Shown here: positions 1-64,000 of the stretch, in pieces
Position numbering within the stretch: the stretch's first letter is position 1
Layout of the letters: every line of letters begins with the position of its first letter
Assembly (NCBI RefSeq): GCF_003946175.1
Contig: NZ_RHOK01000005.1
Span: 62,001 to 126,000, forward strand
Origin: Lacticaseibacillus suibinensis
Lineage (GTDB): Bacteria; Bacillota; Bacilli; Lactobacillales; Lactobacillaceae
DNA: 64,000 nucleotides
Direction of reading: 5' to 3'
Notes under the pieces: model-generated
The model's input: the letters and a program-made list of their open reading frames with translations, nothing else
Told to the model about the DNA's origin: nothing
Databases searched by the model: none
Position numbers and translations under genes: made by a program

Positions 1-14
1 CGATTGGTTGAAAG

Positions 15-380
15 CTAGCTCGCATCAGCCGAAGATAGCGGCTTTTCGATGATGACCAGGTCTTTCACGCGGATTTTCTTATGCAAATCGCCTTCGATTT
101 CGGCTTTGGCCGAGTGGCTGATTTTGAGCGTTTGCGGATCGTCATTGGGCAACAGTTTGCTCAAGACAAAATCGACTTCGGTTTGCTTAATGTTGCGATG
201 TTCATGGGTCATCACAATGTCCAGCTTATCAAACGCTTCAATCGAGTACACATGCACGGAGCCGAGCGTATAGAGACGGAACGTTTTCACATTGCTCTTA
301 CCGTACAGATACCGCATGGTGTAAGGCAAAGACTTGTGCAAACTAAAGTTCAGACGAATCGGATTTTCAATCAATTTCAT
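15..380 (-). CDS. DUF1827 family protein
   Basis: A 121-residue protein of unknown function. The middle part (FRLYTLGSVHVYSIEAF, then IKQTEVDFVLSKLL) resembles the small DUF1827 proteins found in lactobacilli, enterococci and streptococci. That match is from memory of the family. There is no signal peptide or membrane segment, and the C-terminal third is rich in charged residues. An AAAAGGAG Shine-Dalgarno sequence lies about 9 bases before the ATG. It is transcribed in the same direction as groESL, but a strong terminator separates it from groEL, so it is probably its own unit. No function can be assigned. Confidence 0.75.
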   Translation of the reverse strand: MKLIENPIRLNFSLHKSLPYTMRYLYGKSNVKTFRLYTLGSVHVYSIEAFDKLDIVMTHEHRNIKQTEVDFVLSKLLPNDDPQTLKISHSAKAEIEGDLHKKIRVKDLVIIEKPLSSADAS

Positions 381-455
381 ACGAATCAGCTCCTTTTCCC
401 GTTTTATTTTACCACGCTGACCCCTGCCCGCGCATGTCTGACGCCGGCTACAGGC

Positions 456-489
456 AAAAAAACAGTGACTCGCTCATTGCGAGTCACCG
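456..489 (-). terminator. groESL terminator
   Basis: On the minus strand a 9-bp stem, GTGACTCGC with GCGAGTCAC, is followed by a run of seven T. It lies downstream of groEL. A second, smaller hairpin (AAAAGGC with GCCTTTT, 509-526) sits between it and the groEL stop. Confidence 0.9.
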
Positions 490-543
490 TTCTTGATAGT
501 CGCGCTCCAAAAGGCCCGAGCCTTTTGTCGCAGCCTTGTTAGA

Positions 544-2178
<1,635 letters not shown>

Positions 2179-2228
2179 TCACCTCATATATAGTTTAGTT
2201 AATGACTAGCAGGAGCAAAGGTTCTTGC

Positions 2229-2513
2229 TTACTCAACGATGGCCATGATGTCCTTTTCGTGCAGGACCAAGTAATCGTCACCGTCATATTTCACTTCGGA
2301 GCCGGCATACTTATCGTACAGGATCGTGTCGCCTTCCTTGACGCTCAGTGGCAGCCGCTTGCCTTCTGGTGTAACGCCGCCTTCGCCAACGGCCACAATC
2401 TTACCTTGTTGTGGCTTTTGCTTAGCGTTGTTGGCCAGGACGATACCGCCAACGGTTTCTTCCTCGTCTTCAACGACTTTGACGATCACGCGATCTCCTA
2501 ATGGTTTTAACAA
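2229..2513 (-). CDS. groS: 10 kDa co-chaperonin GroES
   Basis: Heptameric lid of the GroEL cage. I place the start at a TTG codon (2511-2513) preceded by GGAGGG with 6-7 bases of spacing. This gives the typical 94-residue protein beginning [13 protein letters not shown] longer reading from an upstream ATG would add six atypical residues and consume the Shine-Dalgarno sequence. The mobile loop (about 16-33, [11 protein letters not shown]) and the conserved C-terminal EKDIMAIVE are present. It is the first gene of the groES-groEL operon. Confidence 0.98.
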
Positions 2514-2544
2514 AGCGATCCCTCCATACATGTTTAAGTTTGTT

Positions 2545-2571
2545 TTAGCACTCTTATGCCTTAAGTGCTAA
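2545..2571 (-). promoter_or_regulatory. CIRCE operator (HrcA site)
   Basis: TTAGCACTC, nine bases, then AAGTGCTAA. This is the classical HrcA-binding inverted repeat TTAGCACTC-N9-GAGTGCTAA with one mismatch (A for G at 2563). It lies between the groES promoter and the groES start, where HrcA would block transcription at normal temperature. Confidence 0.97.
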
Positions 2572-2582
2572 CTACAATAGAT

Positions 2583-2611
2583 ACTATAACCAGTTTCGGT
2601 TGCGAATGCAA
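2583..2611 (-). promoter_or_regulatory. groESL promoter
   Basis: Minus strand: TTGCAT (2606-2611), a 17-base spacer, then TATAGT (2583-2588), just upstream of the CIRCE element. It has good sigma-A spacing and matches. Confidence 0.85.
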
Positions 2612-2683
2612 CCCTTTTACCCCACTCTGTTATACTTGGTGAAAAGAACGGCTCACACGGGTTCATTGAAGGAGGCACCTTTC

Positions 2684-3313
2684 TTGTCACTGAAAAAACA
2701 TGCTGCACAAATCCTCGGCCTCTACGTGGGGCTGCTAGTGCTATCGCAGTTAGCCCTTGCCTTTTTGCCAGGCCAAGCCGGGCTGTGGCTGATCATCGGC
2801 CTCGGCATCGTGGCAGCAATCTGGGCCTGGCGCTGCGACCGCCAGCTGGTGGTTGCTAACGCCATTGAAACCCCCGGCGTGGCCGGCGCCCAAAGTCGCG
2901 TTATCTGGGGAGTAACCGGCATTGCCATTGTCCTGGTGATCCAGCTGCTCGGCACTTGGCTGGAGAACCTGCTGTTTCACACCGCCGCGCCGACGTTAGC
3001 TCAGGCCACCACCACGCTGCATACCTTGCCGCTTTACGCGCTAGTGCTGATTGTCATCTGGCCGCTACTGGAAGAATTGGCCTTTCGCCGCGTGATTTTT
3101 GGCAATTTGGCCGGCGTCATCGGCACATTCGGCGCCGCGCTGCTGTCTGGCTTACTGTTTGCCTTAGCTACCGACCCGGCACATTGGCTCACCGCCACAT
3201 TGGTCGGCATTGCCTATGCCTATCTGTATCGCCAAACCGGCAGCGTCGAAACCCCGCTGATTGCCCATATTGGCATGCTGGCCTTGACCCTAGGGTACGC
3301 GTTCGTCCATTAA
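2684..3313 (+). CDS. CPBP family intramembrane metalloprotease
   Basis: Membrane protein of the CAAX-protease/bacteriocin-processing (CPBP, Abi) family, 209 residues from a TTG start at 2684. The start is chosen because AAGGAGG lies 8 bases before it. The open frame extends further upstream, but that part overlaps the groES promoter region and looks non-coding. Several hydrophobic helices surround the glutamate motif EELAFR (130-135), with later histidines at 167 and 195 that would complete the metal site. In lactobacilli some relatives act in bacteriocin self-immunity or processing, but no bacteriocin gene is adjacent, so the substrate is unknown. It is monocistronic and divergent from groES. 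Confidence 0.88.
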   Translation: MSLKKHAAQILGLYVGLLVLSQLALAFLPGQAGLWLIIGLGIVAAIWAWRCDRQLVVANAIETPGVAGAQSRVIWGVTGIAIVLVIQLLGTWLENLLFHTAAPTLAQATTTLHTLPLYALVLIVIWPLLEELAFRRVIFGNLAGVIGTFGAALLSGLLFALATDPAHWLTATLVGIAYAYLYRQTGSVETPLIAHIGMLALTLGYAFVH

Positions 3314-3410
3314 CCCTGCAATCATTAAGCCTGCTTTAAATTCGCGAGCAAATTAGTGCGTTTCATCAAAATATTTCTACAATAGAAAAAAACGAAAGCC
3401 GAGGACCCTT

Positions 3411-4487
3411 ATGGATAGTCGCGTTAACCGCCGGAGCAACCGCCCCCGTCGGCCCTTACTCAAAATCTTGTTGCTTATCATCACCACGCTGTTAGTGGGC
3501 GCTGGCGCTTATGGGCTGCGGCTCTATTCCCAAGCTAAGTATGCCGTCGATTCCACTTACCATGGCATCGGCACCGAAGATGGCGACCAAAGTCAAGTGG
3601 CGGCAACCATTAAGGCCAAGAAGCCCTTTGCGATTTTGCTGCTGGGCGTGGATACCGGTGCCTTGGGCCGCAGTGAAACCGGCCGCTCTGACACAATGAT
3701 CGTGGCAGTGGTCAATCCCAAGAAGAAGACCACGACCATGGTTTCCATCCCCCGCGACACGGCAGCGAAGATGATTGGCACCAAGTCGTTCAACATGCAG
3801 AAAATCAATGCCGCTTACGAAATCGGCGGCTCCAAAATGGCGGTGAACACCAGCAGTAGCTTGGTCAACGTGCCGATCAAGTATTACTTAACCGTCAACA
3901 TGGGCGCCTTGGAAAAAATCGTTGATGCGGTGGGCGGCGTTGACGTCAATGTCGCGTTCTCCTGGTCGGACCCTAAAGTCGGCAATTACAAGTTCACCAA
4001 AGGCAAAATGCATCTGAATGGTGCCGAAGCTTTGGCTTACGCTCGCATGCGTCATCAAGATCCTAAAGGTGACTATGGCCGTCAAGAACGCCAGCAACAA
4101 GTGATCAAAGCCATTGTTAAAAAGGCCCTGTCCACCGACACCTTGAAGAACTTCGATAAGCTGCTGAAAACCGTTTCGAGCAACATGCGCACCAACTTGT
4201 CCTTTAACGACATGATGGCACTGGCCACGAACTATCGCAGTGCGGCCAAAAAGATTACTTCCACCACCCTGCAAGGGCATGACGCTTGGGTTTATCCTGG
4301 GCCTTCGTCTTACCAGATTCCATCTACCACCGAACTGCAGCGCGTTTCTGATCTCCTGCGCACGGCACTGGGCCTGCAAACTGAAACCCTGACCAACCAG
4401 AACGTCCGCGAAAACAATGCCAATACCAATTTCAATTTTGACAATGCCACGGCCCAAACCTACGTGCTATATAATCCGGATCTATAA
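3411..4487 (+). CDS. LytR-CpsA-Psr (LCP) family transferase
   Basis: Membrane-anchored enzyme of 358 residues. LCP proteins transfer undecaprenyl-pyrophosphate-linked glycopolymers (teichoic acid, capsule) onto peptidoglycan at the outer face of the membrane. A basic N-terminus and one membrane helix (about 17-36) precede the LCP domain. Visible signature residues include LLLGVD (76-81), GRSDT (91-95) and SIPRDT (112-117), which hold the pyrophosphate-binding Asp and Arg residues. The C-terminal 40 residues are Asn/Thr-rich and probably disordered. The gene is followed directly by a terminator, so it is monocistronic. The exact polymer cannot be told. Confidence 0.94.
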   Translation: MDSRVNRRSNRPRRPLLKILLLIITTLLVGAGAYGLRLYSQAKYAVDSTYHGIGTEDGDQSQVAATIKAKKPFAILLLGVDTGALGRSETGRSDTMIVAVVNPKKKTTTMVSIPRDTAAKMIGTKSFNMQKINAAYEIGGSKMAVNTSSSLVNVPIKYYLTVNMGALEKIVDAVGGVDVNVAFSWSDPKVGNYKFTKGKMHLNGAEALAYARMRHQDPKGDYGRQERQQQVIKAIVKKALSTDTLKNFDKLLKTVSSNMRTNLSFNDMMALATNYRSAAKKITSTTLQGHDAWVYPGPSSYQIPSTTELQRVSDLLRTALGLQTETLTNQNVRENNANTNFNFDNATAQTYVLYNPDL

Positions 4488-4491
4488 GGCT

Positions 4492-4517
4492 AAGCCCGCC
4501 AGCGTGCGGGCTTTTTT
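4492..4517 (+). terminator. terminator after the LCP gene
   Basis: AAGCCCGC and GCGGGCTT form an 8-bp stem with a 6-base loop, followed by TTTTTT. Confidence 0.92.
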
Positions 4518-4556
4518 GTCATCACGCACGACCCCCTAGATTAAAAGGAGCAAACC

Positions 4557-5087
4557 ATGGCACGACTGCAGGCCCATCGGAAAATGCTATCGATTATCAC
4601 AGCAGTGACCTCTCTGGTTTTACTGGAGTTGACCTTACTCACGGTCATTCCCTTGCCTTTTCCGACCCCGGATATCACCTCAACAGAGCAGATTATGACT
4701 TTTCAATGGGCGCCGAGGCTGGGCACGGCAGCGTTTGTGGCACTAGCCGGCTCGCTACTGCTGTTCTTTCTCAGCCTTACCTTGTTTCGGCCCCGACTAG
4801 CGAAAGCGACAGGTTTCGCTGGGGTCATATTAACCCTCGCGCTGACCCTGATGCTTACCCCGACACTGACAAGCTTTGATGGCGTCGTCACGGGCAACGA
4901 TTTCTCAACGATCACGGTCAAACTAACCGATGCACATATGACAGGCAAAGTGTTCAGTTTGGAGCAGCCGGGCAAGACCCGACCGGCGAATTTGTCGATT
5001 GGCACCCCTGTCACGGTCAAAACCTGGATTATCTTTCCCGTTTTTAAGCACTCATCATTCCAGCCTCGAGCGATTATGGTGAGATAA
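4557..5087 (+). CDS. small membrane protein, unknown function
   Basis: A 176-residue protein that I do not recognise. An AAAGGAG lies 7 bases before the ATG. Three hydrophobic stretches (about 10-34, 57-77 and 84-103) indicate a membrane protein. The remaining 70 residues (from about TSFDGVV) are beta-rich and read like a small OB-like or extracytoplasmic domain, where TVKLTDAHMTGKVFSL suggests a strand-turn-strand. This last point is inference. It is monocistronic, between the LCP terminator and the convergent rex terminator. No function is offered. Confidence 0.7.
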   Translation: MARLQAHRKMLSIITAVTSLVLLELTLLTVIPLPFPTPDITSTEQIMTFQWAPRLGTAAFVALAGSLLLFFLSLTLFRPRLAKATGFAGVILTLALTLMLTPTLTSFDGVVTGNDFSTITVKLTDAHMTGKVFSLEQPGKTRPANLSIGTPVTVKTWIIFPVFKHSSFQPRAIMVR

Positions 5088-5161
5088 CCGGCCACCAGCC
5101 TAGCCTTCATGGCAAAGCGGCGGGCTCGATTGGAATGGCTCTTGGTTGGCATCGGGATTCA

Positions 5162-5188
5162 AAAACGACCCGCTAAACGGGTCGTTTT
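5162..5188. terminator. bidirectional terminator (rex / membrane protein)
   Basis: AAAACGACCCG, five bases, CGGGTCGTTTT: a perfect 11-bp stem with A and T tracts on both sides. It serves rex on the minus strand and the convergent small membrane-protein gene on the plus strand. Confidence 0.9.
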
Positions 5189-5194
5189 GTTGGC

Positions 5195-5860
5195 TTATTC
5201 AATATCGTCTTCGTCTGTATCCTTCAGGGTTGGGCCGTAGTGATCCAGGAAGTAAATCAGGGTCTGCAGTTCGGTCGCCAAATCGACGTTTTGCACCCGC
5301 ACATAACTTGGCACCGAAATCCGCAGCGGCGTGAAGTTCATGATGCCTTTGATGCCAGCCGCCACCAGGTTATCGGTGATGCCTTGTGCCGCATCGGTTG
5401 GCACCGTCAAAATGACGATTTCGATTTGTTGCTCCTTGAGCTGTTTCACCAGTTCAGACATCGGATAAATCGGCACGCCACTTTGGATGGTGCCAGCCAG
5501 CGCTGGATTGACGTCAAACCCAGCCGAAATACGGATGTTATTCGCCTGACGGAAGTTGTAATTCAACAGCGCGTGGCCTAGATTCCCCACCCCAACCAAA
5601 GCGACGTTGGTGAGGCGGTCTTGATTCAGGATTTTTTTAAAAAACTTCAGTAGGTCCATGACATCGTAGCCATAGCCCCGTTTGCCCAACGCCCCAAAGT
5701 AGGAGAAGTCGCGGCGAATGGTCGCGGAATCCACTTTGACGGCTTCGGAAAGTTCGGTTGATGACACTTTGGTCGTCCCGGAATTGGCGAGAAAGTTCAG
5801 GTACCGGTAGTAAAGCGGCAGGCGCTTTGCCGTTGCCTTGGGAATAATGGTTTCAGCCAT
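5195..5860 (-). CDS. rex: redox-sensing transcriptional repressor Rex
   Basis: NADH/NAD+-responsive repressor of fermentation and respiration genes. The start is the ATG giving [10 protein letters not shown], with AGGAGG 9 bases upstream. This yields 221 residues, close to the usual 210-220. The N-terminal winged helix (about 1-80) contains [12 protein letters not shown], typical of Rex DNA binding. The Rossmann dinucleotide motif GVGNLG is at 90-95. The C-terminus is a strongly acidic tail (DTDEDDIE). It is monocistronic. Candidate operators for it are seen at the EET genes near 43.3-43.5 kb in this window. Confidence 0.97.
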
Positions 5861-6015
5861 ATGATGAATCCTCCTCGATCTCTGCCGCATTACTTTGTGA
5901 AATATACGGCATGCTTTCTATTTGATAGTAACTGCTTTTTCCTTTGGAAGCAAGCAAAGTCGCTTTGCTTGTTCAATTTATTTCACGAACCCAGGCCGGG
6001 CGCAGTGGCGCAATA

Positions 6016-6024
6016 TGGTACACT
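6016..6024 (+). promoter_or_regulatory. extended -10 promoter element
   Basis: TGG followed by TACACT reads as a TGn-extended -10 box about 50 bases before the ABC-F start. No convincing -35 is seen, as is usual for extended -10 promoters. Confidence 0.45.
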
Positions 6025-6074
6025 GGAGCTATGTATGCTTGCTGCAGCAAGCGCAACGACAGGAGGTTCCACGC

Positions 6075-8015
6075 ATGATTATCATGCAAGCTCAAGGAGT
6101 CGGCCGCACCTTCAACGGCAACGACCTATTCACCGGCATCAATCTCGAGGTCCAAACCGGCGCCCGCATCGGCCTGGTGGGCCCCAATGGCGTCGGCAAA
6201 ACCACGCTATTAGAGATTCTCGCCGGCCTTAATCCCCCAGATGACGGCCAGGTGACGTTGGCACATGACGTTTCGATTGGCTATCAGGCCCAGGATTCAG
6301 GGCTAGATTCTGACCGCGGGATTTTTGATGAAATGCTGACGGTGTTCACGCCGCTGATCAAGATGGAGCAGCGGATGCATGAGTTAGAAGCCAAAATCGC
6401 TGATCCCGCCCTGGCCAAGGATCAGGCGGCCTTTGACCAAACCATGGCGCAATATGATCAAATTCAGCATGACTTCCAGGCGGCTAACGGCTATGGCTAC
6501 CGCGCTGAAATTCGCGGGGTGCTGCATGGCTTCCAGTTCCCGGAATCCGTGTTCGACCATAAAATCAAAACCCTTTCCGGCGGCGAACGCGCCCGCCTCG
6601 CGCTGGCCAAGTTGCTGCTGGAAAAGCACGACCTGCTGATTTTAGACGAGCCCACCAACCACTTGGATATCGATACCCTGACCTGGCTGGAAGGTTATTT
6701 AAAAGGCTACAGCGGTGCGATTTTAACGGTCAGCCATGACCAGTACTTCCTCGATCATGTTGTGTCCGAGATTTATGAATTGACGGCGACCATGACCATC
6801 CACTACACCACCAATTACACCGGCTACCTCAAGCAAAAGGCCGACAACAAAGCGCTGGCGTGGAAGGCCTACAATAAGCAGCAAGAGGAAATTCAGAAGC
6901 TGCAAGAATTCGTCGACAAGAACATTGTCCGCGCTAGCACGACGAAGCAGGCACAGGCCCGGCGCAAGCAGCTGGAGAAAATGGTGCGACTGCCGCGCCC
7001 TAGTGGCGCCGAGAAAACCGTCCACTTCCGCTTCTCCGCAGAAAAAACCAGTGGCAACGAGGTGCTCAAGGTGCAAACCGCCACGGTGGGCTACGAACCC
7101 AGTGCCCCAATGGCTGGCCCGATTTCGTTTCAGGTCAACAAAGGTGACCGCATCGCCGTGATTGGTCCCAATGGCGTCGGCAAGTCGACACTGCTGAAAA
7201 GTGTGCTCGGCCAAATTCCATTTCTGGCTGGCTCGGCCAAGTTCGGCACCAATGTCACCACCGGTTACTATGACCAGGACCAGCATCAGCTCCACTGGGA
7301 CAAAACCGTCATCAACGAAATCTGGGATGAGCATCCCTTGATGACCGAGCAAAGCGTCCGCGCTGCCTTGGCCGCCTTCTTATTTGATGCCAACGATATC
7401 GAAAAACGCGTCGGTGATTTGTCCGGTGGGCAAAAAGCCCGACTGGAATTAACCAAGCTGTCACTCAAGCATGACAACTTCCTGATTTTGGATGAACCGA
7501 CCAACCACTTGGATATCAACTCCAAGGAAGTGCTAGAGGACGCACTGGCTGATTTTGACGGTACCGTGCTGTTCGTTTCCCATGACCGGTACTTCATCAA
7601 CGAGCTGGCCACCAGCATTGTGGCCATCAGTCCTGACGGCTCGGATCTCTACTTGGGTAACTGGGATTACTACCAGGAAAAGCTGGCTGAAGTTGAAGCC
7701 GCTAAGGCCGAACAAGCTGGCCCTGAAGCAACGCCAACCGCCAGTGGCGCCGCCGTCGACTACCAACAAAGCAAGCAAAATCAGCGTGAAGTCCGCAAAC
7801 TGCAACGCGAAGTCGAGAAGCTGGAAACCCAGCTCGATGATCTCGCCCAAGCGGCCACCGACATTCAGACTGCCATGACCGCCCCAGCAGCGCTTAGTGA
7901 TTACGTCGAAATGCAAAAGCTGCAAGCCAAGCTGGAAGCCAACCAAAAAGCCACCAGCGACACCGAAGAAGCTTGGGCTGAAGCCAGCCAAAAGCTCGAA
8001 GATCTGGAAAGTTAG
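6075..8015 (+). CDS. ABC-F family ATPase (YdiF/Uup-like)
   Basis: Soluble twin-ATPase protein of 646 residues that acts on ribosomes in the ABC-F family; there is no membrane domain. The ATG at 6075 is chosen because AGGAGG lies 8 bases before it. The first cassette has Walker A GPNGVGKTT (36-44), signature LSGGERARLALAK and Walker B LLILDEPTNHLD. The second repeats GPNGVGKST, LSGGQKARLELTK and FLILDEPTNHLD. Between them lies the P-site tRNA interaction motif linker, rich in Lys, Arg and Gln (KQAQARRKQLEKM). A C-terminal coiled coil (about 560-646) follows. This layout fits housekeeping YdiF/Uup better than the short antibiotic-protection types. Resistance cannot be inferred. Confidence 0.93.
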   Translation: MIIMQAQGVGRTFNGNDLFTGINLEVQTGARIGLVGPNGVGKTTLLEILAGLNPPDDGQVTLAHDVSIGYQAQDSGLDSDRGIFDEMLTVFTPLIKMEQRMHELEAKIADPALAKDQAAFDQTMAQYDQIQHDFQAANGYGYRAEIRGVLHGFQFPESVFDHKIKTLSGGERARLALAKLLLEKHDLLILDEPTNHLDIDTLTWLEGYLKGYSGAILTVSHDQYFLDHVVSEIYELTATMTIHYTTNYTGYLKQKADNKALAWKAYNKQQEEIQKLQEFVDKNIVRASTTKQAQARRKQLEKMVRLPRPSGAEKTVHFRFSAEKTSGNEVLKVQTATVGYEPSAPMAGPISFQVNKGDRIAVIGPNGVGKSTLLKSVLGQIPFLAGSAKFGTNVTTGYYDQDQHQLHWDKTVINEIWDEHPLMTEQSVRAALAAFLFDANDIEKRVGDLSGGQKARLELTKLSLKHDNFLILDEPTNHLDINSKEVLEDALADFDGTVLFVSHDRYFINELATSIVAISPDGSDLYLGNWDYYQEKLAEVEAAKAEQAGPEATPTASGAAVDYQQSKQNQREVRKLQREVEKLETQLDDLAQAATDIQTAMTAPAALSDYVEMQKLQAKLEANQKATSDTEEAWAEASQKLEDLES

Positions 8016-8032
8016 GCATTCACAGGCAAGCG

Positions 8033-8068
8033 AAAGGCCGTTCTCCCCAAGCGGGAAAACGGCCTTTT
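8033..8068. terminator. bidirectional terminator (ABC-F / tsaD)
   Basis: AAAGGCCGTT and AACGGCCTTTT form a long stem whose loop region can also pair (CCCC with GGG). It sits between two convergent stop codons. Confidence 0.85.
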
Positions 8069-8070
8069 GG

Positions 8071-9093
8071 TTAGGCGCGGGCAAAGTTTAAGTTAGGCAC
8101 GGCGTTAAGCGTTTCATCAGCGAAATGCTGCTTGGCTAGCTCGATATGCGCAGCAGCACCAATCATCGCGGCGTTATCGCCGGTCAGCCGGACCGGTGGA
8201 ATCACCACATCCACCTCAGGAAACTGAGTCGCCAGCGCGGCCGTCATTGCTTCGCGCAGGCCCTGGTTGGCCGCCACACCCCCAGCAATCACCAGCTGTG
8301 AAACTGGATGCTCACGCAGAGCTTGCATGGTTTTGTCCACCAGCACATCCACCACCGCCGCTTGGAAACTGGCAGCGAGGTCATTGCGGTCTAAGGTTTC
8401 GCCGAGTTGATCGGCGTGGTGCACGGTGTTGATAAACGCCGACTTCAAACCACTAAAGGAAAAGTCCAAGTTGGCTTCCCCATCCATCGCGCGGGGAAAG
8501 TGGAACGTATCGTGCCCCAAATGGGCCAAGCGGTCGACTTCCTTACCGGCCGGATAAGTGATGCCCAGCACCCGACCGATTTTGTCGTAAGCCTCACCGG
8601 CGGCATCGTCGCGGGTTTCGCCAATAATGGCAAACTCCCCTGGCGCGGTCACCATCACCAGTTCGGTGTGACCGCCCGACACCATCAGCGCCAGCAGCGG
8701 ATAGACCAGCGGCTTCACAAACCGCGCCGCATAAATATGGCCAGCCATGTGGTTCACCGGAATCAGGGGCAAATGGTGCGCATAAGCTACCGTTTTGGCG
8801 GCAGTAACCCCAATCAGCAAGGAGCCGACTAGCCCTGGCCCATAGGTCACCGCCACGGCAGTCAGGTCCGCATAAGTGACCTTGGCTTCTGCCAAGGCGA
8901 GATTGATGCAGTCAGTAATCTGCTCCACATGATGGCGGCTGGCCACTTCTGGCACCACGCCGCCGAAGCGTTTGTGGGAGTTGATTTGGGTCGCAATGAT
9001 GTTGCTCAAAATCGTGACGCCATTTTCCACCACTGCTACCGAGGTTTCGTCGCAGCTGCTTTCAAAAGCTAAAATTAGTTCGCGCTCGCTCAT
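8071..9093 (-). CDS. tsaD: tRNA N6-adenosine threonylcarbamoyltransferase TsaD
   Basis: Catalytic subunit of the complex that transfers threonylcarbamoyl to A37 of ANN-decoding tRNAs, giving t6A. The 340 residues show the ASKHA-fold start [15 protein letters not shown], the metal-binding pair NHMAGH (His115, His119), the VSGGHTEL loop and [10 protein letters not shown] near the C-terminus. It is the last gene of the tsaB-rimI-tsaD operon, 12 bases after rimI. Its partner TsaB is encoded in the same operon. TsaE and TsaC are not in the window. Confidence 0.98.
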
Positions 9094-9105
9094 CGTTGTT
9101 CCTTT

Positions 9106-9639
9106 CTAATCTAACGGCTTGGTCATGTCCATCGCATCCGCATGCGTGGCAATGTAATAACCTTTTTTGATGGCGCCGTCGGTAAAGCCCAATTTATGAT
9201 ACAAATTCTGCGCCACCAGATTGTCGGTGCGCACTTCCAGCGTCATTTTGGCGCTGCCGAGTTCATAAGCCTTGGCCAGCATCACCTGCATCAGTGCTTC
9301 GCCAATGCCTTGACCTTGATTAGCCGGCGCCACGGCGATATTGGTGATATGCGCCTCATCTTTGCCGAACCAGCAGCCGACGAAGGCCACCATGACCCCA
9401 TTGGCGGTCAGCACCAGATACAAATTACGCTGCACCTTCCGCAATTCGGATAAAAACGCGATCCGATCCCACGGGGTATCGTGGTAAATGGCTTTTTCAA
9501 TCGTCAACGCCTCATCGATATCGAGGTTGGTCATACGGCGCAATTCAAACTGGCGGCCTTTGATGACCAAAGGCTGCGCCGGAAATCTTAATTCAGTGGG
9601 TGGTTCATGGTCGAACCATTGCTTAAACTTTCTCAACAT
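9106..9639 (-). CDS. rimI: ribosomal protein bS18 N-acetyltransferase RimI
   Basis: GNAT-family acetyltransferase named for acetylating the S18 N-terminus. The acetyl-CoA binding loop NQGQGIGEALMQ, preceded by the strand ITNIAVAP, is clear, as is the C-terminal NLYHKLGFTDGAIKKGYY. I prefer the ATG at 9639 (MLRKFKQWFD), with AAGGGG at longer than ideal spacing (about 11). An upstream ATG at 9663 would add eight residues inside tsaB. Either start overlaps the end of tsaB, so translation is coupled. A 177-residue product is slightly longer than E. coli RimI because of about 25 extra N-terminal residues. Confidence 0.9.
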   Translation of the reverse strand: MLRKFKQWFDHEPPTELRFPAQPLVIKGRQFELRRMTNLDIDEALTIEKAIYHDTPWDRIAFLSELRKVQRNLYLVLTANGVMVAFVGCWFGKDEAHITNIAVAPANQGQGIGEALMQVMLAKAYELGSAKMTLEVRTDNLVAQNLYHKLGFTDGAIKKGYYIATHADAMDMTKPLD

Positions 9640-10345
9640 AAGGTGCGTGCCCCTTATCGTCATGGGTCTTCAGCCAGTTTGTTTCCGCCTCAGTCAGCCG
9701 CAAATAACGCGGGACAAAGGTGGCCGGTGGCACCGGCGCCGCATGTTGGCCCAGCAGCGCCAAGCGGCCTGCTTGCGGCAGGGCCGATACGGCATCAACA
9801 AAATGAGCTTGGGCGCCAAGCCGCGCTTTGATCGCGTCGCGGAACTTGGCCACATCGCCGCCAATGAAGGTGACCGGCTGCTTCAGCAAGGCCAGCTCGG
9901 CCAGCAGTTGATCCAGAGCGACGTGCCGATCGGCGGCCACGTTGATGAGCGCCCCGTCCAGCCATTGGTACATGCCGGCAAACACGTTCTGGCGCCGGGC
10001 GTCCATCAGCGGCACGATGAGGTCTTTGGTCCGCAGTGCCCCCGCTGCCAGCGTGGCCAGGCTGGAGATGCCGACCAGCTCTAGCTGCAAGGTGTCAGCT
10101 AGCGTTTTAGCGGTGGTCACAGCGATGCGCAAACCGGTGTAGGAGCCTGGGCCGTCAGCGACCACCACGCGGTCCAAAGCTTCAGGCGTCAAGGCGCTAA
10201 GCTGGAGCAGGTGGTCAATGGTCGGCAGCAGCTGTTCGCTGTGCGTCTTTTTGCGGTTCAGGGTCATTTCTGCGAGCACTTGCCCGTCCACCATCACTGC
10301 AACGCTCATTGCCTGGTTGGACGTGTCCAGCGCCAGAATCTTCAT
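9623..10345 (-). CDS. tsaB: t6A biosynthesis dimerization protein TsaB
   Basis: Inactive TsaD paralogue that scaffolds the TsaD-TsaB-TsaE complex. The 240 residues begin MKILALDTSNQAMSVAV and contain VVADGPGSYTGLRIAVTTAK, the most conserved TsaB segment. They lack the His-x3-His metal site of TsaD. It is the first gene of the tsaB-rimI-tsaD operon and overlaps rimI. The C-terminal 30 residues (TFVPRYLRLTEAE) match the usual TsaB end. Confidence 0.96.
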   Translation of the reverse strand: MKILALDTSNQAMSVAVMVDGQVLAEMTLNRKKTHSEQLLPTIDHLLQLSALTPEALDRVVVADGPGSYTGLRIAVTTAKTLADTLQLELVGISSLATLAAGALRTKDLIVPLMDARRQNVFAGMYQWLDGALINVAADRHVALDQLLAELALLKQPVTFIGGDVAKFRDAIKARLGAQAHFVDAVSALPQAGRLALLGQHAAPVPPATFVPRYLRLTEAETNWLKTHDDKGHAPYVEKV

Positions 10346-10417
10346 CTTGTCGGCCTCCGTTTCTAATGGTTCCTATTCTACCATTGTCGTTGAAAATTGG
10401 AAAAGTTGGGGTTAAGA

Positions 10418-10591
10418 GTTAACTGCCGGGTCGGCCAGCCTCCGCCGCTAGGGGCTGGAACGTGGTGGCCAGCGCTTCGAGCCTCGCGTTGCGAGTCTTG
10501 AAGTCGCGGCTTGTTCTAAGCCAACAAGTTGGCTAAGAACAATTTCACCACTGAGCCCCTAGCGGCTCCGGCTGGCCGGCGCTACGTTAAC
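10418..10591. repeat. branched inverted repeat, family 1 copy a
   Basis: A gene-free gap between folT and tsaB holds a folded element of about 174 bases bounded by GTTAAC at both ends. The outer arms are GGCCAGCC (10433-10440) and GGCTGGCC (10570-10577). The next paired block is CCGCTAGGGGCT with AGCCCCTAGCGG, then GTGGTG with CACCAC. Inside are two hairpins: one around CTCGC/GCGAG and one TTGTTCT..GCCAAC/GTTGGC..AGAACAA. A second copy lies at 37166-37320 with different but still complementary outer arms. The rest of the gap (10592-10680) shows nothing. Confidence 0.85.
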
Positions 10592-10682
10592 GTTATCGCA
10601 CCCCTATCGCTTGTAGCTGAAGGATTCCCAACAGGATTTGCCGATCATCATTTGTAACATGAAGGACTTTACCTCACCCATC

Positions 10683-10712
10683 AAAAAAGAGGCCAGTTGT
10701 TCTGGCCTCTTC
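10683..10712 (-). terminator. folT terminator
   Basis: Minus strand AAGAGGCCAG, five bases, CTGGCCTCTT, then a T run. Confidence 0.9.
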
Positions 10713-10724
10713 GACTTTCATACC

Positions 10725-11249
10725 TTATGCGTGCAGACTCGGTTGTACCCGCTCCAAGGTCTTTAAGACGGTGAAGGTGAGGAACCATTGGATGGGGATC
10801 ATCACGAGGTTCTTGATGGTGCGTTGCACGATGATTCCTTGCCAAGGGGTGCCGAGCAGGTCGATCCACCAGGTGTTGAGCCAGATGTTGACAATCAGTA
10901 CCACTAGCACAACTGGAATCAACACCCGCCACCAGGTGACTTTGTGGCCGTGCAGGAACATGCCGTAGATCAGCGCCGCGATGATGGCGTTCAGGGTGAA
11001 CAAAGGAAAATTCATGCCCCCGCCTAAAATCGTGCCGACTTGATCGGCCAGCGCGGCGTCAACCGCTGCTAACACCGGACCGAGGTAATAGCCCATCAGC
11101 GTGGTGGCGAGAAATGCGATGCCAAACTGCAGAAACGAAGGGCCAAACATAAATCGCTTCAAAATCAGCGATAACGCGAACAACAGCCCCATATACACAA
11201 TCGTGCGACTGGCCTTCATTTTGGGGCCAGAAAAAGAAATAACATCCAT
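10725..11249 (-). CDS. folT: folate ECF transporter S component FolT
   Basis: Substrate-binding membrane subunit of an energy-coupling-factor vitamin transporter that takes up folate together with the shared EcfAA'T module (not in this window). The start is ATG at 11249 (MDVISFSGPKMKASR), with AAAGGAG 9 bases upstream. The upstream open frame is the riboswitch leader. The 174 residues form about six hydrophobic helices, with the family pattern of a helix ending in ALSLILKRF, then GYYLGPVLAAVDAALADQVG and FTLNAIIAALIYGMFL. Folate specificity is supported by the upstream tetrahydrofolate riboswitch. It is monocistronic. Confidence 0.93.
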   Translation of the reverse strand: MDVISFSGPKMKASRTIVYMGLLFALSLILKRFMFGPSFLQFGIAFLATTLMGYYLGPVLAAVDAALADQVGTILGGGMNFPLFTLNAIIAALIYGMFLHGHKVTWWRVLIPVVLVVLIVNIWLNTWWIDLLGTPWQGIIVQRTIKNLVMIPIQWFLTFTVLKTLERVQPSLHA

Positions 11250-11251
11250 GA

Positions 11252-11275
11252 CGACAATCTCCTTTGAGGAGACGC
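11252..11275 (-). promoter_or_regulatory. SD-sequestering hairpin of folT
   Basis: Minus strand TCTCCT, three to four bases, AGGAGA. The right arm is the folT Shine-Dalgarno sequence (AAAGGAG), so folding hides the ribosome site. The preceding AGGCG can instead pair with CGCCT at the 3' end of the riboswitch, which offers a switch. The mechanism is inferred. Confidence 0.65.
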
Positions 11276-11280
11276 CTAAT

Positions 11281-11381
11281 TGCTCAGGCGAATGCGGCAC
11301 CAACATCGCGATCCACTTGATCTTCGTCCACCGTTCACATTCCGTTCCGGCGGCACTTGACGCGTTGATGCCTACTCCTAG
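11281..11381 (-). promoter_or_regulatory. tetrahydrofolate (THF) riboswitch
   Basis: On the minus strand the leader contains, in order, AGTAG, a helix strand GGCATCAA, CGCGTCAAGTG, a P3 helix CCGCC/GGTGG enclosing GAACGGAATGTGAAC, then ACGAAG, a short hairpin GATC/GATC, CGCG, TTGGTGCC (pairing with GGCATCAA), and GCATTCGCCT. Order and conserved joints match the THF riboswitch class seen before folT in Firmicutes (recalled, not searched). It would sense reduced folates and repress folT. Confidence 0.88.
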
Positions 11382-11492
11382 ATTTTTGGTACTCCTCCAG
11401 CATACTTGGTTTTCTGGAAAACGCAACATTGCTCAAAAGATAATTTTCATGGTGGGATTATGAGAAAACTCACACGAAACTTTTCCCTATTT

Positions 11493-11610
11493 CCTGCTGG
11501 TTGCCAAACCGCTTTTAACCAGCGGCGGCTAATATTGGTCTTTGTAACCAAGCGTTACAGCCTCCGCCCAGAGGCATTGAGCCACCGTCTGCCCTGACGG
11601 TGGTTTTTTT
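11493..11610 (+). ncRNA. structured leader or small RNA with terminator
   Basis: Between folT and ansA the plus strand holds three hairpins (CTGCTGGTT with AACCAGCGG; TGTAAC with GTTACA; CCTC with GAGG), then a clear intrinsic terminator (CCACCGTC/GACGGTGG followed by seven T, 11582-11610). The ansA start is 72 bases further. It could be an attenuating leader of ansA or a separate small RNA. I could not fit it to T-box, purine, SAM, preQ1, FMN or cobalamin classes. Confidence 0.55.
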
Positions 11611-11681
11611 GTTGCCCAGTGGTTGCATCTTACGGAGGCGCCGCTTAAGCTAAACTTATTCACAATCCTTGGAGGTGCATC

Positions 11682-12650
11682 TTGAAACATATCCTAGTTC
11701 TGCATACTGGCGGCACCATTTCGATGACCGAAAATGCTGACGGCGCTGTGGTGCCAAGCGTCAACAACCCGCTTTTAGGCGTGGCGACCCATTTTCCAGA
11801 CGTCGCGATCACGTCAGAAGAAGCCTTCAACTTGCCCTCGCCGCACATCACGCCAGCGCACATGTTGCAATTAAGTCTGCGCATTCGCGAAGCCGAAGCC
11901 AATGGGATTGATGGCGTTGTCGTGACCCATGGCACCGACACGCTGGAAGAAACCGCCTTTTTTCTGGATCTGACCACTGATGCGAAAATTCCTGTCGTGG
12001 TCACCGGCGCGATGCGTTCCAGTAATGAAATTGGGGCCGATGGTGATTATAATTTTCTGTCGGCCATTCGCGTTGCCGCTAGCGATCAGGCGTGTGGCAT
12101 GGGCTGCCTGGTGGTGATGAATGACGAAATCCACAGCGCCCGCTTTGTGACCAAGACGCACACCACCAACGTGGCCACTTTCCGCACGCCGACTTTTGGC
12201 CCCATCGGCTTGGTCGGCAAAAACGGCGTGATGTTCTTTCAGCAGCTGCTGCGGACAGCTACCAGTCCCATTGATGAAATCAAGGCCCCCGTCTTTTTGC
12301 TGAAGGCTTATGCCGGCATGGATGGCACCCTATTCGATGCCTTGCCCGCTGATACCGCAGGCCTCGTGATTGAGGCGCTCGGCGCCGGCAATTTGCCGCC
12401 AGCCACTTTGCCTGCCCTTCAGCGCCTGCTGGACCGCAATGTGCCAGTGGTGCTGGTGTCGCGCTGCTTCAATGGCATCGCGCAAGATATCTACGACTAC
12501 GAAGGCGGCGGTGTCGGGCTGAAACAAATGGGTGTGATTTTCTGCCGCGGCCTGAATGGCCAAAAAGCGCGCATCAAGCTGATTGTTGGGTTGTCAGCAG
12601 GCAAAACCGGGGCCGCTTTGGCGGCGTATGTCAACAATGCCGTCAGCTAA
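11682..12650 (+). CDS. ansA: L-asparaginase
   Basis: Hydrolyses L-asparagine to aspartate and ammonia; cytosolic because there is no signal peptide. It starts at TTG with GGAGG six bases before. The first catalytic threonine motif LHTGGTISM (Thr12) and the second, VVTHGTDTLEETA, are intact, as is GADGDYNFLSAI. The length of 322 residues is normal for type I bacterial asparaginases. A following glycosylase gene overlaps its 3' end, so the two are cotranscribed. A leader with an intrinsic terminator lies upstream, so expression may be attenuated. Confidence 0.95.
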   Translation: MKHILVLHTGGTISMTENADGAVVPSVNNPLLGVATHFPDVAITSEEAFNLPSPHITPAHMLQLSLRIREAEANGIDGVVVTHGTDTLEETAFFLDLTTDAKIPVVVTGAMRSSNEIGADGDYNFLSAIRVAASDQACGMGCLVVMNDEIHSARFVTKTHTTNVATFRTPTFGPIGLVGKNGVMFFQQLLRTATSPIDEIKAPVFLLKAYAGMDGTLFDALPADTAGLVIEALGAGNLPPATLPALQRLLDRNVPVVLVSRCFNGIAQDIYDYEGGGVGLKQMGVIFCRGLNGQKARIKLIVGLSAGKTGAALAAYVNNAVS

Positions 12651-13305
12651 ACTCACCCTCCCCACGCTTTATCACACCCTCGCCCAAGAGCTGGGACCGT
12701 CCGGTTGGTGGCCAGCGGAGTCCAAATACGAAATTCTGGTGGGCGCGATTTTGGTGCAAAACACCAACTGGCGCAATGTTGATCGTAGCTTAACCAACCT
12801 GCGGCAAGGGCCGGGCTTTGACCCCGCTGCACTGGCGGCGCTGAAGCAGACTGATTGGATCGAGCTGATTCGACCGAGCGGCTTTTACCAGAATAAAAGC
12901 AAAGCCTTGATGGCGCTCTTCCAGTTCCTGCAGCCCTCCGCCTTTGACCTAGCGGCAATCGGCCGCCGTTCGCCGGCACAGCTGCGGCAGCAGTTGCTTG
13001 CCTTGCCTGGCATCGGCAACGAAACCGCTGATGCGATGCGACTTTACGCCTTCGACCAGCCGACCTTCATCGCCGACCTGTATGCGCGCCGGCTGTTTGG
13101 CTGGTTAGGCCAGCCTTTTCCCACCTATCCCAAACTGGCGCAAGTGACCACTGCAGTCGCCCAATGGCCACTGGCGGATGCGCAGGAATTTCACGGCTTG
13201 ATTGATAATTTCGGCAAAACCGTCAAAAGCCAAGCCGCCTTTGCCGCTAGCTTTCTAAGCGGAACCGCCTTGAACCTTGGCCCAACCAAAAAGCAGACTC
13301 CCTAG
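12628..13305 (+). CDS. HhH-GPD DNA glycosylase lacking Fe-S (MagIII-like)
   Basis: Base-excision glycosylase of the endonuclease III superfamily, 225 residues. The helix-hairpin-helix LLALPGIGNETADAM and the catalytic aspartate in FIADLYARR are clear. Two features separate it from Nth. The lysine of the GVGRKTA motif is replaced (GNETA), so AP-lyase activity is unlikely. There is also no cysteine in the protein, so the C-terminal [4Fe-4S] loop is absent. Both fit the 3-methyladenine glycosylase III (MagIII) type, which is inference. The start overlaps the ansA end; ATG 12637 is an equally possible start. Confidence 0.82.
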   Translation: MSTMPSAKLTLPTLYHTLAQELGPSGWWPAESKYEILVGAILVQNTNWRNVDRSLTNLRQGPGFDPAALAALKQTDWIELIRPSGFYQNKSKALMALFQFLQPSAFDLAAIGRRSPAQLRQQLLALPGIGNETADAMRLYAFDQPTFIADLYARRLFGWLGQPFPTYPKLAQVTTAVAQWPLADAQEFHGLIDNFGKTVKSQAAFAASFLSGTALNLGPTKKQTP

Positions 13306-13320
13306 GGAATCTGCTTTTTT
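13288..13320. terminator. bidirectional terminator containing both stop codons
   Basis: AAAAAGCAG, then a near-palindrome centred on CCCTAGGG, then CTGCTTTTTT. The glycosylase stop codon (13303-13305) is inside the loop side, and the thioesterase stop (13319) is at the far edge. The stem therefore encodes the last residues of one gene. Confidence 0.88.
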
Positions 13321-14041
13321 AGCGTGCCCGCCAAGTTAACTTGGCCTCGGCGTTCACCACGCCATCGGTACTGATCTGATGGTAGGACGTTTTGCCTTCT
13401 ACCGTCACTGCCGCGTCCACCGTCGTGCCATAAGTGGCTTCGCGCGCGTACTTGATATCCACGGACTGCGGCTGGTGACTAGTGAGAAAATCCGCCCCCA
13501 GTGCATCTTCGAGCCAGTCCATGTAGTGCGCATTATTGACATGGCCATTGCGGTCAATGTCAAAATACCGCACGCGATAGGTCAAGGTCTGATCAAACTC
13601 GGTGCGCTTGGTCAGGCGGGGAAAACGTTCAACTTTAGTGTCAAATGCCGCGCCAACTTTCTCAGGGAAGCTAGTGATAATCGGGATGATTTTGCGCTTG
13701 GTCAAATCCATCATCACCCAGGCCCCGTGCATCATCACGATGCGCTGGCCGCTTTGATCTTCAATCCAGTAGTCACGGTAGGTCATCAGCTTATTGTAAC
13801 TGGTGGCCTGCGTGCCAATGATGAGCGGTTCGTCCACATTCGGCATCCGCGTGATGTCAATGTGATACTGGGTGATCACCCACCCCGCCCCGTGCTCGGC
13901 CAAGGCACTCATGCCGGCGCCAATTTGGTCGAGCTGTTTTTCCGAAATCAGGAGCATGATATTGACCATGTTGCTAAGCGTCAGCTCACCGGTTTTCGTG
14001 CCGAGGAAAAAAGGCACGGTCAGTGGTTCTGTATACTCCAA
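13319..14041 (-). CDS. acyl-ACP thioesterase
   Basis: Releases fatty acids from acyl carrier protein; tandem hot-dog fold of the FatA/FatB-like bacterial family, 240 residues. It starts at TTG (MEYTEPLTVPFF), with AGGAGGAG five bases before. The first hot-dog half contains the helix AGMSALAEHGAGWVITQYHID. The second half carries RVRYFDIDRNGHVNNAHYMDW, where the Asp/Asn/His residues match the catalytic network of this family. It lies just upstream of the convergent terminator and 16 bases after the rsmI start side, in the opposite direction to ansA. Product chain length cannot be told. Confidence 0.93.
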   Translation of the reverse strand: MEYTEPLTVPFFLGTKTGELTLSNMVNIMLLISEKQLDQIGAGMSALAEHGAGWVITQYHIDITRMPNVDEPLIIGTQATSYNKLMTYRDYWIEDQSGQRIVMMHGAWVMMDLTKRKIIPIITSFPEKVGAAFDTKVERFPRLTKRTEFDQTLTYRVRYFDIDRNGHVNNAHYMDWLEDALGADFLTSHQPQSVDIKYAREATYGTTVDAAVTVEGKTSYHQISTDGVVNAEAKLTWRAR

Positions 14042-14056
14042 ATAATCTCCTCCTGC

Positions 14057-14914
14057 TTATAACCCATGAAATTCGTTGTAGACATCCTGCTTCTTGAGGC
14101 CGTTACTTTTTGCCACTGCTTTAATGGCATCATTGGGCCGCTCGCCGCCATCAACTAGGGCCTGGACTTGCTCAGCCAGCGGCAACGCGCTACGCTCAGG
14201 TGTCACTGGTGCGCCTGGCGCCACGATAATCACAAATTCACCACGCACGCCGGCTTTAGCGTAGTCGATCAGCTCAGTCAAGGAACCACGAATAAATTCC
14301 TCGAACTTCTTGGTCAGCTCACGCGCCAGCACCGCCTGGCGATCGCCCAGCCCGGCCTGCAACGCTGCTAGTGTTTTCGCCACGCGATAAGGTGACTCGT
14401 AAAAAATAATCGCCTGCTGCTCATCCTTCAATGCCGCCAAGACGGCCTGCTGCTCGCTAGCCTTGCGCGGCAAGAAACCATAAAACATAAACGGCTGGGG
14501 CGCAATGCCACTGGCAATCAGGGCGGTTAAGCCGGCATTGGCCCCTGGTAGTGGCACCACCGGAATCCCAGCCTCAATCGCGGCTTTCACCAGTTCCTTG
14601 CCTGGATCGGAAATCGATGGCATCCCTGCATCAGAACACTGGGCGATGTTTTGCCCAGCTTGCAGTTTGGCCAGCAGTTCCGGAATGCGGGCTTGGGTGT
14701 TGTGCTCATGGAAGCTGATTTGCTTGGTGGTAATTTCAAAGCGATTCAGCAGCTTTTGCGTGTTGCGCGTGTCTTCGGCTGCAATCAGATCAACCATCTG
14801 CAACGTCTTCACCGCGCGGAAGGTCATGTCATCCAGATTGCCAATCGGCGTCGGCACTAGGTATAGGGTACCAGTCTCATGGGGCGCAAAGCTCGCCATT
14901 TGCTCAGCGGTCAT
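14057..14914 (-). CDS. rsmI: 16S rRNA 2'-O-methyltransferase RsmI
   Basis: SAM-dependent enzyme that 2'-O-methylates C1402 in the ribosomal P site. It shows the tetrapyrrole-methylase fold: TLYLVPTPIGNLDDMTFRAV near the start, AEDTRNTQKLLNRF, SDAGMPSISDPG and LPGANAGLTALIASG. The 285 residues are normal length. The ATG shares one base with the yabA stop (TGATG), so translation is coupled. Last gene of the dnaX-to-rsmI operon. Confidence 0.97.
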   Translation of the reverse strand: MTAEQMASFAPHETGTLYLVPTPIGNLDDMTFRAVKTLQMVDLIAAEDTRNTQKLLNRFEITTKQISFHEHNTQARIPELLAKLQAGQNIAQCSDAGMPSISDPGKELVKAAIEAGIPVVPLPGANAGLTALIASGIAPQPFMFYGFLPRKASEQQAVLAALKDEQQAIIFYESPYRVAKTLAALQAGLGDRQAVLARELTKKFEEFIRGSLTELIDYAKAGVRGEFVIIVAPGAPVTPERSALPLAEQVQALVDGGERPNDAIKAVAKSNGLKKQDVYNEFHGL

Positions 14915-15252
14915 CAGTGTTCACCATAGATGACATCGAGGCAAAAAGCACAGGATTCATCAGCCACACGGCGCTGGCCATAGAAATACGGGCACACATG
15001 AAAACCTTCGTTATACAGACTCTCCAGGTTGGCCTTCGATTTGGACAGTTCTACGGCACCATTCGTCTCGTTTTCACTGCTATCTTGCAGTTCGGCCAGG
15101 TGCTCGCGCAGATGCTTGTTTTCCATTTCGAGTTCGGCATTATGCTCCAAGGTATGCGCCAGCTCGTCTTTCAGACTGGTGATTTTAGTTAAAATCGCCT
15201 GCGTATCATGCTCAAGTTGAATAAAACTATCATAGAGATCTTTTTTCTCCAC
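14914..15252 (-). CDS. yabA: replication initiation control protein YabA
   Basis: Negative regulator of replication initiation that tethers DnaA to the DnaN clamp. The 112 residues have an N-terminal coiled coil (about 1-60, heptad-like leucines) and a C-terminal zinc-binding region [16 protein letters not shown], with three cysteines and flanking histidines as in B. subtilis YabA. It sits between holB and rsmI, the usual Firmicutes order, with four bases to holB and an overlap with rsmI. Confidence 0.95.
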
Positions 15253-15256
15253 GTGA

Positions 15257-16230
15257 TCACCCTTCTAGCAGCGTTAACACCAGCTGCTCGACTGCCGATT
15301 GAAATGTGACATTCTGGTCTAACCTGATTTGCGCGGCCAAAATCGCGGCCAACGCGCGACTTAGCAACTGGCCACTGAGCTCACTAAGCTGCTCAATGAC
15401 CTCGGCTTGGCCAAAGGCTTGCGGCGCTTGGACTTGGTAATGGCAGTTCAGGGCATCGCCGTAGCCCAGCGCTAGCATCGCCAGCAGCTGCTTTTGATCA
15501 GCCGGCGTTTTGGCATTGGGCACCAGCTGCGTTTGCACCATCACAAAGGCCTCGGGATCTTGCGCCGCAGTTTTGCGCAGCAACATCAAAACGGCCCCGA
15601 CCTGCTTTTCAAATTGCGGCGCCTCAGCCAGCGCCTGCGCCGCCGCGACGTCTGCAGTCAGATGCCCGGCCACGCTGGCTAACTGCGGCGCAATCCCAGC
15701 GGCAGTCAGCTGATCAATCACCGCTTGCGCCGGCGCCGGCTGAAAGTTAATCACCTGCGCCCGCGACACAATCGTCGGTAGCAACTGATTTTTGGCACTC
15801 GTCGTCAGGATGATGGTCATCCCTGGCACCGGCTCTTCATAGAACTTCAGCAGGCTATTCTCCGCCCCTGCCGTGAGCTTTTCCGCATCGGTGACGATGA
15901 AAATCCGCCGGTTGCTTTCGACCCCGGTTTTGCTCATTTCGGCTTTCAAGTTGCGAATATCGTCGACTTTGATGCTTTTGGCATCGCTTTGCAGCCACAC
16001 CACGTCAGGATGGTTGCCTGACAGCACCCGCTGGCATTCCGCGCACTGCCCGCAAGGTTGCCCATCCTGCACATTTTGACAAAATAGACGCTGGGCGATC
16101 CACTGCGCCAGCGCCGCCTTGCCCACCCCGGCCGGACCGGCGAAAATATACGCCTGACTTAGCTCGCCGCGCGCGATAATCGCCTCAAACTGCGCCAGCA
16201 GCTTGGGCTGCAGGACATTCAAGTCAGCCA

Positions 16231-16231
<1 letters not shown>
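15257..16231 (-). CDS. holB: DNA polymerase III subunit delta'
   Basis: Clamp-loader subunit of the replicative polymerase, 324 residues. It has a Walker-A-like [13 protein letters not shown] near residue 33, the zinc module [16 protein letters not shown] and the sensor segment [19 protein letters not shown]. The altered P-loop (GKA rather than GKT) is expected because delta' does not hydrolyse ATP. The ATG overlaps the darA stop by one base (TAATG). Confidence 0.96.
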
Positions 16232-17222
<991 letters not shown>

Positions 17223-17329
17223 GACATTCACTCTCTTCTACTGTGTTACTTCTAGTTTACTTGAAACCCGCCATAAATTAAACCATCAGTACCGCAACGC
17301 AAAAAAGCCGTTGCCGGCTTTTGATCGAG

Positions 17330-17590
17330 TCATTGATTTTCTTCCAGATGCGCCGCCGCAATTTGGGCCACCAGCTCCCCTGACACCTGCCGAATACGTG
17401 CTTCGCGGTGCAAAAAGTCGAACAACCCGGCCTGAACGCTCAGTTGCGCCTTGGTCAGCTCATCCACTTCCCGGAAGCTCGCAATCAGCTTCCGTTGCGC
17501 CGCCATTTTGTCGCGGACGACGTAGACTTCAAGCATCAGATTGCGGTCGGCATTTTCTTTGATTGAAGGTTTTGATTTATGAAAAAACAT
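17330..17590 (-). CDS. yaaL: YaaL family protein (DUF2508)
   Basis: Small 86-residue protein of unknown function, found beside recR in many Firmicutes. It is mostly helical, with a basic N-terminus (MFFHKSKPSIKENAD) and a long amphipathic middle. AAAGGAG lies seven bases before the ATG. In B. subtilis yaaL directly follows recR. Here a repeat-filled gap of 271 bases separates them. Confidence 0.88.
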   Translation of the reverse strand: MFFHKSKPSIKENADRNLMLEVYVVRDKMAAQRKLIASFREVDELTKAQLSVQAGLFDFLHREARIRQVSGELVAQIAAAHLEENQ

Positions 17591-17608
17591 GGGGCACTCC
17601 TTTCAGGC

Positions 17609-17700
17609 AAAAGGCTGCGGAGCGGGGCGTACTTAGGATGATGGCTAGCCAGCTGGCGTAGCTAATCACTCAGGCGTTGGCCTCACGTAGCGCGACTACA
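17609..17700 (+). repeat. branched repeat family 2, copy A (hairpin-less)
   Basis: Starts AAAAGGCTGCGGAG and ends near GTAGCGCGACTA, matching the other family members. The central apical hairpin is missing: TAGCCAGCTGGCGTAGCTA joins directly. It faces copy B in the recR-yaaL gap, so the gap as a whole is bounded by inverted AAAGGCTG ends. Confidence 0.75.
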
Positions 17701-17727
17701 ATGAAAGACCAGAAATCGACCGCAATC

Positions 17728-17853
17728 TAGTTGCGCTGCGGTCGGCAACGCTCGAGCGACTAGCTACGCTCCGAGCCTCATCGGCAAAGTACGCCGACAA
17801 TGCTCAGAGCTAGGCTACTCGTCGAGCTAAGCCCGCCGACCTCCACAGCCTTT
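17728..17853 (-). repeat. branched repeat family 2, copy B
   Basis: Read on the minus strand it begins AAAGGCTGTGGAG, eight bases after the recR stop, and ends GCAGCGCAACTA. Helices: GGTCGGC/GCCGACC, GCTCGA/TCGAGC, and an apical hairpin with TGAGC/GGCTC and GTCGGC/GCCGAT. It is full length, about 126 bases. Confidence 0.85.
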
Positions 17854-17861
17854 GACCTCGC

Positions 17862-18461
17862 CTATATTTCCGTCCGCCCTTCAACGGCCTTTAGCAGGGT
17901 CATTTCGTCGGCATACTCAATATCTGACCCCACGGCCAAGCCATGGGCTAGGCGCGTGACTTTGATTTGGGCCGGTTTGATCAACCGGGCTAGGTACTGG
18001 GCGGTGGCTTCGCCTTCTGGGGTGGCGTTGGTGGCCACAATCACTTCTTTGACTTCCGGATGCTTTTGCAGGCGGTTGATCAGGCTTTCGATGTTGAGGT
18101 CTTCCGGTCCGCGGCCTTCGATGGGACTGAGCACGCCATGGAGGACATGGTACAAGCCATGGTATTCGTTGGTGCGGTCAATGCTCATGACATCTTTAGG
18201 CTGCTCCACCACGAGAATGGTGGTTTGGTCGCGGCCTTGATCCTGGCAGATTTCACACGGGTCATCATCGGTGATGTTGCCGCAGATGCTGCAGTAATGC
18301 AGCTTCGACTTGGCATCCGTCAGACTGGTGGCAAAGGCTTCAACGTCATCTTTGTTCATATCAATGGTGTAAAACGCCAGGCGGGTGGCAGTCTTACTCC
18401 CAATGCCAGGCAACTTCATGTAGCTGGCAATTAGTTTTTCGATCGGTGCAGGATATTGCAT
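17862..18461 (-). CDS. recR: recombination protein RecR
   Basis: Ring-forming DNA clamp that loads RecA with RecF/RecO at gaps. The 199 residues hold the HhH segment [14 protein letters not shown], the four-cysteine zinc finger [16 protein letters not shown], and a Toprim domain beginning [16 protein letters not shown] and containing [16 protein letters not shown]. It lies 8 bases after ybaB, the usual dnaX-ybaB-recR operon. Confidence 0.98.
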
Positions 18462-18469
18462 GTTGCCTC

Positions 18470-18778
18470 CTAGCCCGGTAGGCCGCGGGTGTACTTGCCC
18501 ATTTTGGCCTTGGTGGCATCATCGACTTGCTTCAAGCCAGCATTAACGGCTTCCAGCACCAGGTCTTGGAGCATGTCAGGATCGTCAGGGTCAATGGCCT
18601 CAGGTTTGATCTGGATGTCTTTCAGCGTTTTGTCGCCTGCAAACACCACCGTCACCATGTCACTGGCGGAAGTCGCCGTGAATTCAGTGGCATTGAGTTC
18701 GTCTTGGGCCTGAGTCATTTCTTTTTGCAGCTTTTGCATTTGTTTCATCATGCCAGCCATATTGCCGCCACGCATCAT
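18470..18778 (-). CDS. YbaB/EbfC nucleoid-associated protein
   Basis: Small DNA-binding dimer, 102 residues from the ATG giving [16 protein letters not shown]. The Met/Gln-rich N-terminal helix and the strand region [19 protein letters not shown] followed by [17 protein letters not shown] are diagnostic. A GTG three codons earlier is an alternative start. It lies between dnaX and recR as in most bacteria. Confidence 0.95.
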
Positions 18779-18793
18779 ATCAATCACTCTTTC

Positions 18794-20476
18794 CTAGTCG
18801 TTTTTAATCGTAATGTTGTCTTGGCCGAACAAGTCGGTCATCGTTTTTACCACCGGCGGCACTGCTGCCGGCTGCGGCGCCGCGTGCGGCGCGCCGTTTT
18901 CTGCCAGATAGGCTTTGCGCACGCGCGGCCATTCGTCTTGCTGCACGAGGACAATCTGTTTCGGACTGCCCATCAGCTTCGCCAGGTCATCCTTCAGCGC
19001 TGCCAGCAGGTTAGCGTCGTTGCTGGCGCGTTCGACAAAAATGTCATAAGCAAAACTGACAATCACGCCTTCAGGACTGGCCGCCACGGGCTTGGACACC
19101 TTCATCATGGCCTGATCTGGGACCGACAGCATGGACAAAAGATCGGGCCAAATGTCACGCACTGCTTCTAGGTCGTGCTTGGTGGCGGCACCCAGTACCG
19201 GATAAATCTGGGCCTTGTTGACTTTGACCGGCTTGGCTTTTGGCTTCGGCTTGGCCGCCGGGGCTTGCCCGCCGGCTTGCAGGTTCTGCACCAGCTGAGT
19301 CAACCGCGAAACCTCGCCTTCCAACTTGGTCACAGCGGAAGCATCCGCAGGGGCGGCCTGAGCCGCTGCTACTGGCGCGGCGGTCTGAGTCGGCACCGGC
19401 TGCCCCAGCTGCACCGTTGCCACTTCCAGGTACAAGGTGGGACTATTGGTCAGCCGCAGCTGCCCTTGGGTTTGGTTGAGCACCGCAATCATCTGGTACA
19501 GCTGGCTTGGGGCAAAGCTGGCGGCTAGCGCCTTAAAGTGCGTGTCTTGCAATGCACTGGCGGTGTCGTTGACTAAGGTCGGGGCCTGCTGGTACACCAG
19601 CAGGTCGCGCAGGTAGCCAATCAAATCATCAATCAGGCGCCCGGCGTCCTTGCCGCTTGCCAGCAGCTGTTCGATGGTGGTCAGCGCCGCCGCAGTATCA
19701 TGATTCGCCAAATGCTGGAGGTATTCCCCTAGCTGGGTTACCGCTGCCCCGCCGGTGACATCCAAAGCATTTTCCACGGTGACGTGATCCTGCCCAAAAG
19801 CGAGCACCTGATCCAGGATGGATAGCGCATCGCGCATGCCGCCTTCTGCCGCCTTGGCAATCACCAGCAAGGCTTGGTCATCATAGGTGATGCCTTTTTC
19901 GTCTAGGATATGCTTCATCCGGTCGACAATATCTTGCGGCGTGATCCGGCGAAAATCGAACCGCTGCGTCCGCGAAATAATGGTGGCTGGGATTTTTTGC
20001 GGCTCGGTGGTGGCCAAAATGAACACCACATGCGCCGGCGGTTCCTCCAAAGTCTTCAGCAAGGCATTGAACGCGCCGGTCGACAGCATGTGGACTTCGT
20101 CGATGATGTAAACTTTGACTTTCGCGGCGGTCGGCGCGTACTTGGCCTTGTCGCGAATGTCCCGGATTTCGTCGACCCCGTTGTTTGACGCCGCATCGAT
20201 TTCAATCACGTCAGTTAAGCTGCCATTATTGATGGCGACACATAAGTCGCAGGTATTATCCGGCTCGCCGTCTTCCAGATGGCGGCAGTTCAGCGCCTTG
20301 GCCAAGATTTTCGCCACACTGGTTTTCCCGGTGCCGCGGGGCCCGCAGAAGAGATAAGCGTGGCTGGTTTGGCCGGTAATCAGCGCATTTTTTAAAGTCG
20401 TGGTGATGGCCGTTTGCCCAATCACATCGGCGAAGGTTTGAGGTCGCCACACCCGATACAACGCTTGATAAGCCAC
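18794..20476 (-). CDS. dnaX: DNA polymerase III subunits gamma and tau
   Basis: Clamp-loader ATPase, 560 residues. It starts at GTG 20476 (MAYQALYRVWRPQTF), with AAGGA about 8 bases before. The reading frame continues upstream but is not family-like. It has Walker A GPRGTGKT (45-52), a zinc module CRHLEDGEPDNTCDLC, Walker B VYIIDEVHML and sensor I ATTEPQKIP. The C-terminal part has an Ala/Pro-rich linker (AAPVAAAQAAPADAS, then KPKPKAKPVKV) and a tau-like tail. I did not see a classical A-run slippage site. Confidence 0.97.
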   Translation of the reverse strand: MAYQALYRVWRPQTFADVIGQTAITTTLKNALITGQTSHAYLFCGPRGTGKTSVAKILAKALNCRHLEDGEPDNTCDLCVAINNGSLTDVIEIDAASNNGVDEIRDIRDKAKYAPTAAKVKVYIIDEVHMLSTGAFNALLKTLEEPPAHVVFILATTEPQKIPATIISRTQRFDFRRITPQDIVDRMKHILDEKGITYDDQALLVIAKAAEGGMRDALSILDQVLAFGQDHVTVENALDVTGGAAVTQLGEYLQHLANHDTAAALTTIEQLLASGKDAGRLIDDLIGYLRDLLVYQQAPTLVNDTASALQDTHFKALAASFAPSQLYQMIAVLNQTQGQLRLTNSPTLYLEVATVQLGQPVPTQTAAPVAAAQAAPADASAVTKLEGEVSRLTQLVQNLQAGGQAPAAKPKPKAKPVKVNKAQIYPVLGAATKHDLEAVRDIWPDLLSMLSVPDQAMMKVSKPVAASPEGVIVSFAYDIFVERASNDANLLAALKDDLAKLMGSPKQIVLVQQDEWPRVRKAYLAENGAPHAAPQPAAVPPVVKTMTDLFGQDNITIKND

Positions 20477-20776
20477 TGTCCTCATCCTTTCTATCTGTTC
20501 TAGTTTACCATACGCGACCAGGCTCCGGCGCCGCATTTATGCTCACTGCCAGGAAAAGTCACGCGGGGTAAATTCGTGATCGTTCAGCCGGCTAAACCAT
20601 GCAAATCTTTGCCCACACCGAGGAGATTTGCTCATGTAACGTTACTGATGCCGTCATCCCTGGCCCTTGCTGGTGGCCGGTCGGTTGGGCTGTGGGCCGG
20701 GTCTGGCAGGCGTTTACGGTGGCGAGACCGTTGATCATTGGTGCCTGGTGGTGCAAGGTCTTGGTTTAAAGGCACA
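20477..20776. other. gene-free, hairpin-rich spacer
   Basis: Between dnaX and the SRP RNA terminator no credible gene is seen. The sequence contains several short dyads: GCAAATCT (20601-20608) with AGATTTGC (20624-20631), ACGGT with ACCGT (20716-20731), and a GC-rich stretch (20650-20710) able to fold on itself. It may be a decayed member of the branched repeats described elsewhere, but I found no copy to compare. The dnaX promoter probably lies at its left edge (TGG-TAAACT near 20505). Confidence 0.5.
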
Positions 20777-20806
20777 GAAAAGGACGCCTCGACAAGGAGA
20801 CGTCCT
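20777..20806 (-). terminator. terminator after the SRP RNA
   Basis: Minus strand AGGACGTCTCC, a five-base loop, GAGGCGTCCT, then TTTTC. Confidence 0.75.
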
Positions 20807-20819
20807 GTTGATTGACTCA

Positions 20820-20914
20820 AAAACTTAAGGCACATGACAAACGATTCTTAGTGCTGCTTCCTTCCGGACCTGACACAATTCGAAAGGCTGCCATTGCCTC
20901 AAGGCCTTTCGGCA
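20820..20914 (-). ncRNA. ffs: signal recognition particle RNA (small type)
   Basis: The minus strand carries the invariant SRP domain IV, TGTCAGGTCCGGAAGGAAGCAGCA, split here as TGTCAGGTCCGG and AAGGAAGCAGCA. It closes with flanking helices CTTGAGGCA (near 20903) and TGCCTTAAG (near 20824), followed by TTTTT. A TATACT -10 box at 20921-20926 predicts the 5' end near 20914. The position upstream of dnaX is typical for Firmicutes. Ends are estimated to within a few bases. Confidence 0.93.
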
Positions 20915-21006
20915 AAATCTAGTATACACGAAACCCTAAGCCTTGACTAGTCTGCATCGCAGAACCATTAATCGCTGCTCCGGACCAGTTCATCAATATT
21001 TTGTAA

Positions 21007-21129
21007 TTAGGCCGCCGCCTTGGTTGCGGCAGCCAAATTCCCCGCTTCCAGCACCTGATACTGACTGGCAAAAAAGGCTGCCATGCTGGCGCGCAGGCCT
21101 GGCTCGTCTTCCACAATCAGGATTTTCAT
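21007..21129 (-). pseudogene. truncated response regulator receiver fragment
   Basis: A 40-codon frame begins MKILIVEDEPGLRASMAAFF, the exact start of an OmpR-type receiver domain: the beta1 strand, the acidic pair Glu-Asp and helix 1. It continues with QYQVLEAGNLAAATKAA and stops at TAA before the phosphorylated aspartate. No receiver or DNA-binding sequence follows. It has its own Shine-Dalgarno sequence (GGAGGG, six bases before the ATG), and the ATG overlaps the tadA stop (ATGA). It therefore looks translated but cannot be a working regulator. It is probably the 5' remnant of a deleted two-component gene. Confidence 0.75.
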
Positions 21130-21626
21130 GGCTGTCCCTCCTGCCGGGCCTTTTTCGCTGCCTTGCGTTGCGCGCGAATGCCCCGGAAAAAGTCCTGCAG
21201 CAATGCCGCCGCTTCCGCTTGTTTGACGCCGGCCACCACCTCAACTTGGTGGTTGAACCGCTGATCTGCGAGCAAATCCACCAGCGTGCCAGCGGCGCCC
21301 GCTTTGGGGTCTGGGGCCCCGTAGTAACAACGACGTAGGCGACTGTTGATCATCGCGCCGGCGCACATCGGGCATGGCTCCAGTGTGACATACAAATCGC
21401 AATCTTCCAGCCGCCAGCTGCCCAAGGTCATGCAGGCTTCTTGAATGGCTAAGATTTCGGCATGCAGCGTGCTGTCCTGGCTGTGTTCGCGCAGGTTATG
21501 CCCGCGCCCTACCACCTGACCCTCATGCACAATCACCGCCCCAATCGGCACTTCGCCAATCAGGCCGGCGTCGCGGGCTTCTTCTAGCGCGAGGTCCATG
21601 TAATGCTCGGATTCTGATTGGTTCAT
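21126..21626 (-). CDS. tadA: tRNA-specific adenosine deaminase TadA
   Basis: Deaminates A34 of tRNA-Arg(ACG) to inosine. It starts at ATG 21626 (MNQSESEHYMDLALEEA), with AAAGGAG six bases before; 166 residues. The zinc deaminase motifs HAEILAIQEA and PCPMCAGAMINSRL are intact, with Glu as proton shuttle. The C-terminal basic tail is normal. Its stop overlaps the start of the truncated receiver fragment. Confidence 0.97.
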   Translation of the reverse strand: MNQSESEHYMDLALEEARDAGLIGEVPIGAVIVHEGQVVGRGHNLREHSQDSTLHAEILAIQEACMTLGSWRLEDCDLYVTLEPCPMCAGAMINSRLRRCYYGAPDPKAGAAGTLVDLLADQRFNHQVEVVAGVKQAEAAALLQDFFRGIRAQRKAAKKARQEGQP

Positions 21627-21650
21627 GAGCGGCTCCTTTCGCAATCAACG

Positions 21651-22256
21651 CTAGGCCGTTGGTTTCGTGGCCCGCAAAATATAATACCCGTGGGCCATCT
21701 TCAGCTTTTCGGCTTGGCCAAAAGTGGCCTGCATCAGCTTCAAAGCCGACGGGGCGCCTTGCTTTTTCTGGAGCACGGCATAGAGCTGGCCGCCTGGCAG
21801 CAAATGCGCAAGGGCCCCTTCCAGAATGGCCGAAACAATCGCTTTGCCGGCGCGAATCGGTGGGTTCGTGACAATGACGCCAAATTGCCCGTCAATCGCA
21901 TCGTATACCGACGATTCAACAATAGTGACATTAGCGATTTGGTTCGCTTCGGCATTGCGTTTGGCTAGGCCCAAAGCGCGTTCGTTCACATCGCTCATCA
22001 CCACTTGCCGCTCTGGATACTGCTTGGCCAAGGCCAAACCAATTGGACCGTAGCCACAGCCAACATCTAAAATTGGCCCGGCTGGCAGGGTTTGTTCGAC
22101 CACGGTGTCAATCAGTACCCGGCTGCCAAAATCCACCGTGTGCTTGGAAAACACCCCGTTATCGGCGGTGAACCGCAACGGATGGCCAGCTAGGGTAAAG
22201 TTGAATTCGTGTTCATCATGCGCGAGGTCAGGATCATTTTCATAATAATGGGACAT
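21651..22256 (-). CDS. class I SAM methyltransferase (RsmC/YbxB-like)
   Basis: A 201-residue methyltransferase of the MTS family that includes the 16S rRNA G1207 enzyme RsmC and B. subtilis YbxB. Motif I is ILDVGCGYGPIGLALA, and the catalytic motif is NPPIRAGK, typical for guanine N2 methylation. The N-terminal FTADNGVFSKHTVDFGSRVLID is also family-specific. It starts four bases after mprF and precedes tadA in the same direction. The target is inferred only from the family. Confidence 0.88.
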   Translation of the reverse strand: MSHYYENDPDLAHDEHEFNFTLAGHPLRFTADNGVFSKHTVDFGSRVLIDTVVEQTLPAGPILDVGCGYGPIGLALAKQYPERQVVMSDVNERALGLAKRNAEANQIANVTIVESSVYDAIDGQFGVIVTNPPIRAGKAIVSAILEGALAHLLPGGQLYAVLQKKQGAPSALKLMQATFGQAEKLKMAHGYYILRATKPTA

Positions 22257-22259
22257 GTT

Positions 22260-24881
22260 TTACCTCTCAGTTCGTTGGACCAAGTCACTGATCCGATTGA
22301 TTTTAGCCAAGCGGCGCGTCAGGTAGCTGCCTTCCTTGCGCTGATCCACGCGCTGGTTCACCAGCAGCAGAATTTGCAGCAAAGTGAACAACAGCGAATT
22401 GCGCTTGCGATACGCGACATACTTGGGCACCCACTTGGTGACATATTTGTTCTTATATGAGCGTAACCCCTGGAAGCCATAAAAGCGATACCCATATTGG
22501 TAAACCAAATGCGCCAGTTTCTCTTCAAAAAAGGAATACGAGGAAGTGCCGACATTGGCCAGTGGCGCCATCCCCATGTTGAAGTACTGATAGCCGTCTG
22601 CTTGGGCCTGCTGGAACAAGTTGATAAAGATGCCATCCATGATGCCACTTGGGGCGGCTTCGCTGGAGCGCATCAGGTCGATGCTGGTCGTTTGGCCATC
22701 ATGCATCGGCATGGCCGAAGCAAAGGCCACGATTTGGTCCGCTTGGTCTTTGATGACCGCCACCGGCGCCGTGTTCAGATAATCGGCATCGAAAAAGCCG
22801 AGCGAAAAGCCTTTTTCCGGGCGGCCTTCCAGCCAACTATCTGATACCTGCTTAAGTGCCGCAAGGGTCTCGGCACTAAACGGGGGCTTGAGCCACTCGT
22901 AAGTGTACCCTTCACGCTCAAATTTGTGCATCAAAGCGCGCTCCCCTTTGCGCTTGGTGCCTGCTAAGGTGAAGTTGGTCACATCCACATCACCTTCTTC
23001 CCCGAACTTCATGAAGTCAAACCCATACTCATGCAGCAGCATCGTCAGCTGCTCGGAGATTTCGTAGAAGACCAGCGTCAAGTCATTGCGGTCAGCAGCG
23101 ACCATGAAATCGGCAATGGCGGGGCCAATTTGGTCCGGATCACCGATTGGCTCCCCAAGTATCACGATTTTATCGGTTTTCTTACGATACAGGAAGAACA
23201 CCCGGTCCTCGCCGGCCACCTGATAGAAACGCAACTTTTTATCGCCGGTGAAGGCCAAATGTGAAATTTCATTGCCGCCGTATTGCGCCAGCACCGCCTT
23301 GACTCGCGCCACATCAAGGTCAACGCCAAGATTGGGCTTCGGGTTGGACAGATAGTGATAAATCACGCCCAGCGTCAGCGCCGCCACCAACACCCCAACA
23401 AAAGTGGAAAACCACATCCGCTCTGACGGAAAGAGGAAGACCTGTGGCACTGGCCGGCGATGGTGAATATTGGGCACATTGTAGAACAACGCCAGCGCAT
23501 AAAACAGCGCCGTCATCCCGAAAATACCGGCATCAACGAGTCGATTCCCCCAAGGAAAATCCATCCGGTCGCGGGTCAATTCCTTGCGCGCGAATACCGC
23601 CGCCACGAGAATGACCGCCAGAAAAAGGATGAAGCGCAAGCTATACTCACGCATCAGCGAGCCACCCAAGGCCAGCAACAGCACGATGACCGTCGGCGCG
23701 TAAGCCTTTTTGACCCGATTAGCAATGCCGCGAGCAAAACCGAAAATGATAAAGGCCATCATGATATTGGTGACCCGGCTCAAAAACAGGAAGGTGTATG
23801 GGTACAGCCGCACAAACACGTGGTTCTTCATTGCCGACACCGGAATAATGCCACGCAGCAGCAGCATAATGGCGGAGAAATACAGGAAGACCACCAGCAC
23901 GATATGTGCCACTTTCCGCACCACTTGTAGCGGCAGGCCTTCGAGTTCGGCATTCAATCGGCGGCCAGCATCCTGCAGAAACAAGCCGATCCCAATCAGG
24001 AAAGGAATCACATAGTAGAACAACCGGTAAAACAGCAACCACACCGCCGCTAGGTTATTGTTCACGCCAAGCTGGGTCAGCCCCAGCAACATGAACACAT
24101 CAAAAGAGCCCAAGCCCCCTGGCACCATCGAAATCACGCCGAGCACATTGGCCACCATGAACAGCGGCAGCACATGGGCCAAGTTGATTGGCACATGCAT
24201 AAAGCCGCCGATGGCCAGAAAGAATAACGCGCAGCCGCCCCACTCCAGAAAAGAGCTGAGGGTCAAGCTGAGCTGGCGGCGGATGGGCATGTCAGCAAAG
24301 AAGCGTTGGTTGGACAGATGCGTCACCACCATCAGCACCGGAAAATACATGGCCCCGCCAATCAACCAAATCCAGTAATCCGAGAACATTTGCCCGATGC
24401 CTAGCCCAAAAATCAGCAGCAGCGCCAAAATGGACCACAGCGACAGCCCTGCCAGCAGAAACAAGGCGATTTTGGAAATAGCCACCAGAATTTGCTTGTT
24501 GGTCGCTTTATCGTGATAATAATTCGCCCGCAAACTGGCCCCTAAAAAGCCGCCAAAGCCGGCGATATTGGTGAAGGAATTCACCACCCAGCCCGACCGC
24601 ACCACATACAGTGGCTTAAAGTCACCAGGCAGCATTTTGGTGATGGTAAAGTCGTAATTCAGCATCGGTACCACCGCCACCAACCCCAGCGCCGCCATGG
24701 CTAGCAGCGACTGCGGACTTTGTGACGCTAAGCTCGCCCGCATTTGCGCCCCACTCAGCTCGCGGCCGATTCGGCCCAGTTCGATGATCACAAACACCAA
24801 CACTGACAACACAAATAGCACCTTCAGCAAGGTCAGGTGCTTGCGAATCCCATCGACAATTGATTGTCCAAACTTCTTCAT
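22260..24881 (-). CDS. mprF: phosphatidylglycerol lysyltransferase MprF
   Basis: Bifunctional membrane protein (873 residues) that aminoacylates phosphatidylglycerol using aminoacyl-tRNA and flips the product outward, lowering the negative surface charge and giving resistance to cationic peptides. The N-terminal half (about 1-530) has many hydrophobic helices, with the conserved VPGGLGSFDVFMLLGL segment of the flippase. The C-terminal half is the cytosolic GNAT-like synthase domain, with GEPIGDPDQIGPAI and MDLMR-like IDLMRSSEAAPSGIMDGI. GGAGGG lies four bases before the ATG. Specificity (Lys or Ala) cannot be read. Confidence 0.95.
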   Translation of the reverse strand: MKKFGQSIVDGIRKHLTLLKVLFVLSVLVFVIIELGRIGRELSGAQMRASLASQSPQSLLAMAALGLVAVVPMLNYDFTITKMLPGDFKPLYVVRSGWVVNSFTNIAGFGGFLGASLRANYYHDKATNKQILVAISKIALFLLAGLSLWSILALLLIFGLGIGQMFSDYWIWLIGGAMYFPVLMVVTHLSNQRFFADMPIRRQLSLTLSSFLEWGGCALFFLAIGGFMHVPINLAHVLPLFMVANVLGVISMVPGGLGSFDVFMLLGLTQLGVNNNLAAVWLLFYRLFYYVIPFLIGIGLFLQDAGRRLNAELEGLPLQVVRKVAHIVLVVFLYFSAIMLLLRGIIPVSAMKNHVFVRLYPYTFLFLSRVTNIMMAFIIFGFARGIANRVKKAYAPTVIVLLLALGGSLMREYSLRFILFLAVILVAAVFARKELTRDRMDFPWGNRLVDAGIFGMTALFYALALFYNVPNIHHRRPVPQVFLFPSERMWFSTFVGVLVAALTLGVIYHYLSNPKPNLGVDLDVARVKAVLAQYGGNEISHLAFTGDKKLRFYQVAGEDRVFFLYRKKTDKIVILGEPIGDPDQIGPAIADFMVAADRNDLTLVFYEISEQLTMLLHEYGFDFMKFGEEGDVDVTNFTLAGTKRKGERALMHKFEREGYTYEWLKPPFSAETLAALKQVSDSWLEGRPEKGFSLGFFDADYLNTAPVAVIKDQADQIVAFASAMPMHDGQTTSIDLMRSSEAAPSGIMDGIFINLFQQAQADGYQYFNMGMAPLANVGTSSYSFFEEKLAHLVYQYGYRFYGFQGLRSYKNKYVTKWVPKYVAYRKRNSLLFTLLQILLLVNQRVDQRKEGSYLTRRLAKINRISDLVQRTER

Positions 24882-25012
24882 AACGCCCTCCGTTCCTGTT
24901 TATTATAACGGAGGTTGACCTTGTGCCAGCTAACAATAGTGTTATACGGCGGCTTCAGTTTGTAATTCGCCTGGGGAATTCGTACAATCAAAGCAGAGAT
25001 GGAGGCAGTACA

Positions 25013-25798
25013 ATGAAATTCTTCAAAACCGGGCTCGCCGTGCTGGCCCTGGCGCTGTTAGCCGCCTGCAGCAGCCCTGCCAAAAGCGGCCAGCAGAATC
25101 AGTCCAGTAAGACCTACCCCGCCCCAACCATTAACCTGAAAACGACGCTATTCAAATCGCAAAACGGCAAAACCAAGTTGCAGTTCACCATCAGCGATAA
25201 TGCCAAGTTCACGCTGCGGGATCGCGACGCGGCTGATAAGGTCCTGGTTAGCGGCACTGGCACCGGCAAGCAGCAAACCATTAACGGCGGGTTGAAACAA
25301 GGCGTCTTGACCCTGGAAGCCAAAGCGCATGGCAAAACTACCACCAAAACCCTGACCGTGGTCGACAGCGCCGGTAGCAGCACGCGCATTCTGCCAGTGA
25401 ATGAAATGGGCCTCGGCCCCAATGACGCTTACGGCTTACGCATCACCAGCGTCACGCATCAGCTCGATACCACCGGCCAAGCGCTGGTCACCAAAGGCAC
25501 GCTGCGCAAGAACCTGAGCGTGCAGATTACCGTGGAATATGCCAACTACAGCCAAACTGCCGCCTTTTTACCGACGCCTGATCAGTTCACCATCACCGGC
25601 CCGTTCCTCGCCCCCGCGACGGTGCCGGCCAATCAAGTGGGCACCACCAAAATCGAGCCAGGCGGCTATGCTAGCACCACCTTCTGGGCCGTGTTCGGCA
25701 ATGCCGGTGTCGTTGTTGGTGCCGGCATGCACCTGCAGCTGGCCTACCAAGGCCCTGGTATGAGTGAACCATTGCTGTATCAAGCCACGACGAAATAG
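25013..25798 (+). CDS. secreted lipoprotein, unknown function
   Basis: A 261-residue predicted lipoprotein. The ATG at 25013 gives MKFFKTGLAVLALALLAAC, a type II signal peptide with lipobox LAAC; GGAGG lies seven bases before. After a Ser/Gln-rich linker, two beta-rich parts follow: about 40-130 (KLQFTISDNAKFTLRDRD) and 140-261, which resembles the DUF4352/DUF5067-like immunoglobulin-type domains of Gram-positive lipoproteins. That similarity is weak and from memory. It is divergent from mprF and ends at a strong terminator. The function is not known. Confidence 0.8.
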   Translation: MKFFKTGLAVLALALLAACSSPAKSGQQNQSSKTYPAPTINLKTTLFKSQNGKTKLQFTISDNAKFTLRDRDAADKVLVSGTGTGKQQTINGGLKQGVLTLEAKAHGKTTTKTLTVVDSAGSSTRILPVNEMGLGPNDAYGLRITSVTHQLDTTGQALVTKGTLRKNLSVQITVEYANYSQTAAFLPTPDQFTITGPFLAPATVPANQVGTTKIEPGGYASTTFWAVFGNAGVVVGAGMHLQLAYQGPGMSEPLLYQATTK

Positions 25799-25805
25799 GC
25801 CCCTT

Positions 25806-25832
25806 AGCCGAGCGAAAATGCTCGGCTTTTTT
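25806..25832 (+). terminator. terminator after the lipoprotein gene
   Basis: AGCCGAGC, six bases, GCTCGGCT, then TTTTT. Confidence 0.92.
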
Positions 25833-25856
25833 GTACTTTTTTGTATCCGGAGAATC

Positions 25857-25889
25857 AAAAAAATCGCCAGCTGATCGCTGACGATTTTT
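25857..25889 (-). terminator. rplJL terminator
   Basis: Minus strand AAATCG-CAGC, a short loop, GCTG-CGATTT, then a T run. Confidence 0.88.
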
Positions 25890-25903
25890 GGGTAGACGCC
25901 TGA

Positions 25904-26272
25904 TTACTTGAGGGTAACCGTTGCGCCAACGGCTTCAAGTTGTTCCTTGAGCTTGTTAGCTTCGTCTTCGGCGATGTCTTCCTTGATTGCGGAAGGAGCA
26001 GCATCAACCAGACCCTTGGCATCCTTAAGGCCCAAACCAGTGATGGCACGGACTTCTTTGATAACCTTAACCTTTTCCTGACCTACTTCGGTCAGTTCAA
26101 CGGTGTAGCTGTCCTTAGCGGCAGCGCCAGCGTCGGCACCGGCAGCAGCGGCTGCTACAGGAGCAGCAGCGCTAACGCCGAATTCTTCTTCAATTGCTTT
26201 TACGAGGTCGTTCAGTTCAAGGATAGATGCATCTTTAAGCTGGTCGACAATTGCTTGTGTGTCTAAAGCCAT
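25904..26272 (-). CDS. rplL: ribosomal protein bL12 (L7/L12)
   Basis: Stalk protein that recruits translation GTPases; 122 residues from the ATG giving [21 protein letters not shown], with GGAGGA nearby. The N-terminal dimerisation helices, the Ala/Gly hinge ([18 protein letters not shown]) and the C-terminal domain [20 protein letters not shown] are all standard. It is 60 bases after rplJ. Confidence 0.99.
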
Positions 26273-26332
26273 GTTTGTTTCCTCCATTTTTATATGATGT
26301 TTGGTGGCATTAAGCAACGAGGTCAAGCGGCA

Positions 26333-26839
26333 TTAAGCAGCTGGTTCCTCTTCTTTGCTGTCGGCAACGGCCTTGACAGCGTATGCGACGTTGCGTACTG
26401 GGGCCTGCAGAACAGACAACAGCATGGACAACATCCCATCGCGGTCTGGCAACGAAGCCAACTGGTTGATTTCATCAAGACTAGCAACCTTGCCTTCGAT
26501 GATCCCGCCTTTTACTTCGAGGGCATCGAACTGCTTGGCATACTTAGCCATGATGCGAGCTGGAGCAACAACATCGTCATTGGAAAAGGCGATAGCAGTT
26601 GGGCCAGTGAAAACGGCATCGAGGTCTTCGTAGCCGTTAGCATCGGCTGCCCGACGCAGGTAGGTGTTCTTGATGACTTCCATCTTGACACCAGCGTCGC
26701 GCAATTCCTTACGCAATTCGGTTACTTGGGCCACGGTCAGGCCACGGTAGTTAACGACAACAGCGCTCTTAGCAGCTTTGAACTGATCAGAGATGCCAGC
26801 AACAACCTTGGCTTTGGCAGCGATAATTGTTTCACTCAT
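26333..26839 (-). CDS. rplJ: ribosomal protein uL10
   Basis: Stalk base that carries L7/L12 dimers, 168 residues. It starts [37 protein letters not shown] and the L12-binding C-terminal helix are present. An autoregulatory L10 leader precedes it. In the usual Firmicutes order rplJ directly follows rplA. Here about 9 kb of other genes lie between them. Confidence 0.98.
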
Positions 26840-26879
26840 TGATTTTCACCTCCTGTAGTTTGGTTGGGGTTTTTCGCAT

Positions 26880-27000
26880 AAAAAAACTCCATGTCTACCA
26901 AGACATAGAGGTATCTAACGAACTGATACCACCTCGGCAGGATATTAAGGCTTGCGCCACCTGAGTCTTAGGCAGAGTGAATAATCACAAAAGGTAGCGT
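26880..27000 (-). promoter_or_regulatory. ribosomal protein L10 leader with attenuator
   Basis: Minus strand: GCCTAAGACTCAGGTGG, then CTTAATATCCTGCCGAGG and a helix GGTATC/GATACC, the usual L10 leader layout. A terminator hairpin follows (CTCTATGTCTT with GACATGGAG, then seven T, 26880-26911), just before rplJ. Binding of the L10(L12)4 complex would favour termination. Confidence 0.85.
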
Positions 27001-27065
27001 ACCATGTTGGGCCATCAGCGTCAAGCGGTATTGCACTCTGAAGAAGATTTTGTGTGCTGTCGCAG

Positions 27066-27286
27066 GTGAGGGTGGTGCGGCGCCGGGGTGCGGTGGTCCT
27101 GCTGCGGGGTCGGCTGGAGCCATAGTGCGGTCTCCAGCCTCAAATCCGAATCGCCATCGCTTCGCTCAACGGCGTTTCGGATTTGCCCCCAGTCATGCCA
27201 CGAGCAGCCTGCAAAAAACGCAGTCTCCTCGTGGCATGACTGTTTCGCTGCTGGACCACCTCACCCCTCTGCCGCCCCACCCTCAC
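27066..27286. repeat. branched inverted repeat, family 3 (three hairpins)
   Basis: Outer arms of about 34 bases pair with few mismatches: GTGAGGGTGG..GGTGGTCC with GGACCACC..CCACCCTCAC. Inside are three perfect or near-perfect hairpins: GGCTGGAG/CTCCAGCC (27112-27139), CAAATCCGAA/TTCGGATTTG (27141-27185) and the 15-bp CAGTCATGCCACGAG with its complement (27190-27242). No gene is contained. It is a single copy in this window. Confidence 0.85.
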
Positions 27287-27485
27287 CCGCTAGATAACAG
27301 TAACCCGGATTACCAGCCAGTTACAGACAGCCGATTACCGACCTCAGAGACAACAATACCCATTCATACCCTCAAACGTAAATTTTGAAGATCTCAACCT
27401 GCCTCGGCTTGTAACGCAAGAACTCCAATCCACGTTAAACCGATACTTAATCTAACTGAACCGTTACTGTTATCAAGCGGCTGAC
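27287..27485. other. gene-free spacer between two branched repeats
   Basis: About 200 bases, AT-richer than both neighbours, with direct repeats of GATTACC and several CCGATTA/GATAC-like words but no frame of interest, no terminator and no clear promoter. Confidence 0.4.
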
Positions 27486-27700
27486 GGCGGTGGGCGGAGC
27501 TTGGCGGGGGGCTGGCAGTGAGCCGATTAGCGACAGGGAGACCGGCGCGCTTTTTGCGCTGGGCTCCCCAGAGCTAATCGCGGCAAAGTTGGAGACAGCA
27601 ACGAGCGCAGCGAGGCTGGCTCCAACTTTAGGTCCGAGACCGGTTTTTGGCTCGGACCGGCCGCACAGCCAGCGCCCCCGGCCAAGCGGAGCCCACCGCC
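27486..27700. repeat. branched inverted repeat, family 4 (three hairpins)
   Basis: Outer arms GGCGGTGGGC (27486-27495) and GCCCACCGCC (27691-27700) are extended inward by further complementary blocks (CTTGG/CCAAG, GGGGGC/GCCCCC). Inside are three hairpins: GATTAGC..GGGAG..GCGC with GCGC..CTCCC..GCTAATC (27525-27579), AAAGTTGGAG/CTCCAACTTT (27585-27629) and GGTCCGAG/CTCGGACC (27631-27658). It has the same architecture as the neighbouring family 3 element but no shared sequence. Confidence 0.85.
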
Positions 27701-27721
27701 GCCACCCGCGGCCGTATCGAC

Positions 27722-27755
27722 AAAAAAAGCACGACCCGATTTTGAGGGTCATGCC
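27722..27755 (-). terminator. opuC operon terminator
   Basis: Minus strand GCATGACCC, eight bases, GGGTCGTGC, then TTTTTTT. Confidence 0.9.
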
Positions 27756-27764
27756 TTCTGAAAT

Positions 27765-28424
27765 TTAACGCCGGGCTTTCTTCGGTTCCAAGCGCCGTTG
27801 TACGGTCCCCAGCACGAGGTCGGCGATAATGGCCATCAAGGCGGTCGGGAGCGCGCCGGCAAGGATAATGGCGCCGCCGTTGGTCGCGTTGGTGCCGCGG
27901 ACAATGATGTCACCTAAGCCGCCAGCGCCGACAAAGGCCCCAATGGCAGTGATGCCGATGGCGACCACTAACGCATTGCGAATCCCTGCCATGATCACCG
28001 ACAAGGATAGCGGAATTTCCACCATGTAGAGGCGCTGAAAACTCGTCATTCCCATCCCCTTGGCCGAGTCAATCACATTGGGATCAACGCTGGCCATCCC
28101 GGTGTAGGTGTTTTTGATAATCGGCAAAAGCGAGTAGAGGAATACCGTCACAATCACAGTGTTCACCCCGAGGCCCAGCCCCAGCATGATAATCGACAAC
28201 ATCGCCAAACTCGGAATGGTCTGAATGACATTGGCGATGCCGATAATGGTACTGGATAATTTGCGATTGCGCGCGATGAACAATCCAATCGGAATGCCGA
28301 CCACCGCCGCAATCAACACGCCGTAGATTGAAATCAGAAAATGGCGACTGAATTGGCTCAGCACATAAGCGCCGTTTTCGCTCATGTAGTACCAGAACTG
28401 CTGCCACGTATTCATATCAGCCAT
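27765..28424 (-). CDS. opuCD: osmoprotectant ABC transporter permease OpuCD-like
   Basis: Second membrane subunit of a glycine-betaine/carnitine/choline-type importer, 219 residues with five to six hydrophobic helices. The permease EAA-loop segment [33 protein letters not shown] is clear. It ends the opuCA-CB-CC-CD operon. The ATG overlaps the opuCC stop. Homologous systems export bile acids in some species (BilE), so the substrate is not certain. Confidence 0.92.
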   Translation of the reverse strand: MADMNTWQQFWYYMSENGAYVLSQFSRHFLISIYGVLIAAVVGIPIGLFIARNRKLSSTIIGIANVIQTIPSLAMLSIIMLGLGLGVNTVIVTVFLYSLLPIIKNTYTGMASVDPNVIDSAKGMGMTSFQRLYMVEIPLSLSVIMAGIRNALVVAIGITAIGAFVGAGGLGDIIVRGTNATNGGAIILAGALPTALMAIIADLVLGTVQRRLEPKKARR

Positions 28425-29347
28425 TAATGATCACCTCCCCGGAAATAGTTATGCTTCACCAAGAACTCGCGGGCCACCACTGATGGCTCTTTCAGCTGAT
28501 CATCCACTTGATAATTCAGATCCTGCATCGTTTTCAGGCTAATTTTGCCATCCAAGCGGTGCAGCAGTGGCTTCAGCTTCGGGTAGCGTTTCAGCAGGCT
28601 GTCATTAACCACGAGCGACGCATCATATGGCGGGAAGAAGTTTTTGTCATCCTTCAACACGGTCAAATTGTAGCTGCGAATGCGGCCATCGGTGGAATAA
28701 CCCAACACGGTCTGCATTTTGCCGGCTTCCACAGCGTCATACACCAACCCGATTTGCATCGGATAAACGCGTTTGAAATCAAAGCCATAGGCCTGACCGA
28801 AGTCGGGATAGCCATCCCCTTTGCGATTCATCCAGGAGCTGTCCACCCCAGCATTCATGGCCGGCGCCAGCGGTTTGAGCTGACTGATGGTTTGCACATT
28901 GTGGGCCTTGGCAAAGGCCTTGGTCACCATGAAGGCGTAAGTATCCGCAAAGCCATAGGTTGGGTACCAGGTCTGGTGATACTTCTGCTTGAACACGCGT
29001 TTCACGATTGTGCCGGCCTTTTTGGGATCCTTTTCCACTGGCATATTCAGCGTGCCGGTCAGGTCAGTGCCGGTGTAACGCGTGGCCGCAATATCAGCGT
29101 CCCCACGAATCATCGCCTGATGGGTCACCGTCGTTGAACCCAGATTGGAAACCAGCGTGGTTGGCATGCCAGTTTCATGCGTGATGAGTTCGGCCAACAT
29201 GTTAGCCATGATGCTGCTTTCCGTTGAGCTCAATGCCGCAATCCGCACGGTGCCTTTTTGCGTGCCCGCAATCCCAGGAAAGCCGCAGCCGGTCAGTAGC
29301 AGCAGGGACCCAATTAACGCGAGTGATGCTTGCCACCATCGTTTCAT
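28424..29347 (-). CDS. opuCC: osmoprotectant-binding lipoprotein OpuCC-like
   Basis: Solute receptor anchored by lipid, 307 residues. The signal peptide ends with lipobox LLTGC. The mature part begins with [24 protein letters not shown] and contains [16 protein letters not shown], typical of the OpuAC/ProX-like family that binds quaternary amines in an aromatic cage. It overlaps both flanking genes by four or fewer bases. Confidence 0.93.
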
Positions 29348-29985
29348 TGGCCCACCTCCTCACGCCCGGTGTGCGGGGTCAGCCGCTTCTCCAAGCGGCC
29401 TAAAGCATAGTCCACCAAAAGCGCCAGCAGCGTCACCGGAATTGTCCCGCCGATAATCAGATCCGGCTGGAACAGATTCAGGCCGTTGAAGATCAAGTCC
29501 CCTAAGCCGCCGGCCCCAATGTAGGAGGCCAGGGTCGCCCAGGCAATCACATACACTGCCGACAAGCGAATACCCGCCATGATGACTGGCATCGCCATGG
29601 GAATTTCGACCTGGAAAATCGACTGCAACGGGGTCATCCCCATGCCCTTCGCCGAATCCTTTAGCGTTGGTGAAACGTCTTCCATGCCAATGTAAGTGTT
29701 GCGCAAAATTGGGAGCAACGAATAAATGAACAGCGCCACAATCGCTGGCACTTGCCCAATCCCAAACAAGGGAATCATCAACGCAAGCAGCGCCAAGCTC
29801 GGCACCGTTTGCAACATGCTGGCAATGGCGATCACCACCTTGGCTGTCCGCGGAAAACGGGTCAAGGCAATGCCCAGCGGTACCGCCACCAGAATGCCTA
29901 ACCCCAGCGCGATAGCGGAAATATACAGCTGCTCCCAGGTTTTGACGACCAGTTCGGTCCCATGCGCCGCCAAAAAGCTACTCAT
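29344..29985 (-). CDS. opuCB: osmoprotectant ABC transporter permease OpuCB-like
   Basis: First permease of the operon, 213 residues from ATG 29985 ([19 protein letters not shown]). The longer upstream frame lies within opuCA and is not coding. EAA loop: [29 protein letters not shown], nearly the same as in OpuCD, showing that the two permeases are paralogues. Its start overlaps the opuCA stop by eight bases. Confidence 0.93.
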
Positions 29986-31189
29986 TGACGCCGCCTCCCT
30001 CCGCTGGTTCTTGATCGACCGGTTCTGGGTTGCTTGCGTCGCCGTTGTCGTTATCGCCGCCCCAAATGGTGTCATAAACCATGTCCACCAAGGACGCCCG
30101 GGTGACAATGCCGCGCAGCTTATTGTCGGCATCCACCACTGGCACGTACTTGAGGCCACGCTTCAAGATCCGGTCGACACTGTCGCGCAGTAAAGCCGTT
30201 TCTTGCACATAGAACAATTTGGTTTGCATGATGTCAGCCACGGCGGTGGATTTTTGATACTGATGGGTCAGCGATTCCACATCAATGAAGCCCTTCAGAT
30301 AACCGTTATCGTCCACCACCAGCAAGGTATCAACGCGGCGCTTGCGCATCAGTGCGATGGCTTCCGGCAACGACTTGCCTGGGGTGATCACGGCTGGGTT
30401 CTTCAGCATAATTGCGCCCACCGTGGTGACATCGGCCCGCGCTTGAATCAGGCGTTCTTCACCAATCAAATCCCGAACAAATTGGTTGGCGGGGTGCTGC
30501 AGTAGTTCGGCAGGCGTAGCATTTTGAATGATGTGACCACCATCCATCACCACGATTTTGGTGGCGAGCTTCAGCGCCTCGTCCATGTCATGCGTAACAA
30601 AGACCACGGTTTTGCCGAGCTTCTCCTGCAGCGACTTCACCAACTCCTGCAGGCTTTCACGCGTGATTGGGTCCAGCGCGCCGAAGGGTTCATCCATCAA
30701 AATCAGATCCTGATCCGCAGCCAGCGCCCGTATCACGCCGATGCGCTGCTGCTGACCGCCAGACAGTTCAGCTGGATAACGGTCGAGATAGTCCACTGGC
30801 AGCTCCACCATTTTGATCAGCGACTCCGCCTTGGCGCGGCGCTTAGCTTCTGGCCACTTCAAGAGTTTCGGCACCAGCGTGATGTTTTCGTACAGCGTCA
30901 TATGCGGCATCAAGCCAATGTTTTGAATCACGTAACCAATTTGCCGGCGCAATTTGACCGGGTCTTTCTTGTGGATATCCTCACCATTGAATAAAATCTG
31001 GCCCCCGGTAGGCTCCAGCATGCGATTGATCATGCGCATGGTGGTGGTCTTCCCCGAACCACTGGTCCCAATCAAGCACACAAAATCGCCGCGCTCGATG
31101 GTTAAATTAATGTGCTCCACGGCCACGTTGCCACCGCGGTACACCTTGTTGACGTCCAGATATTGGACGATTGGTTGAGCAGTTGCCAT
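29978..31189 (-). CDS. opuCA: osmoprotectant ABC transporter ATPase OpuCA (CBS domains)
   Basis: Energising subunit, 403 residues from ATG 31189 ([13 protein letters not shown]), with GGAGG about 8 bases before. It has Walker [10 protein letters not shown], signature [15 protein letters not shown], Walker [13 protein letters not shown] and H-loop [11 protein letters not shown]-terminal tandem CBS pair (about 250-375, ending [14 protein letters not shown]) is the known osmosensory module, which binds c-di-AMP in OpuC of other Firmicutes. An acidic tail follows. c-di-AMP control is an inference; its receptor DarA is also in this window. Confidence 0.95.
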
Positions 31190-31281
31190 TTTCCGTCCTC
31201 CTTTACCTTCACGCCTCCATGATAACACACCGCGTTTTCCCGTTTTGTATCTGAGCCACTAGGGCACCGCCTTATGGCTTT

Positions 31282-31310
31282 TTGTAAGCACTTTCTAATC
31301 GCGGTATAAT
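31282..31310 (+). promoter_or_regulatory. sigma-A promoter of the unknown gene at 31.4 kb
   Basis: TTGTAA (31282-31287), 17 bases, TATAAT (31305-31310), ending about 50 bases before the start codon at 31361. Confidence 0.85.
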
Positions 31311-31360
31311 GACAACGTGAATGATGCGTGATTGCTTTTGCGCTCAAGGAGGGAGACGCA

Positions 31361-31930
31361 ATGGACAATTTGGAAGCAGCTTATCGGCAACCGTATTTTT
31401 TAACCCCGCCTGACCCACCAGCCTTGCTGAATGGGCGCGGTTTAAGTGTGAACACGCTTCATGTGGCTGATCAGACCTTCCCGGATCAAGGGACCTTCGC
31501 CAAGCTGATGCGCTCCCGCGTGACCGCTACTTTGGCCGACCAGACGCTGACCATCACGGCGCGCGGCGCGGCGCCTTTGACGCTAGCGTTAACGCAGCTT
31601 GACGTGTTTCTGACCAAAATCAATATGGATAAAAGAGCACCCTGGTTGTGGACCCACGTCGCCTATGCCACTGGCCTGCATGTGCTGGCCCCAGATGACG
31701 ATTTTTATCTCGCGGTGCCTGGCGGACTGGCTGCTCAATTTCTGGTGCGCCATCCCGGCCAGCTGCCTATCGTCGATGAGTTGCACCTCGCGCAGCTGCC
31801 TGAAGCCGCCGATGAATATGCCTTTTCCAGCCAACTGAAAGCCGAGACTTATGATCAAATGGTCGCTGGCACGCCGTTAGCCTTTTTGGCCAACGACCGA
31901 CCAAGCTCGCTCCAATCACCCCAGCTTTAA
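31361..31930 (+). CDS. hypothetical protein
   Basis: A 189-residue protein that I do not recognise. AAGGAGGG lies about eight bases before the ATG, and a consensus promoter is 50 bases upstream, so it is expressed. There is no signal peptide and no membrane helix. The middle (RVTATLADQTLTITARGAAPLTLALTQLDVF) is beta-rich. The C-terminal half contains PDDDFYLAVPGGLAAQFLVRHPG. No catalytic motif is apparent. It stands alone between opuC and the beta-glucoside genes, closed by a terminator. Confidence 0.75.
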   Translation: MDNLEAAYRQPYFLTPPDPPALLNGRGLSVNTLHVADQTFPDQGTFAKLMRSRVTATLADQTLTITARGAAPLTLALTQLDVFLTKINMDKRAPWLWTHVAYATGLHVLAPDDDFYLAVPGGLAAQFLVRHPGQLPIVDELHLAQLPEAADEYAFSSQLKAETYDQMVAGTPLAFLANDRPSSLQSPQL

Positions 31931-31951
31931 GGACCTGCAGAGCAGAGACGC

Positions 31952-31985
31952 AAAACAGCCACTTCGTAATGAGGTGGCTGTTTTC
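31952..31985. terminator. bidirectional terminator
   Basis: AAAACAGCCAC and GTGGCTGTTTT enclose ten bases. It separates the unknown gene from the convergent phospho-beta-glucosidase. Confidence 0.88.
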
Positions 31986-32003
31986 TTTCCCCCGAGCTTA
32001 GCT

Positions 32004-34776
<2,773 letters not shown>

Positions 34777-34826
34777 GCTAATTCTCCCCTTTCTTCCTCT
34801 TCAGGCTACCAAGGTGCAGTTGCCGA

Positions 34827-34840
34827 TGTAAACGATAACG
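34827..34840. promoter_or_regulatory. cre site (CcpA operator)
   Basis: TGTAAACGATAACG matches the cre consensus TGWAANCGNTNWCA at 13 of 14 positions. It lies between divergent celB and the RpiR gene, just downstream of a probable celB promoter (TTGAGC, 17 bases, GTAACA on the minus strand). This implies glucose repression. Confidence 0.75.
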
Positions 34841-34916
34841 CTGGCTTTGTTACAAACTCACAAAGGAAATGCTCAAAATAACGTTTTTAACGATACTTTC
34901 TTTCACGGAGGCCCCT

Positions 34917-35762
34917 ATGACCAACTTAATCACCATGCTTAAAAATCAATCCCAACTCACCCAGAGTGAACAGGTCGTCGCCGCTTGCATCTTAAAAGAC
35001 CCAGCGGCGGTGCTGGACGCCTCAATCTATGACCTGGCGACTCAGTGCCATACATCGCCGGCCACCATTACCCGCTTATGTAAGAAGTGCGCCACCAGCA
35101 ATTTCCGGGATTTCAAAATTGAATTGGCGCAGTGCTGCTCGCAGCTTGCCAGTGCCGGCCCGCACGTCAATGCCAACGTGCCGTTTTTGCCGACGGACAG
35201 CGACGCTGAAGTGGCCCGGAAAATCGCCAAGCTATCCACCGAAACCATTGAGGAAACTGCTCAAGCGGTCATGCCGGCACAGCTGAAACAGGCGGTGAAT
35301 TTGTTACTGACGGCGCGCACGATTTTCGGCATTGCGGTAAGCGGCAACTACATTCGCCTGCGCGATTTTCAGCTCAAGCTGCTGAAAATCAATTACACGG
35401 TCAATCTGCTCGACCTGCAGGCTGAGCAATATTATCTGGCCTACCATGCCGATGAGAAAGACGTTGCCCTGATCATTTCCTACAGCGGCCGCACTGCCGA
35501 GGTGGTCAACGATGCCAAACTCTTCCGCCAAAATCACACCCCCATCATTGCCATCACCGCCGACCCAGAAAGCCCACTGGCGCTGTACGCGCAGGTGGTA
35601 CTTACTGTGCCGATGAGCGAAACCGCCAAAATGAAAGTGTCGGATTTCTCCTCCCAAATCGCCATCAGCTATGTGCTCAATACGCTTTACGCCTGCTTGT
35701 ATAACCGCCACTTCGAGCGCAACTACCACGAGCGCACCAGCACCCCCATCGCCCATTTCTAA
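34917..35762 (+). CDS. RpiR/MurR family transcriptional regulator
   Basis: Sugar-phosphate-responsive regulator, 281 residues from ATG 34917 (MTNLITMLKNQSQLTQSEQ), with CGGAGG six bases before. The N-terminal HTH (about 1-77) includes ATQCHTSPATITRLCKKC. The C-terminal SIS domain (about 110-260) includes ISYSGRTAEVVNDAKLF. It is divergent from the PTS-IIC/GH1 operon and is most likely its regulator, with a phosphorylated beta-glucoside or a glucose phosphate as probable ligand (inferred). Confidence 0.92.
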   Translation: MTNLITMLKNQSQLTQSEQVVAACILKDPAAVLDASIYDLATQCHTSPATITRLCKKCATSNFRDFKIELAQCCSQLASAGPHVNANVPFLPTDSDAEVARKIAKLSTETIEETAQAVMPAQLKQAVNLLLTARTIFGIAVSGNYIRLRDFQLKLLKINYTVNLLDLQAEQYYLAYHADEKDVALIISYSGRTAEVVNDAKLFRQNHTPIIAITADPESPLALYAQVVLTVPMSETAKMKVSDFSSQIAISYVLNTLYACLYNRHFERNYHERTSTPIAHF

Positions 35763-35768
35763 GCACGC

Positions 35769-35806
35769 AAAAACGGCCTTCCCTCAGCGAAGAGGAAAGG
35801 CCGTTT
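35769..35806. terminator. bidirectional terminator (RpiR gene / rplKA)
   Basis: AAACGGCCTT-CCTC, a short loop, GAGG-AAGGCCGTTT. It lies between convergent genes, with T tracts on both strands. Confidence 0.85.
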
Positions 35807-35817
35807 GCAAATGATCC

Positions 35818-36507
35818 TTAGAAGGCGTTAACGTCAACCTTGACCCCAGGGCCAAAGGTGGAAGTAACGGTCAAGCTTTGGATGTAAGTCCCTTTAGCAG
35901 ACGCAGGGCGAGCCTTGAGGATGGTGTCGTTGAGGGCTTTGAAGTTCTCAACGAGCTTAGCATCATCAAAGGAAACCTTGCCGATTGGGGCGTGAACGAT
36001 CCCAGCTTTGTCAGCGCGGTAAGCCACTTGGCCGGCCTTGACGTCGTTAACCGCCTTAGCGGTGTCCATCGTCACGGTGCCGGTCTTTGGGTTAGGCATC
36101 AAGCCCTTAGGCCCGAGGACCCGGCCCAAACGACCAACCTTAGCCATCATTGGTGGGGTAGCCACGGCAACGTCAAAGTCGAGCCAGCCGTCTTGAACCT
36201 TTTGGACCAAGTCGTCGGAGCCAACCAAGTCAGCGCCAGCTTCTTCAGCGGCCTTAGCCTGTTCGCCTTCAGCGAAGACAATCACACGCTGGGTCTTACC
36301 AGTCCCGTTTGGCAGCACAATGGCGCCACGGATCTGCTGGTCTGCTTGCTTAACGTCGATGTTCAGGTTGTAAGCAACTTCAACGGTTGCGTCGAACTTG
36401 GCAAAATCGATTTTTTTGACCAATGCCACTGCGTCATCTGGGGTGTAAGCTTTGCCAGCTTCAACCTGCTTGGCAGCGTCTTGGTACTTCTTTGCTTTCT
36501 TAGCCAT
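35818..36507 (-). CDS. rplA: ribosomal protein uL1
   Basis: Forms the L1 stalk at the ribosomal E site and represses its own operon. It has 229 residues from ATG 36507 ([19 protein letters not shown]). Conserved [12 protein letters not shown] and the C-terminal [14 protein letters not shown] are present. It lies 89 bases after rplK. Confidence 0.99.
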
Positions 36508-36596
36508 TCTGGAATTTTCCTCCTTGCAAATGTGGTCAGCGGGCACTTGCCCTTCCACTTGATTCATTCAGCTTTCGCTGACGATCCGGACATGCA

Positions 36597-37022
36597 TTAG
36601 CCTTCGACTTCGAAGCCCATGGAACGTGCTGTCCCTTCAACCATGCGCATCGCAGCTTCTACGTCTGCGGCGTTAAGGTCTTGCATCTTTGTTTCAGCAA
36701 TCTGCTTCACTTGGTCCTTGGTTACCTTAGCCACCTTTTTGGTGTTAGGTTCGCCGGAGCCGTGTTCCACGCCGGCTGCCTTCTTCAGAAGAACAGCAGC
36801 TGGTGGGGTCTTGGTGATGAAGTCGAATGAACGATCTTCATACACGGTGATGACAACAGGGATCAGCATGCCATTTTGGTCTGCGGTCCGAGCGTTGAAA
36901 TCCTTGGTGAAGCCCATGATGTTGATCCCAGCTTGGCCCAGTGCAGGGCCAACAGGGGGAGCTGGAGTTGCCTTCCCGCCAGGAATCTGGAGTTTAACGA
37001 TGTTTGCTACTTTTTTAGCCAC
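36597..37022 (-). CDS. rplK: ribosomal protein uL11
   Basis: Part of the GTPase-associated centre, 141 residues. It starts at GTG 37022 ([25 protein letters not shown]), with GGAGG nine bases before. The full N-terminal and C-terminal domains end [12 protein letters not shown]. It begins the rplKA operon. Upstream lies about 100 bases of leader, then a branched repeat. Confidence 0.99.
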
Positions 37023-37165
37023 GAAACATAACCTCCTTAAGTCCGTGATGTGGTGATGATGGCCAGTCGATTTGGCCTCCCACGCGTATGCTCAAAACAT
37101 ACCTGAATAGGCTATCATGATTCGGCGCAAAACGCAATAGTTCTCACACGGGATTTGAACTGGCC

Positions 37166-37320
37166 GGGCCGGACAACCTCCACGGAGAAGGGCTGGAACG
37201 TGGTGGCCAGCGCTTTGAGCCTCAAAGTACGAGTCTCAAAGTCGCGGCTTGTTCTAAGCCAACAAGTTGGCTAAGAACAATTTCACCACTGAGCCCTTCC
37301 CCGCTCCGGTTGTCCGGCCC
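37166..37320. repeat. branched inverted repeat, family 1 copy b
   Basis: Second copy of the element at 10418-10591. Perfect 13-base outer arms: GGGCCGGACAACC and GGTTGTCCGGCCC. The next block is GAAGGGCT/AGCCCTTC, then GTGGTG/CACCAC. The internal hairpins CTTTGAG/CTCAAAG and TTGTTCT..GCCAAC/GTTGGC..AGAACAA are kept. About 80 internal bases are identical to copy a. It lies between rplK and the DUF915-like hydrolase. The flanking sequence to 37421 shows no gene. Confidence 0.88.
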
Positions 37321-37421
37321 TAAAGTACTGCGTTCACTGTCAGGTTGACTATCCCTCAAGCTGCAATCGCCCTACCGTCCTCTGAACCACTGATGCGGGA
37401 ATGTGGATACCAAAATCTACA

Positions 37422-38231
37422 TCACTTGCCCCAGATAAATTGCTCGATGTCATGATCGACCAAGCGGTTCTCATGAAGCAGACTGTGGGCAGCGCGCGGG
37501 CCGCGGATGAGGACTTCATGGTAGTCGGCGACGTGGTCTTGGGCGAGGTAACGAATGGCAAAGCTGGAATTTACGCCGACGACGCCGTCATGGGCAGCGC
37601 CGGTGAAGAGGTCGCCGGCAATGTTGAGCCAGCGCAGGTTTGCCGGCAAGGCCTGGCGGTGCGCTTGAAAGAAGTCGTAAACCGGCGCGGTTTGGCTGGG
37701 ACCGCTGGGCAGTAGTGGCCAGTTGCGAATGGCATCATTTTTGGCGACTTCTAAGTCGTTGTACGGGGCCGCGATGGACACCAAGGCGCGCACCGGCACC
37801 GGCGGTTGGCTGATGACGTACATCAGCGCGGTGATACCGCCCATGGAGTGCGCGACTAGGTTGATGGCGGCGAAGTCTGCCTGCTTTTGCAGGGCCACAA
37901 CCACCGCTTGTAGGCCAGCCAGCTGGCGATCTGGGCGCAGGCGTTTTTGCGTAAACAGCACCTGCACCGCCACATGCGGGCCGAGTTGCAAGTGGCCCCG
38001 TAATTGCACTCGGCCGCTGGGTTTGACGATGGCGACGACTTGTTTGTCCATCACTAGACGGCGCAACATGTGACCGAAGGAAAAGCGGCTGCCCCAATAG
38101 CCAGGCAAAAACACCGTCGGCACCTCATCCCCAACCGCCACTTGCCGGTGTTTTTGCGGGTGACCTAGATAATAAAAATCGGCTGCGGCCGCCAATATGG
38201 CACCGCAACCGATTAACATCAGCGCCAGCAT
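37422..38231 (-). CDS. alpha/beta hydrolase, DUF915 family
   Basis: Putative surface-exposed esterase or lipase of the Gram-positive DUF915 family, 269 residues. The ATG at 38231 follows the nusG stop by one base. The N-terminus MLALMLIGCGAILAAAADF is a signal or anchor segment, and a Cys in LIGCG could be a weak lipobox. VFLPGYWGSRFSFGHML holds the oxyanion region, and the nucleophile elbow is VAHSMGG. His is probably in GPRAAHSLLHEN. It is inserted between nusG and rplK, which are normally adjacent, and is read as part of the nusG transcript. The substrate is unknown. Confidence 0.85.
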   Translation of the reverse strand: MLALMLIGCGAILAAAADFYYLGHPQKHRQVAVGDEVPTVFLPGYWGSRFSFGHMLRRLVMDKQVVAIVKPSGRVQLRGHLQLGPHVAVQVLFTQKRLRPDRQLAGLQAVVVALQKQADFAAINLVAHSMGGITALMYVISQPPVPVRALVSIAAPYNDLEVAKNDAIRNWPLLPSGPSQTAPVYDFFQAHRQALPANLRWLNIAGDLFTGAAHDGVVGVNSSFAIRYLAQDHVADYHEVLIRGPRAAHSLLHENRLVDHDIEQFIWGK

Positions 38232-38232
38232 C

Positions 38233-38778
38233 TTACAACTTGTCGACCTGATCGTAATCAAGGTCGGCAGACACTTCACGTTCGAACATGTTGATGGTGG
38301 CCTTCAGCTTCATCTTGTCCGGATCATTAGCGGTAATCTTGCCTTTCATGCCAGCAAAGGCGCCGGCGATGATGGTGATGGTTTCGCCCACTTCAAAGGA
38401 CAAGTTCGCATGCGTGGTGGACATCCCTAAGGAGTGCAAAATCGTGGCCACTTCATCTGGCATCAGCGGGCTTGGCTTGGAGCCGGCCCCATGCGAGCCC
38501 ACGAAACCGGTGACGCCTGGCGTGTTCCGAACCACGAACCAAGATTCGTCTGTCATGACCATTTCGACCAAGACGTAGCCAGGGAAGGTCTTTTCCATTT
38601 TGACCTTATCTTTGCCATCTTTAACGTCGTGTTCCTCTTCTTCAGGCACGATGACACGGAAAATGTAATCGTCCATGTTCATTGAAGAAACTCGAGATTC
38701 GAGGTTCGTCTTGACCTTGTTTTCGTAACCAGAATAGGTGTGCAGCACGTACCAAAGCTTTTCAGCTGATTCAACCAT
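38233..38778 (-). CDS. nusG: transcription termination/antitermination factor NusG
   Basis: Couples RNA polymerase to the ribosome or Rho, 181 residues. It has the NGN domain KLWYVLHTYSGYENKVKTNLE, the loop FPGYVLVEMVMTDESWFVVRNTPGVTGFVG, and the KOW motif VGETITIIAGAFAGMKGKI. It has its own promoter and an attenuator-like hairpin upstream. Confidence 0.98.
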   Translation of the reverse strand: MVESAEKLWYVLHTYSGYENKVKTNLESRVSSMNMDDYIFRVIVPEEEEHDVKDGKDKVKMEKTFPGYVLVEMVMTDESWFVVRNTPGVTGFVGSHGAGSKPSPLMPDEVATILHSLGMSTTHANLSFEVGETITIIAGAFAGMKGKITANDPDKMKLKATINMFEREVSADLDYDQVDKL

Positions 38779-38817
38779 GTTTGTTCTCCTTTAATGAATG
38801 TCTTGGCTAAAGCGCAA

Positions 38818-38850
38818 ATAAAAAACCGTTGCCCGAGGGCTGCGGTTTTT
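38818..38850 (-). terminator. attenuator-like hairpin before nusG
   Basis: Minus strand AACCG-AGCCC, two bases, GGGC-CGGTT, then TTTTTT. It lies 40 bases upstream of nusG and downstream of its promoter, so it may attenuate nusG or end secE transcription. Confidence 0.75.
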
Positions 38851-38861
38851 TCGCTGACATC

Positions 38862-38891
38862 AGTATACGCCATGCCAGCGGTGAATTTCAA
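38862..38891 (-). promoter_or_regulatory. nusG promoter
   Basis: Minus strand TTGAAA (38886-38891), 18 bases, TATACT (38862-38867), directly after the secE stop codon. Confidence 0.75.
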
Positions 38892-38893
38892 CT

Positions 38894-39064
38894 TTAGAAC
38901 ACAAATGCTTTGAGCAACAGCAGGATGACCCAATCGGCCAGCGCAAAATACGCGGCGAAGATCAAGGAAGTGATGATAACCGTCGTGGTGTCGCGCCGGG
39001 TTTCCTTGGCGGTCGGCCATGTCACTAAGGTCATTTCATGAATAACACTCTTGATAAACTTCAT
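38894..39064 (-). CDS. secE: protein translocase subunit SecE
   Basis: Small essential subunit of the SecYEG channel. The 56 residues were read directly from the sequence: MKFIKSVIHEMTLVTWPTAK, then ETRRDTTTVIITSLIFAAYF and ALADWVILLLLKAFVF. The amphipathic VTWPT.KE segment is the SecE signature, followed by one membrane helix. It lies 12 bases after rpmG. Confidence 0.97.
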   Translation of the reverse strand: MKFIKSVIHEMTLVTWPTAKETRRDTTTVIITSLIFAAYFALADWVILLLLKAFVF

Positions 39065-39076
39065 CTAGCTCGCCTC

Positions 39077-39226
39077 CTACTTAGTTTCGCGGTGCTCAGT
39101 AACGCGCCCGCAGTATTTACAATACTTGTTTAATGTTAGGCGTTCAGTGCGGCGTGGGTTCTCCGGCACAAAATAATTCCGGCGGCCACACACGCTGCAC
39201 GCCAGCGCAACTTTTTTAACTGACAT
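39077..39226 (-). CDS. rpmG: ribosomal protein bL33, zinc-binding type
   Basis: 49 residues, read directly: [49 protein letters not shown]. Both CxxC pairs are present, so it is the zinc-containing (C+) form. It lies immediately upstream of secE, the usual Firmicutes order. Confidence 0.96.
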
Positions 39227-39256
39227 GTTCGCCCTCCATTCGCTCTCAACAGCTTA

Positions 39257-40240
39257 TCAGAAAACCCCGGGCCATGCAAGGTTTAGCCCAATGGCCACGA
39301 TGAGCAAAATGGTCTCGGTGCCTGATGTCAGTAGCATATTCGCCACTGCGGTGTTGAAGGTTTTTTCTTTGTCCTGCACGGCTTCAAAGCGTTGAATATT
39401 TTTGCGCACCCGCGGCCACATCAGCAGCACCAGCAGCACCAGCCACGGTAAAAACCGCAGGCCCACTGCCAGTACAATCAGCATATACGCACTGGCCGGT
39501 AGCCAGGGGTAAATGCGCAGCGCCCGCTTTTTACCCAGGTAATAAGGCAAGGTGTAGCGCTGATTGCGCTGATCCTGGGCAAGGTCACAGATATTATCCG
39601 CAAACATTAACGTGCCATCCAAAATCACAATCGGCAGCGCCACCAAAAGCACCGTGAGGATGACGGGCAGGTTGCCACTAAGGCTAAAGTGATTGCCCGT
39701 GAAGCCGAGCATGATGGGCTGCGGCACGATATTGACGAACACGGCGATGAACACCGTGCCAAACCCTTCCACCATCCCTGCCAGCACTTCGCCGGAAGGA
39801 ATGCGGGACAGCGGCACCGGTCCATAGGTGTAGAAAATCGCCACGAAAATCGCCGCCCCACCGATCAGTAGCAGACTCAAATTCGTGCGCCATACCAAGA
39901 TTAGGCCGGCGCCAACCGCAACGGCCAAGAAGACCCGCATCAGCGCCAAAATGCGGTGCGGCGCCAGGTGCTCACGGCCGAGAATGTTTTGGGTCTGGCG
40001 ATAGTGCTCATCTTTGGCTTTATAAAAGTCTTGCACGTTGTTAAAGCCGGTCACAAACAAGGCAATGCTCATTTGCCCAATGAAATAGATCAAGGTATTG
40101 AGCCAGTTGAACTGATGGAAGCCATACCAGGCATACGCCACCCCAAACGCAAACGGCAAAAAACTGCCGAGTTTGGCTGGCAGCCGAATGAGTTCAATGA
40201 ACAGCGGCCAGGTTAACTTGGGATAAGGTGCGTCCGTCAT
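39257..40240 (-). CDS. UbiA prenyltransferase, DmkA-like (paralogue 2)
   Basis: Integral membrane enzyme expected to attach a polyprenyl chain to 1,4-dihydroxy-2-naphthoate, giving demethylmenaquinone for electron transfer to the cell surface. It has 327 residues and about eight or nine hydrophobic helices. Both aspartate motifs of the UbiA family are intact: NNVQDFYKAKDEH and DNICDLAQDQRNQRYTL. It overlaps the upstream paralogue by four bases (ATGA). It is the last gene of the apbE-dmkA-dmkA operon. No other menaquinone biosynthesis gene is seen here. Confidence 0.9.
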   Translation of the reverse strand: MTDAPYPKLTWPLFIELIRLPAKLGSFLPFAFGVAYAWYGFHQFNWLNTLIYFIGQMSIALFVTGFNNVQDFYKAKDEHYRQTQNILGREHLAPHRILALMRVFLAVAVGAGLILVWRTNLSLLLIGGAAIFVAIFYTYGPVPLSRIPSGEVLAGMVEGFGTVFIAVFVNIVPQPIMLGFTGNHFSLSGNLPVILTVLLVALPIVILDGTLMFADNICDLAQDQRNQRYTLPYYLGKKRALRIYPWLPASAYMLIVLAVGLRFLPWLVLLVLLMWPRVRKNIQRFEAVQDKEKTFNTAVANMLLTSGTETILLIVAIGLNLAWPGVF

Positions 40241-41181
40241 CGGCTCACCCCCCAGCTCACCAACAGGCCCACGATCAGGGCCCCATTTTCCGCGACCAGC
40301 GTCTTAATCGCATTGGGGAAAGTCAGCCGTTTATCGGGCTTGGCGACGAACTGCGCGCTTTGGCGCCACACTAACGGTAGCGCCAACAGACCGATCAACA
40401 CCGGCCAAGGCAACAGTCCAAACGCGACCAGCAGCACTTCCGCGGCAAACCCCACCAGCGCCAAGCTCCAATACAGGCGGCCGCTGGCGGCCCGGCTCAG
40501 ATACATCGGCAACGTTAGCCGGTGATTAGCGACATCTTGGTCATAATCTGACAGGTTGTTGGCCAACATGATATTGGCAATCGTGCCCATGGGTGCCACA
40601 CACACCAAGCCCAGCGCCACGAGCGCCCGCCAGTCGCCGGTCAACGCCAGCTGGGGCCACGCCAACTGCAGGTCCAACAATTTTGCCGCGTCCACATTCA
40701 CATACACCGCAATCAAAGGAATGCCAAGGCCCATCGTGACGCCAGAGAACACTTCCCCTAGCGGCAGGCGCGACAGGGGTAGCGGGCCGAAGGTGTAGAA
40801 AATGCCAATCACAAAGCACGCCGCCCCAATCACGAGCAGGAGCCAGCCGGTGCGCCAGGCCAGCACTAGGCCTAGCCCAGTGGCAACCGCCAGCAAGGTG
40901 ATAATCAGCGCCTGCACGGTTGGTACCTTGAGCTTGGCGGTGCCAATGATATTGACCGTCGCCTTGTAGTGCTGGTCCTTGGCTTTTTGGTAATCCATCA
41001 GGTTATTCAGCGCAGTGGTCATCATGTCAAACAGCAACATGGCCACGAAAAACAGCACCGTGTTCAGCCCATTCAACTGGTGAAAGTAGGCCAGGGTGAA
41101 CGCGATGCCGATCGCAAACGGCAAAATGCTAGCAAGTTTGGTGCGTGCTTCAACTAAATCCAAGAAAACGGCCAATGACAT
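40237..41181 (-). CDS. dmkA: UbiA prenyltransferase, DmkA-like (paralogue 1)
   Basis: Same family as its downstream neighbour, 314 residues. It also has both active-site motifs: LNNLMDYQKAKDQHY and NNLSDYDQDVANHRLTL. The two paralogues share the pattern around each motif and the PLPLSRLP-like loop but differ widely elsewhere, so the duplication is old. It starts 26 bases after apbE. Which of the two is the true DmkA cannot be decided. One may use a different quinone precursor or chain. Confidence 0.9.
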   Translation of the reverse strand: MSLAVFLDLVEARTKLASILPFAIGIAFTLAYFHQLNGLNTVLFFVAMLLFDMMTTALNNLMDYQKAKDQHYKATVNIIGTAKLKVPTVQALIITLLAVATGLGLVLAWRTGWLLLVIGAACFVIGIFYTFGPLPLSRLPLGEVFSGVTMGLGIPLIAVYVNVDAAKLLDLQLAWPQLALTGDWRALVALGLVCVAPMGTIANIMLANNLSDYDQDVANHRLTLPMYLSRAASGRLYWSLALVGFAAEVLLVAFGLLPWPVLIGLLALPLVWRQSAQFVAKPDKRLTFPNAIKTLVAENGALIVGLLVSWGVSR

Positions 41182-41207
41182 TGGTCCCGGACTCCCCCTT
41201 TTGGTGA

Positions 41208-42275
41208 TTACTTCAACGTGGCCAGTTTGTACCCAGTATCAGGAATGAGCTCGAAGGTCTTCTTCAAACCGCTGGAAACATAAACCTTCTTATCTTTGGT
41301 GATGAAAATCGCTTCGGCATCTTTTTGCTTTTCAATGAAGGCCATGCCGGCCTTGAGTCCTTTATCAAAGGTAGCCGTGGACAGCGCATCCCCGTCGACA
41401 GACTTCTTGGTGATGATGGAAACCCCAGCCAAGTTGTTTTCAAACGGATAGCCAGTTTTAGGATTCATCAAATGCGAGTAGTTGTGGCCATCAACCACCA
41501 AATGCCGCTCGTAAATGCCACTGGTGACGACAGTGATGTTCGAAGCCGGCACGGTGCCGATGGACGTGCCGCGGCTCGCCTTGGGATCTTGAATACCCAC
41601 GGTCCACGGCCGGTTCTTGGCTTTCGGACTGTGACCCATCACGAAGATGTTCCCGCCCAGGTCGATAATGGCCGTGTTGACGCCGTCTTTTTTGAAGACT
41701 TTCACCACTTCATCGGCGATGAAACCCTTGGCGATGCCGCCGAGGTCCAGCTGCATGCCTTTTTTCTTCAGGTAAACGGTTTGCTGCTTGTCATTCAAAA
41801 CGACATCTTGGTAATGCACCAGCGGCAGCACGGCATCGATTTCGCTTTGCGCCGGTTTGCGGGCATCAGAGAAGCCAATGTGCCACAACTGCGTGACCGG
41901 TCCGATGGCGAGGTCAAAGCTGCCATTCGACCGTTCACTGTAGGCCTTGGCGTACTTGATCAAAGCATACACGGATTTGGTCACTTTCACCGGCTTGATG
42001 CCTGCCTGCTTGTTGACCGCATCCACTTCCGAGCCTTTCTGGTTGACGGTGATTTCTTTTGCCAGCTGCTTGATGCGGGCAAACCCATCATCCAAGGCGC
42101 TTTCCTTACCCTTGTTATACACACTCAAATTGACCACAGTCCCCATCAAAAACTGCGTATCTTTGTACGGGGTCTGGATCACCGGCGCCGCTTGCGGTTT
42201 TGCCTGCTGCTTGCAGGCCGCCAGTGGGAGCGCCAGTGCGATCAGCGCCGTGAGCGCGATCAGCCATTTCTTCAT
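41208..42275 (-). CDS. fmnB: FAD:protein FMN transferase, lipoprotein (ApbE/FmnB)
   Basis: Covalently attaches FMN to threonine in extracytoplasmic proteins, here most likely PplA. The ATG at 42275 gives MKKWLIALTALIALALPLAAC, a lipoprotein signal with Cys21. The family motifs LMGTVVNLSVYNKG, LDLGGIAKGFIADEV and DLGGNIFVMG, with the metal site near VSIITKKSVDGDALST, are intact over 355 residues. It lies downstream of pplA, behind a terminator that probably allows partial readthrough. Confidence 0.94.
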   Translation of the reverse strand: MKKWLIALTALIALALPLAACKQQAKPQAAPVIQTPYKDTQFLMGTVVNLSVYNKGKESALDDGFARIKQLAKEITVNQKGSEVDAVNKQAGIKPVKVTKSVYALIKYAKAYSERSNGSFDLAIGPVTQLWHIGFSDARKPAQSEIDAVLPLVHYQDVVLNDKQQTVYLKKKGMQLDLGGIAKGFIADEVVKVFKKDGVNTAIIDLGGNIFVMGHSPKAKNRPWTVGIQDPKASRGTSIGTVPASNITVVTSGIYERHLVVDGHNYSHLMNPKTGYPFENNLAGVSIITKKSVDGDALSTATFDKGLKAGMAFIEKQKDAEAIFITKDKKVYVSSGLKKTFELIPDTGYKLATLK

Positions 42276-42322
42276 CTTCTTCAACTCGCTTTCGCTTCTT
42301 ATTATACTGACTGGCGCCAATA

Positions 42323-42352
42323 AAAAAAGCAGCATCCGCAGGGATACTGCTT
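42323..42352 (-). terminator. terminator between pplA and fmnB
   Basis: Minus strand AAGCAG..CC, a loop, GG..CTGCTT, then a run of T. It would let pplA be expressed more than the downstream genes. Confidence 0.82.
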
Positions 42353-42370
42353 TCAGGCATCGCGCCGAAA

Positions 42371-43294
42371 TTATTCAGCGTAAACGATGTTGGACACCTT
42401 GATTGGTGTGGTGTTGCCAGCCTGAGCAGCGTTGATCAGCTGTTCAGCATACAGGATGAAAGAGTCGGAACTGTGCGTCGCACCGGACACAACGTCAACC
42501 TTGGCAGGTTCTTGGTTCTTAACCAAAGAAGCGTTCAGCTTTTCGGTGTATTCCTTAGGACCCACGCCGTTGACCTTCTTCATGCTCTTTTCGTATTCAG
42601 CATCGTCGCTCTTGGACTTGCCGTTCTTGTCCACGTTGTCATACTTGCTTTCGGTGATCTTGCCACCGGCAACGGTGATGGAGAAGACAGTGCGGTAGCC
42701 GTGGGAGTAGTTTTCTTCTTCCAGGGTGTAGGTGCCGTCTTTCATCTTCTGGCCGTTTTGGATGGTGATCTTATCGGTCTTGCCAGCCTGCGCTGCTTGA
42801 ACCAGTTGTGCTGCATAGTTCTTGAAGCTCAAACTAGAATCAGTCGCACCAGAAACAACGTCAATGGCGCCAACGTTGGAGCCATTCTTGGTGAAGGACT
42901 TGTTCAGTTCTGGAATGTATTCCTTAGGGCCAACGCCGCTTTGCTTCTTCATGGTCTTTTCGTAGTCGGCGTCTTGGGTCTTGGACTTGCCGTCTTTGTC
43001 GACATAGTCATAAGTGGTCTTGGTGATCTTGCCCCCGGCAACGGTCATGCTCATTTCCACTTTGTAACCATGTGAGTAGTCAGCTTCTTCCAAGCTGTAG
43101 TCGCCGTCTTGAAGGGCGGCACCAGCAGTTTGCTTTTGTTCCTTAGCGCTGCTGGATGACTTCTTAGCCACCTTGGAACTCTTGGTCTTGCTGCTAGAGC
43201 TGTCCTTGTCTGAGCTGTTGCTGCCACAAGCAGCAAGGGTCAAGGCGGACAATGCAATGATGGACACGCTGGTTAGTGTTTTGGTTAACTTCAT
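42371..43294 (-). CDS. pplA: flavinylated surface lipoprotein PplA (EET)
   Basis: Extracellular electron shuttle of the EET chain, 307 residues. The lipoprotein signal ends at LAAC (Cys23). A Ser/Lys-rich spacer (24-55) would span the wall. Two FMN-binding domains in tandem (about 57-170 and 178-295) are near repeats. Each has the flavinylation motif DVVSGAT, with acceptor threonines at 151 and 273. AAGGGG lies nine bases before the ATG. It is divergent from ndh2. A candidate Rex operator follows its promoter. Confidence 0.95.
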   Translation of the reverse strand: MKLTKTLTSVSIIALSALTLAACGSNSSDKDSSSSKTKSSKVAKKSSSSAKEQKQTAGAALQDGDYSLEEADYSHGYKVEMSMTVAGGKITKTTYDYVDKDGKSKTQDADYEKTMKKQSGVGPKEYIPELNKSFTKNGSNVGAIDVVSGATDSSLSFKNYAAQLVQAAQAGKTDKITIQNGQKMKDGTYTLEEENYSHGYRTVFSITVAGGKITESKYDNVDKNGKSKSDDAEYEKSMKKVNGVGPKEYTEKLNASLVKNQEPAKVDVVSGATHSSDSFILYAEQLINAAQAGNTTPIKVSNIVYAE

Positions 43295-43330
43295 ATCGAA
43301 TTACCCCTTTTTACCTCATATTGGCGAACT

Positions 43331-43348
43331 TTGTGTTACATTTCACAC
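43331..43348. promoter_or_regulatory. candidate Rex operator at pplA
   Basis: TTGTGTTACATTTCACAC agrees with the Rex consensus TTGTGAAATATTTCACAA at 14 of 18 positions and is part of a larger perfect dyad, TTTGTGT-N8-ACACAAA. It sits just downstream of the pplA -10 box, where a repressor would block transcription. A CRP/FNR-type regulator could also use such a dyad. Confidence 0.55.
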
Positions 43349-43354
43349 AAACTA

Positions 43355-43383
43355 AGTCTAAACAGCCAATCGGAAAATTGCAA
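43355..43383 (-). promoter_or_regulatory. pplA promoter
   Basis: Minus strand TTGCAA (43378-43383), 17 bases, TAGACT (43355-43360), about 60 bases before the pplA start. Confidence 0.65.
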
Positions 43384-43495
43384 CTAAAACCGAACAATTC
43401 TGAGCGCTTTCTCATTTTATTGATGCCGCTTTCATTGCTACAAAAAGGGAATTTGTTCCTTTTCCGGCAAACTGTGGGGAACACATTTTTGGGGT

Positions 43496-43536
43496 TCGTG
43501 AAATCGTGGACAATTACTGTACTAAAAAGGTATAAT
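43496..43536 (+). promoter_or_regulatory. ndh2 promoter with overlapping Rex-like site
   Basis: TGGACA (43507-43512), 18 bases, TATAAT (43531-43536), 53 bases before ndh2. A Rex-like sequence TCGTGAAATCGTGGACAA (43496-43513, 13 of 18 consensus positions) overlaps the -35 box. Confidence 0.6.
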
Positions 43537-43589
43537 TGGTGTTGCATTGAACAAGCTTTTGGCATTATTCAAAATTAAGGAGTGTTACC

Positions 43590-45500
43590 ATGGCGCAGAA
43601 GAATATCGTTATTGTTGGCGCCGGCTTTGCGGGGGTCTACGCCACCAAGCGGCTAGCCAAACATTTTAAACACGATAAAGACGTGACGATCACCTTGATT
43701 GACCGTCATTCCTACTTTACCTATATGACAGAGTTACATGAAGTGGCGGCGAATCGCGTCCCTCAAGATGCGATTCAATACGACTTGCAGCGGCTGTTCT
43801 GCCGGCGCAAGAACGTGAAGCTGGTCACTGACACGGTCACCACGATTGACCGCGAGAAGAAAGAAGTCAAAACCAAGCATGGCGCGTATCCTTACGATTA
43901 CGTGATGCTCGGCATTGGTTCTGAACCGAATGATTTTGGCACCCCTGGCGTCAAAGAACACGGCTTCACCTTGGGCTCATGGGAACATGCCATTGCCCTG
44001 AAGAAGCATGTTGAGGACGTGGTGCGCCGCGGCGCTGAAGAACACGACCCAGCTAAGCGCAAGGCGCTGCTGTCCATCGTGGTGGTGGGTTCTGGCTTTA
44101 CCGGGACCGAAACCATCGGTGAATTGCGCGACTGGCGTGATAGCTTGGCCAAGGAATACAAGCTGGATCCTGAAGAGATTACGTTTGCTTTGATGGAAAT
44201 GGCACCAACCATCATGAACATGTTGGATCGCTCCGATGCTGATAAGGCGGAGCGTTACATGCTCAAGCGTGGCATCAGGGTCATGAAGAACACCGGCGTT
44301 GTCGGCGTTCACGAAGACCATGTGGACCTGAAAGATGGTAGCACCTATCCAACCGCCACCTTAATCTGGACCGCCGGCGTTAAGGCCACGGACCAAGCAG
44401 CGAACTTCGGTTTGACCCAAGCGCGCGCTGGCCGCATCGTGGTCAACAGCCACATGCAGTCGCAAGACGACCCTGCGATTTATGTCGTTGGGGACGTGTC
44501 CTTCTTCGCTGGTAACTCCGATCGCGGCGAACCACAAATCGTTCAAGGCGCTGAAGCCAGTGCCAAAACCGCCCTGCTCAACATCGAAAACCAAGTTGCT
44601 GGCAAAGCAGCAGATGTTGACTACAAAGCATCCTATTCTGGCTTCATGGTTTCGTTGGGCTCCCGCTACGGCGTTGCAAACATCATGGGCTGGCTGCATC
44701 TGTCCGGCTTCTTCGCGATGTTGATGAAGCACCTAGTCAACATGCTTTACTTCTTGCAGACCTACTCTGGCTATTACTTCTTCCAGTACTTGATGCACGA
44801 GTTCTTCCGCACCCATGACGACCGCAACCTGATGCGCGGTCACATTTCTCGCCAAGGCAATGTCCTGTGGGCCGTGCCAGCGCGGATTTTCTTAGGTCTG
44901 ATGTGGTTGGTGGACTGTGCCGGCAAGATTTCCGGGAAGGAATCCTGGTTCATCGACAAGCTGCGCCTGCCATTTGACTGGTTGCAGCCAGCCACGACCA
45001 GTGGTGCTTCTGCTGCTGGGGCTGATGCGACCAGCGCTGCTTCTGGCGCCGGCGCTGATGCCGTTGCCACCACGGCTAAAGCTGTGAAGTCCGTCTTCTC
45101 CCTTTCCTATCAATACGGCAAGGAACCGATGATGGTGTTTGAAAAGATGCCGAACTGGATGTACAGCATCACCAAAGCCATGATCCCGAACCAAGACGTG
45201 GCCTTCTTCATGCAAAAGACCATGACCGTCATTGAAATTCTGATTGGCTTGGCGCTGGTCGCCGGGCTCTTCACCTGGCTCAGCGGTGCGACTTCGGTGA
45301 TGTTCACCGCCATCTTCTGCCTGTCTGGCATGTTCTACTGGGTCAACATCTGGATGATCCCAATGGCCATTGCCGTGATGAATGGTTCCGGCCGGGCCTT
45401 TGGGCTTGATAAGTGGGTTGTCCCTTACCTGCAAAAGACCTTCGGCAAGTGGTGGTACGGAAAACCAAAAGCGTTATATGGCAGTGATGTAGCCAAATAG
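43590..45500 (+). CDS. ndh2: type II NADH dehydrogenase Ndh2 (EET-associated)
   Basis: Transfers electrons from NADH to membrane demethylmenaquinone, 636 residues. The N-terminal flavoprotein part has the FAD motif IVGAGFAGVYA (8-18) and the NADH motif VVVGSGFTGTETIGEL. AIYVVGDVSFFAG marks the FAD C-terminal contact. Ordinary NDH-2 ends near 400-450 residues. This one adds a hydrophobic region and an Ala/Gly-rich linker (about 470-500), then further membrane helices with FTWLSGATSVMFTAIF, the extended form tied to EET loci. It is divergent from pplA. Confidence 0.95.
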   Translation: MAQKNIVIVGAGFAGVYATKRLAKHFKHDKDVTITLIDRHSYFTYMTELHEVAANRVPQDAIQYDLQRLFCRRKNVKLVTDTVTTIDREKKEVKTKHGAYPYDYVMLGIGSEPNDFGTPGVKEHGFTLGSWEHAIALKKHVEDVVRRGAEEHDPAKRKALLSIVVVGSGFTGTETIGELRDWRDSLAKEYKLDPEEITFALMEMAPTIMNMLDRSDADKAERYMLKRGIRVMKNTGVVGVHEDHVDLKDGSTYPTATLIWTAGVKATDQAANFGLTQARAGRIVVNSHMQSQDDPAIYVVGDVSFFAGNSDRGEPQIVQGAEASAKTALLNIENQVAGKAADVDYKASYSGFMVSLGSRYGVANIMGWLHLSGFFAMLMKHLVNMLYFLQTYSGYYFFQYLMHEFFRTHDDRNLMRGHISRQGNVLWAVPARIFLGLMWLVDCAGKISGKESWFIDKLRLPFDWLQPATTSGASAAGADATSAASGAGADAVATTAKAVKSVFSLSYQYGKEPMMVFEKMPNWMYSITKAMIPNQDVAFFMQKTMTVIEILIGLALVAGLFTWLSGATSVMFTAIFCLSGMFYWVNIWMIPMAIAVMNGSGRAFGLDKWVVPYLQKTFGKWWYGKPKALYGSDVAK

Positions 45501-45518
45501 CAACATTGCTTGCTTAAG

Positions 45519-45555
45519 GGGTTCTGGGGTAGACTTGACCCCGGAACTCTTTTTT
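45519..45555 (+). terminator. terminator between ndh2 and eetA
   Basis: GGTTC-GGGGT, seven bases, ACCCC-GAACTC, then six T. It is 35 bases before eetA, so eetAB-dmkB depend on readthrough or an unseen promoter. Confidence 0.85.
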
Positions 45556-45589
45556 ATGCCAAGCCCTCAAGTCGGAAAGGAGGCACAGC

Positions 45590-46018
45590 ATGGCAAAATC
45601 AAAGAAGTATTTAAAAATGATCCGGCCCTGGGACGTCATCATCGTTCTAGCGCTCATGCTGGCTTCCTTCATCCCTTACGTGGTCTTTGCCCGCCAGCAG
45701 GCGAAGGCGCAAGCGGCTGACCAAGTTCTGACTGCAGTCGTTACCCATGATGGCAAAGAGGTTTATCATATCCAACTCACCGGCCATCATGGCGTCAGCA
45801 AGTTTCGCTTCAAAAATGGCAATGAGTACAATGAAGTCGTTGCCACCAATGAGCAAATTGAAATCAGCGATGCCGACTGCCCTGATCAGCTTTGCGTCAA
45901 AAAAGGCAAGATTGAGCGGGCCGGCCAAACCATTGTCTGCTTGCCCCATAAGCTCCTGGTCGAAATTAAATCCAGCAAGGCGGCTAACACCGGCGCCGGC
46001 GGGATGGTGACTGAATGA
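45590..46018 (+). CDS. eetA: EetA, NusG domain II-like membrane protein
   Basis: A 142-residue protein with one N-terminal membrane helix (about 14-34, WDVIIVLALMLASFIPYVVF) and an extracytoplasmic NusG-domain-II-like fold. It contains the conserved DADCPDQLCVKKGKI and IVCLPHKLLVEI, with a cysteine pair. It is one of the EET accessory proteins whose exact role is unresolved. GGAGG is seven bases before the ATG, and it overlaps eetB by four bases. Confidence 0.92.
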   Translation: MAKSKKYLKMIRPWDVIIVLALMLASFIPYVVFARQQAKAQAADQVLTAVVTHDGKEVYHIQLTGHHGVSKFRFKNGNEYNEVVATNEQIEISDADCPDQLCVKKGKIERAGQTIVCLPHKLLVEIKSSKAANTGAGGMVTE

Positions 46019-46587
46019 GGCGCGCTTATCGCCCAGAGCGAACGCGGCAGGTGATTTACATTGCCCTGCTTTGTGCCCAAGGGGTGATCATCGGCTTGCT
46101 GGAGCGGATGATTCCCTTTCCTTTCGCGTTTGCCCCTGGCGCCAAGCTCGGCTTGGCCAACCTGATTACGATTGTGTCGCTGTACACGATGTCCGTGTCT
46201 GACAGTTTCCTATTGATGTTGCTACGGCTTCTGCTTACCACCCTGCTTGGCGGCACCTTGTCTACCTTCATGTACAGCGGCGCAGGCGCCTTGCTGAGTT
46301 GGTGCGGCATGTTGCTACTCAAACAGCTCGGTGAAAAACGCATCAGCATGATTGGGCTCTCTGCGGCCGGCGGGATTTTGCATAACGTCGGGCAGCTGCT
46401 GGTGGCCAGCCTGATTGCACAAAGCTGGACCGTGATGTTGTACTTGCCGGTGCTGGCGTTCATGGGGATTTTGTCAGGAATTGCGGTTGGCGTGGCGGCC
46501 AATTTTCTATTCGAACACATCGATACCCTCAAGCGCTTGCGCTTTGATCATCAGAAACGCCCGAAGAAGGAGTTATCAAAATCATGA
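46015..46587 (+). CDS. eetB: EetB, Gx transporter family membrane protein
   Basis: A 190-residue membrane protein of the ECF-like Gx/HepT transporter family with about five hydrophobic helices and the conserved GAKLGLANLITIVSLYTM segment. It pairs with EetA in EET loci and has been suggested to help quinone or flavin handling. This is known context, not proven here. It overlaps both eetA and dmkB by four bases (ATGA). Confidence 0.92.
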   Translation: MRRAYRPERTRQVIYIALLCAQGVIIGLLERMIPFPFAFAPGAKLGLANLITIVSLYTMSVSDSFLLMLLRLLLTTLLGGTLSTFMYSGAGALLSWCGMLLLKQLGEKRISMIGLSAAGGILHNVGQLLVASLIAQSWTVMLYLPVLAFMGILSGIAVGVAANFLFEHIDTLKRLRFDHQKRPKKELSKS

Positions 46588-47561
46588 AGATACACCCAAT
46601 GTGGGCGGCTTACCCCACGCTAGCACCGGAATTGAGCGCGACTTTGCAGCTGATTGAAGACGAAGTGCATCCCGACAATAAGCCGGTGGCCGATGCCTTG
46701 GTGCGCATGATCAACAGCGGCGGCAAGCTGCTGCGGCCAGCCTACTGCCTGCTTTTTTCCCAGTTCAAAACCGTTGATCGCCAGAAAATGATTGCGCTAG
46801 CGGCTGCAATTGAAACGCTGCATACCGCCACCTTGGTGCATGACGACATTGTGGACAAGGCGGCCACGCGGCGCAATGAGCCCACCATTGCCGCCCAATT
46901 CGGCAATGATGTGGCAGTTTACGCCGGCGACTATCTGTTTGTGGTCTGCTTTAAGCTGATTGCCCATTACGCCAGCGACCTTCGCTCTGTGCAGCAGGAT
47001 TCGCTCAGCATGGAACGGATTTTGAACGGCGAAATGGCCCAGATGGCCCGCCGCTACAATGTTGAGATGACCATTGACGACTACCTGCACCAGGTCACTG
47101 GCAAAACTGGTCAGCTGTTCGCTTTGGCGGCCTTCATTGGTGCCTATGAAAGCGGGCAGTCGCTGCGGTTCGCCAAGAAGACCGAGGCGATTGGCCTGAA
47201 CATCGGCATCGCCTTTCAGCTGTTAGACGATATTCTCGACTACACCGCTACCGCATCGGCCATGGGCAAGCCCGTGCACGAAGACATACGCCAAGGTGTC
47301 TACTCCGCGCCGCTGGTGCTCGCCATGAGCCAAAATCGCCAAGCGTTTGCCCCACTTTTGGCCAAGCGCGATGCCATGAGCAATGATGACGTCGCCGCTG
47401 TGCTGGCCTTGATGCAGCAATACGACGGCGTCGGCCAAGCGCGGGCTTTAGCAGCAGATTACACCGCGAAAGCGCAGGCGCAACTAGCGACCTTACCGGA
47501 TCTGCCGGCGCGCGCCTTGCTGATTCAGCTCACTGCGTCGCTGCTGACCCGGAAACAGTAA
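46584..47561 (+). CDS. dmkB: polyprenyl diphosphate synthase DmkB
   Basis: Makes the long isoprenoid chain used by DmkA, 325 residues. The first aspartate-rich motif is in LVHDDIVDKAATRR and the second in LLDDILDYT. SGGKLLRPAYC at about 50 and GKTGQLFALAAF are typical of trans-prenyltransferases. The residues before the first motif suggest a medium to long chain, but the length cannot be fixed. Last gene of eetA-eetB-dmkB, followed by a terminator. Confidence 0.93.
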   Translation: MKIHPMWAAYPTLAPELSATLQLIEDEVHPDNKPVADALVRMINSGGKLLRPAYCLLFSQFKTVDRQKMIALAAAIETLHTATLVHDDIVDKAATRRNEPTIAAQFGNDVAVYAGDYLFVVCFKLIAHYASDLRSVQQDSLSMERILNGEMAQMARRYNVEMTIDDYLHQVTGKTGQLFALAAFIGAYESGQSLRFAKKTEAIGLNIGIAFQLLDDILDYTATASAMGKPVHEDIRQGVYSAPLVLAMSQNRQAFAPLLAKRDAMSNDDVAAVLALMQQYDGVGQARALAADYTAKAQAQLATLPDLPARALLIQLTASLLTRKQ

Positions 47562-47577
47562 AATGAACACCATACTG

Positions 47578-47620
47578 AAATAGCCCACCTTTGACGTCAC
47601 AGTCAAGGGTGGGCTATTTG
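47578..47620 (+). terminator. terminator after dmkB
   Basis: AAATAGCCCACC-TTGAC, six bases, GTCAA-GGTGGGCTATTT. A long and stable stem. Confidence 0.9.
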
Positions 47621-47649
47621 CTTTGGCTAAAACTGGAATGACGCTTCAG

Positions 47650-47729
47650 GCCTCGCCGCCAAAAATCGGTGGCAACCCATCTGGCTAGGCTAATCATCCG
47701 GCTAAAGGCGGCCATGCTCCACAGCCTTT
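47650..47729 (-). repeat. branched repeat family 2, copy C (3'-truncated)
   Basis: Minus strand begins AAAGGCTGTGGAG and runs through GCCGGA, TAGCCTAGCC and the apical hairpin, then ends before the return strands. A 47-base block (47659-47705) is identical to one in copy D (47789-47835), so it is a tandem partial duplication 130 bases apart. Confidence 0.8.
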
Positions 47730-47730
47730 C

Positions 47731-47859
47731 TTAGTTGCGCTGCGGTAAGCCAACGCCGGAGTGATTAGCTACGCCAGCTGGCCCGCCACCAAAAATCGGT
47801 GGCAACCCATCTGGCTAGGCTAATCATCCGGCTAAGAGCGGCTTACCTCCACAGCCTTT
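47731..47859 (-). repeat. branched repeat family 2, copy D
   Basis: Minus strand begins AAAGGCTGTGGAG only two bases after the sigma-factor stop and ends GCAGCGCAACTAA. Helices: GGTAAGCC/GGCTTACC, GCCGGA/TCCGGC and an apical GCCACC/GGTGGC hairpin. All three are fully paired and all differ in sequence from copies B and E. Confidence 0.88.
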
Positions 47860-47861
47860 CC

Positions 47862-48395
47862 TTAATACAATTGTTCTTTCAAATAGTTGCCAAACTTGAC
47901 TCTGCTGCGTTCGACGGCGCGGCGGTCGGGTTTGGGGGTGACTTGATCGAATTGGGCGATAAGGCCGGCACGTTCAAGGTCGGAGAGGCTGGCGATGAAA
48001 TGGGCGAGTTCGGCGCGGATGAAGAGATTTTCCTCGATGCGATAACTGACCGTGCCTTCACCAAAGGTCGTAGGAATAGGGTCGGGAATAATAATAGCGG
48101 TGGCATCGGCCATACGCTTTTGCGCCAGCCGATTCCGAAGCAAGGAATTGATGTGTGACACCAGCACCATGCGGTAAAACGAGCCAAAGCGCGAGCCGCT
48201 GCTACCGTCATACCGGCGCACCGCATTCAGCATCGCAATCCGGGCTTCTTGCAACCAGTCATCATAGGTGAAATCGCGAATGTAATAGGCTTTGACAGTT
48301 TTCAGTACCAGCGGCAGATATTGATTGAATAAGGTCGCAAACGCTTGTGAATCAGTGCGTGCCCGCTGGATCAAGCTCAGTTCTTCATCAGTCAT
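47862..48395 (-). CDS. sigma-70 family factor, SigH/ComX-like
   Basis: A small alternative sigma factor, 177 residues from ATG 48395 (MTDEELSLIQRARTDSQAF), with AAAGGAGGG before it. Region 2 is clear (YLPLVLKTVKAYYIRDFTYDDWLQEARIAM, shown in part), and region 4 is short. Its place upstream of rpmG-secE-nusG matches sigH of B. subtilis and the competence-type sigH/comX of lactobacilli. Here the EET locus has come between it and rpmG. A competence role is inferred from position only. Confidence 0.82.
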   Translation of the reverse strand: MTDEELSLIQRARTDSQAFATLFNQYLPLVLKTVKAYYIRDFTYDDWLQEARIAMLNAVRRYDGSSGSRFGSFYRMVLVSHINSLLRNRLAQKRMADATAIIIPDPIPTTFGEGTVSYRIEENLFIRAELAHFIASLSDLERAGLIAQFDQVTPKPDRRAVERSRVKFGNYLKEQLY

Positions 48396-48616
48396 TGACC
48401 CTCCTTTACGGTGGGCTAAGTCTATGGCGGTAGTGTAGCAGGAAACCATTTTTCTGCCTAGCGAACAGGTGTTGGCAAAGGCTTGTGGCGTCGTACACAT
48501 CGAGCGGAAAACTAGACAAATCGCACAATTCCGTGTTTTTCTTAGCATATTCACATTTTCATCAAATTTGTCTCTTAGAATGTTGATAGTCTTAAATTTC
48601 AGAAACGGAGATGACC

Positions 48617-49441
48617 ATGATGGACCAAACGACGACCTCGCCGCAAACGACGCACAAAGCTCGGTCTTTCAGTTTTAGCTGGGCAGGGCTCTTGCCCTTC
48701 CTATTACCAATTTTATTGATCGTGATTTGGCAGGTGTCGGTGTCGGCAGGTTGGGTGGACAGTCAACTGTTACCCTCGCCGCTTGCCGTCATTCAAGACG
48801 GAATTGCGCTGTGGCAAACCGGAGAACTGCCGAAGAATATCAGCATTTCCCTTTACCGCGCTACCACTGGCTTTGTGCTTGGTGGGAGCATCGGCTTTAT
48901 CTTAGGGCTAGCCAATGGCTTATCCATGTTTAGTCGGCGGCTGCTCGATTCTTCAATTCAAATGCTGCGAAACATCCCCCATTTATCCTTGATTCCACTG
49001 GTTATTATTCTGCTGGGGATTGGCGAAACCGCCAAAATCTCACTGGTCACCATCGGCGTCATGTTCCCCATCTATATCAATACCTTCCACGGCATCACCA
49101 GTGTGGATCCGAATTTGATGGAAATGGGCCACGCTTATGGCTTATCCAAATGGGAACAGTTCACCAAAATCATTTTTCCTGGGGCGCTGCCGACAATTTT
49201 GGTCGGGGTGCGCTATGCCCTAGGCGTGATGTGGACGACCTTGATTGTGGCCGAAACGATTTCGTCGAATTCCGGGATTGGCTACATGGCCACCAACGCG
49301 CAGGAATTCATGGACATGGCCACGGTGCTACTATGTATCGTGATTTACGCCTTACTGGGGAAGTTGTCCGACCTGATTGCTAAAGCGCTAGAAAGTCTCT
49401 GCCTCAGCTGGCAAAACCAAGGAGGTGCAAGCCGTGAGTAA
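48617..49441 (+). CDS. ABC transporter permease, SsuC/TauC family
   Basis: Membrane subunit of a sulfonate/nitrate/taurine-type importer, about 274 residues with six hydrophobic helices. The start is ATG 48617, six bases after CGGAG; ATG codons at 48611 and 48620 are alternatives. The EAA loop reads MGHAYGLSKWEQFTKIIFPGALPTILVGVRYALG. It is the first gene of an unusual five-gene operon in which every junction overlaps. Confidence 0.9.
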   Translation: MMDQTTTSPQTTHKARSFSFSWAGLLPFLLPILLIVIWQVSVSAGWVDSQLLPSPLAVIQDGIALWQTGELPKNISISLYRATTGFVLGGSIGFILGLANGLSMFSRRLLDSSIQMLRNIPHLSLIPLVIILLGIGETAKISLVTIGVMFPIYINTFHGITSVDPNLMEMGHAYGLSKWEQFTKIIFPGALPTILVGVRYALGVMWTTLIVAETISSNSGIGYMATNAQEFMDMATVLLCIVIYALLGKLSDLIAKALESLCLSWQNQGGASRE

Positions 49442-50150
49442 TGCTCTGGTGACGCTCAACCACATTGATAAGCAATATGGCGACAACCACGCGCTGAAGG
49501 ATGTCAGTTTCGACATTCAGCAAGGGGAATTCGTGGCGTTAGTCGGCATGAGTGGTGGCGGCAAAAGCACGCTGCTGCGCCTGATTGCCCAACTGGAACA
49601 GCCTAGTGCTGGGACCATCACTTACAGTCAGCCTAACTTGGTGACCCGGGTGATGTTTCAGGACGGCCGGCTGCTGCCATGGATGACGACGCTCCAAAAC
49701 GTCTCTTTTAACAGCCACGATGCCAAAGTCAAAGCCCGCGCCCAGGCGACGCTCGAAGCGGTGGGGTTGAGCGATTTCGCCGCCCAGTATCCGGCTGCCC
49801 TCTCTGGTGGCCAAAAGCAGCGTCTGGCCTTAGCTCGGGCCTTAATGGCTGATCCTCAATTGCTGCTGCTCGATGAACCGCTTGGCGCCTTGGATGCCTT
49901 GACGCGGCGCAATATGCAGGCCTTCATCACGCAAATCTGCGACCAAAAGCACCTGACGACGCTACTCATCACCCATGACGTAGATGAGGCGGCGCGGATG
50001 GCAGACCGTGTCATTGTGGTCAAAAGCGGTCGCAATGTGTATGAAACCAAGGGCGCCAAAGGGCAGGATGCCGAAACCGTGGCCCGCGTGGCCGAAGAAG
50101 TGCTTGAAGTCATTCTCGCGCCAGAACAGGCGGTGACCGCTCGTGCCTGA
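49434..50150 (+). CDS. ABC transporter ATPase, SsuB/TauB family
   Basis: Energising subunit, 238 residues. It starts at GTG 49434, with GGAGG eight bases before, overlapping the permease end by eight bases. Walker A is GMSGGGKSTLL (a Gly replaces the usual Ser-Gly). It has Q-loop VMFQDGRLLPW, signature LSGGQKQRLALARAL, Walker B LLLLDEPLGALD and H-loop LITHDVDEAARMADR. It is typical of the nitrate/sulfonate/taurine class. Confidence 0.92.
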   Translation: MSNALVTLNHIDKQYGDNHALKDVSFDIQQGEFVALVGMSGGGKSTLLRLIAQLEQPSAGTITYSQPNLVTRVMFQDGRLLPWMTTLQNVSFNSHDAKVKARAQATLEAVGLSDFAAQYPAALSGGQKQRLALARALMADPQLLLLDEPLGALDALTRRNMQAFITQICDQKHLTTLLITHDVDEAARMADRVIVVKSGRNVYETKGAKGQDAETVARVAEEVLEVILAPEQAVTARA

Positions 50151-51339
50151 ACCGACCAAGAAGAAGAAACGTCCTTATTTACATGAAGTCGACTTAATGC
50201 GGATTATCTTCATCTTCGGGGTGCTGCTCAACCACACCACTACCGCCTTTTCCCAGTCGATGGCAGATGCTGCTGGGGCGCCGCACATGACGCTTTTGGC
50301 CACGCACCTGCTGATTCACTTCACCCGGATGGGCTTCATGTTCATGACCGGGCTGGTATTGACCTTGAACTACTATCATCGCAATGACTGGCCCACCTTC
50401 TTCAAGAAGCGCTTTGCCGGCTCCGGCTGGCCCTATGTGCTGTGGAACATCATCTTACTGACCGCGTCTTGCCTCCTGGCCATTGCGCCGTTCACCTGGG
50501 CCACTTACTGGCCGACGTTGACCTCTGCGTTGCTGCACGGGGATCAGTTCTATCTCTACTACATTGTGGTGACCTTGCAGTTGTATGTGCTGTTCCCGTT
50601 CATGGTGAAACTCTTCCAAAAAGTATCGAATCACAATTTGATTTTGCTGGTCAGCTTTCTCGTCCAGCTGGCAGTGGTGTTCTTCATCAAGTATGACTAT
50701 CAATTCATGGATCGCTCCAACCTCACCTGGTGGGTCCGGTCCTACGGGGTCAACGTCTTCACCTACCAGTTCTACTTCATCTTTGGTGAATACACGTCGC
50801 TCCACTACCAGCAGATGGTCCAAAGCATTCGCAAACACGCCCGCGCTTTGATCACCGCGACTTTGCTGCTCAGCGTTGGCACCGTGCCGTATTATTTCTG
50901 GAACCGCAATGTGCTCGGCTTTGCCCACAGCTACGCGGTATCGCCGCACCAGCCATATATGTTCGTTTATGACGTGCTGATGATTCTGACCATTTTCTGG
51001 ATTGGTCTAAAATACTCAGATTGGCGCCAGCACGGCATGCCGGCGCGGCTGGATCAATGGGTGAAAAATGGTGCCAAGGTGTCCTTCGGGATTTACCTGG
51101 ATCAGACCATTGGCCTGACACTGTTGCGCTGGATTTTAGCCCAAACTCATTTGTCCGATTGGGGCTATTTCGCCGCCATTCCGCTCGGGTACGTCTTCGT
51201 GCTGGCCGTGTCCTTCGGCATTGCCTGGTTCTGCTACAAGGTGCCGCCATTTGGCATCTTGATTGGCCGGCCGCAATGGCACCTGTTAAAACATAATCGT
51301 CAACCTAAAGGAGCTTTGCTTAATGACACCGCTAAATAA
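50143..51339 (+). CDS. acyltransferase 3 family membrane protein
   Basis: Membrane O-acyltransferase of the OafA/YrhL type, 398 residues with about ten hydrophobic helices. It starts at GTG and overlaps the ATPase end. The N-terminal LHEVDLMRIIFIFGVLLNHT has the conserved Arg and the catalytic-type His of this family. There is no added SGNH domain, so it would pass acyl groups across or onto a membrane acceptor. Its position between an ABC ATPase and an acyl-activating ligase is unusual. The donor and acceptor are unknown. Confidence 0.88.
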   Translation: MPEPTKKKKRPYLHEVDLMRIIFIFGVLLNHTTTAFSQSMADAAGAPHMTLLATHLLIHFTRMGFMFMTGLVLTLNYYHRNDWPTFFKKRFAGSGWPYVLWNIILLTASCLLAIAPFTWATYWPTLTSALLHGDQFYLYYIVVTLQLYVLFPFMVKLFQKVSNHNLILLVSFLVQLAVVFFIKYDYQFMDRSNLTWWVRSYGVNVFTYQFYFIFGEYTSLHYQQMVQSIRKHARALITATLLLSVGTVPYYFWNRNVLGFAHSYAVSPHQPYMFVYDVLMILTIFWIGLKYSDWRQHGMPARLDQWVKNGAKVSFGIYLDQTIGLTLLRWILAQTHLSDWGYFAAIPLGYVFVLAVSFGIAWFCYKVPPFGILIGRPQWHLLKHNRQPKGALLNDTAK

Positions 51340-52861
51340 ACATCTGACTCAGCAAAATCAATCGCATCAGGACCAACCCATGGTCAAAGACATCGCCTTA
51401 GACCGCTGGTTCACTGGTGCGGATTTAGATCAAGACATTGAAGCCCTCAAGGCAGGCTGGCAAGAAGCAGGCCTTAGCCGCGGCGATGTGTTGATGGTGT
51501 GTTTGCCAAATTCGGCTGCGTTTATCCCGATTGACCAAGCCGCTTGGCAAGTGGGAATCGCGGTGCATCCAGTCTCCCCGACCAGCCCGGCCAGTGAACT
51601 GCTCGCCGACCGCGATGAGCATCACTATGCCGCCATGCTCCTACTGCCAGACATGGCCGCTCAGGTGATGCGTGATTCCTTCACCCAACAAGCGGTGACG
51701 CTGGCCACCCTGCCGACTGCCACGCTGGTGGTCGCACCGGCTGATTGCGGGCCGGCCCAAACTGGCCCAGTGACTGAAAACGACCTGGCGCTGATTTTGG
51801 CCACCAGTGGCACCACTGGCAAGCCTAAGCGCGTTGGCCTGTCGCAGCGCCTGATTTTTAACGCCGCCACGCATGACGCCCAAAGCAACGACATGCATGA
51901 AGACTCAGTGGCGTTGATCACCATGCCGATGTTTCATATCAACGCCCAAGTCATGGTGGCTTTGGCGATGCGCATGGCCGATGGCAAACTCGTGATTGCG
52001 CCGAAATTCTCGGCTTCGCGTTTCTGGAATTGGGTGGCCGATAACGGCGTCAACTGGACGTCAGTAGTGCCGACAATTGTAGGCATTCTGCTGCTAAACG
52101 AAACCGCCAATCAGGTCTACCATCAGCGTCGCACCGAGATTAATCTGATGTTCACGCGGTGCAGCTCGTTTGCCTTGCCAGAAGATCAGCTCCGCACCTT
52201 CCAAAACCGCTTCAACACCCATGTCATCGAAGGCTACGGCATGACCGAATCCGCCAGCCAGTGCACGATTAACCCGCTGGAAGCCCCGAAAATTGGCTCG
52301 GCGGGCAAGCCCTTTGGCACCAAAGTCAAAATCCGCCAGCAAGATGGCACGCTCACTACTGCGCCTTCCGTGCTGGGTGAAATTGTCATTGCCGGCGATC
52401 ATGTCATCGATCAATACATGGATCCGCATGCCGATGCGTTTGCTGATGGGTGGTTTTTAACTGGCGATTTGGGCTACTTTGACGAAGATGGCTATCTCTT
52501 TGTCAAAGGCCGCGCCAAGGAAATCATTTCCCGTGGCGGCGAAAAAGTGGCGCCGGCCCATGTCGAAAACGTGCTCGACGAACTGCCCTTCATCGCCCAG
52601 CTGTGCGTCATCGGCCTGCCCGACCCACTCTACGGCGAAGAAGTCACGGCAGCGATTATTTCTACCACGCCTGGCGAAAACGAGGAAGAGCAGCGCCAAA
52701 CTGTGCTTGAATACGGCCGCGCCCACCTAGCGAAGTATGAAGCACCCACCAAAGTGATGTTTTTGGATGAATTTCCCCGCAATCAAACCGGCAAAGTGCT
52801 GCGGCCAATGCTCAAGCAATGGCTGAAGGAGGGCGACCATGTCACACAAACCGCGCTTTAA
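51323..52861 (+). CDS. AMP-forming acyl-CoA/acyl ligase
   Basis: ANL-superfamily adenylating enzyme, 512 residues. It has P-loop LATSGTTGKPKRV, motif GYGMTESASQ, the hinge GDLGYFDEDGYLFVKGRAKEI, SRGGEKVAPAHVE and the C-terminal catalytic lysine in RNQTGKVLR, all intact. It starts within the acyltransferase 3' end, with AAAGGAG nine bases before. The substrate may be a fatty or small carboxylic acid, and the thiol acceptor (CoA or a carrier protein) is not evident. No carrier protein is encoded beside it. Confidence 0.9.
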   Translation: MTPLNKHLTQQNQSHQDQPMVKDIALDRWFTGADLDQDIEALKAGWQEAGLSRGDVLMVCLPNSAAFIPIDQAAWQVGIAVHPVSPTSPASELLADRDEHHYAAMLLLPDMAAQVMRDSFTQQAVTLATLPTATLVVAPADCGPAQTGPVTENDLALILATSGTTGKPKRVGLSQRLIFNAATHDAQSNDMHEDSVALITMPMFHINAQVMVALAMRMADGKLVIAPKFSASRFWNWVADNGVNWTSVVPTIVGILLLNETANQVYHQRRTEINLMFTRCSSFALPEDQLRTFQNRFNTHVIEGYGMTESASQCTINPLEAPKIGSAGKPFGTKVKIRQQDGTLTTAPSVLGEIVIAGDHVIDQYMDPHADAFADGWFLTGDLGYFDEDGYLFVKGRAKEIISRGGEKVAPAHVENVLDELPFIAQLCVIGLPDPLYGEEVTAAIISTTPGENEEEQRQTVLEYGRAHLAKYEAPTKVMFLDEFPRNQTGKVLRPMLKQWLKEGDHVTQTAL

Positions 52862-53822
52862 AATTGCTTTGCTGCTCTTGGCGCTAGTCGCCTGGCTAGC
52901 GGTGGCGGTGTACGGCTACACCCAAACGATCACCTCTACCAGTAGCGACGGCAAGAAGCTGACGCGCGTGGTGGTCGGTTATCAAAAAGTCGACCCAGCG
53001 GATATTTCCCGCCAGCGCGGCGAACTCGCCAAGAAGATGAAGGCCAAAGGTTACAAGGTCGTCTTCAAGGAATTTCAAAGCGGTGCCGCCTTGATGACTG
53101 CGCTGAAGTCCGGCAACATCGACTATGCGCGCTTAGGTGACACCCCACCAGTCGTTAACCAAGCCAGTGGGTTGGATCTCGTCTATATTGGCGCCGGGGC
53201 CTCGAAGGAATATGGGACCGGCGTGCTGGTGGGCAAAAACTCCGGCATCACTTCGATTAAGCAGCTCAAAGGCAAGCGCATTGCCTACGCCAAAGGCACC
53301 GCTGCCGAGTTCACCATTATTCAAGTGCTTGCCAAGGCTGGTTTGACCACCAAAGATGTCACACTGGTCAACATGGACCAAGGCGCCGCCAGTGTCGCTT
53401 TTGCCAAAGGTAACGTCGATGCCTGGGTCACCTGGGATCCTTACACCGCCACCGCCCAAGTGCAACAAGATGCGAAGCTGCTGACCAATGCTAAGGGTCT
53501 GGCGATGAACCGGGACTTCGTGGTCGCAACGCGTAAGTATGCGAAGAACCACACCAAAGTCTCCAGCTTGTTGATTAAGTACATGGGCCAAGATATGACT
53601 TGGGCGACCAAACACCCCACTGAGCTGATCGATATGCTGAGCAAAACCCTGAAACTGTCGAAGAAGATTATGAAGCTCACCGTGGAGCGCCGCACCTTCT
53701 CGATGGCGCCAGTCACCGATGCGATTGTTGCCGAACAGCAAAAAATCGCCGATGTCTTCTATGAACAAGGCATCATCACCAAGAAAATTGACATCAATGA
53801 CGCGCTACTTGATTCGAAGTGA
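52839..53822 (+). CDS. ABC transporter substrate-binding protein, SsuA-like
   Basis: Extracytoplasmic receptor of the sulfonate/nitrate/taurine family, 327 residues. There is an N-terminal hydrophobic segment (about 8-28) but no lipobox cysteine, so it is anchored by an uncleaved helix or secreted. KSGNIDYARLGDTPPVV and KGTAAEFTIIQVLAKAGL are the ligand-loop segments. A WVTWDPYTATAQ segment follows, as in SsuA. It overlaps the ligase end by 23 bases and closes the operon. Confidence 0.9.
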   Translation: MSHKPRFKIALLLLALVAWLAVAVYGYTQTITSTSSDGKKLTRVVVGYQKVDPADISRQRGELAKKMKAKGYKVVFKEFQSGAALMTALKSGNIDYARLGDTPPVVNQASGLDLVYIGAGASKEYGTGVLVGKNSGITSIKQLKGKRIAYAKGTAAEFTIIQVLAKAGLTTKDVTLVNMDQGAASVAFAKGNVDAWVTWDPYTATAQVQQDAKLLTNAKGLAMNRDFVVATRKYAKNHTKVSSLLIKYMGQDMTWATKHPTELIDMLSKTLKLSKKIMKLTVERRTFSMAPVTDAIVAEQQKIADVFYEQGIITKKIDINDALLDSK

Positions 53823-53835
53823 CATCTGCCAAATC

Positions 53836-53876
53836 AAAATGACCAGCCAAGATTTTACTTTGGCTGGTCATTTTTT
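53836..53876. terminator. bidirectional terminator
   Basis: AAAATGACCAGCCAA, nine bases, TTGGCTGGTCATTTTTT: a 15-bp perfect stem shared by the acyl/ABC operon and the convergent yacP. Confidence 0.93.
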
Positions 53877-54414
53877 ATTGATCTTGATCTGGATGCCGCG
53901 TGAGCTTGCGCCGCGCTTTATCCAGCTTGCGTAGCTGCTCATTACTCCAAGGGGTGTTGCGCTTGCTTTCTCGCATGATGAACGGGTCGGTGGAATGGGT
54001 GAACTCGCGGTTCGACCGGGCAATTTCGCCGAGGAACTCGCGTGAAGAAATCCGCAGCGCACCGCGTGAAAACACCGTCCACTGTTCGGCCTGATCAGAA
54101 GTGACCACGGTGAGCTGTACCAGCGGCGTATTCAGATCATTGGCCAAGCGCTCGATATAGCTATCGGCGGTTTCATCCTGCTGGGTGAACACCACTTTGA
54201 ACTGCCACTTATCGTAGCTTTCGCCGATGCCGGGCACATACATCGCGTCAAACACCACAATGATCTCCGCGTCTTCATGCGCCCGGTACTCGGCAATTTC
54301 GTCTAGCAACTGATCGCGCGCGGCGTCAAAATGACCGGTGGCTTTGAGCTTGGCCAATTCCGGCCAATTACCAATCACATTGTAGCCATCCACAATCAGC
54401 AGATGCCGGCGCAT
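53875..54414 (-). CDS. yacP: NYN domain RNase, YacP/Rae1 family
   Basis: PIN-like endoribonuclease, 179 residues. B. subtilis YacP (Rae1) cleaves mRNA in the ribosomal A site. The start LLIVDGYNVIGNWPEL and the acidic AEIIVVFDAM and VVTSDQAEQ hold the metal-binding aspartates. The start codon directly follows the rlmB stop. Last gene of the cysS-mrnC-rlmB-yacP operon. Confidence 0.94.
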   Translation of the reverse strand: MRRHLLIVDGYNVIGNWPELAKLKATGHFDAARDQLLDEIAEYRAHEDAEIIVVFDAMYVPGIGESYDKWQFKVVFTQQDETADSYIERLANDLNTPLVQLTVVTSDQAEQWTVFSRGALRISSREFLGEIARSNREFTHSTDPFIMRESKRNTPWSNEQLRKLDKARRKLTRHPDQDQ

Positions 54415-55206
54415 TTATTTGCCTCCACGGCTGGTAAAGCCTTGATACATCAAGATGCCGGCGGCGACACTGGCATTGAGGCTTTGCACGTGCCCCACCA
54501 TCGGAATGGTCAAGGTGGCATCCATCAATTTGGCAATCCCCGGGGAAATGCCTTTCCCTTCGTTGCCAATCACCAGGGCGATACTGCCGGTGGCATTCCA
54601 CTGGCGGAAGTCTTGGCCATCCATGGCGGTGCCGAAGATCCAAACCCCTTTATCCTTGAGCTTCTTGATGGTTTGGGCCAAATTCGTCACCCGCGCCACT
54701 GGCACATGCTCAATCGCCCCAGTGGAGACCTTCGCCACGGTGCTGGTTAAGCCAACCGCGCGGTGTTTGGGAATGATAATGCCATCCACGCCAATCGCAT
54801 CGGCTGTCCGCAAAATCGAACCGAGGTTTTGCGGGTCTTCCAAGTTATCCAAAATCACAAAGAACGGGTCGTGCCCCTCGGCGTGTGCGAACAGCTCATC
54901 CAAAGTGGCATAAGCGTATGGCGTCATCGCCACCATCACGCCTTGGTGATTGCCGCCATCAGTCAGCAGATCCAGCTTAGTCTTCGGCACCTGGCTGACC
55001 AGAATCTTTTGCTTTGTTGCTTTATCGACAATCGCCCGCACCGGATCGCTGTTCAGTCCGTTTTGGACGAACAGCTTGTTGATGGTTTTGGCACTCCCAT
55101 TTTTCAGCGCCTCGGCCACAGCATGGCGGCCGAAAACGAATTCATCTTCATGCGCCTGATCCTTGGGCTGACTGCGATGGGCTTCACTTGGTCTTGAATT
55201 GGCCAT
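54415..55206 (-). CDS. rlmB: 23S rRNA 2'-O-methyltransferase RlmB (TrmH family)
   Basis: SPOUT methyltransferase for G2251 of 23S rRNA, 263 residues from ATG 55206 ([13 protein letters not shown]), with GAAGGAGGG before it. It has [12 protein letters not shown] at the start of the substrate-binding domain, and knot motifs [25 protein letters not shown] and [18 protein letters not shown]. The first 30 residues are a charged extension. It overlaps mrnC by 23 bases. Confidence 0.96.
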
Positions 55207-55606
55207 GGCCTGTCCCTCCTTCTTCGACAAATGCGATGCACCAGGCGGCAAGCTCATCGATGCGCGCCGTTTGGGCGGTTAACTTCAGATAGCCAAACAA
55301 CGCTTCAAACCCGGTAGAAATGCGGTACGTCACGACATCCGTATGTTTCGCGTGGGTGTAACTTTTGGCGTTACGCCCGCGTTTGAAATAGTTCCATTCT
55401 GCTTCAGACAGCAGGTTTTGGTTTTCCATTTCGCCAATCAGCGCCGCTTGGGCTTTGGCCGACACGAAACTTTTCGCCGCCTTTTGCAGCTGGCTGGGCC
55501 GCACTAACCCGCGGTCCAACAAGTGCTCGCGCACGTAGACTTCATACACGGCATCCCCCAAGTACGCCAGGGCAATGCCATTCAATTGTTTTGCGTCAGC
55601 TGTCAT
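55184..55606 (-). CDS. mrnC: mini-ribonuclease III
   Basis: Processes 23S rRNA ends, 140 residues. The start is the ATG at 55606, which shares ATGA with the cysS stop. [19 protein letters not shown] is the RNase III catalytic helix with Asp, and the second acidic site is in [18 protein letters not shown]. It lacks the dsRNA-binding domain, as expected. Confidence 0.95.
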
Positions 55607-57006
55607 TTGCGGCGCCACCTCGTTCCTTGTGCGGTATCATCCAGTAAAATTCCTTGGGCCTGCAGGTCGTCGCGAATCTGGTCACTCAAGGCAAAATCCT
55701 TGGCGGCGCGGGCGGCATTGCGCTTTTCAATCAAGGCTTCGACATCGGCATCCAGCAGCTCGGCTTGGAACTGCACGCCGAAAATCGCCAGCCACTGCGC
55801 CTGCAAGTCGAGTAGCGCCTGCAGGGTGTCGGCGTAAACCGTATCGGCGCCGGCGACTTCATTCATCAGCTTGGCCAAATCGTAAACCACAGCTAGGCCA
55901 TTTTGCACGTTGATGTCGTCATCCATGGCCCCGATAAAGGCCGCTTTGAGGCTGGCCAACTGGGCCATCACCTCAGCACTGCTGCCAGGCTGGGCGCCTT
56001 GCTGCCGGTAGGCCACAGCATCGCGGGCAATTTTCAGCCGTTCGAGATTGCGGGCGGCTTCCTTGAGGCCGGCTTCAGAATAGCGAATTGGCCGGCGGTA
56101 CTGCGTGCTGGCCATCAAAAAGCGCAGCGTCTGGGGATCAACCGTTTTGACGATCTCATGCACCGTGATGAAGTTACCCAGTGACTTGCTCATTTTTTCG
56201 TCAGCTTCCCCGATGGTCACGAAGCCGTTGTGCATCCAGTAGTTGACGAACTTCTTACCGGTAGCGGCTTCACTTTGGGCAATTTCGTTTTCGTGGTGCG
56301 GGAATTCTAGATCCTGGCCGCCACCATGAATGTCGATCGTATCGCCTAGCAAGGTCGTACTCATCACGGAGCATTCAATGTGCCAGCCTGGCCGACCTTG
56401 GCCCCAAGGCGAGTCCCAAGCAATTTCACCGGGCTTGGCCGCTTTCCACAAGGCAAAATCGATGGGATCTTCCTTGCGGGCGGTTTCGGCATCGGCCACA
56501 TGCTGGGAGGCGCCTTGCTCCAGCTCGTCGACGTTTTTGTTGGCCAGCTCGCCATAGTGCTTGAACTTGCGGGCACGATAATAGACATCGCCTTCGGATT
56601 CATAGGCATAACCCTTGGCCATCAGGCGCTCAACGAAGCTAATGATTTCCGGAATCATTTGGCTGGCGCGAGGATGCGCCGTGGCCGGTTCGATGTTCAG
56701 CTTGCCAGTGTCGGCCATGAAGGCATCAATGAAGCGTTGCGCTAAGTCGAGCGGCGCCTCGCCGGTTTCATGGGCGGCGTTGATGATTTTATCATCAACA
56801 TCGGTGAAGTTTGAGACGTACTTCACCTTGTACCCGCGATACTCGAAGTACCGCCGAATGGTATCAAAGGCAATCGCCGAGCGGGCATTGCCGATGTGAA
56901 TATAGTTGTACACCGTGGGGCCACAGACATACATACTGATTTCCCCTGGTTTGATCGGTGTGAATGGTTCTTTTTGCCGCGTGAGCGTGTTATATAGTTG
57001 CAGCAT
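55603..57006 (-). CDS. cysS: cysteine-tRNA ligase
   Basis: Class I aminoacyl-tRNA synthetase, 467 residues from ATG 57006 ([15 protein letters not shown]), with AGGGGG before it. It has zinc-binding and HIGH motifs [22 protein letters not shown] in [12 protein letters not shown] and [21 protein letters not shown]. In B. subtilis cysE lies between gltX and cysS; no cysE is present here. No T-box leader was seen upstream. Confidence 0.98.
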
Positions 57007-57069
57007 TTTGTCGCCCCCTATGTCTCTTGTATCATACTCGAAAACCCGCATCGTTGCTAGTTGCGCTGT

Positions 57070-58830
57070 TTATTCAGCCGCCAGTGCTTCAAGGAAAATC
57101 GCCCCGTATTTGTCGACTTTGACCTGACCCACGCCTTTGACATTGAGCATCTGGGCTTCGGTTTGCGGCCGCAGCAAGCACAACTGCCGCAGCGTTTCGT
57201 CAGAGAAAATCACATAGGGCGGCACGCCTTGCTTTTGCGCTAAGTCGTAGCGCAAACTGCGCAGCTGCTGGAACAACTCGTCATCCACCGGCAGCGACTG
57301 GCGCGCCTTGACGGCCTGCTTACGCATCACTGTGGCCTCGCCGCGCAGCACCTGCGCGCCCAGCTCTGTCAGTCCCAGGGTCGGATACTGACCGCCCTGG
57401 GGCATGAGATAACCATCAGCCGTCAGAAAGTCGATAAAGCCACTGATGTCTTTTTTCCGCCAACTGCTTAGCAAGCCGTAAGTGGACAACTGCTCCAGCC
57501 CGAGTTGCGTCAAGCGCCGACTTTTAGAGCCTGCCAGCACATCAGCAATCAGGCCCTTGCCGTAGCGGCCATGCATCCGCGCCACGCAGGACAACGCCTT
57601 TTGGGCATCCAGCGTCACATCCACGGCTTCGCGGTCGTCTCGGCAATTCGAACACTGGCCGCAGGGCTGTGAGGCCTGTCCGAAATACTGCAGGATGAAT
57701 TGCTGGAGACAATCGCCGGTGTTGGCGTATTGGTTCATCACCTGCAGTTTGCGGTATTCGTTTTGCTTGTAGGCGTCATCGCCTTCGCTTTGATCAATGA
57801 AGAAGCGGCGAATTTGCAAATCCGCCGGGGCAAACAGCAAAATCGCTTCACTGGGCAACCCGTCTCGCCCGGCGCGCCCGGCTTCTTGATAATAAGACTC
57901 AAGGTCGCCTGGCACCTGGGCGTGAATGACAAAGCGCACGTTGCTTTTATCAATCCCCATCCCAAAGGCGTTCGTCGCCACCATCACCGGCTTGCGATCA
58001 AAGAGAAAGTCTTCCTGATTGGCCGTGCGTTCCTGCTCGGACAGCCCCGCATGATACTTGGTCACGGCAATGCCTTGGCGGTCCAATAGCAAAAACAGCC
58101 GCTCAACTTCCTTCCGGGTGGCACAGTAGACAATGCCACTTTGCGTTTGGTTGAGCTTCAGGTAGTCGAGCAAAAAGGCATCCTTGTCCTGGCCCTTCAC
58201 CACCTGAAAGCTCAGATTTGGCCGGGAAAAGCCAGTGTTGATCATCCCGGCTTCCGGAATGTTCAGGCGCTGGCCAATATCTAGCGCCACCCGCGTCGTC
58301 GCCGTAGCGGTCAACGCAATGACGGTCGGGTGCGACGGCAGCGCGGCAGCGATGGTTTGCAGCTGCAGGTAGCTCGGCCGAAAATCATGGCCCCACTGGG
58401 AAATACAGTGCGCCTCGTCCACCGCCAGCAAATCGATTTGCAAGCTGGCTAAGTCCTGTTGGAAATCCGGCATCTCCAGCCGCTCTGGCGCCACATACAG
58501 CAGCTTTACCTCACCACGCGCCGCCATATCTAGCCGGTGCTGGGCCTCTGGATAAGCCACGGTGCTGTTGATGTAAGTCGCAGGAATGGCATTTTCATTG
58601 AGGGCATCGACCTGATCCTTCATCAAGGCAATCAAAGGCGACACCACCACCGTCAGGCCGCTTTGTAGGAGCGCCGGCACCTGATAACACAGCGACTTCC
58701 CGCCACCAGTGGGCATGATGACCAGCGTATTCTCATGCGCTAAGACGCGTTCAATCGCTTGGCCTTGACCCGGCCGGAACTCATCGTAGCCGAATTTCTC
58801 TTTTAAAATACGCTGCGCCGCACTAGCCAT
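57070..58830 (-). CDS. recQ: ATP-dependent DNA helicase RecQ
   Basis: 3'-5' helicase in recombination repair, 586 residues. It has Walker A PTGGGKSLCYQVPAL, DEAH box VDEAHCISQWGHDF, motif IV and VI region FVIHAQVPGDLESYYQEAGRAGRDG, zinc cluster CLQQF..QPCGQCSNC, winged helix and a C-terminal HRDC domain (about 510-586). It is monocistronic, beside a branched repeat. It is not part of the conserved gltX-cysS neighbourhood. Confidence 0.97.
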   Translation of the reverse strand: MASAAQRILKEKFGYDEFRPGQGQAIERVLAHENTLVIMPTGGGKSLCYQVPALLQSGLTVVVSPLIALMKDQVDALNENAIPATYINSTVAYPEAQHRLDMAARGEVKLLYVAPERLEMPDFQQDLASLQIDLLAVDEAHCISQWGHDFRPSYLQLQTIAAALPSHPTVIALTATATTRVALDIGQRLNIPEAGMINTGFSRPNLSFQVVKGQDKDAFLLDYLKLNQTQSGIVYCATRKEVERLFLLLDRQGIAVTKYHAGLSEQERTANQEDFLFDRKPVMVATNAFGMGIDKSNVRFVIHAQVPGDLESYYQEAGRAGRDGLPSEAILLFAPADLQIRRFFIDQSEGDDAYKQNEYRKLQVMNQYANTGDCLQQFILQYFGQASQPCGQCSNCRDDREAVDVTLDAQKALSCVARMHGRYGKGLIADVLAGSKSRRLTQLGLEQLSTYGLLSSWRKKDISGFIDFLTADGYLMPQGGQYPTLGLTELGAQVLRGEATVMRKQAVKARQSLPVDDELFQQLRSLRYDLAQKQGVPPYVIFSDETLRQLCLLRPQTEAQMLNVKGVGQVKVDKYGAIFLEALAAE

Positions 58831-58896
58831 CGTTTCTCCCCCGTTTCGTATTAGACTATTCTACCCGCCAAATGAAGCTGTGTAAAACCAGCAAAT

Positions 58897-59026
58897 AAAA
58901 GGCTGTGGAGTGGGGCCGCACTTAGCCCGACAGGTAGCCTAGCCTGAAGCATTACCGCCGTTCTTTGGCGGTGAGGCTTCGGGCGTAGCTAACTGCTCGG
59001 GCGTTGGCCGCACGCAGCGCAACTAT
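58897..59026 (+). repeat. branched repeat family 2, copy E
   Basis: Begins AAAAGGCTGTGGAG and ends GCAGCGCAACTA. Helices: GTGGGGCC/GGCCGCAC (one mismatch), GCCCGA/TCGGGC, and an apical hairpin with TGAAGC/GGCTTC and ACCGCC/GGCGGT. It is full length, between recQ and the GH3 gene. The remainder of the gap up to 59104 shows no gene. Confidence 0.87.
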
Positions 59027-59104
59027 CAGGCAACAGGCAAGGCCGGTCTTAGCTCGAAAAATAGGTTTCAGTTTATCCTTTGCGTATTCTAACCGTCATT
59101 CTTT

Positions 59105-59129
59105 CCCGTTTTGGTCCAGACCAAACGGG
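59105..59129. promoter_or_regulatory. candidate NagR/GntR-family operator (dre-like)
   Basis: A 25-base near-perfect palindrome, CCCGTTT..AAACGGG, centred on TGGTCCAGACCA (59112-59123). The core differs by one base from TGGTCTAGACCA, the core of DasR/NagR sites that control N-acetylglucosamine genes. It lies upstream of the GH3 N-acetylglucosaminidase-like gene, which fits. The regulator gene is not in the window. Confidence 0.6.
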
Positions 59130-59317
59130 ATTATATTGTTATTTAATTAATTCATACCCACAAAATAAAGGCGTTCACACTTGTGAAAAAATTAAAAAAG
59201 ATATTATAAAACGCTTCCATCAATCATTTGCCGGTGCTATACTCACCCTGAGCAAGGAGGAGTATAGACCAATGACAGTGCACTAGCCATTATTGGCTCG
59301 AGAGGAGTACATGGGTT

Positions 59318-61012
59318 ATGAAGAAATGGGCAAATCTTTTGGTCACCACGTTGAGTACCGCTGGACTGCTGCTGGGGAGTAGCGGTTTCAGCGCCACCAC
59401 GGTTCACGCCGCGACGGCTGACAACACACTGACTGACGCAGACATCAACGCCTACATCAGCCGGATGACCTTGGAAGAAAAAGTTGGGCAAATGTTTATC
59501 TCGCGCACCCCGCAGGACAACCAACAGGTGCGCCAAGACGTCGCCAAATATCACCTGGGTGGGTTGATTGTTTACGGCGCCGATTTCACCAGTGTTAAAG
59601 ATGCAGCAGCGTTTAAGACTAAAATTCAGAGTTTCCAAGATGCTGCTGATCTACCGCTGCTGGTCGGTATCGACCAAGAAGGCGGCAAGGTTTCACGGCT
59701 GAGTGATAATCCAGTCGTGTCCGATTATCGTGCCTTCCCATCGCCGCAGCAGGCGTATGCCGAAGGGGGCATGCCAGAAGTCTTGAAAGAGGCCACCGAT
59801 GTCGGTGCAATGCTCCGTGACCTCGGCGTCAACTGGAACTTCGCCCCTGATGCAGACACCACCAGCGACAAGGATGCCTTCATCTACGCCCGCTCGTTTG
59901 GTCAAGACTACGCGGCCACAGCGGACTACATCACGCAGGTGGTTCCGGCTTGGCAGCAAAATGTTGCCGCGACGTTGAAGCACTTCCCTGGTTATGGTGC
60001 GGCGATTGACACCCATACGGATTTTGCCGTGGTTGATCGCACCAAAGAACAATTCGAACAAGAGGACCTGCTACCGTTCAAGGCCGGGATTGAAGCCGGC
60101 GTTGATTCCATTATGATTGCTCATATTGTGATGAAGGCCGTTGATCCTGACTATCCTTCCTCCCTTTCGCGGAAGGTCGTTCAAGGCCTGCTGCGCGAAG
60201 AACTCGGCTTCCAAGGTGTGATTATCACCGACGGTCTGGGTATGGGCGCCATCACCAAGTTTGCTCAGGAACATAATGACGTTGCCGTCGACGTACTAGC
60301 TGCTGAAGCCGGTAACGATGGCATCATGAATAATGATTACGCGAAAGCCATTCCTGCCTTGCTTGATGCCGTTAAAGCAGGCAACTTGTCAGAAAGCGAA
60401 ATCGACCAGCACGTCTTCCGGCTCCTGAGCTTGAAACGCAAACTGGGTCTGATTACCAAAGGTGACTTGGCCAAAAAAGAAATCACCTCTGACAAAGTGA
60501 CCTACGACCAAGACGCAAAAGTCGCTCGCATCACTGGCACCGTCGTCGATCCGGACCTGTCAACAGGCGAACCCATTTATGCCAAGTCTGTTGATGGCGC
60601 ACCTTTAGTGGAAACCGTGATTGGCGCCGGCGGCAAGTACGAAATCGACGTCCCACTGACGGATGCCAAGCAAGCTATCGTGCTGAGTACTGGGATGACC
60701 GACATCGCCCCACTGTCTTTGACCATCGATGCCTTGGCCAAAGCAGAAACACCGGTTGAAACTACCCCGACCCCAACCGACACCGGCAAGCAAGCCGCTA
60801 CGGATAACCAAGGCAAGCCAGAGCCAAAACCCGTGAAAGCCCCGGCCAAGAAATTAGGCCATAAAGTGGTTACCACGGCAGCCAAGAAGAGCACCAAGGC
60901 AAGTCTGCCACGTACTGGCAATGCTAAAGATGCAGCCTTGGCGGGATTGGGTTTCATGGCCATTATTGCCGCATTTGGCGGGGCGTTCCTGCTCAAGAAA
61001 CACGCGGCTTAA
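59318..61012 (+). CDS. LPxTG-anchored GH3 beta-N-acetylhexosaminidase-like enzyme
   Basis: Cell-wall-attached glycosidase, 564 residues. It has a signal peptide (cleavage after about TTVHA), then a GH3 domain resembling NagZ: GQMFISRTPQ, LLVGIDQEGGKVSRL, KHFPGYGAAIDTH (221-233, keeping the Asp-x-His pair that replaces the usual acid/base) and nucleophile Asp305 in IITDGLGMGA. A beta-rich segment (about 385-470) follows, then a Pro/Thr/Lys-rich wall spacer and LPRTG (530-534), with a hydrophobic helix and KKHAA. It may trim muropeptides or chitin-type sugars at the surface (inferred). AGAGGAG is about 10 bases before the ATG. Confidence 0.92.
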   Translation: MKKWANLLVTTLSTAGLLLGSSGFSATTVHAATADNTLTDADINAYISRMTLEEKVGQMFISRTPQDNQQVRQDVAKYHLGGLIVYGADFTSVKDAAAFKTKIQSFQDAADLPLLVGIDQEGGKVSRLSDNPVVSDYRAFPSPQQAYAEGGMPEVLKEATDVGAMLRDLGVNWNFAPDADTTSDKDAFIYARSFGQDYAATADYITQVVPAWQQNVAATLKHFPGYGAAIDTHTDFAVVDRTKEQFEQEDLLPFKAGIEAGVDSIMIAHIVMKAVDPDYPSSLSRKVVQGLLREELGFQGVIITDGLGMGAITKFAQEHNDVAVDVLAAEAGNDGIMNNDYAKAIPALLDAVKAGNLSESEIDQHVFRLLSLKRKLGLITKGDLAKKEITSDKVTYDQDAKVARITGTVVDPDLSTGEPIYAKSVDGAPLVETVIGAGGKYEIDVPLTDAKQAIVLSTGMTDIAPLSLTIDALAKAETPVETTPTPTDTGKQAATDNQGKPEPKPVKAPAKKLGHKVVTTAAKKSTKASLPRTGNAKDAALAGLGFMAIIAAFGGAFLLKKHAA

Positions 61013-61051
61013 TCAAGTCGTTCCTTCAAGCTCACTGATTCGTATCATCAG

Positions 61052-61086
61052 AAAAGGCCAACGTCTTAAAGACGTTGACCTTTTTT
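61052..61086. terminator. terminator after the GH3 gene
   Basis: AAAAGG-CAACGTCTT and AAGACGTTG-CCTTTTTT. It probably also serves the convergent Rrf2 gene. Confidence 0.9.
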
Positions 61087-61098
61087 GCAAAAATCGAG

Positions 61099-61530
61099 CT
61101 AGTGTTTTGCCGCTTCACGCTGCAGAATATCTGAGATAATCCCCTGCAAACTAATCGCCGCCATTTGCGCCTCGGCCGCTTGCTGTACTTGTGCGTATAC
61201 TGCATTCAGACTAGCCTGAATATTGCCGCCCACGATACATTGCGGGTTGGTTTTCTCATCAATATGCAGCAGCTCCTGGTTGCCTTCCAAAGCCTGGTAG
61301 ACATCCAGCAGCGAAATCTCTGCCGCTGGTCGGCCCAGCGCCGGCGCGGCGGCTCCAGGCTGACTTGTCAGCAGGCCGGCCTTAACCAGTTGGGCCATCA
61401 GCCGCCGCACCAGGCTTGGATTGGCTTCGATACTGGCCGCAATGGCACTGCTGGAGAGATCGGCATCTTGGTAAATGTCGACATAGGCCAAAATATGCAC
61501 CCCGTCGCTGAGCTTATGCGAGTATTTCAT
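61099..61530 (-). CDS. Rrf2 family regulator, single-cysteine type
   Basis: Winged-helix regulator, 143 residues from ATG 61530 (MKYSHKLSDGVHILAYVDI), with GAGGG before it. The HTH is SSSAIAASIEANPSLVRRLMAQLVKAGLL. It lacks the three-cysteine iron-sulfur cluster of IscR/NsrR and has only one Cys, in NPQCIVGGNIQ, like the YwnA-type subgroup. It lies four bases after the NmrA-family gene, so it probably regulates that operon in response to thiol-reactive or quinone stress (inferred). Confidence 0.88.
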   Translation of the reverse strand: MKYSHKLSDGVHILAYVDIYQDADLSSSAIAASIEANPSLVRRLMAQLVKAGLLTSQPGAAAPALGRPAAEISLLDVYQALEGNQELLHIDEKTNPQCIVGGNIQASLNAVYAQVQQAAEAQMAAISLQGIISDILQREAAKH

Positions 61531-61534
61531 CGAT

Positions 61535-62380
61535 TTACCCTCGCAGCACTGCCTGAATCGCATCTGGCAGTGGCGTTAGCTCATGCCCAAGCACTGCAGA
61601 AAGTGTATCACCGTCCGGCGTCAACTGGCCGTCCCGAATCGACTGCTGAATGCCCGACAATGCTGCAACCGCGCCGGCGGGCAAGCCCGCCGCTTCCAGC
61701 CCTTGTTTGTACGTCGCAACATCGAGTGACTGTGCCGTCGCCCCATCAATCGCCGCCGCCAAGTCCGCATAGGTCCGCGCGGGGCCGGATAATTCATAAA
61801 CGGCCTGCGGTGCATCGGCCACCAAAATCTTGGCCGCTGCTTCGGCGTATTCCCGTTCCAAAGCCCAGCCCACCTGGCCGGTGCCAGCCGCGTAAACCAG
61901 GGGCTTGCCCGCGGCCGCCTTCTTCAAGCCATTTGCTTCATTTTCTAAGTACCAGTTATTGCGCAAAAAGGCATACGTTAAACCCGAATCCTTCAGCGCC
62001 TGCTCAGTCGCCTGATGATCCGCCGCCAGTGGGGCTTTAGACTGATCAGCATGGGGAAAACTGGTGTAAGCGACAAAACTGACTTGCGCCGCCTTGGCCG
62101 CATTGATCAGGTTCTGATGCTGCTGAAGCCGCGACACCTGGCCACCTGGCAGCGACGAAATAAACAGCAACCGATCCACGCCCTGCAGTGAAGCCGTCAA
62201 CTGGTCTTGATCCGTGTAATCGCCAGGCCGCACCGTCACGCCGGCTGGCATTAAGCCCTTAGCCTTGTCGACATTGCGGGCCAACGCCACGACATTCTCA
62301 GCCCCGACTAACGCCACCAATTGTTTGACCGCGGTTTGGCCAAAGTGACCCGTCGCGGCAGTTAAAGCATATGTTGTCAT
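61535..62380 (-). CDS. NmrA-like NAD(P)-binding oxidoreductase (QorB-like)
   Basis: SDR-fold protein, 281 residues. The N-terminal nucleotide motif is ALTAATGHFGQTAVKQL (a Gly-x-x-Gly variant), and the NADPH-recognising ARNVDKA follows strand 2. FLRNNWYLEN is typical of the QorB/NmrA group that reduces quinones. It heads a two-gene operon with an Rrf2 regulator. AAAGGAG is about 8 bases before the ATG. Confidence 0.9.
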   Translation of the reverse strand: MTTYALTAATGHFGQTAVKQLVALVGAENVVALARNVDKAKGLMPAGVTVRPGDYTDQDQLTASLQGVDRLLFISSLPGGQVSRLQQHQNLINAAKAAQVSFVAYTSFPHADQSKAPLAADHQATEQALKDSGLTYAFLRNNWYLENEANGLKKAAAGKPLVYAAGTGQVGWALEREYAEAAAKILVADAPQAVYELSGPARTYADLAAAIDGATAQSLDVATYKQGLEAAGLPAGAVAALSGIQQSIRDGQLTPDGDTLSAVLGHELTPLPDAIQAVLRG

Positions 62381-62406
62381 AAAAAGCGCTCCTTTCGTCC
62401 TGTGAC

Positions 62407-62438
62407 AATATAAGTAACTTGCAACAATTATTGTAACA
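62407..62438 (-). promoter_or_regulatory. nmrA-rrf2 promoter with dyad operator
   Basis: Minus strand TTACAA (62431-62436), 18 bases, TATATT (62407-62412). A dyad centred on ACAAT-T-ATTGT within TTGCAACAATTATTGTAACA (62419-62438) overlaps the -35 region and could be the Rrf2 site. Confidence 0.55.
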
Positions 62439-62517
62439 GGATTGTTGTGAAGTTGCTAGGGTTAATTGAAACAATTTCCATTGAAGCAAGGTACCGCTAT
62501 TTCCCGGGCAATGAATC

Positions 62518-62546
62518 AAACAGCCACCCCGCTGGGAGTGGCTGTT
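62518..62546 (-). terminator. gltX terminator
   Basis: Minus strand AACAGCCAC, ten bases, GTGGCTGTTT. The stem is good but the T run is short. Confidence 0.65.
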
Positions 62547-62557
62547 CATGCATCGTC

Positions 62558-64000
62558 TTACTTCTGTAAAGCTTGCAAAACGTAATCGATGTTGGCTAAG
62601 ACTTTTTCGCGCCCCATCAGTTCGATGGTTTCGGCCAGTTGCGGGCCGTGCATCTCGCGGGTGGTAGCGATACGAATTGGCATGTAGAGCTTGCGGCCCT
62701 TCACGCCGGTTTCAAGCCGAGTGTGATAAACCGCCTGGTTGATGAAGTACGCCGAGAAGGTATCCAAAGCGCGCAGCTTAGTAGCAACGTTTTGAATCAC
62801 TGGCAAAGCGTTGTCGTCAGCCAATTCCTTCAGCGCTGCTTCATCCAAAGCCTTAGGAGCTTCGAAGAAAATGCTGGACAGCTCGGTGATTTGGCCGGTG
62901 TAACTCATTTGCGGGATATACAGGCTAATCAGTTGCCGCGCCCATTCCAAAGTCTTCGGATCTGGATCTTTAGGCAACCGGCCGGATTCAATCAGGTTCT
63001 CGCTGGCCAAGGCGGTCAGTTCGTTTGGATCGGTCTTCTTGATGTACTGGTTGTTGACCCATTCCAGCTTCTTCTTATCGAAGCGCGCCGGACTCTTGGA
63101 CAGGCGGGTTTCATCAAAGAGCTTGATGAAGTCCTTCTTGGAGAAGATTTCGTCTTCCCCTTTTGGTGACCAACCCAGCAAGGTGATGAAGTTAAACATC
63201 GCCTCTGGCAGGTAACCCAGTTCGCGATACTGTTCGATGAACTGCAAAACGGATTCGTCACGCTTGGACAGCTTCTTACCGGTTTCGCCATTGATAATCA
63301 ACGTCATGTGGCCAAATACCGGTGGTTCCCAGCCCAGTGCTTCGTAAATCGCGATTTGCTTTGGCGTGTTGGCGATGTGGTCATCCCCACGTAGCACATG
63401 GGTGATTTCCATTAAATGGTCATCAACCACCACTGCGAAGTTATAGGTTGGCATGCCATCACGTTTCATGATAACAAAGTCGCCGCCGATGGTTTTACCT
63501 TCGATGGAAATATCACCTTTGACGATATCATTCCATTCGTAGGTCTTATCAGTTGGGATGTGGAAGCGAATGACCGGCTCTAGGCCCTGCGCCTTGGCGG
63601 CGGCAATTTTAGCCTGCTTCTCTGCAACGGTCATGCCTTCGTATTCGTAGACATAATGTGGCATTTCGTGATTGGCCTTTTGAGCTTCACGATCGGCTTC
63701 CAATTCAGCTTCGGTTTTGTAGGATTCATAAGCTTGGCCTTTATCCATCAGTTCCTGGATATAGCGTTCATAGATAGCCTTGCGTTCAGATTGCCGGTAA
63801 GGGCCAAAGTCGCCGCCTTTATCAGGGCCTTCATCCCAGTCGATCCCCAACCAGTGCAGGTTTTCGATCTGACTCTTTTCCCCGTCTGCAATGTTGCGCT
63901 TGGTGTCTGTGTCTTCGATCCGCAGCACCATTGTCCCGTTGTTATGCCGGGCAAACAAATAGTTGAACAGCGCCGTCCGCGCGTTCCCGATGTGTAAATG
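62558..64000 (-). CDS. gltX: glutamate-tRNA ligase (5' end outside window)
   Basis: Class I synthetase charging tRNA-Glu (and, in Firmicutes, tRNA-Gln for later amidation). The frame stays open to the right edge, where [20 protein letters not shown] contains the HIGH-type motif, so only about the first 15 codons are missing. It has [27 protein letters not shown] and the KMSKS equivalent [12 protein letters not shown]. The C-terminal anticodon-binding part is complete. Confidence 0.98.

What the first reader, a model, noticed from the sequence alone, without database searches (positions are those of the whole stretch)
17609..59026. Five-copy intergenic repeat whose helices covary between copies
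Copies A (17609-17700), B (17728-17853), C (47650-47729), D (47731-47859) and E (58897-59026) share AAAGGCTGTGGAG at the 5' end, TAGCCTAGC, GCGTAGCTA, and GCAGCGCAACTA at the 3' end. In full copies B, D and E three helices differ in sequence yet remain paired: GGTCGGC/GCCGACC, GGTAAGCC/GGCTTACC and GTGGGGCC/GGCCGCAC (one mismatch); GCTCGA/TCGAGC, GCCGGA/TCCGGC and GCCCGA/TCGGGC; and GTCGGC/GCCGAT, GCCACC/GGTGGC and ACCGCC/GGCGGT at the apex. Compensatory change of this kind is the mark of selection on a fold, probably RNA. Two copies start 2-8 bases after a stop codon in the sense direction (recR, sigma factor). I know of no named family that it fits.
Basis: seen in the sequence. Interest (0 to 1): 0.82.

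Follow-up and report, generated by a model that had tools for sequence, protein, structure and literature searches.

The report
Self-stacking hairpin repeats in lactobacilli genomes
The five copies belong to a large, apparently undescribed family of 126-base hairpin repeats that have spread through Lacticaseibacillus genomes, pile up head to tail, and keep their folded shape on one strand while their letters change; they look like mobile DNA, and what moves them is unknown.

Summary
Confirmed, and far larger than reported. The window's genome (a Lacticaseibacillus near L. suilingensis) holds at least 95 left ends of this 126-nt unit; 19 of 30 genus genomes carry it. B, D and E are full copies, A is internally deleted, C lacks its 3' side. 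Covariation is genuine: 19 of 44 pairs exceed a tree-based null, with 2 non-helix pairs, each one base off a helix pair. The fold is selected on one strand: G.T outnumbers A.C 339 to 88, and one wobble is kept in 184 of 201 copies. Orientation shows no significant bias towards host transcription or replication, against a cis-regulatory mRNA role. At sites shared with the sister species, 28 of 53 copies lack a close counterpart. Units form head-to-tail arrays; 3'-cut units follow other units and none precedes one; the 5' motif often follows outer 3' ends, sometimes after a 3-4 nt repeat of the upstream flank. Best reading: a non-autonomous mobile hairpin repeat that inserts at the 5' end of resident copies. 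No enzyme was found; Y1 transposase and reverse transcriptase do not track it. RNA versus ssDNA is unresolved.

The parts
17610..17698 (+). Copy A: degenerate unit, 5' part (17612-17650, model 1-40) joined to 3' part (17654-17698, model 82-125); inverted relative to B in the recR-yaaL gap
   Evidence: HMM hits; sequence
17728..17853 (-). Copy B: full unit, starts 8 nt after the recR stop codon, same strand as recR
   Evidence: (RNA fold z -5.51)
47641..47729 (-). Copy C: 3'-truncated unit (model 1-87), last in the D-C array
47732..47859 (-). Copy D: full unit, starts 2 nt after the stop codon of a gene with sigma-70 region 2
   Evidence: (z -7.51)
58898..59025 (+). Copy E: full unit between divergent recQ and a glycosyl hydrolase family 3 gene
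   Evidence: (z -6.68)

Best explanation
It is a non-autonomous, probably mobile, interspersed repeat. Each unit is one long imperfect hairpin of about 126 nt with unlike ends. A trans-acting factor, not identified, is inferred to recognise the folded strand AGGCTG..CAACTA (as ssDNA or RNA). New units go in at the 5' end of resident units, sometimes with a 3-4 nt target duplication, giving head-to-tail arrays that grow at the 5' side and decay at the 3' side; units are also lost by deletion between copies. The fold is kept because only foldable copies spread; resident copies mostly drift. Shown: the family, its fold, strand asymmetry, arrays, replacement of copies, lineage-specific sites, and no significant host-strand bias. 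Statistically supported but not proven: 5' polarity and short duplications. Inferred: the factor, unit loss by deletion, and that selection acts at mobility.
For: Copy number: 95 left and 83 right ends by exact pattern in 2.56 Mb, 0 for the reversed controls. Distribution: 19 of 30 genus genomes, the window's own included. Lineage-specific sites: among 30 species only G000 and G015 have the unit between recR and yaaL (G025 could not be read); in the 12 other species whose short gap was printed it is 14-34 nt with stop and start codons. At the D-C site hegangensis, camelliae and jixianensis have, by eye, only a terminator-like hairpin. Further arrays have both flanks but no array in another species (for example L015 against L101). 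Strand-specific fold and covariation. Turnover: 28 of 53 copies have no counterpart at 0.85 identity or more in the sister's array although flanks are mostly 87-96% identical. A 93%-identical copy lies at another locus in the sister (L001 and L254). Polarity: after setting aside 9 units split by an insert, 31 units lack the 3' part; 22 directly follow another unit, 9 stand alone and none precedes one. 68 of 120 outer 3' ends are followed by the 5' motif (7.5% in shuffles), only 7 of 122 outer 5' ends are preceded by the 3' motif (1.4% in shuffles). Duplications: spacer equals upstream flank in 11 of 35 three-nt spacers (1.25 expected) and 5 of 23 four-nt spacers (0.39 expected). Orientation: tandem-gene contexts 52 same, 61 opposite; GC-skew strand 97 to 104.
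Against: No mobilising enzyme or autonomous version was found, and integrases and DDE transposases were not profiled. Most spacers do not match the flank; shared words of 5-7 nt show no excess; the matching inner units could be tandem duplications. Up to 12 units lack the 5' part without a visible reason, 9 of them in species with other end types. Pairing is not significantly worse in 3'-most units (p 0.10). In some arrays the 5'-most unit is shared with the sister and an inner or 3' unit differs, which needs differential loss (L002, L008, L020). Among sister-species copy pairs, single changes to or from G.T (31) exceed those to or from A.C (15), which could mean some selection on residents. 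Those pairs were chosen at 0.86 identity or more, so their divergence is bounded. Orientation against the majority coding strand is 94 same to 74 opposite, p 0.14. No insertion was observed directly.
Confidence: 0.7

Rival explanations
1. Cis-acting RNA element: the unit works in the mRNAs of neighbouring genes (stability, processing, attenuation) and its fold is kept for that.
For: RNA-like architecture: conserved wobble, conserved internal loops, optional extra arm; two window copies follow stop codons in sense; B lies between recR and yaaL on their strand. Slight excess of changes to G.T in sister copies.
Against: Orientation in tandem-gene contexts 52 same, 61 opposite; contexts 59/14/14 tandem/convergent/divergent against background 221/44/45. 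Sister copies (20 pairs, chosen at 0.86 identity or more) differ at 5.0% of paired and 6.9% of unpaired positions, near the flank level. The three window sites hold the unit only in G000 and its sister, apart from a possible hit near recQ in G017.
Confidence: 0.1
2. Gene-less cassette arrays: units are folded single-strand recombination sites, comparable in logic to integron attC, added and lost by a host recombinase at the 5' end of arrays.
For: Strand-specific long hairpin, head-to-tail arrays, 5'-polar growth, replacement of units at fixed sites.
Against: Spacer equal to the target flank in a subset fits staggered insertion better than circle integration; arrays are dispersed, with no single platform; no recombinase was tested.
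Confidence: 0.1
3. RNA-mediated spread: the unit is transcribed and copied back by a reverse transcriptase.
For: Wobble tolerance and RNA-like fold; insertion next to its own kind.
Against: RVT_1 matches in 11 of 30 genus genomes do not track the repeat: none in carriers G015, G006, G011, G001, G020 or G021, and only a 91-position piece in G000. Cut units mostly lack the 3' rather than the 5' part (31 against at most 12).
Confidence: 0.05
4. Mutational artefact: template switching at quasi-palindromes copies one arm onto the other and so creates covariation without selection.
For: Long hairpins are prone to it (general knowledge).
Against: It would erase wobbles, bulges and internal loops. Instead one U.G pair is kept in 184 of 201 copies, and G.T exceeds A.C 339 to 88; the CTA/GTA and TTA/GT loops persist in the alignment.
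Confidence: 0.03

Closest known systems
bcr1 (Bacillus cereus group repeat, group A)
   Different: bcr1 is tied to a TTTAT motif; flanks here show no such motif. Tandem arrays, the 5' motif at array ends and species-specific ends did not appear in the passages read; the founding bcr1 papers were not held
Pneumococcal BOX and RUP
   Same: Small interspersed structured repeats with modular variants, thought mobile (passages of PMC3049150)
   Different: There terminal inverted repeats and significant over-representation between convergent genes; here the ends are unlike and no such excess was seen
ERIC (enterobacterial)
   Same: Size and long imperfect palindrome (recalled; one search shows only an abstract on 127-bp enterobacterial RU-1 units, their identity with ERIC being recalled)
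   Different: Different hosts; no sequence comparison was made
REP/BIME with RAYT
   Same: Hairpin repeats in arrays; RAYT recognises single-stranded REP DNA (passages of PMC3733652)
   Different: Unit 126 nt against 20-40 bp (its abstract, listing: title; abstract start); Y1 transposase does not track the repeat
Integron attC arrays
   Same: Variable sequence with conserved folded strand, head-to-tail, polar growth (recalled)
   Different: No gene cargo, many dispersed arrays, no integrase tested

Membership tests
MITE | Terminal inverted repeats | tested here: not met
   Read from the A1 consensus: 5' AGGCTGCGGAG against reverse complement of the 3' end TAGTTGCGCT; 5 of the first 8 positions agree, mainly the inner TGCG
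MITE | Target-site duplication | tested here: inconclusive
   3-4 nt duplications in 16 of 58 copies with 3-4 nt spacers (about 1.6 expected), absent in the rest; one search shows no excess for shared words of 5-7
MITE | Related autonomous element in the same genome | tested here: not met
   By eye on the exact-pattern lists of left and right ends, no pair frames a kilobase-size element (ends with a mismatch are not listed); no transposase recognised among the 25 largest neighbour clusters, judged from sequence without a family search
REP/RAYT | Y1 transposase (PF01797) in repeat-bearing genomes | tested here: not met
   13 of 30 genomes match, carriers and non-carriers; repeat-rich G014, G006, G011, G001 and G024 have none; G000 and G015 have only pieces, two of the three with stops
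Known Rfam RNA | Match to a covariance model | tested here: not met
   No match over the copies at gathering in the window. In 3 loci up to E 5 the only match over a copy is a plant microRNA model at E 2.2, 21.6 bits against a gathering score of 100 (L019)
Retroelement | Reverse transcriptase in repeat-bearing genomes | tested here: not met
   No RVT_1 match in several carriers
bcr1 | TTTAT motif at boundaries | tested here: not met
   Base composition of 125 outer 5' and 115 outer 3' flanks shows no such motif
Integron attC | IntI integrase and its core sites | not tested
   No integrase search was run
Functional ncRNA | Expressed transcript | not testable with these tools
   No RNA-seq available

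The most novel reading that the evidence does not exclude
A dispersed, cargo-free counterpart of integron cassette arrays: a mobile unit that is nothing but its own folded single-strand recognition site, inserts at the 5' end of its own kind, and has diversified by swapping its ends between lineages (three end types on one core) and by gaining or swapping an apical arm.
Probability: 0.15. Interest if true: 0.85.

Novelty: new variant of a known kind. Interest (0 to 1): 0.58.

Why it matters
Small structured repeats are common in bacteria, yet how such families move is poorly understood (for bcr1 the passages read give only a possible recombination-like route). Here one genus offers hundreds of copies, closely related species with the same array sites but different units, three end types on a shared core, and an apparent insertion polarity. 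That makes the mover and the role of the folded strand directly testable in harmless lactobacilli. It also warns that strong covariation alone does not show a cellular RNA function.

Tried and rejected
Rejected: Y1/RAYT mobilisation; reverse transcription by a resident RT; cis-regulatory use in the host transcript; mutational hairpin correction. Phage or plasmid carriage: no exact pattern match in viral contigs and no blastn match to copy E in the plasmid and phage collections; only copy E and one pattern were tried. A recurring neighbour gene was sought and not recognised in the 25 largest of the clusters from 531 proteins. Duplications of 5-7 nt show no excess. Literature: searches returned no paper; no title listed describes these repeats in this genus; only listings were seen for these, of 403 and 622 papers just 15 each; the library lacks most subscription journals. 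Superseded: (8 pairs, hit by removal of duplicates) (20 pairs); the 3'-cut count (25 of 27), which separates units split by an insert.

Leads left: integrases and DDE transposases were not profiled. A kink-turn was considered by eye for the outer loop and dropped. The CM match in another genus (G031, 1 copy) was not confirmed: the nucleotide HMM has no hit in that locus (one search stopped on it).
Full report
WHAT IS THERE. The five places are real. An end-to-end pattern finds B, D and E, and none of 100 shuffles of the window matches it. A profile built from B, D and E and extended once gives 98 hits in the window plus 36 loci taken around BLAST hits of copy B. In the whole genome (2.56 Mb, 55 contigs) an exact left-end pattern occurs 95 times and an exact right-end pattern 83 times, with 0 for the reversed controls; both are lower bounds.

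FOLD. I aligned 68 distinct full copies (of the 98 hits; partial, duplicate and weak hits were left out). The consensus is one hairpin of 44 pairs, 31 of them with changes on both sides in at least one copy. 96.4% of cells pair against 78.6% in shuffles, and the covariation score is 0.527 against 0.182; sliding the partner by 1-3 columns drops it to 0.036-0.097. The structure was derived from this alignment, which favours it in the sliding control. On 181 copies (from 201 distinct ones, after dropping gapped copies and those 95% or more identical to another) I wrote a null that evolves substitutions on a FastTree tree, 40 simulations: 19 of 44 helix pairs reach E < 0.05, and 2 non-helix pairs do, each one base off a helix pair. 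The other 25 pairs do not reach it; many of them hardly vary.

WHICH STRAND. Over 201 distinct copies, outside four end or wobble pairs, cells are 7316 Watson-Crick, 339 G.T, 88 A.C and 251 other; the U.G pair at columns 54-74 is kept in 184 of 201. Copies are related, so these are not independent events. On the other strand each G.T becomes an A.C mismatch. So the fold matters on the strand read AGGCTG..CAACTA. This does not tell RNA from single-stranded DNA.

DISTRIBUTION. The model finds the unit in 20 of 60 genomes: 19 of 30 in the genus (three of them with only 2-4 matches), and 1 copy in one of 7 genomes of other genera of the family (not confirmed otherwise); none of 23 genomes of other families in the order has it (counts per genome are capped at 59, and stricter filters were used).

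SITES AND TURNOVER. Of 30 species only G000 and G015 have the unit between recR and yaaL (G025 could not be read). In 12 others the printed gap is 14-34 nt including stop and start codons; for the rest, apart from G007 and G013, the gene coordinates imply a similarly short gap. G007 and G013 have some 590 nt there, which by eye are other hairpin repeats. At the D-C site hegangensis, camelliae and jixianensis have, by eye, only a terminator-like hairpin. Against the sister G015 (flanking matches mostly 87-96% identical, one 80%) the compared sites are occupied in both, but of 53 G000 copies only 25 have a counterpart at 0.85 identity or more, and 28 do not. The sites compared were fetched because they hold copies, so shared occupancy is biased upwards. 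Some copies match another locus of the sister better. In 20 copy pairs (mutual best at 0.86 identity or more, so bounded), paired columns differ at 5.0% and unpaired at 6.9%; single changes are 31 to or from G.T, 15 to or from A.C and 18 between Watson-Crick and other mismatches, with 5 double Watson-Crick changes. So residents look close to neutral, with a possible weak constraint; the changes are not polarised.

ARRAYS AND POLARITY. Units sit head to tail with spacers mostly of 1, 3 or 4 nt or a 1-nt overlap. Of 40 hits that lack the 3' part, 9 are pieces of units split by an insert; of the other 31, 22 directly follow another unit, 9 stand alone and none precedes one. Of 21 hits that lack the 5' part, 8 are split pieces, 1 lies at a locus edge and 12 are unexplained, 9 of these in species with other end types. 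A copy of the 5' motif follows 68 of 120 outer 3' ends (7.5% in shuffles); the 3' motif precedes 7 of 122 outer 5' ends (1.4% in shuffles). Mispaired cells average 1.4 in 5'-most and 2.5 in 3'-most units, not significant (p 0.10, 37 arrays). Of 192 copies 146 are followed by the motif; the spacer equals the upstream flank in 11 of 35 (3 nt) and 5 of 23 (4 nt), expected 1.25 and 0.39, but also 30 of 50 (1 nt, 22.5 expected), 1 of 6 (2 nt), 0 of 5 (5 nt) and 1 of 3 (6 nt); for outermost units 4 of 19 and 4 of 17 at 3 and 4 nt. These tests followed exploratory scans and should be repeated on new genomes.

CONTEXT. In 87 arrays of G000 and G015 the gaps are 59 tandem, 14 convergent and 14 divergent (background 221/44/45, simple ORF caller); copies in tandem gaps run 52 with and 61 against the genes. 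Against GC skew of the locus, 97 of 201 runs lie on the leading strand; against the majority coding strand 94 are the same and 74 opposite, p 0.14. The largest clusters of neighbour genes look like ordinary housekeeping genes.

VARIANTS. Three end types share one core: AGGCTGYG..GCRACTA (window), AAGGTGCGCAG..GCCCRATTA (in L. jixianensis, L. camelliae and L. hegangensis) and CAGAGCG..GCTCGACKA (kribbianus group and others). Some units carry an extra hairpin of about 46 nt at the TAGC/CTA loop (24 of 34 pattern hits lie in or beside a recognised unit on the same strand; some of the other 10 are chance), and one G015 unit seems to have it instead of the usual apex.

READING. The evidence favours a mobile hairpin repeat that targets its own 5' end, with the fold maintained through spread rather than through a cellular job. 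The mover is unknown: Y1 transposases and RT do not track the repeat, and other enzyme families were not profiled. It works like bcr1 or BOX (passages read), but fails MITE criteria on inverted repeats and an autonomous partner, so I do not file it as a MITE.

Noticed in passing
L172 and L170 (recR-yaaL gap in G013 and G007): About 590 nt between recR and yaaL made, by eye, of other, longer hairpin repeats whose stems also seem to covary between the two species; perhaps a further repeat family in the genus.
   Followed up: no
L116:4427-4620, L021:2200-2294 and others: A roughly 46-nt hairpin (CGCATGTCAGCCTGTACG..TACAGGCTGATCA) sits inside units near TAGC, on either arm; it may be a second small mobile module or an optional arm.
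   Followed up: partly
L286 (polyprenyl synthetase gene, G023): An array of, by eye, three units with CAGAGCG..GCTCGACTA-type ends but a different distal domain at the same intergenic site as the window's D-C array, apparently an independent occupation.
   Followed up: partly
L017 and L234: In this array G000's middle unit looks by eye like a fusion of halves of two neighbouring G015 units, and one unit is inverted between the species: units seem to be shuffled and deleted within arrays.
   Followed up: partly
window 11284-11381, 20819-20905, 26872-26990: THF riboswitch, small SRP RNA and L10 leader, all on the minus strand: ordinary known RNAs.
   Followed up: no
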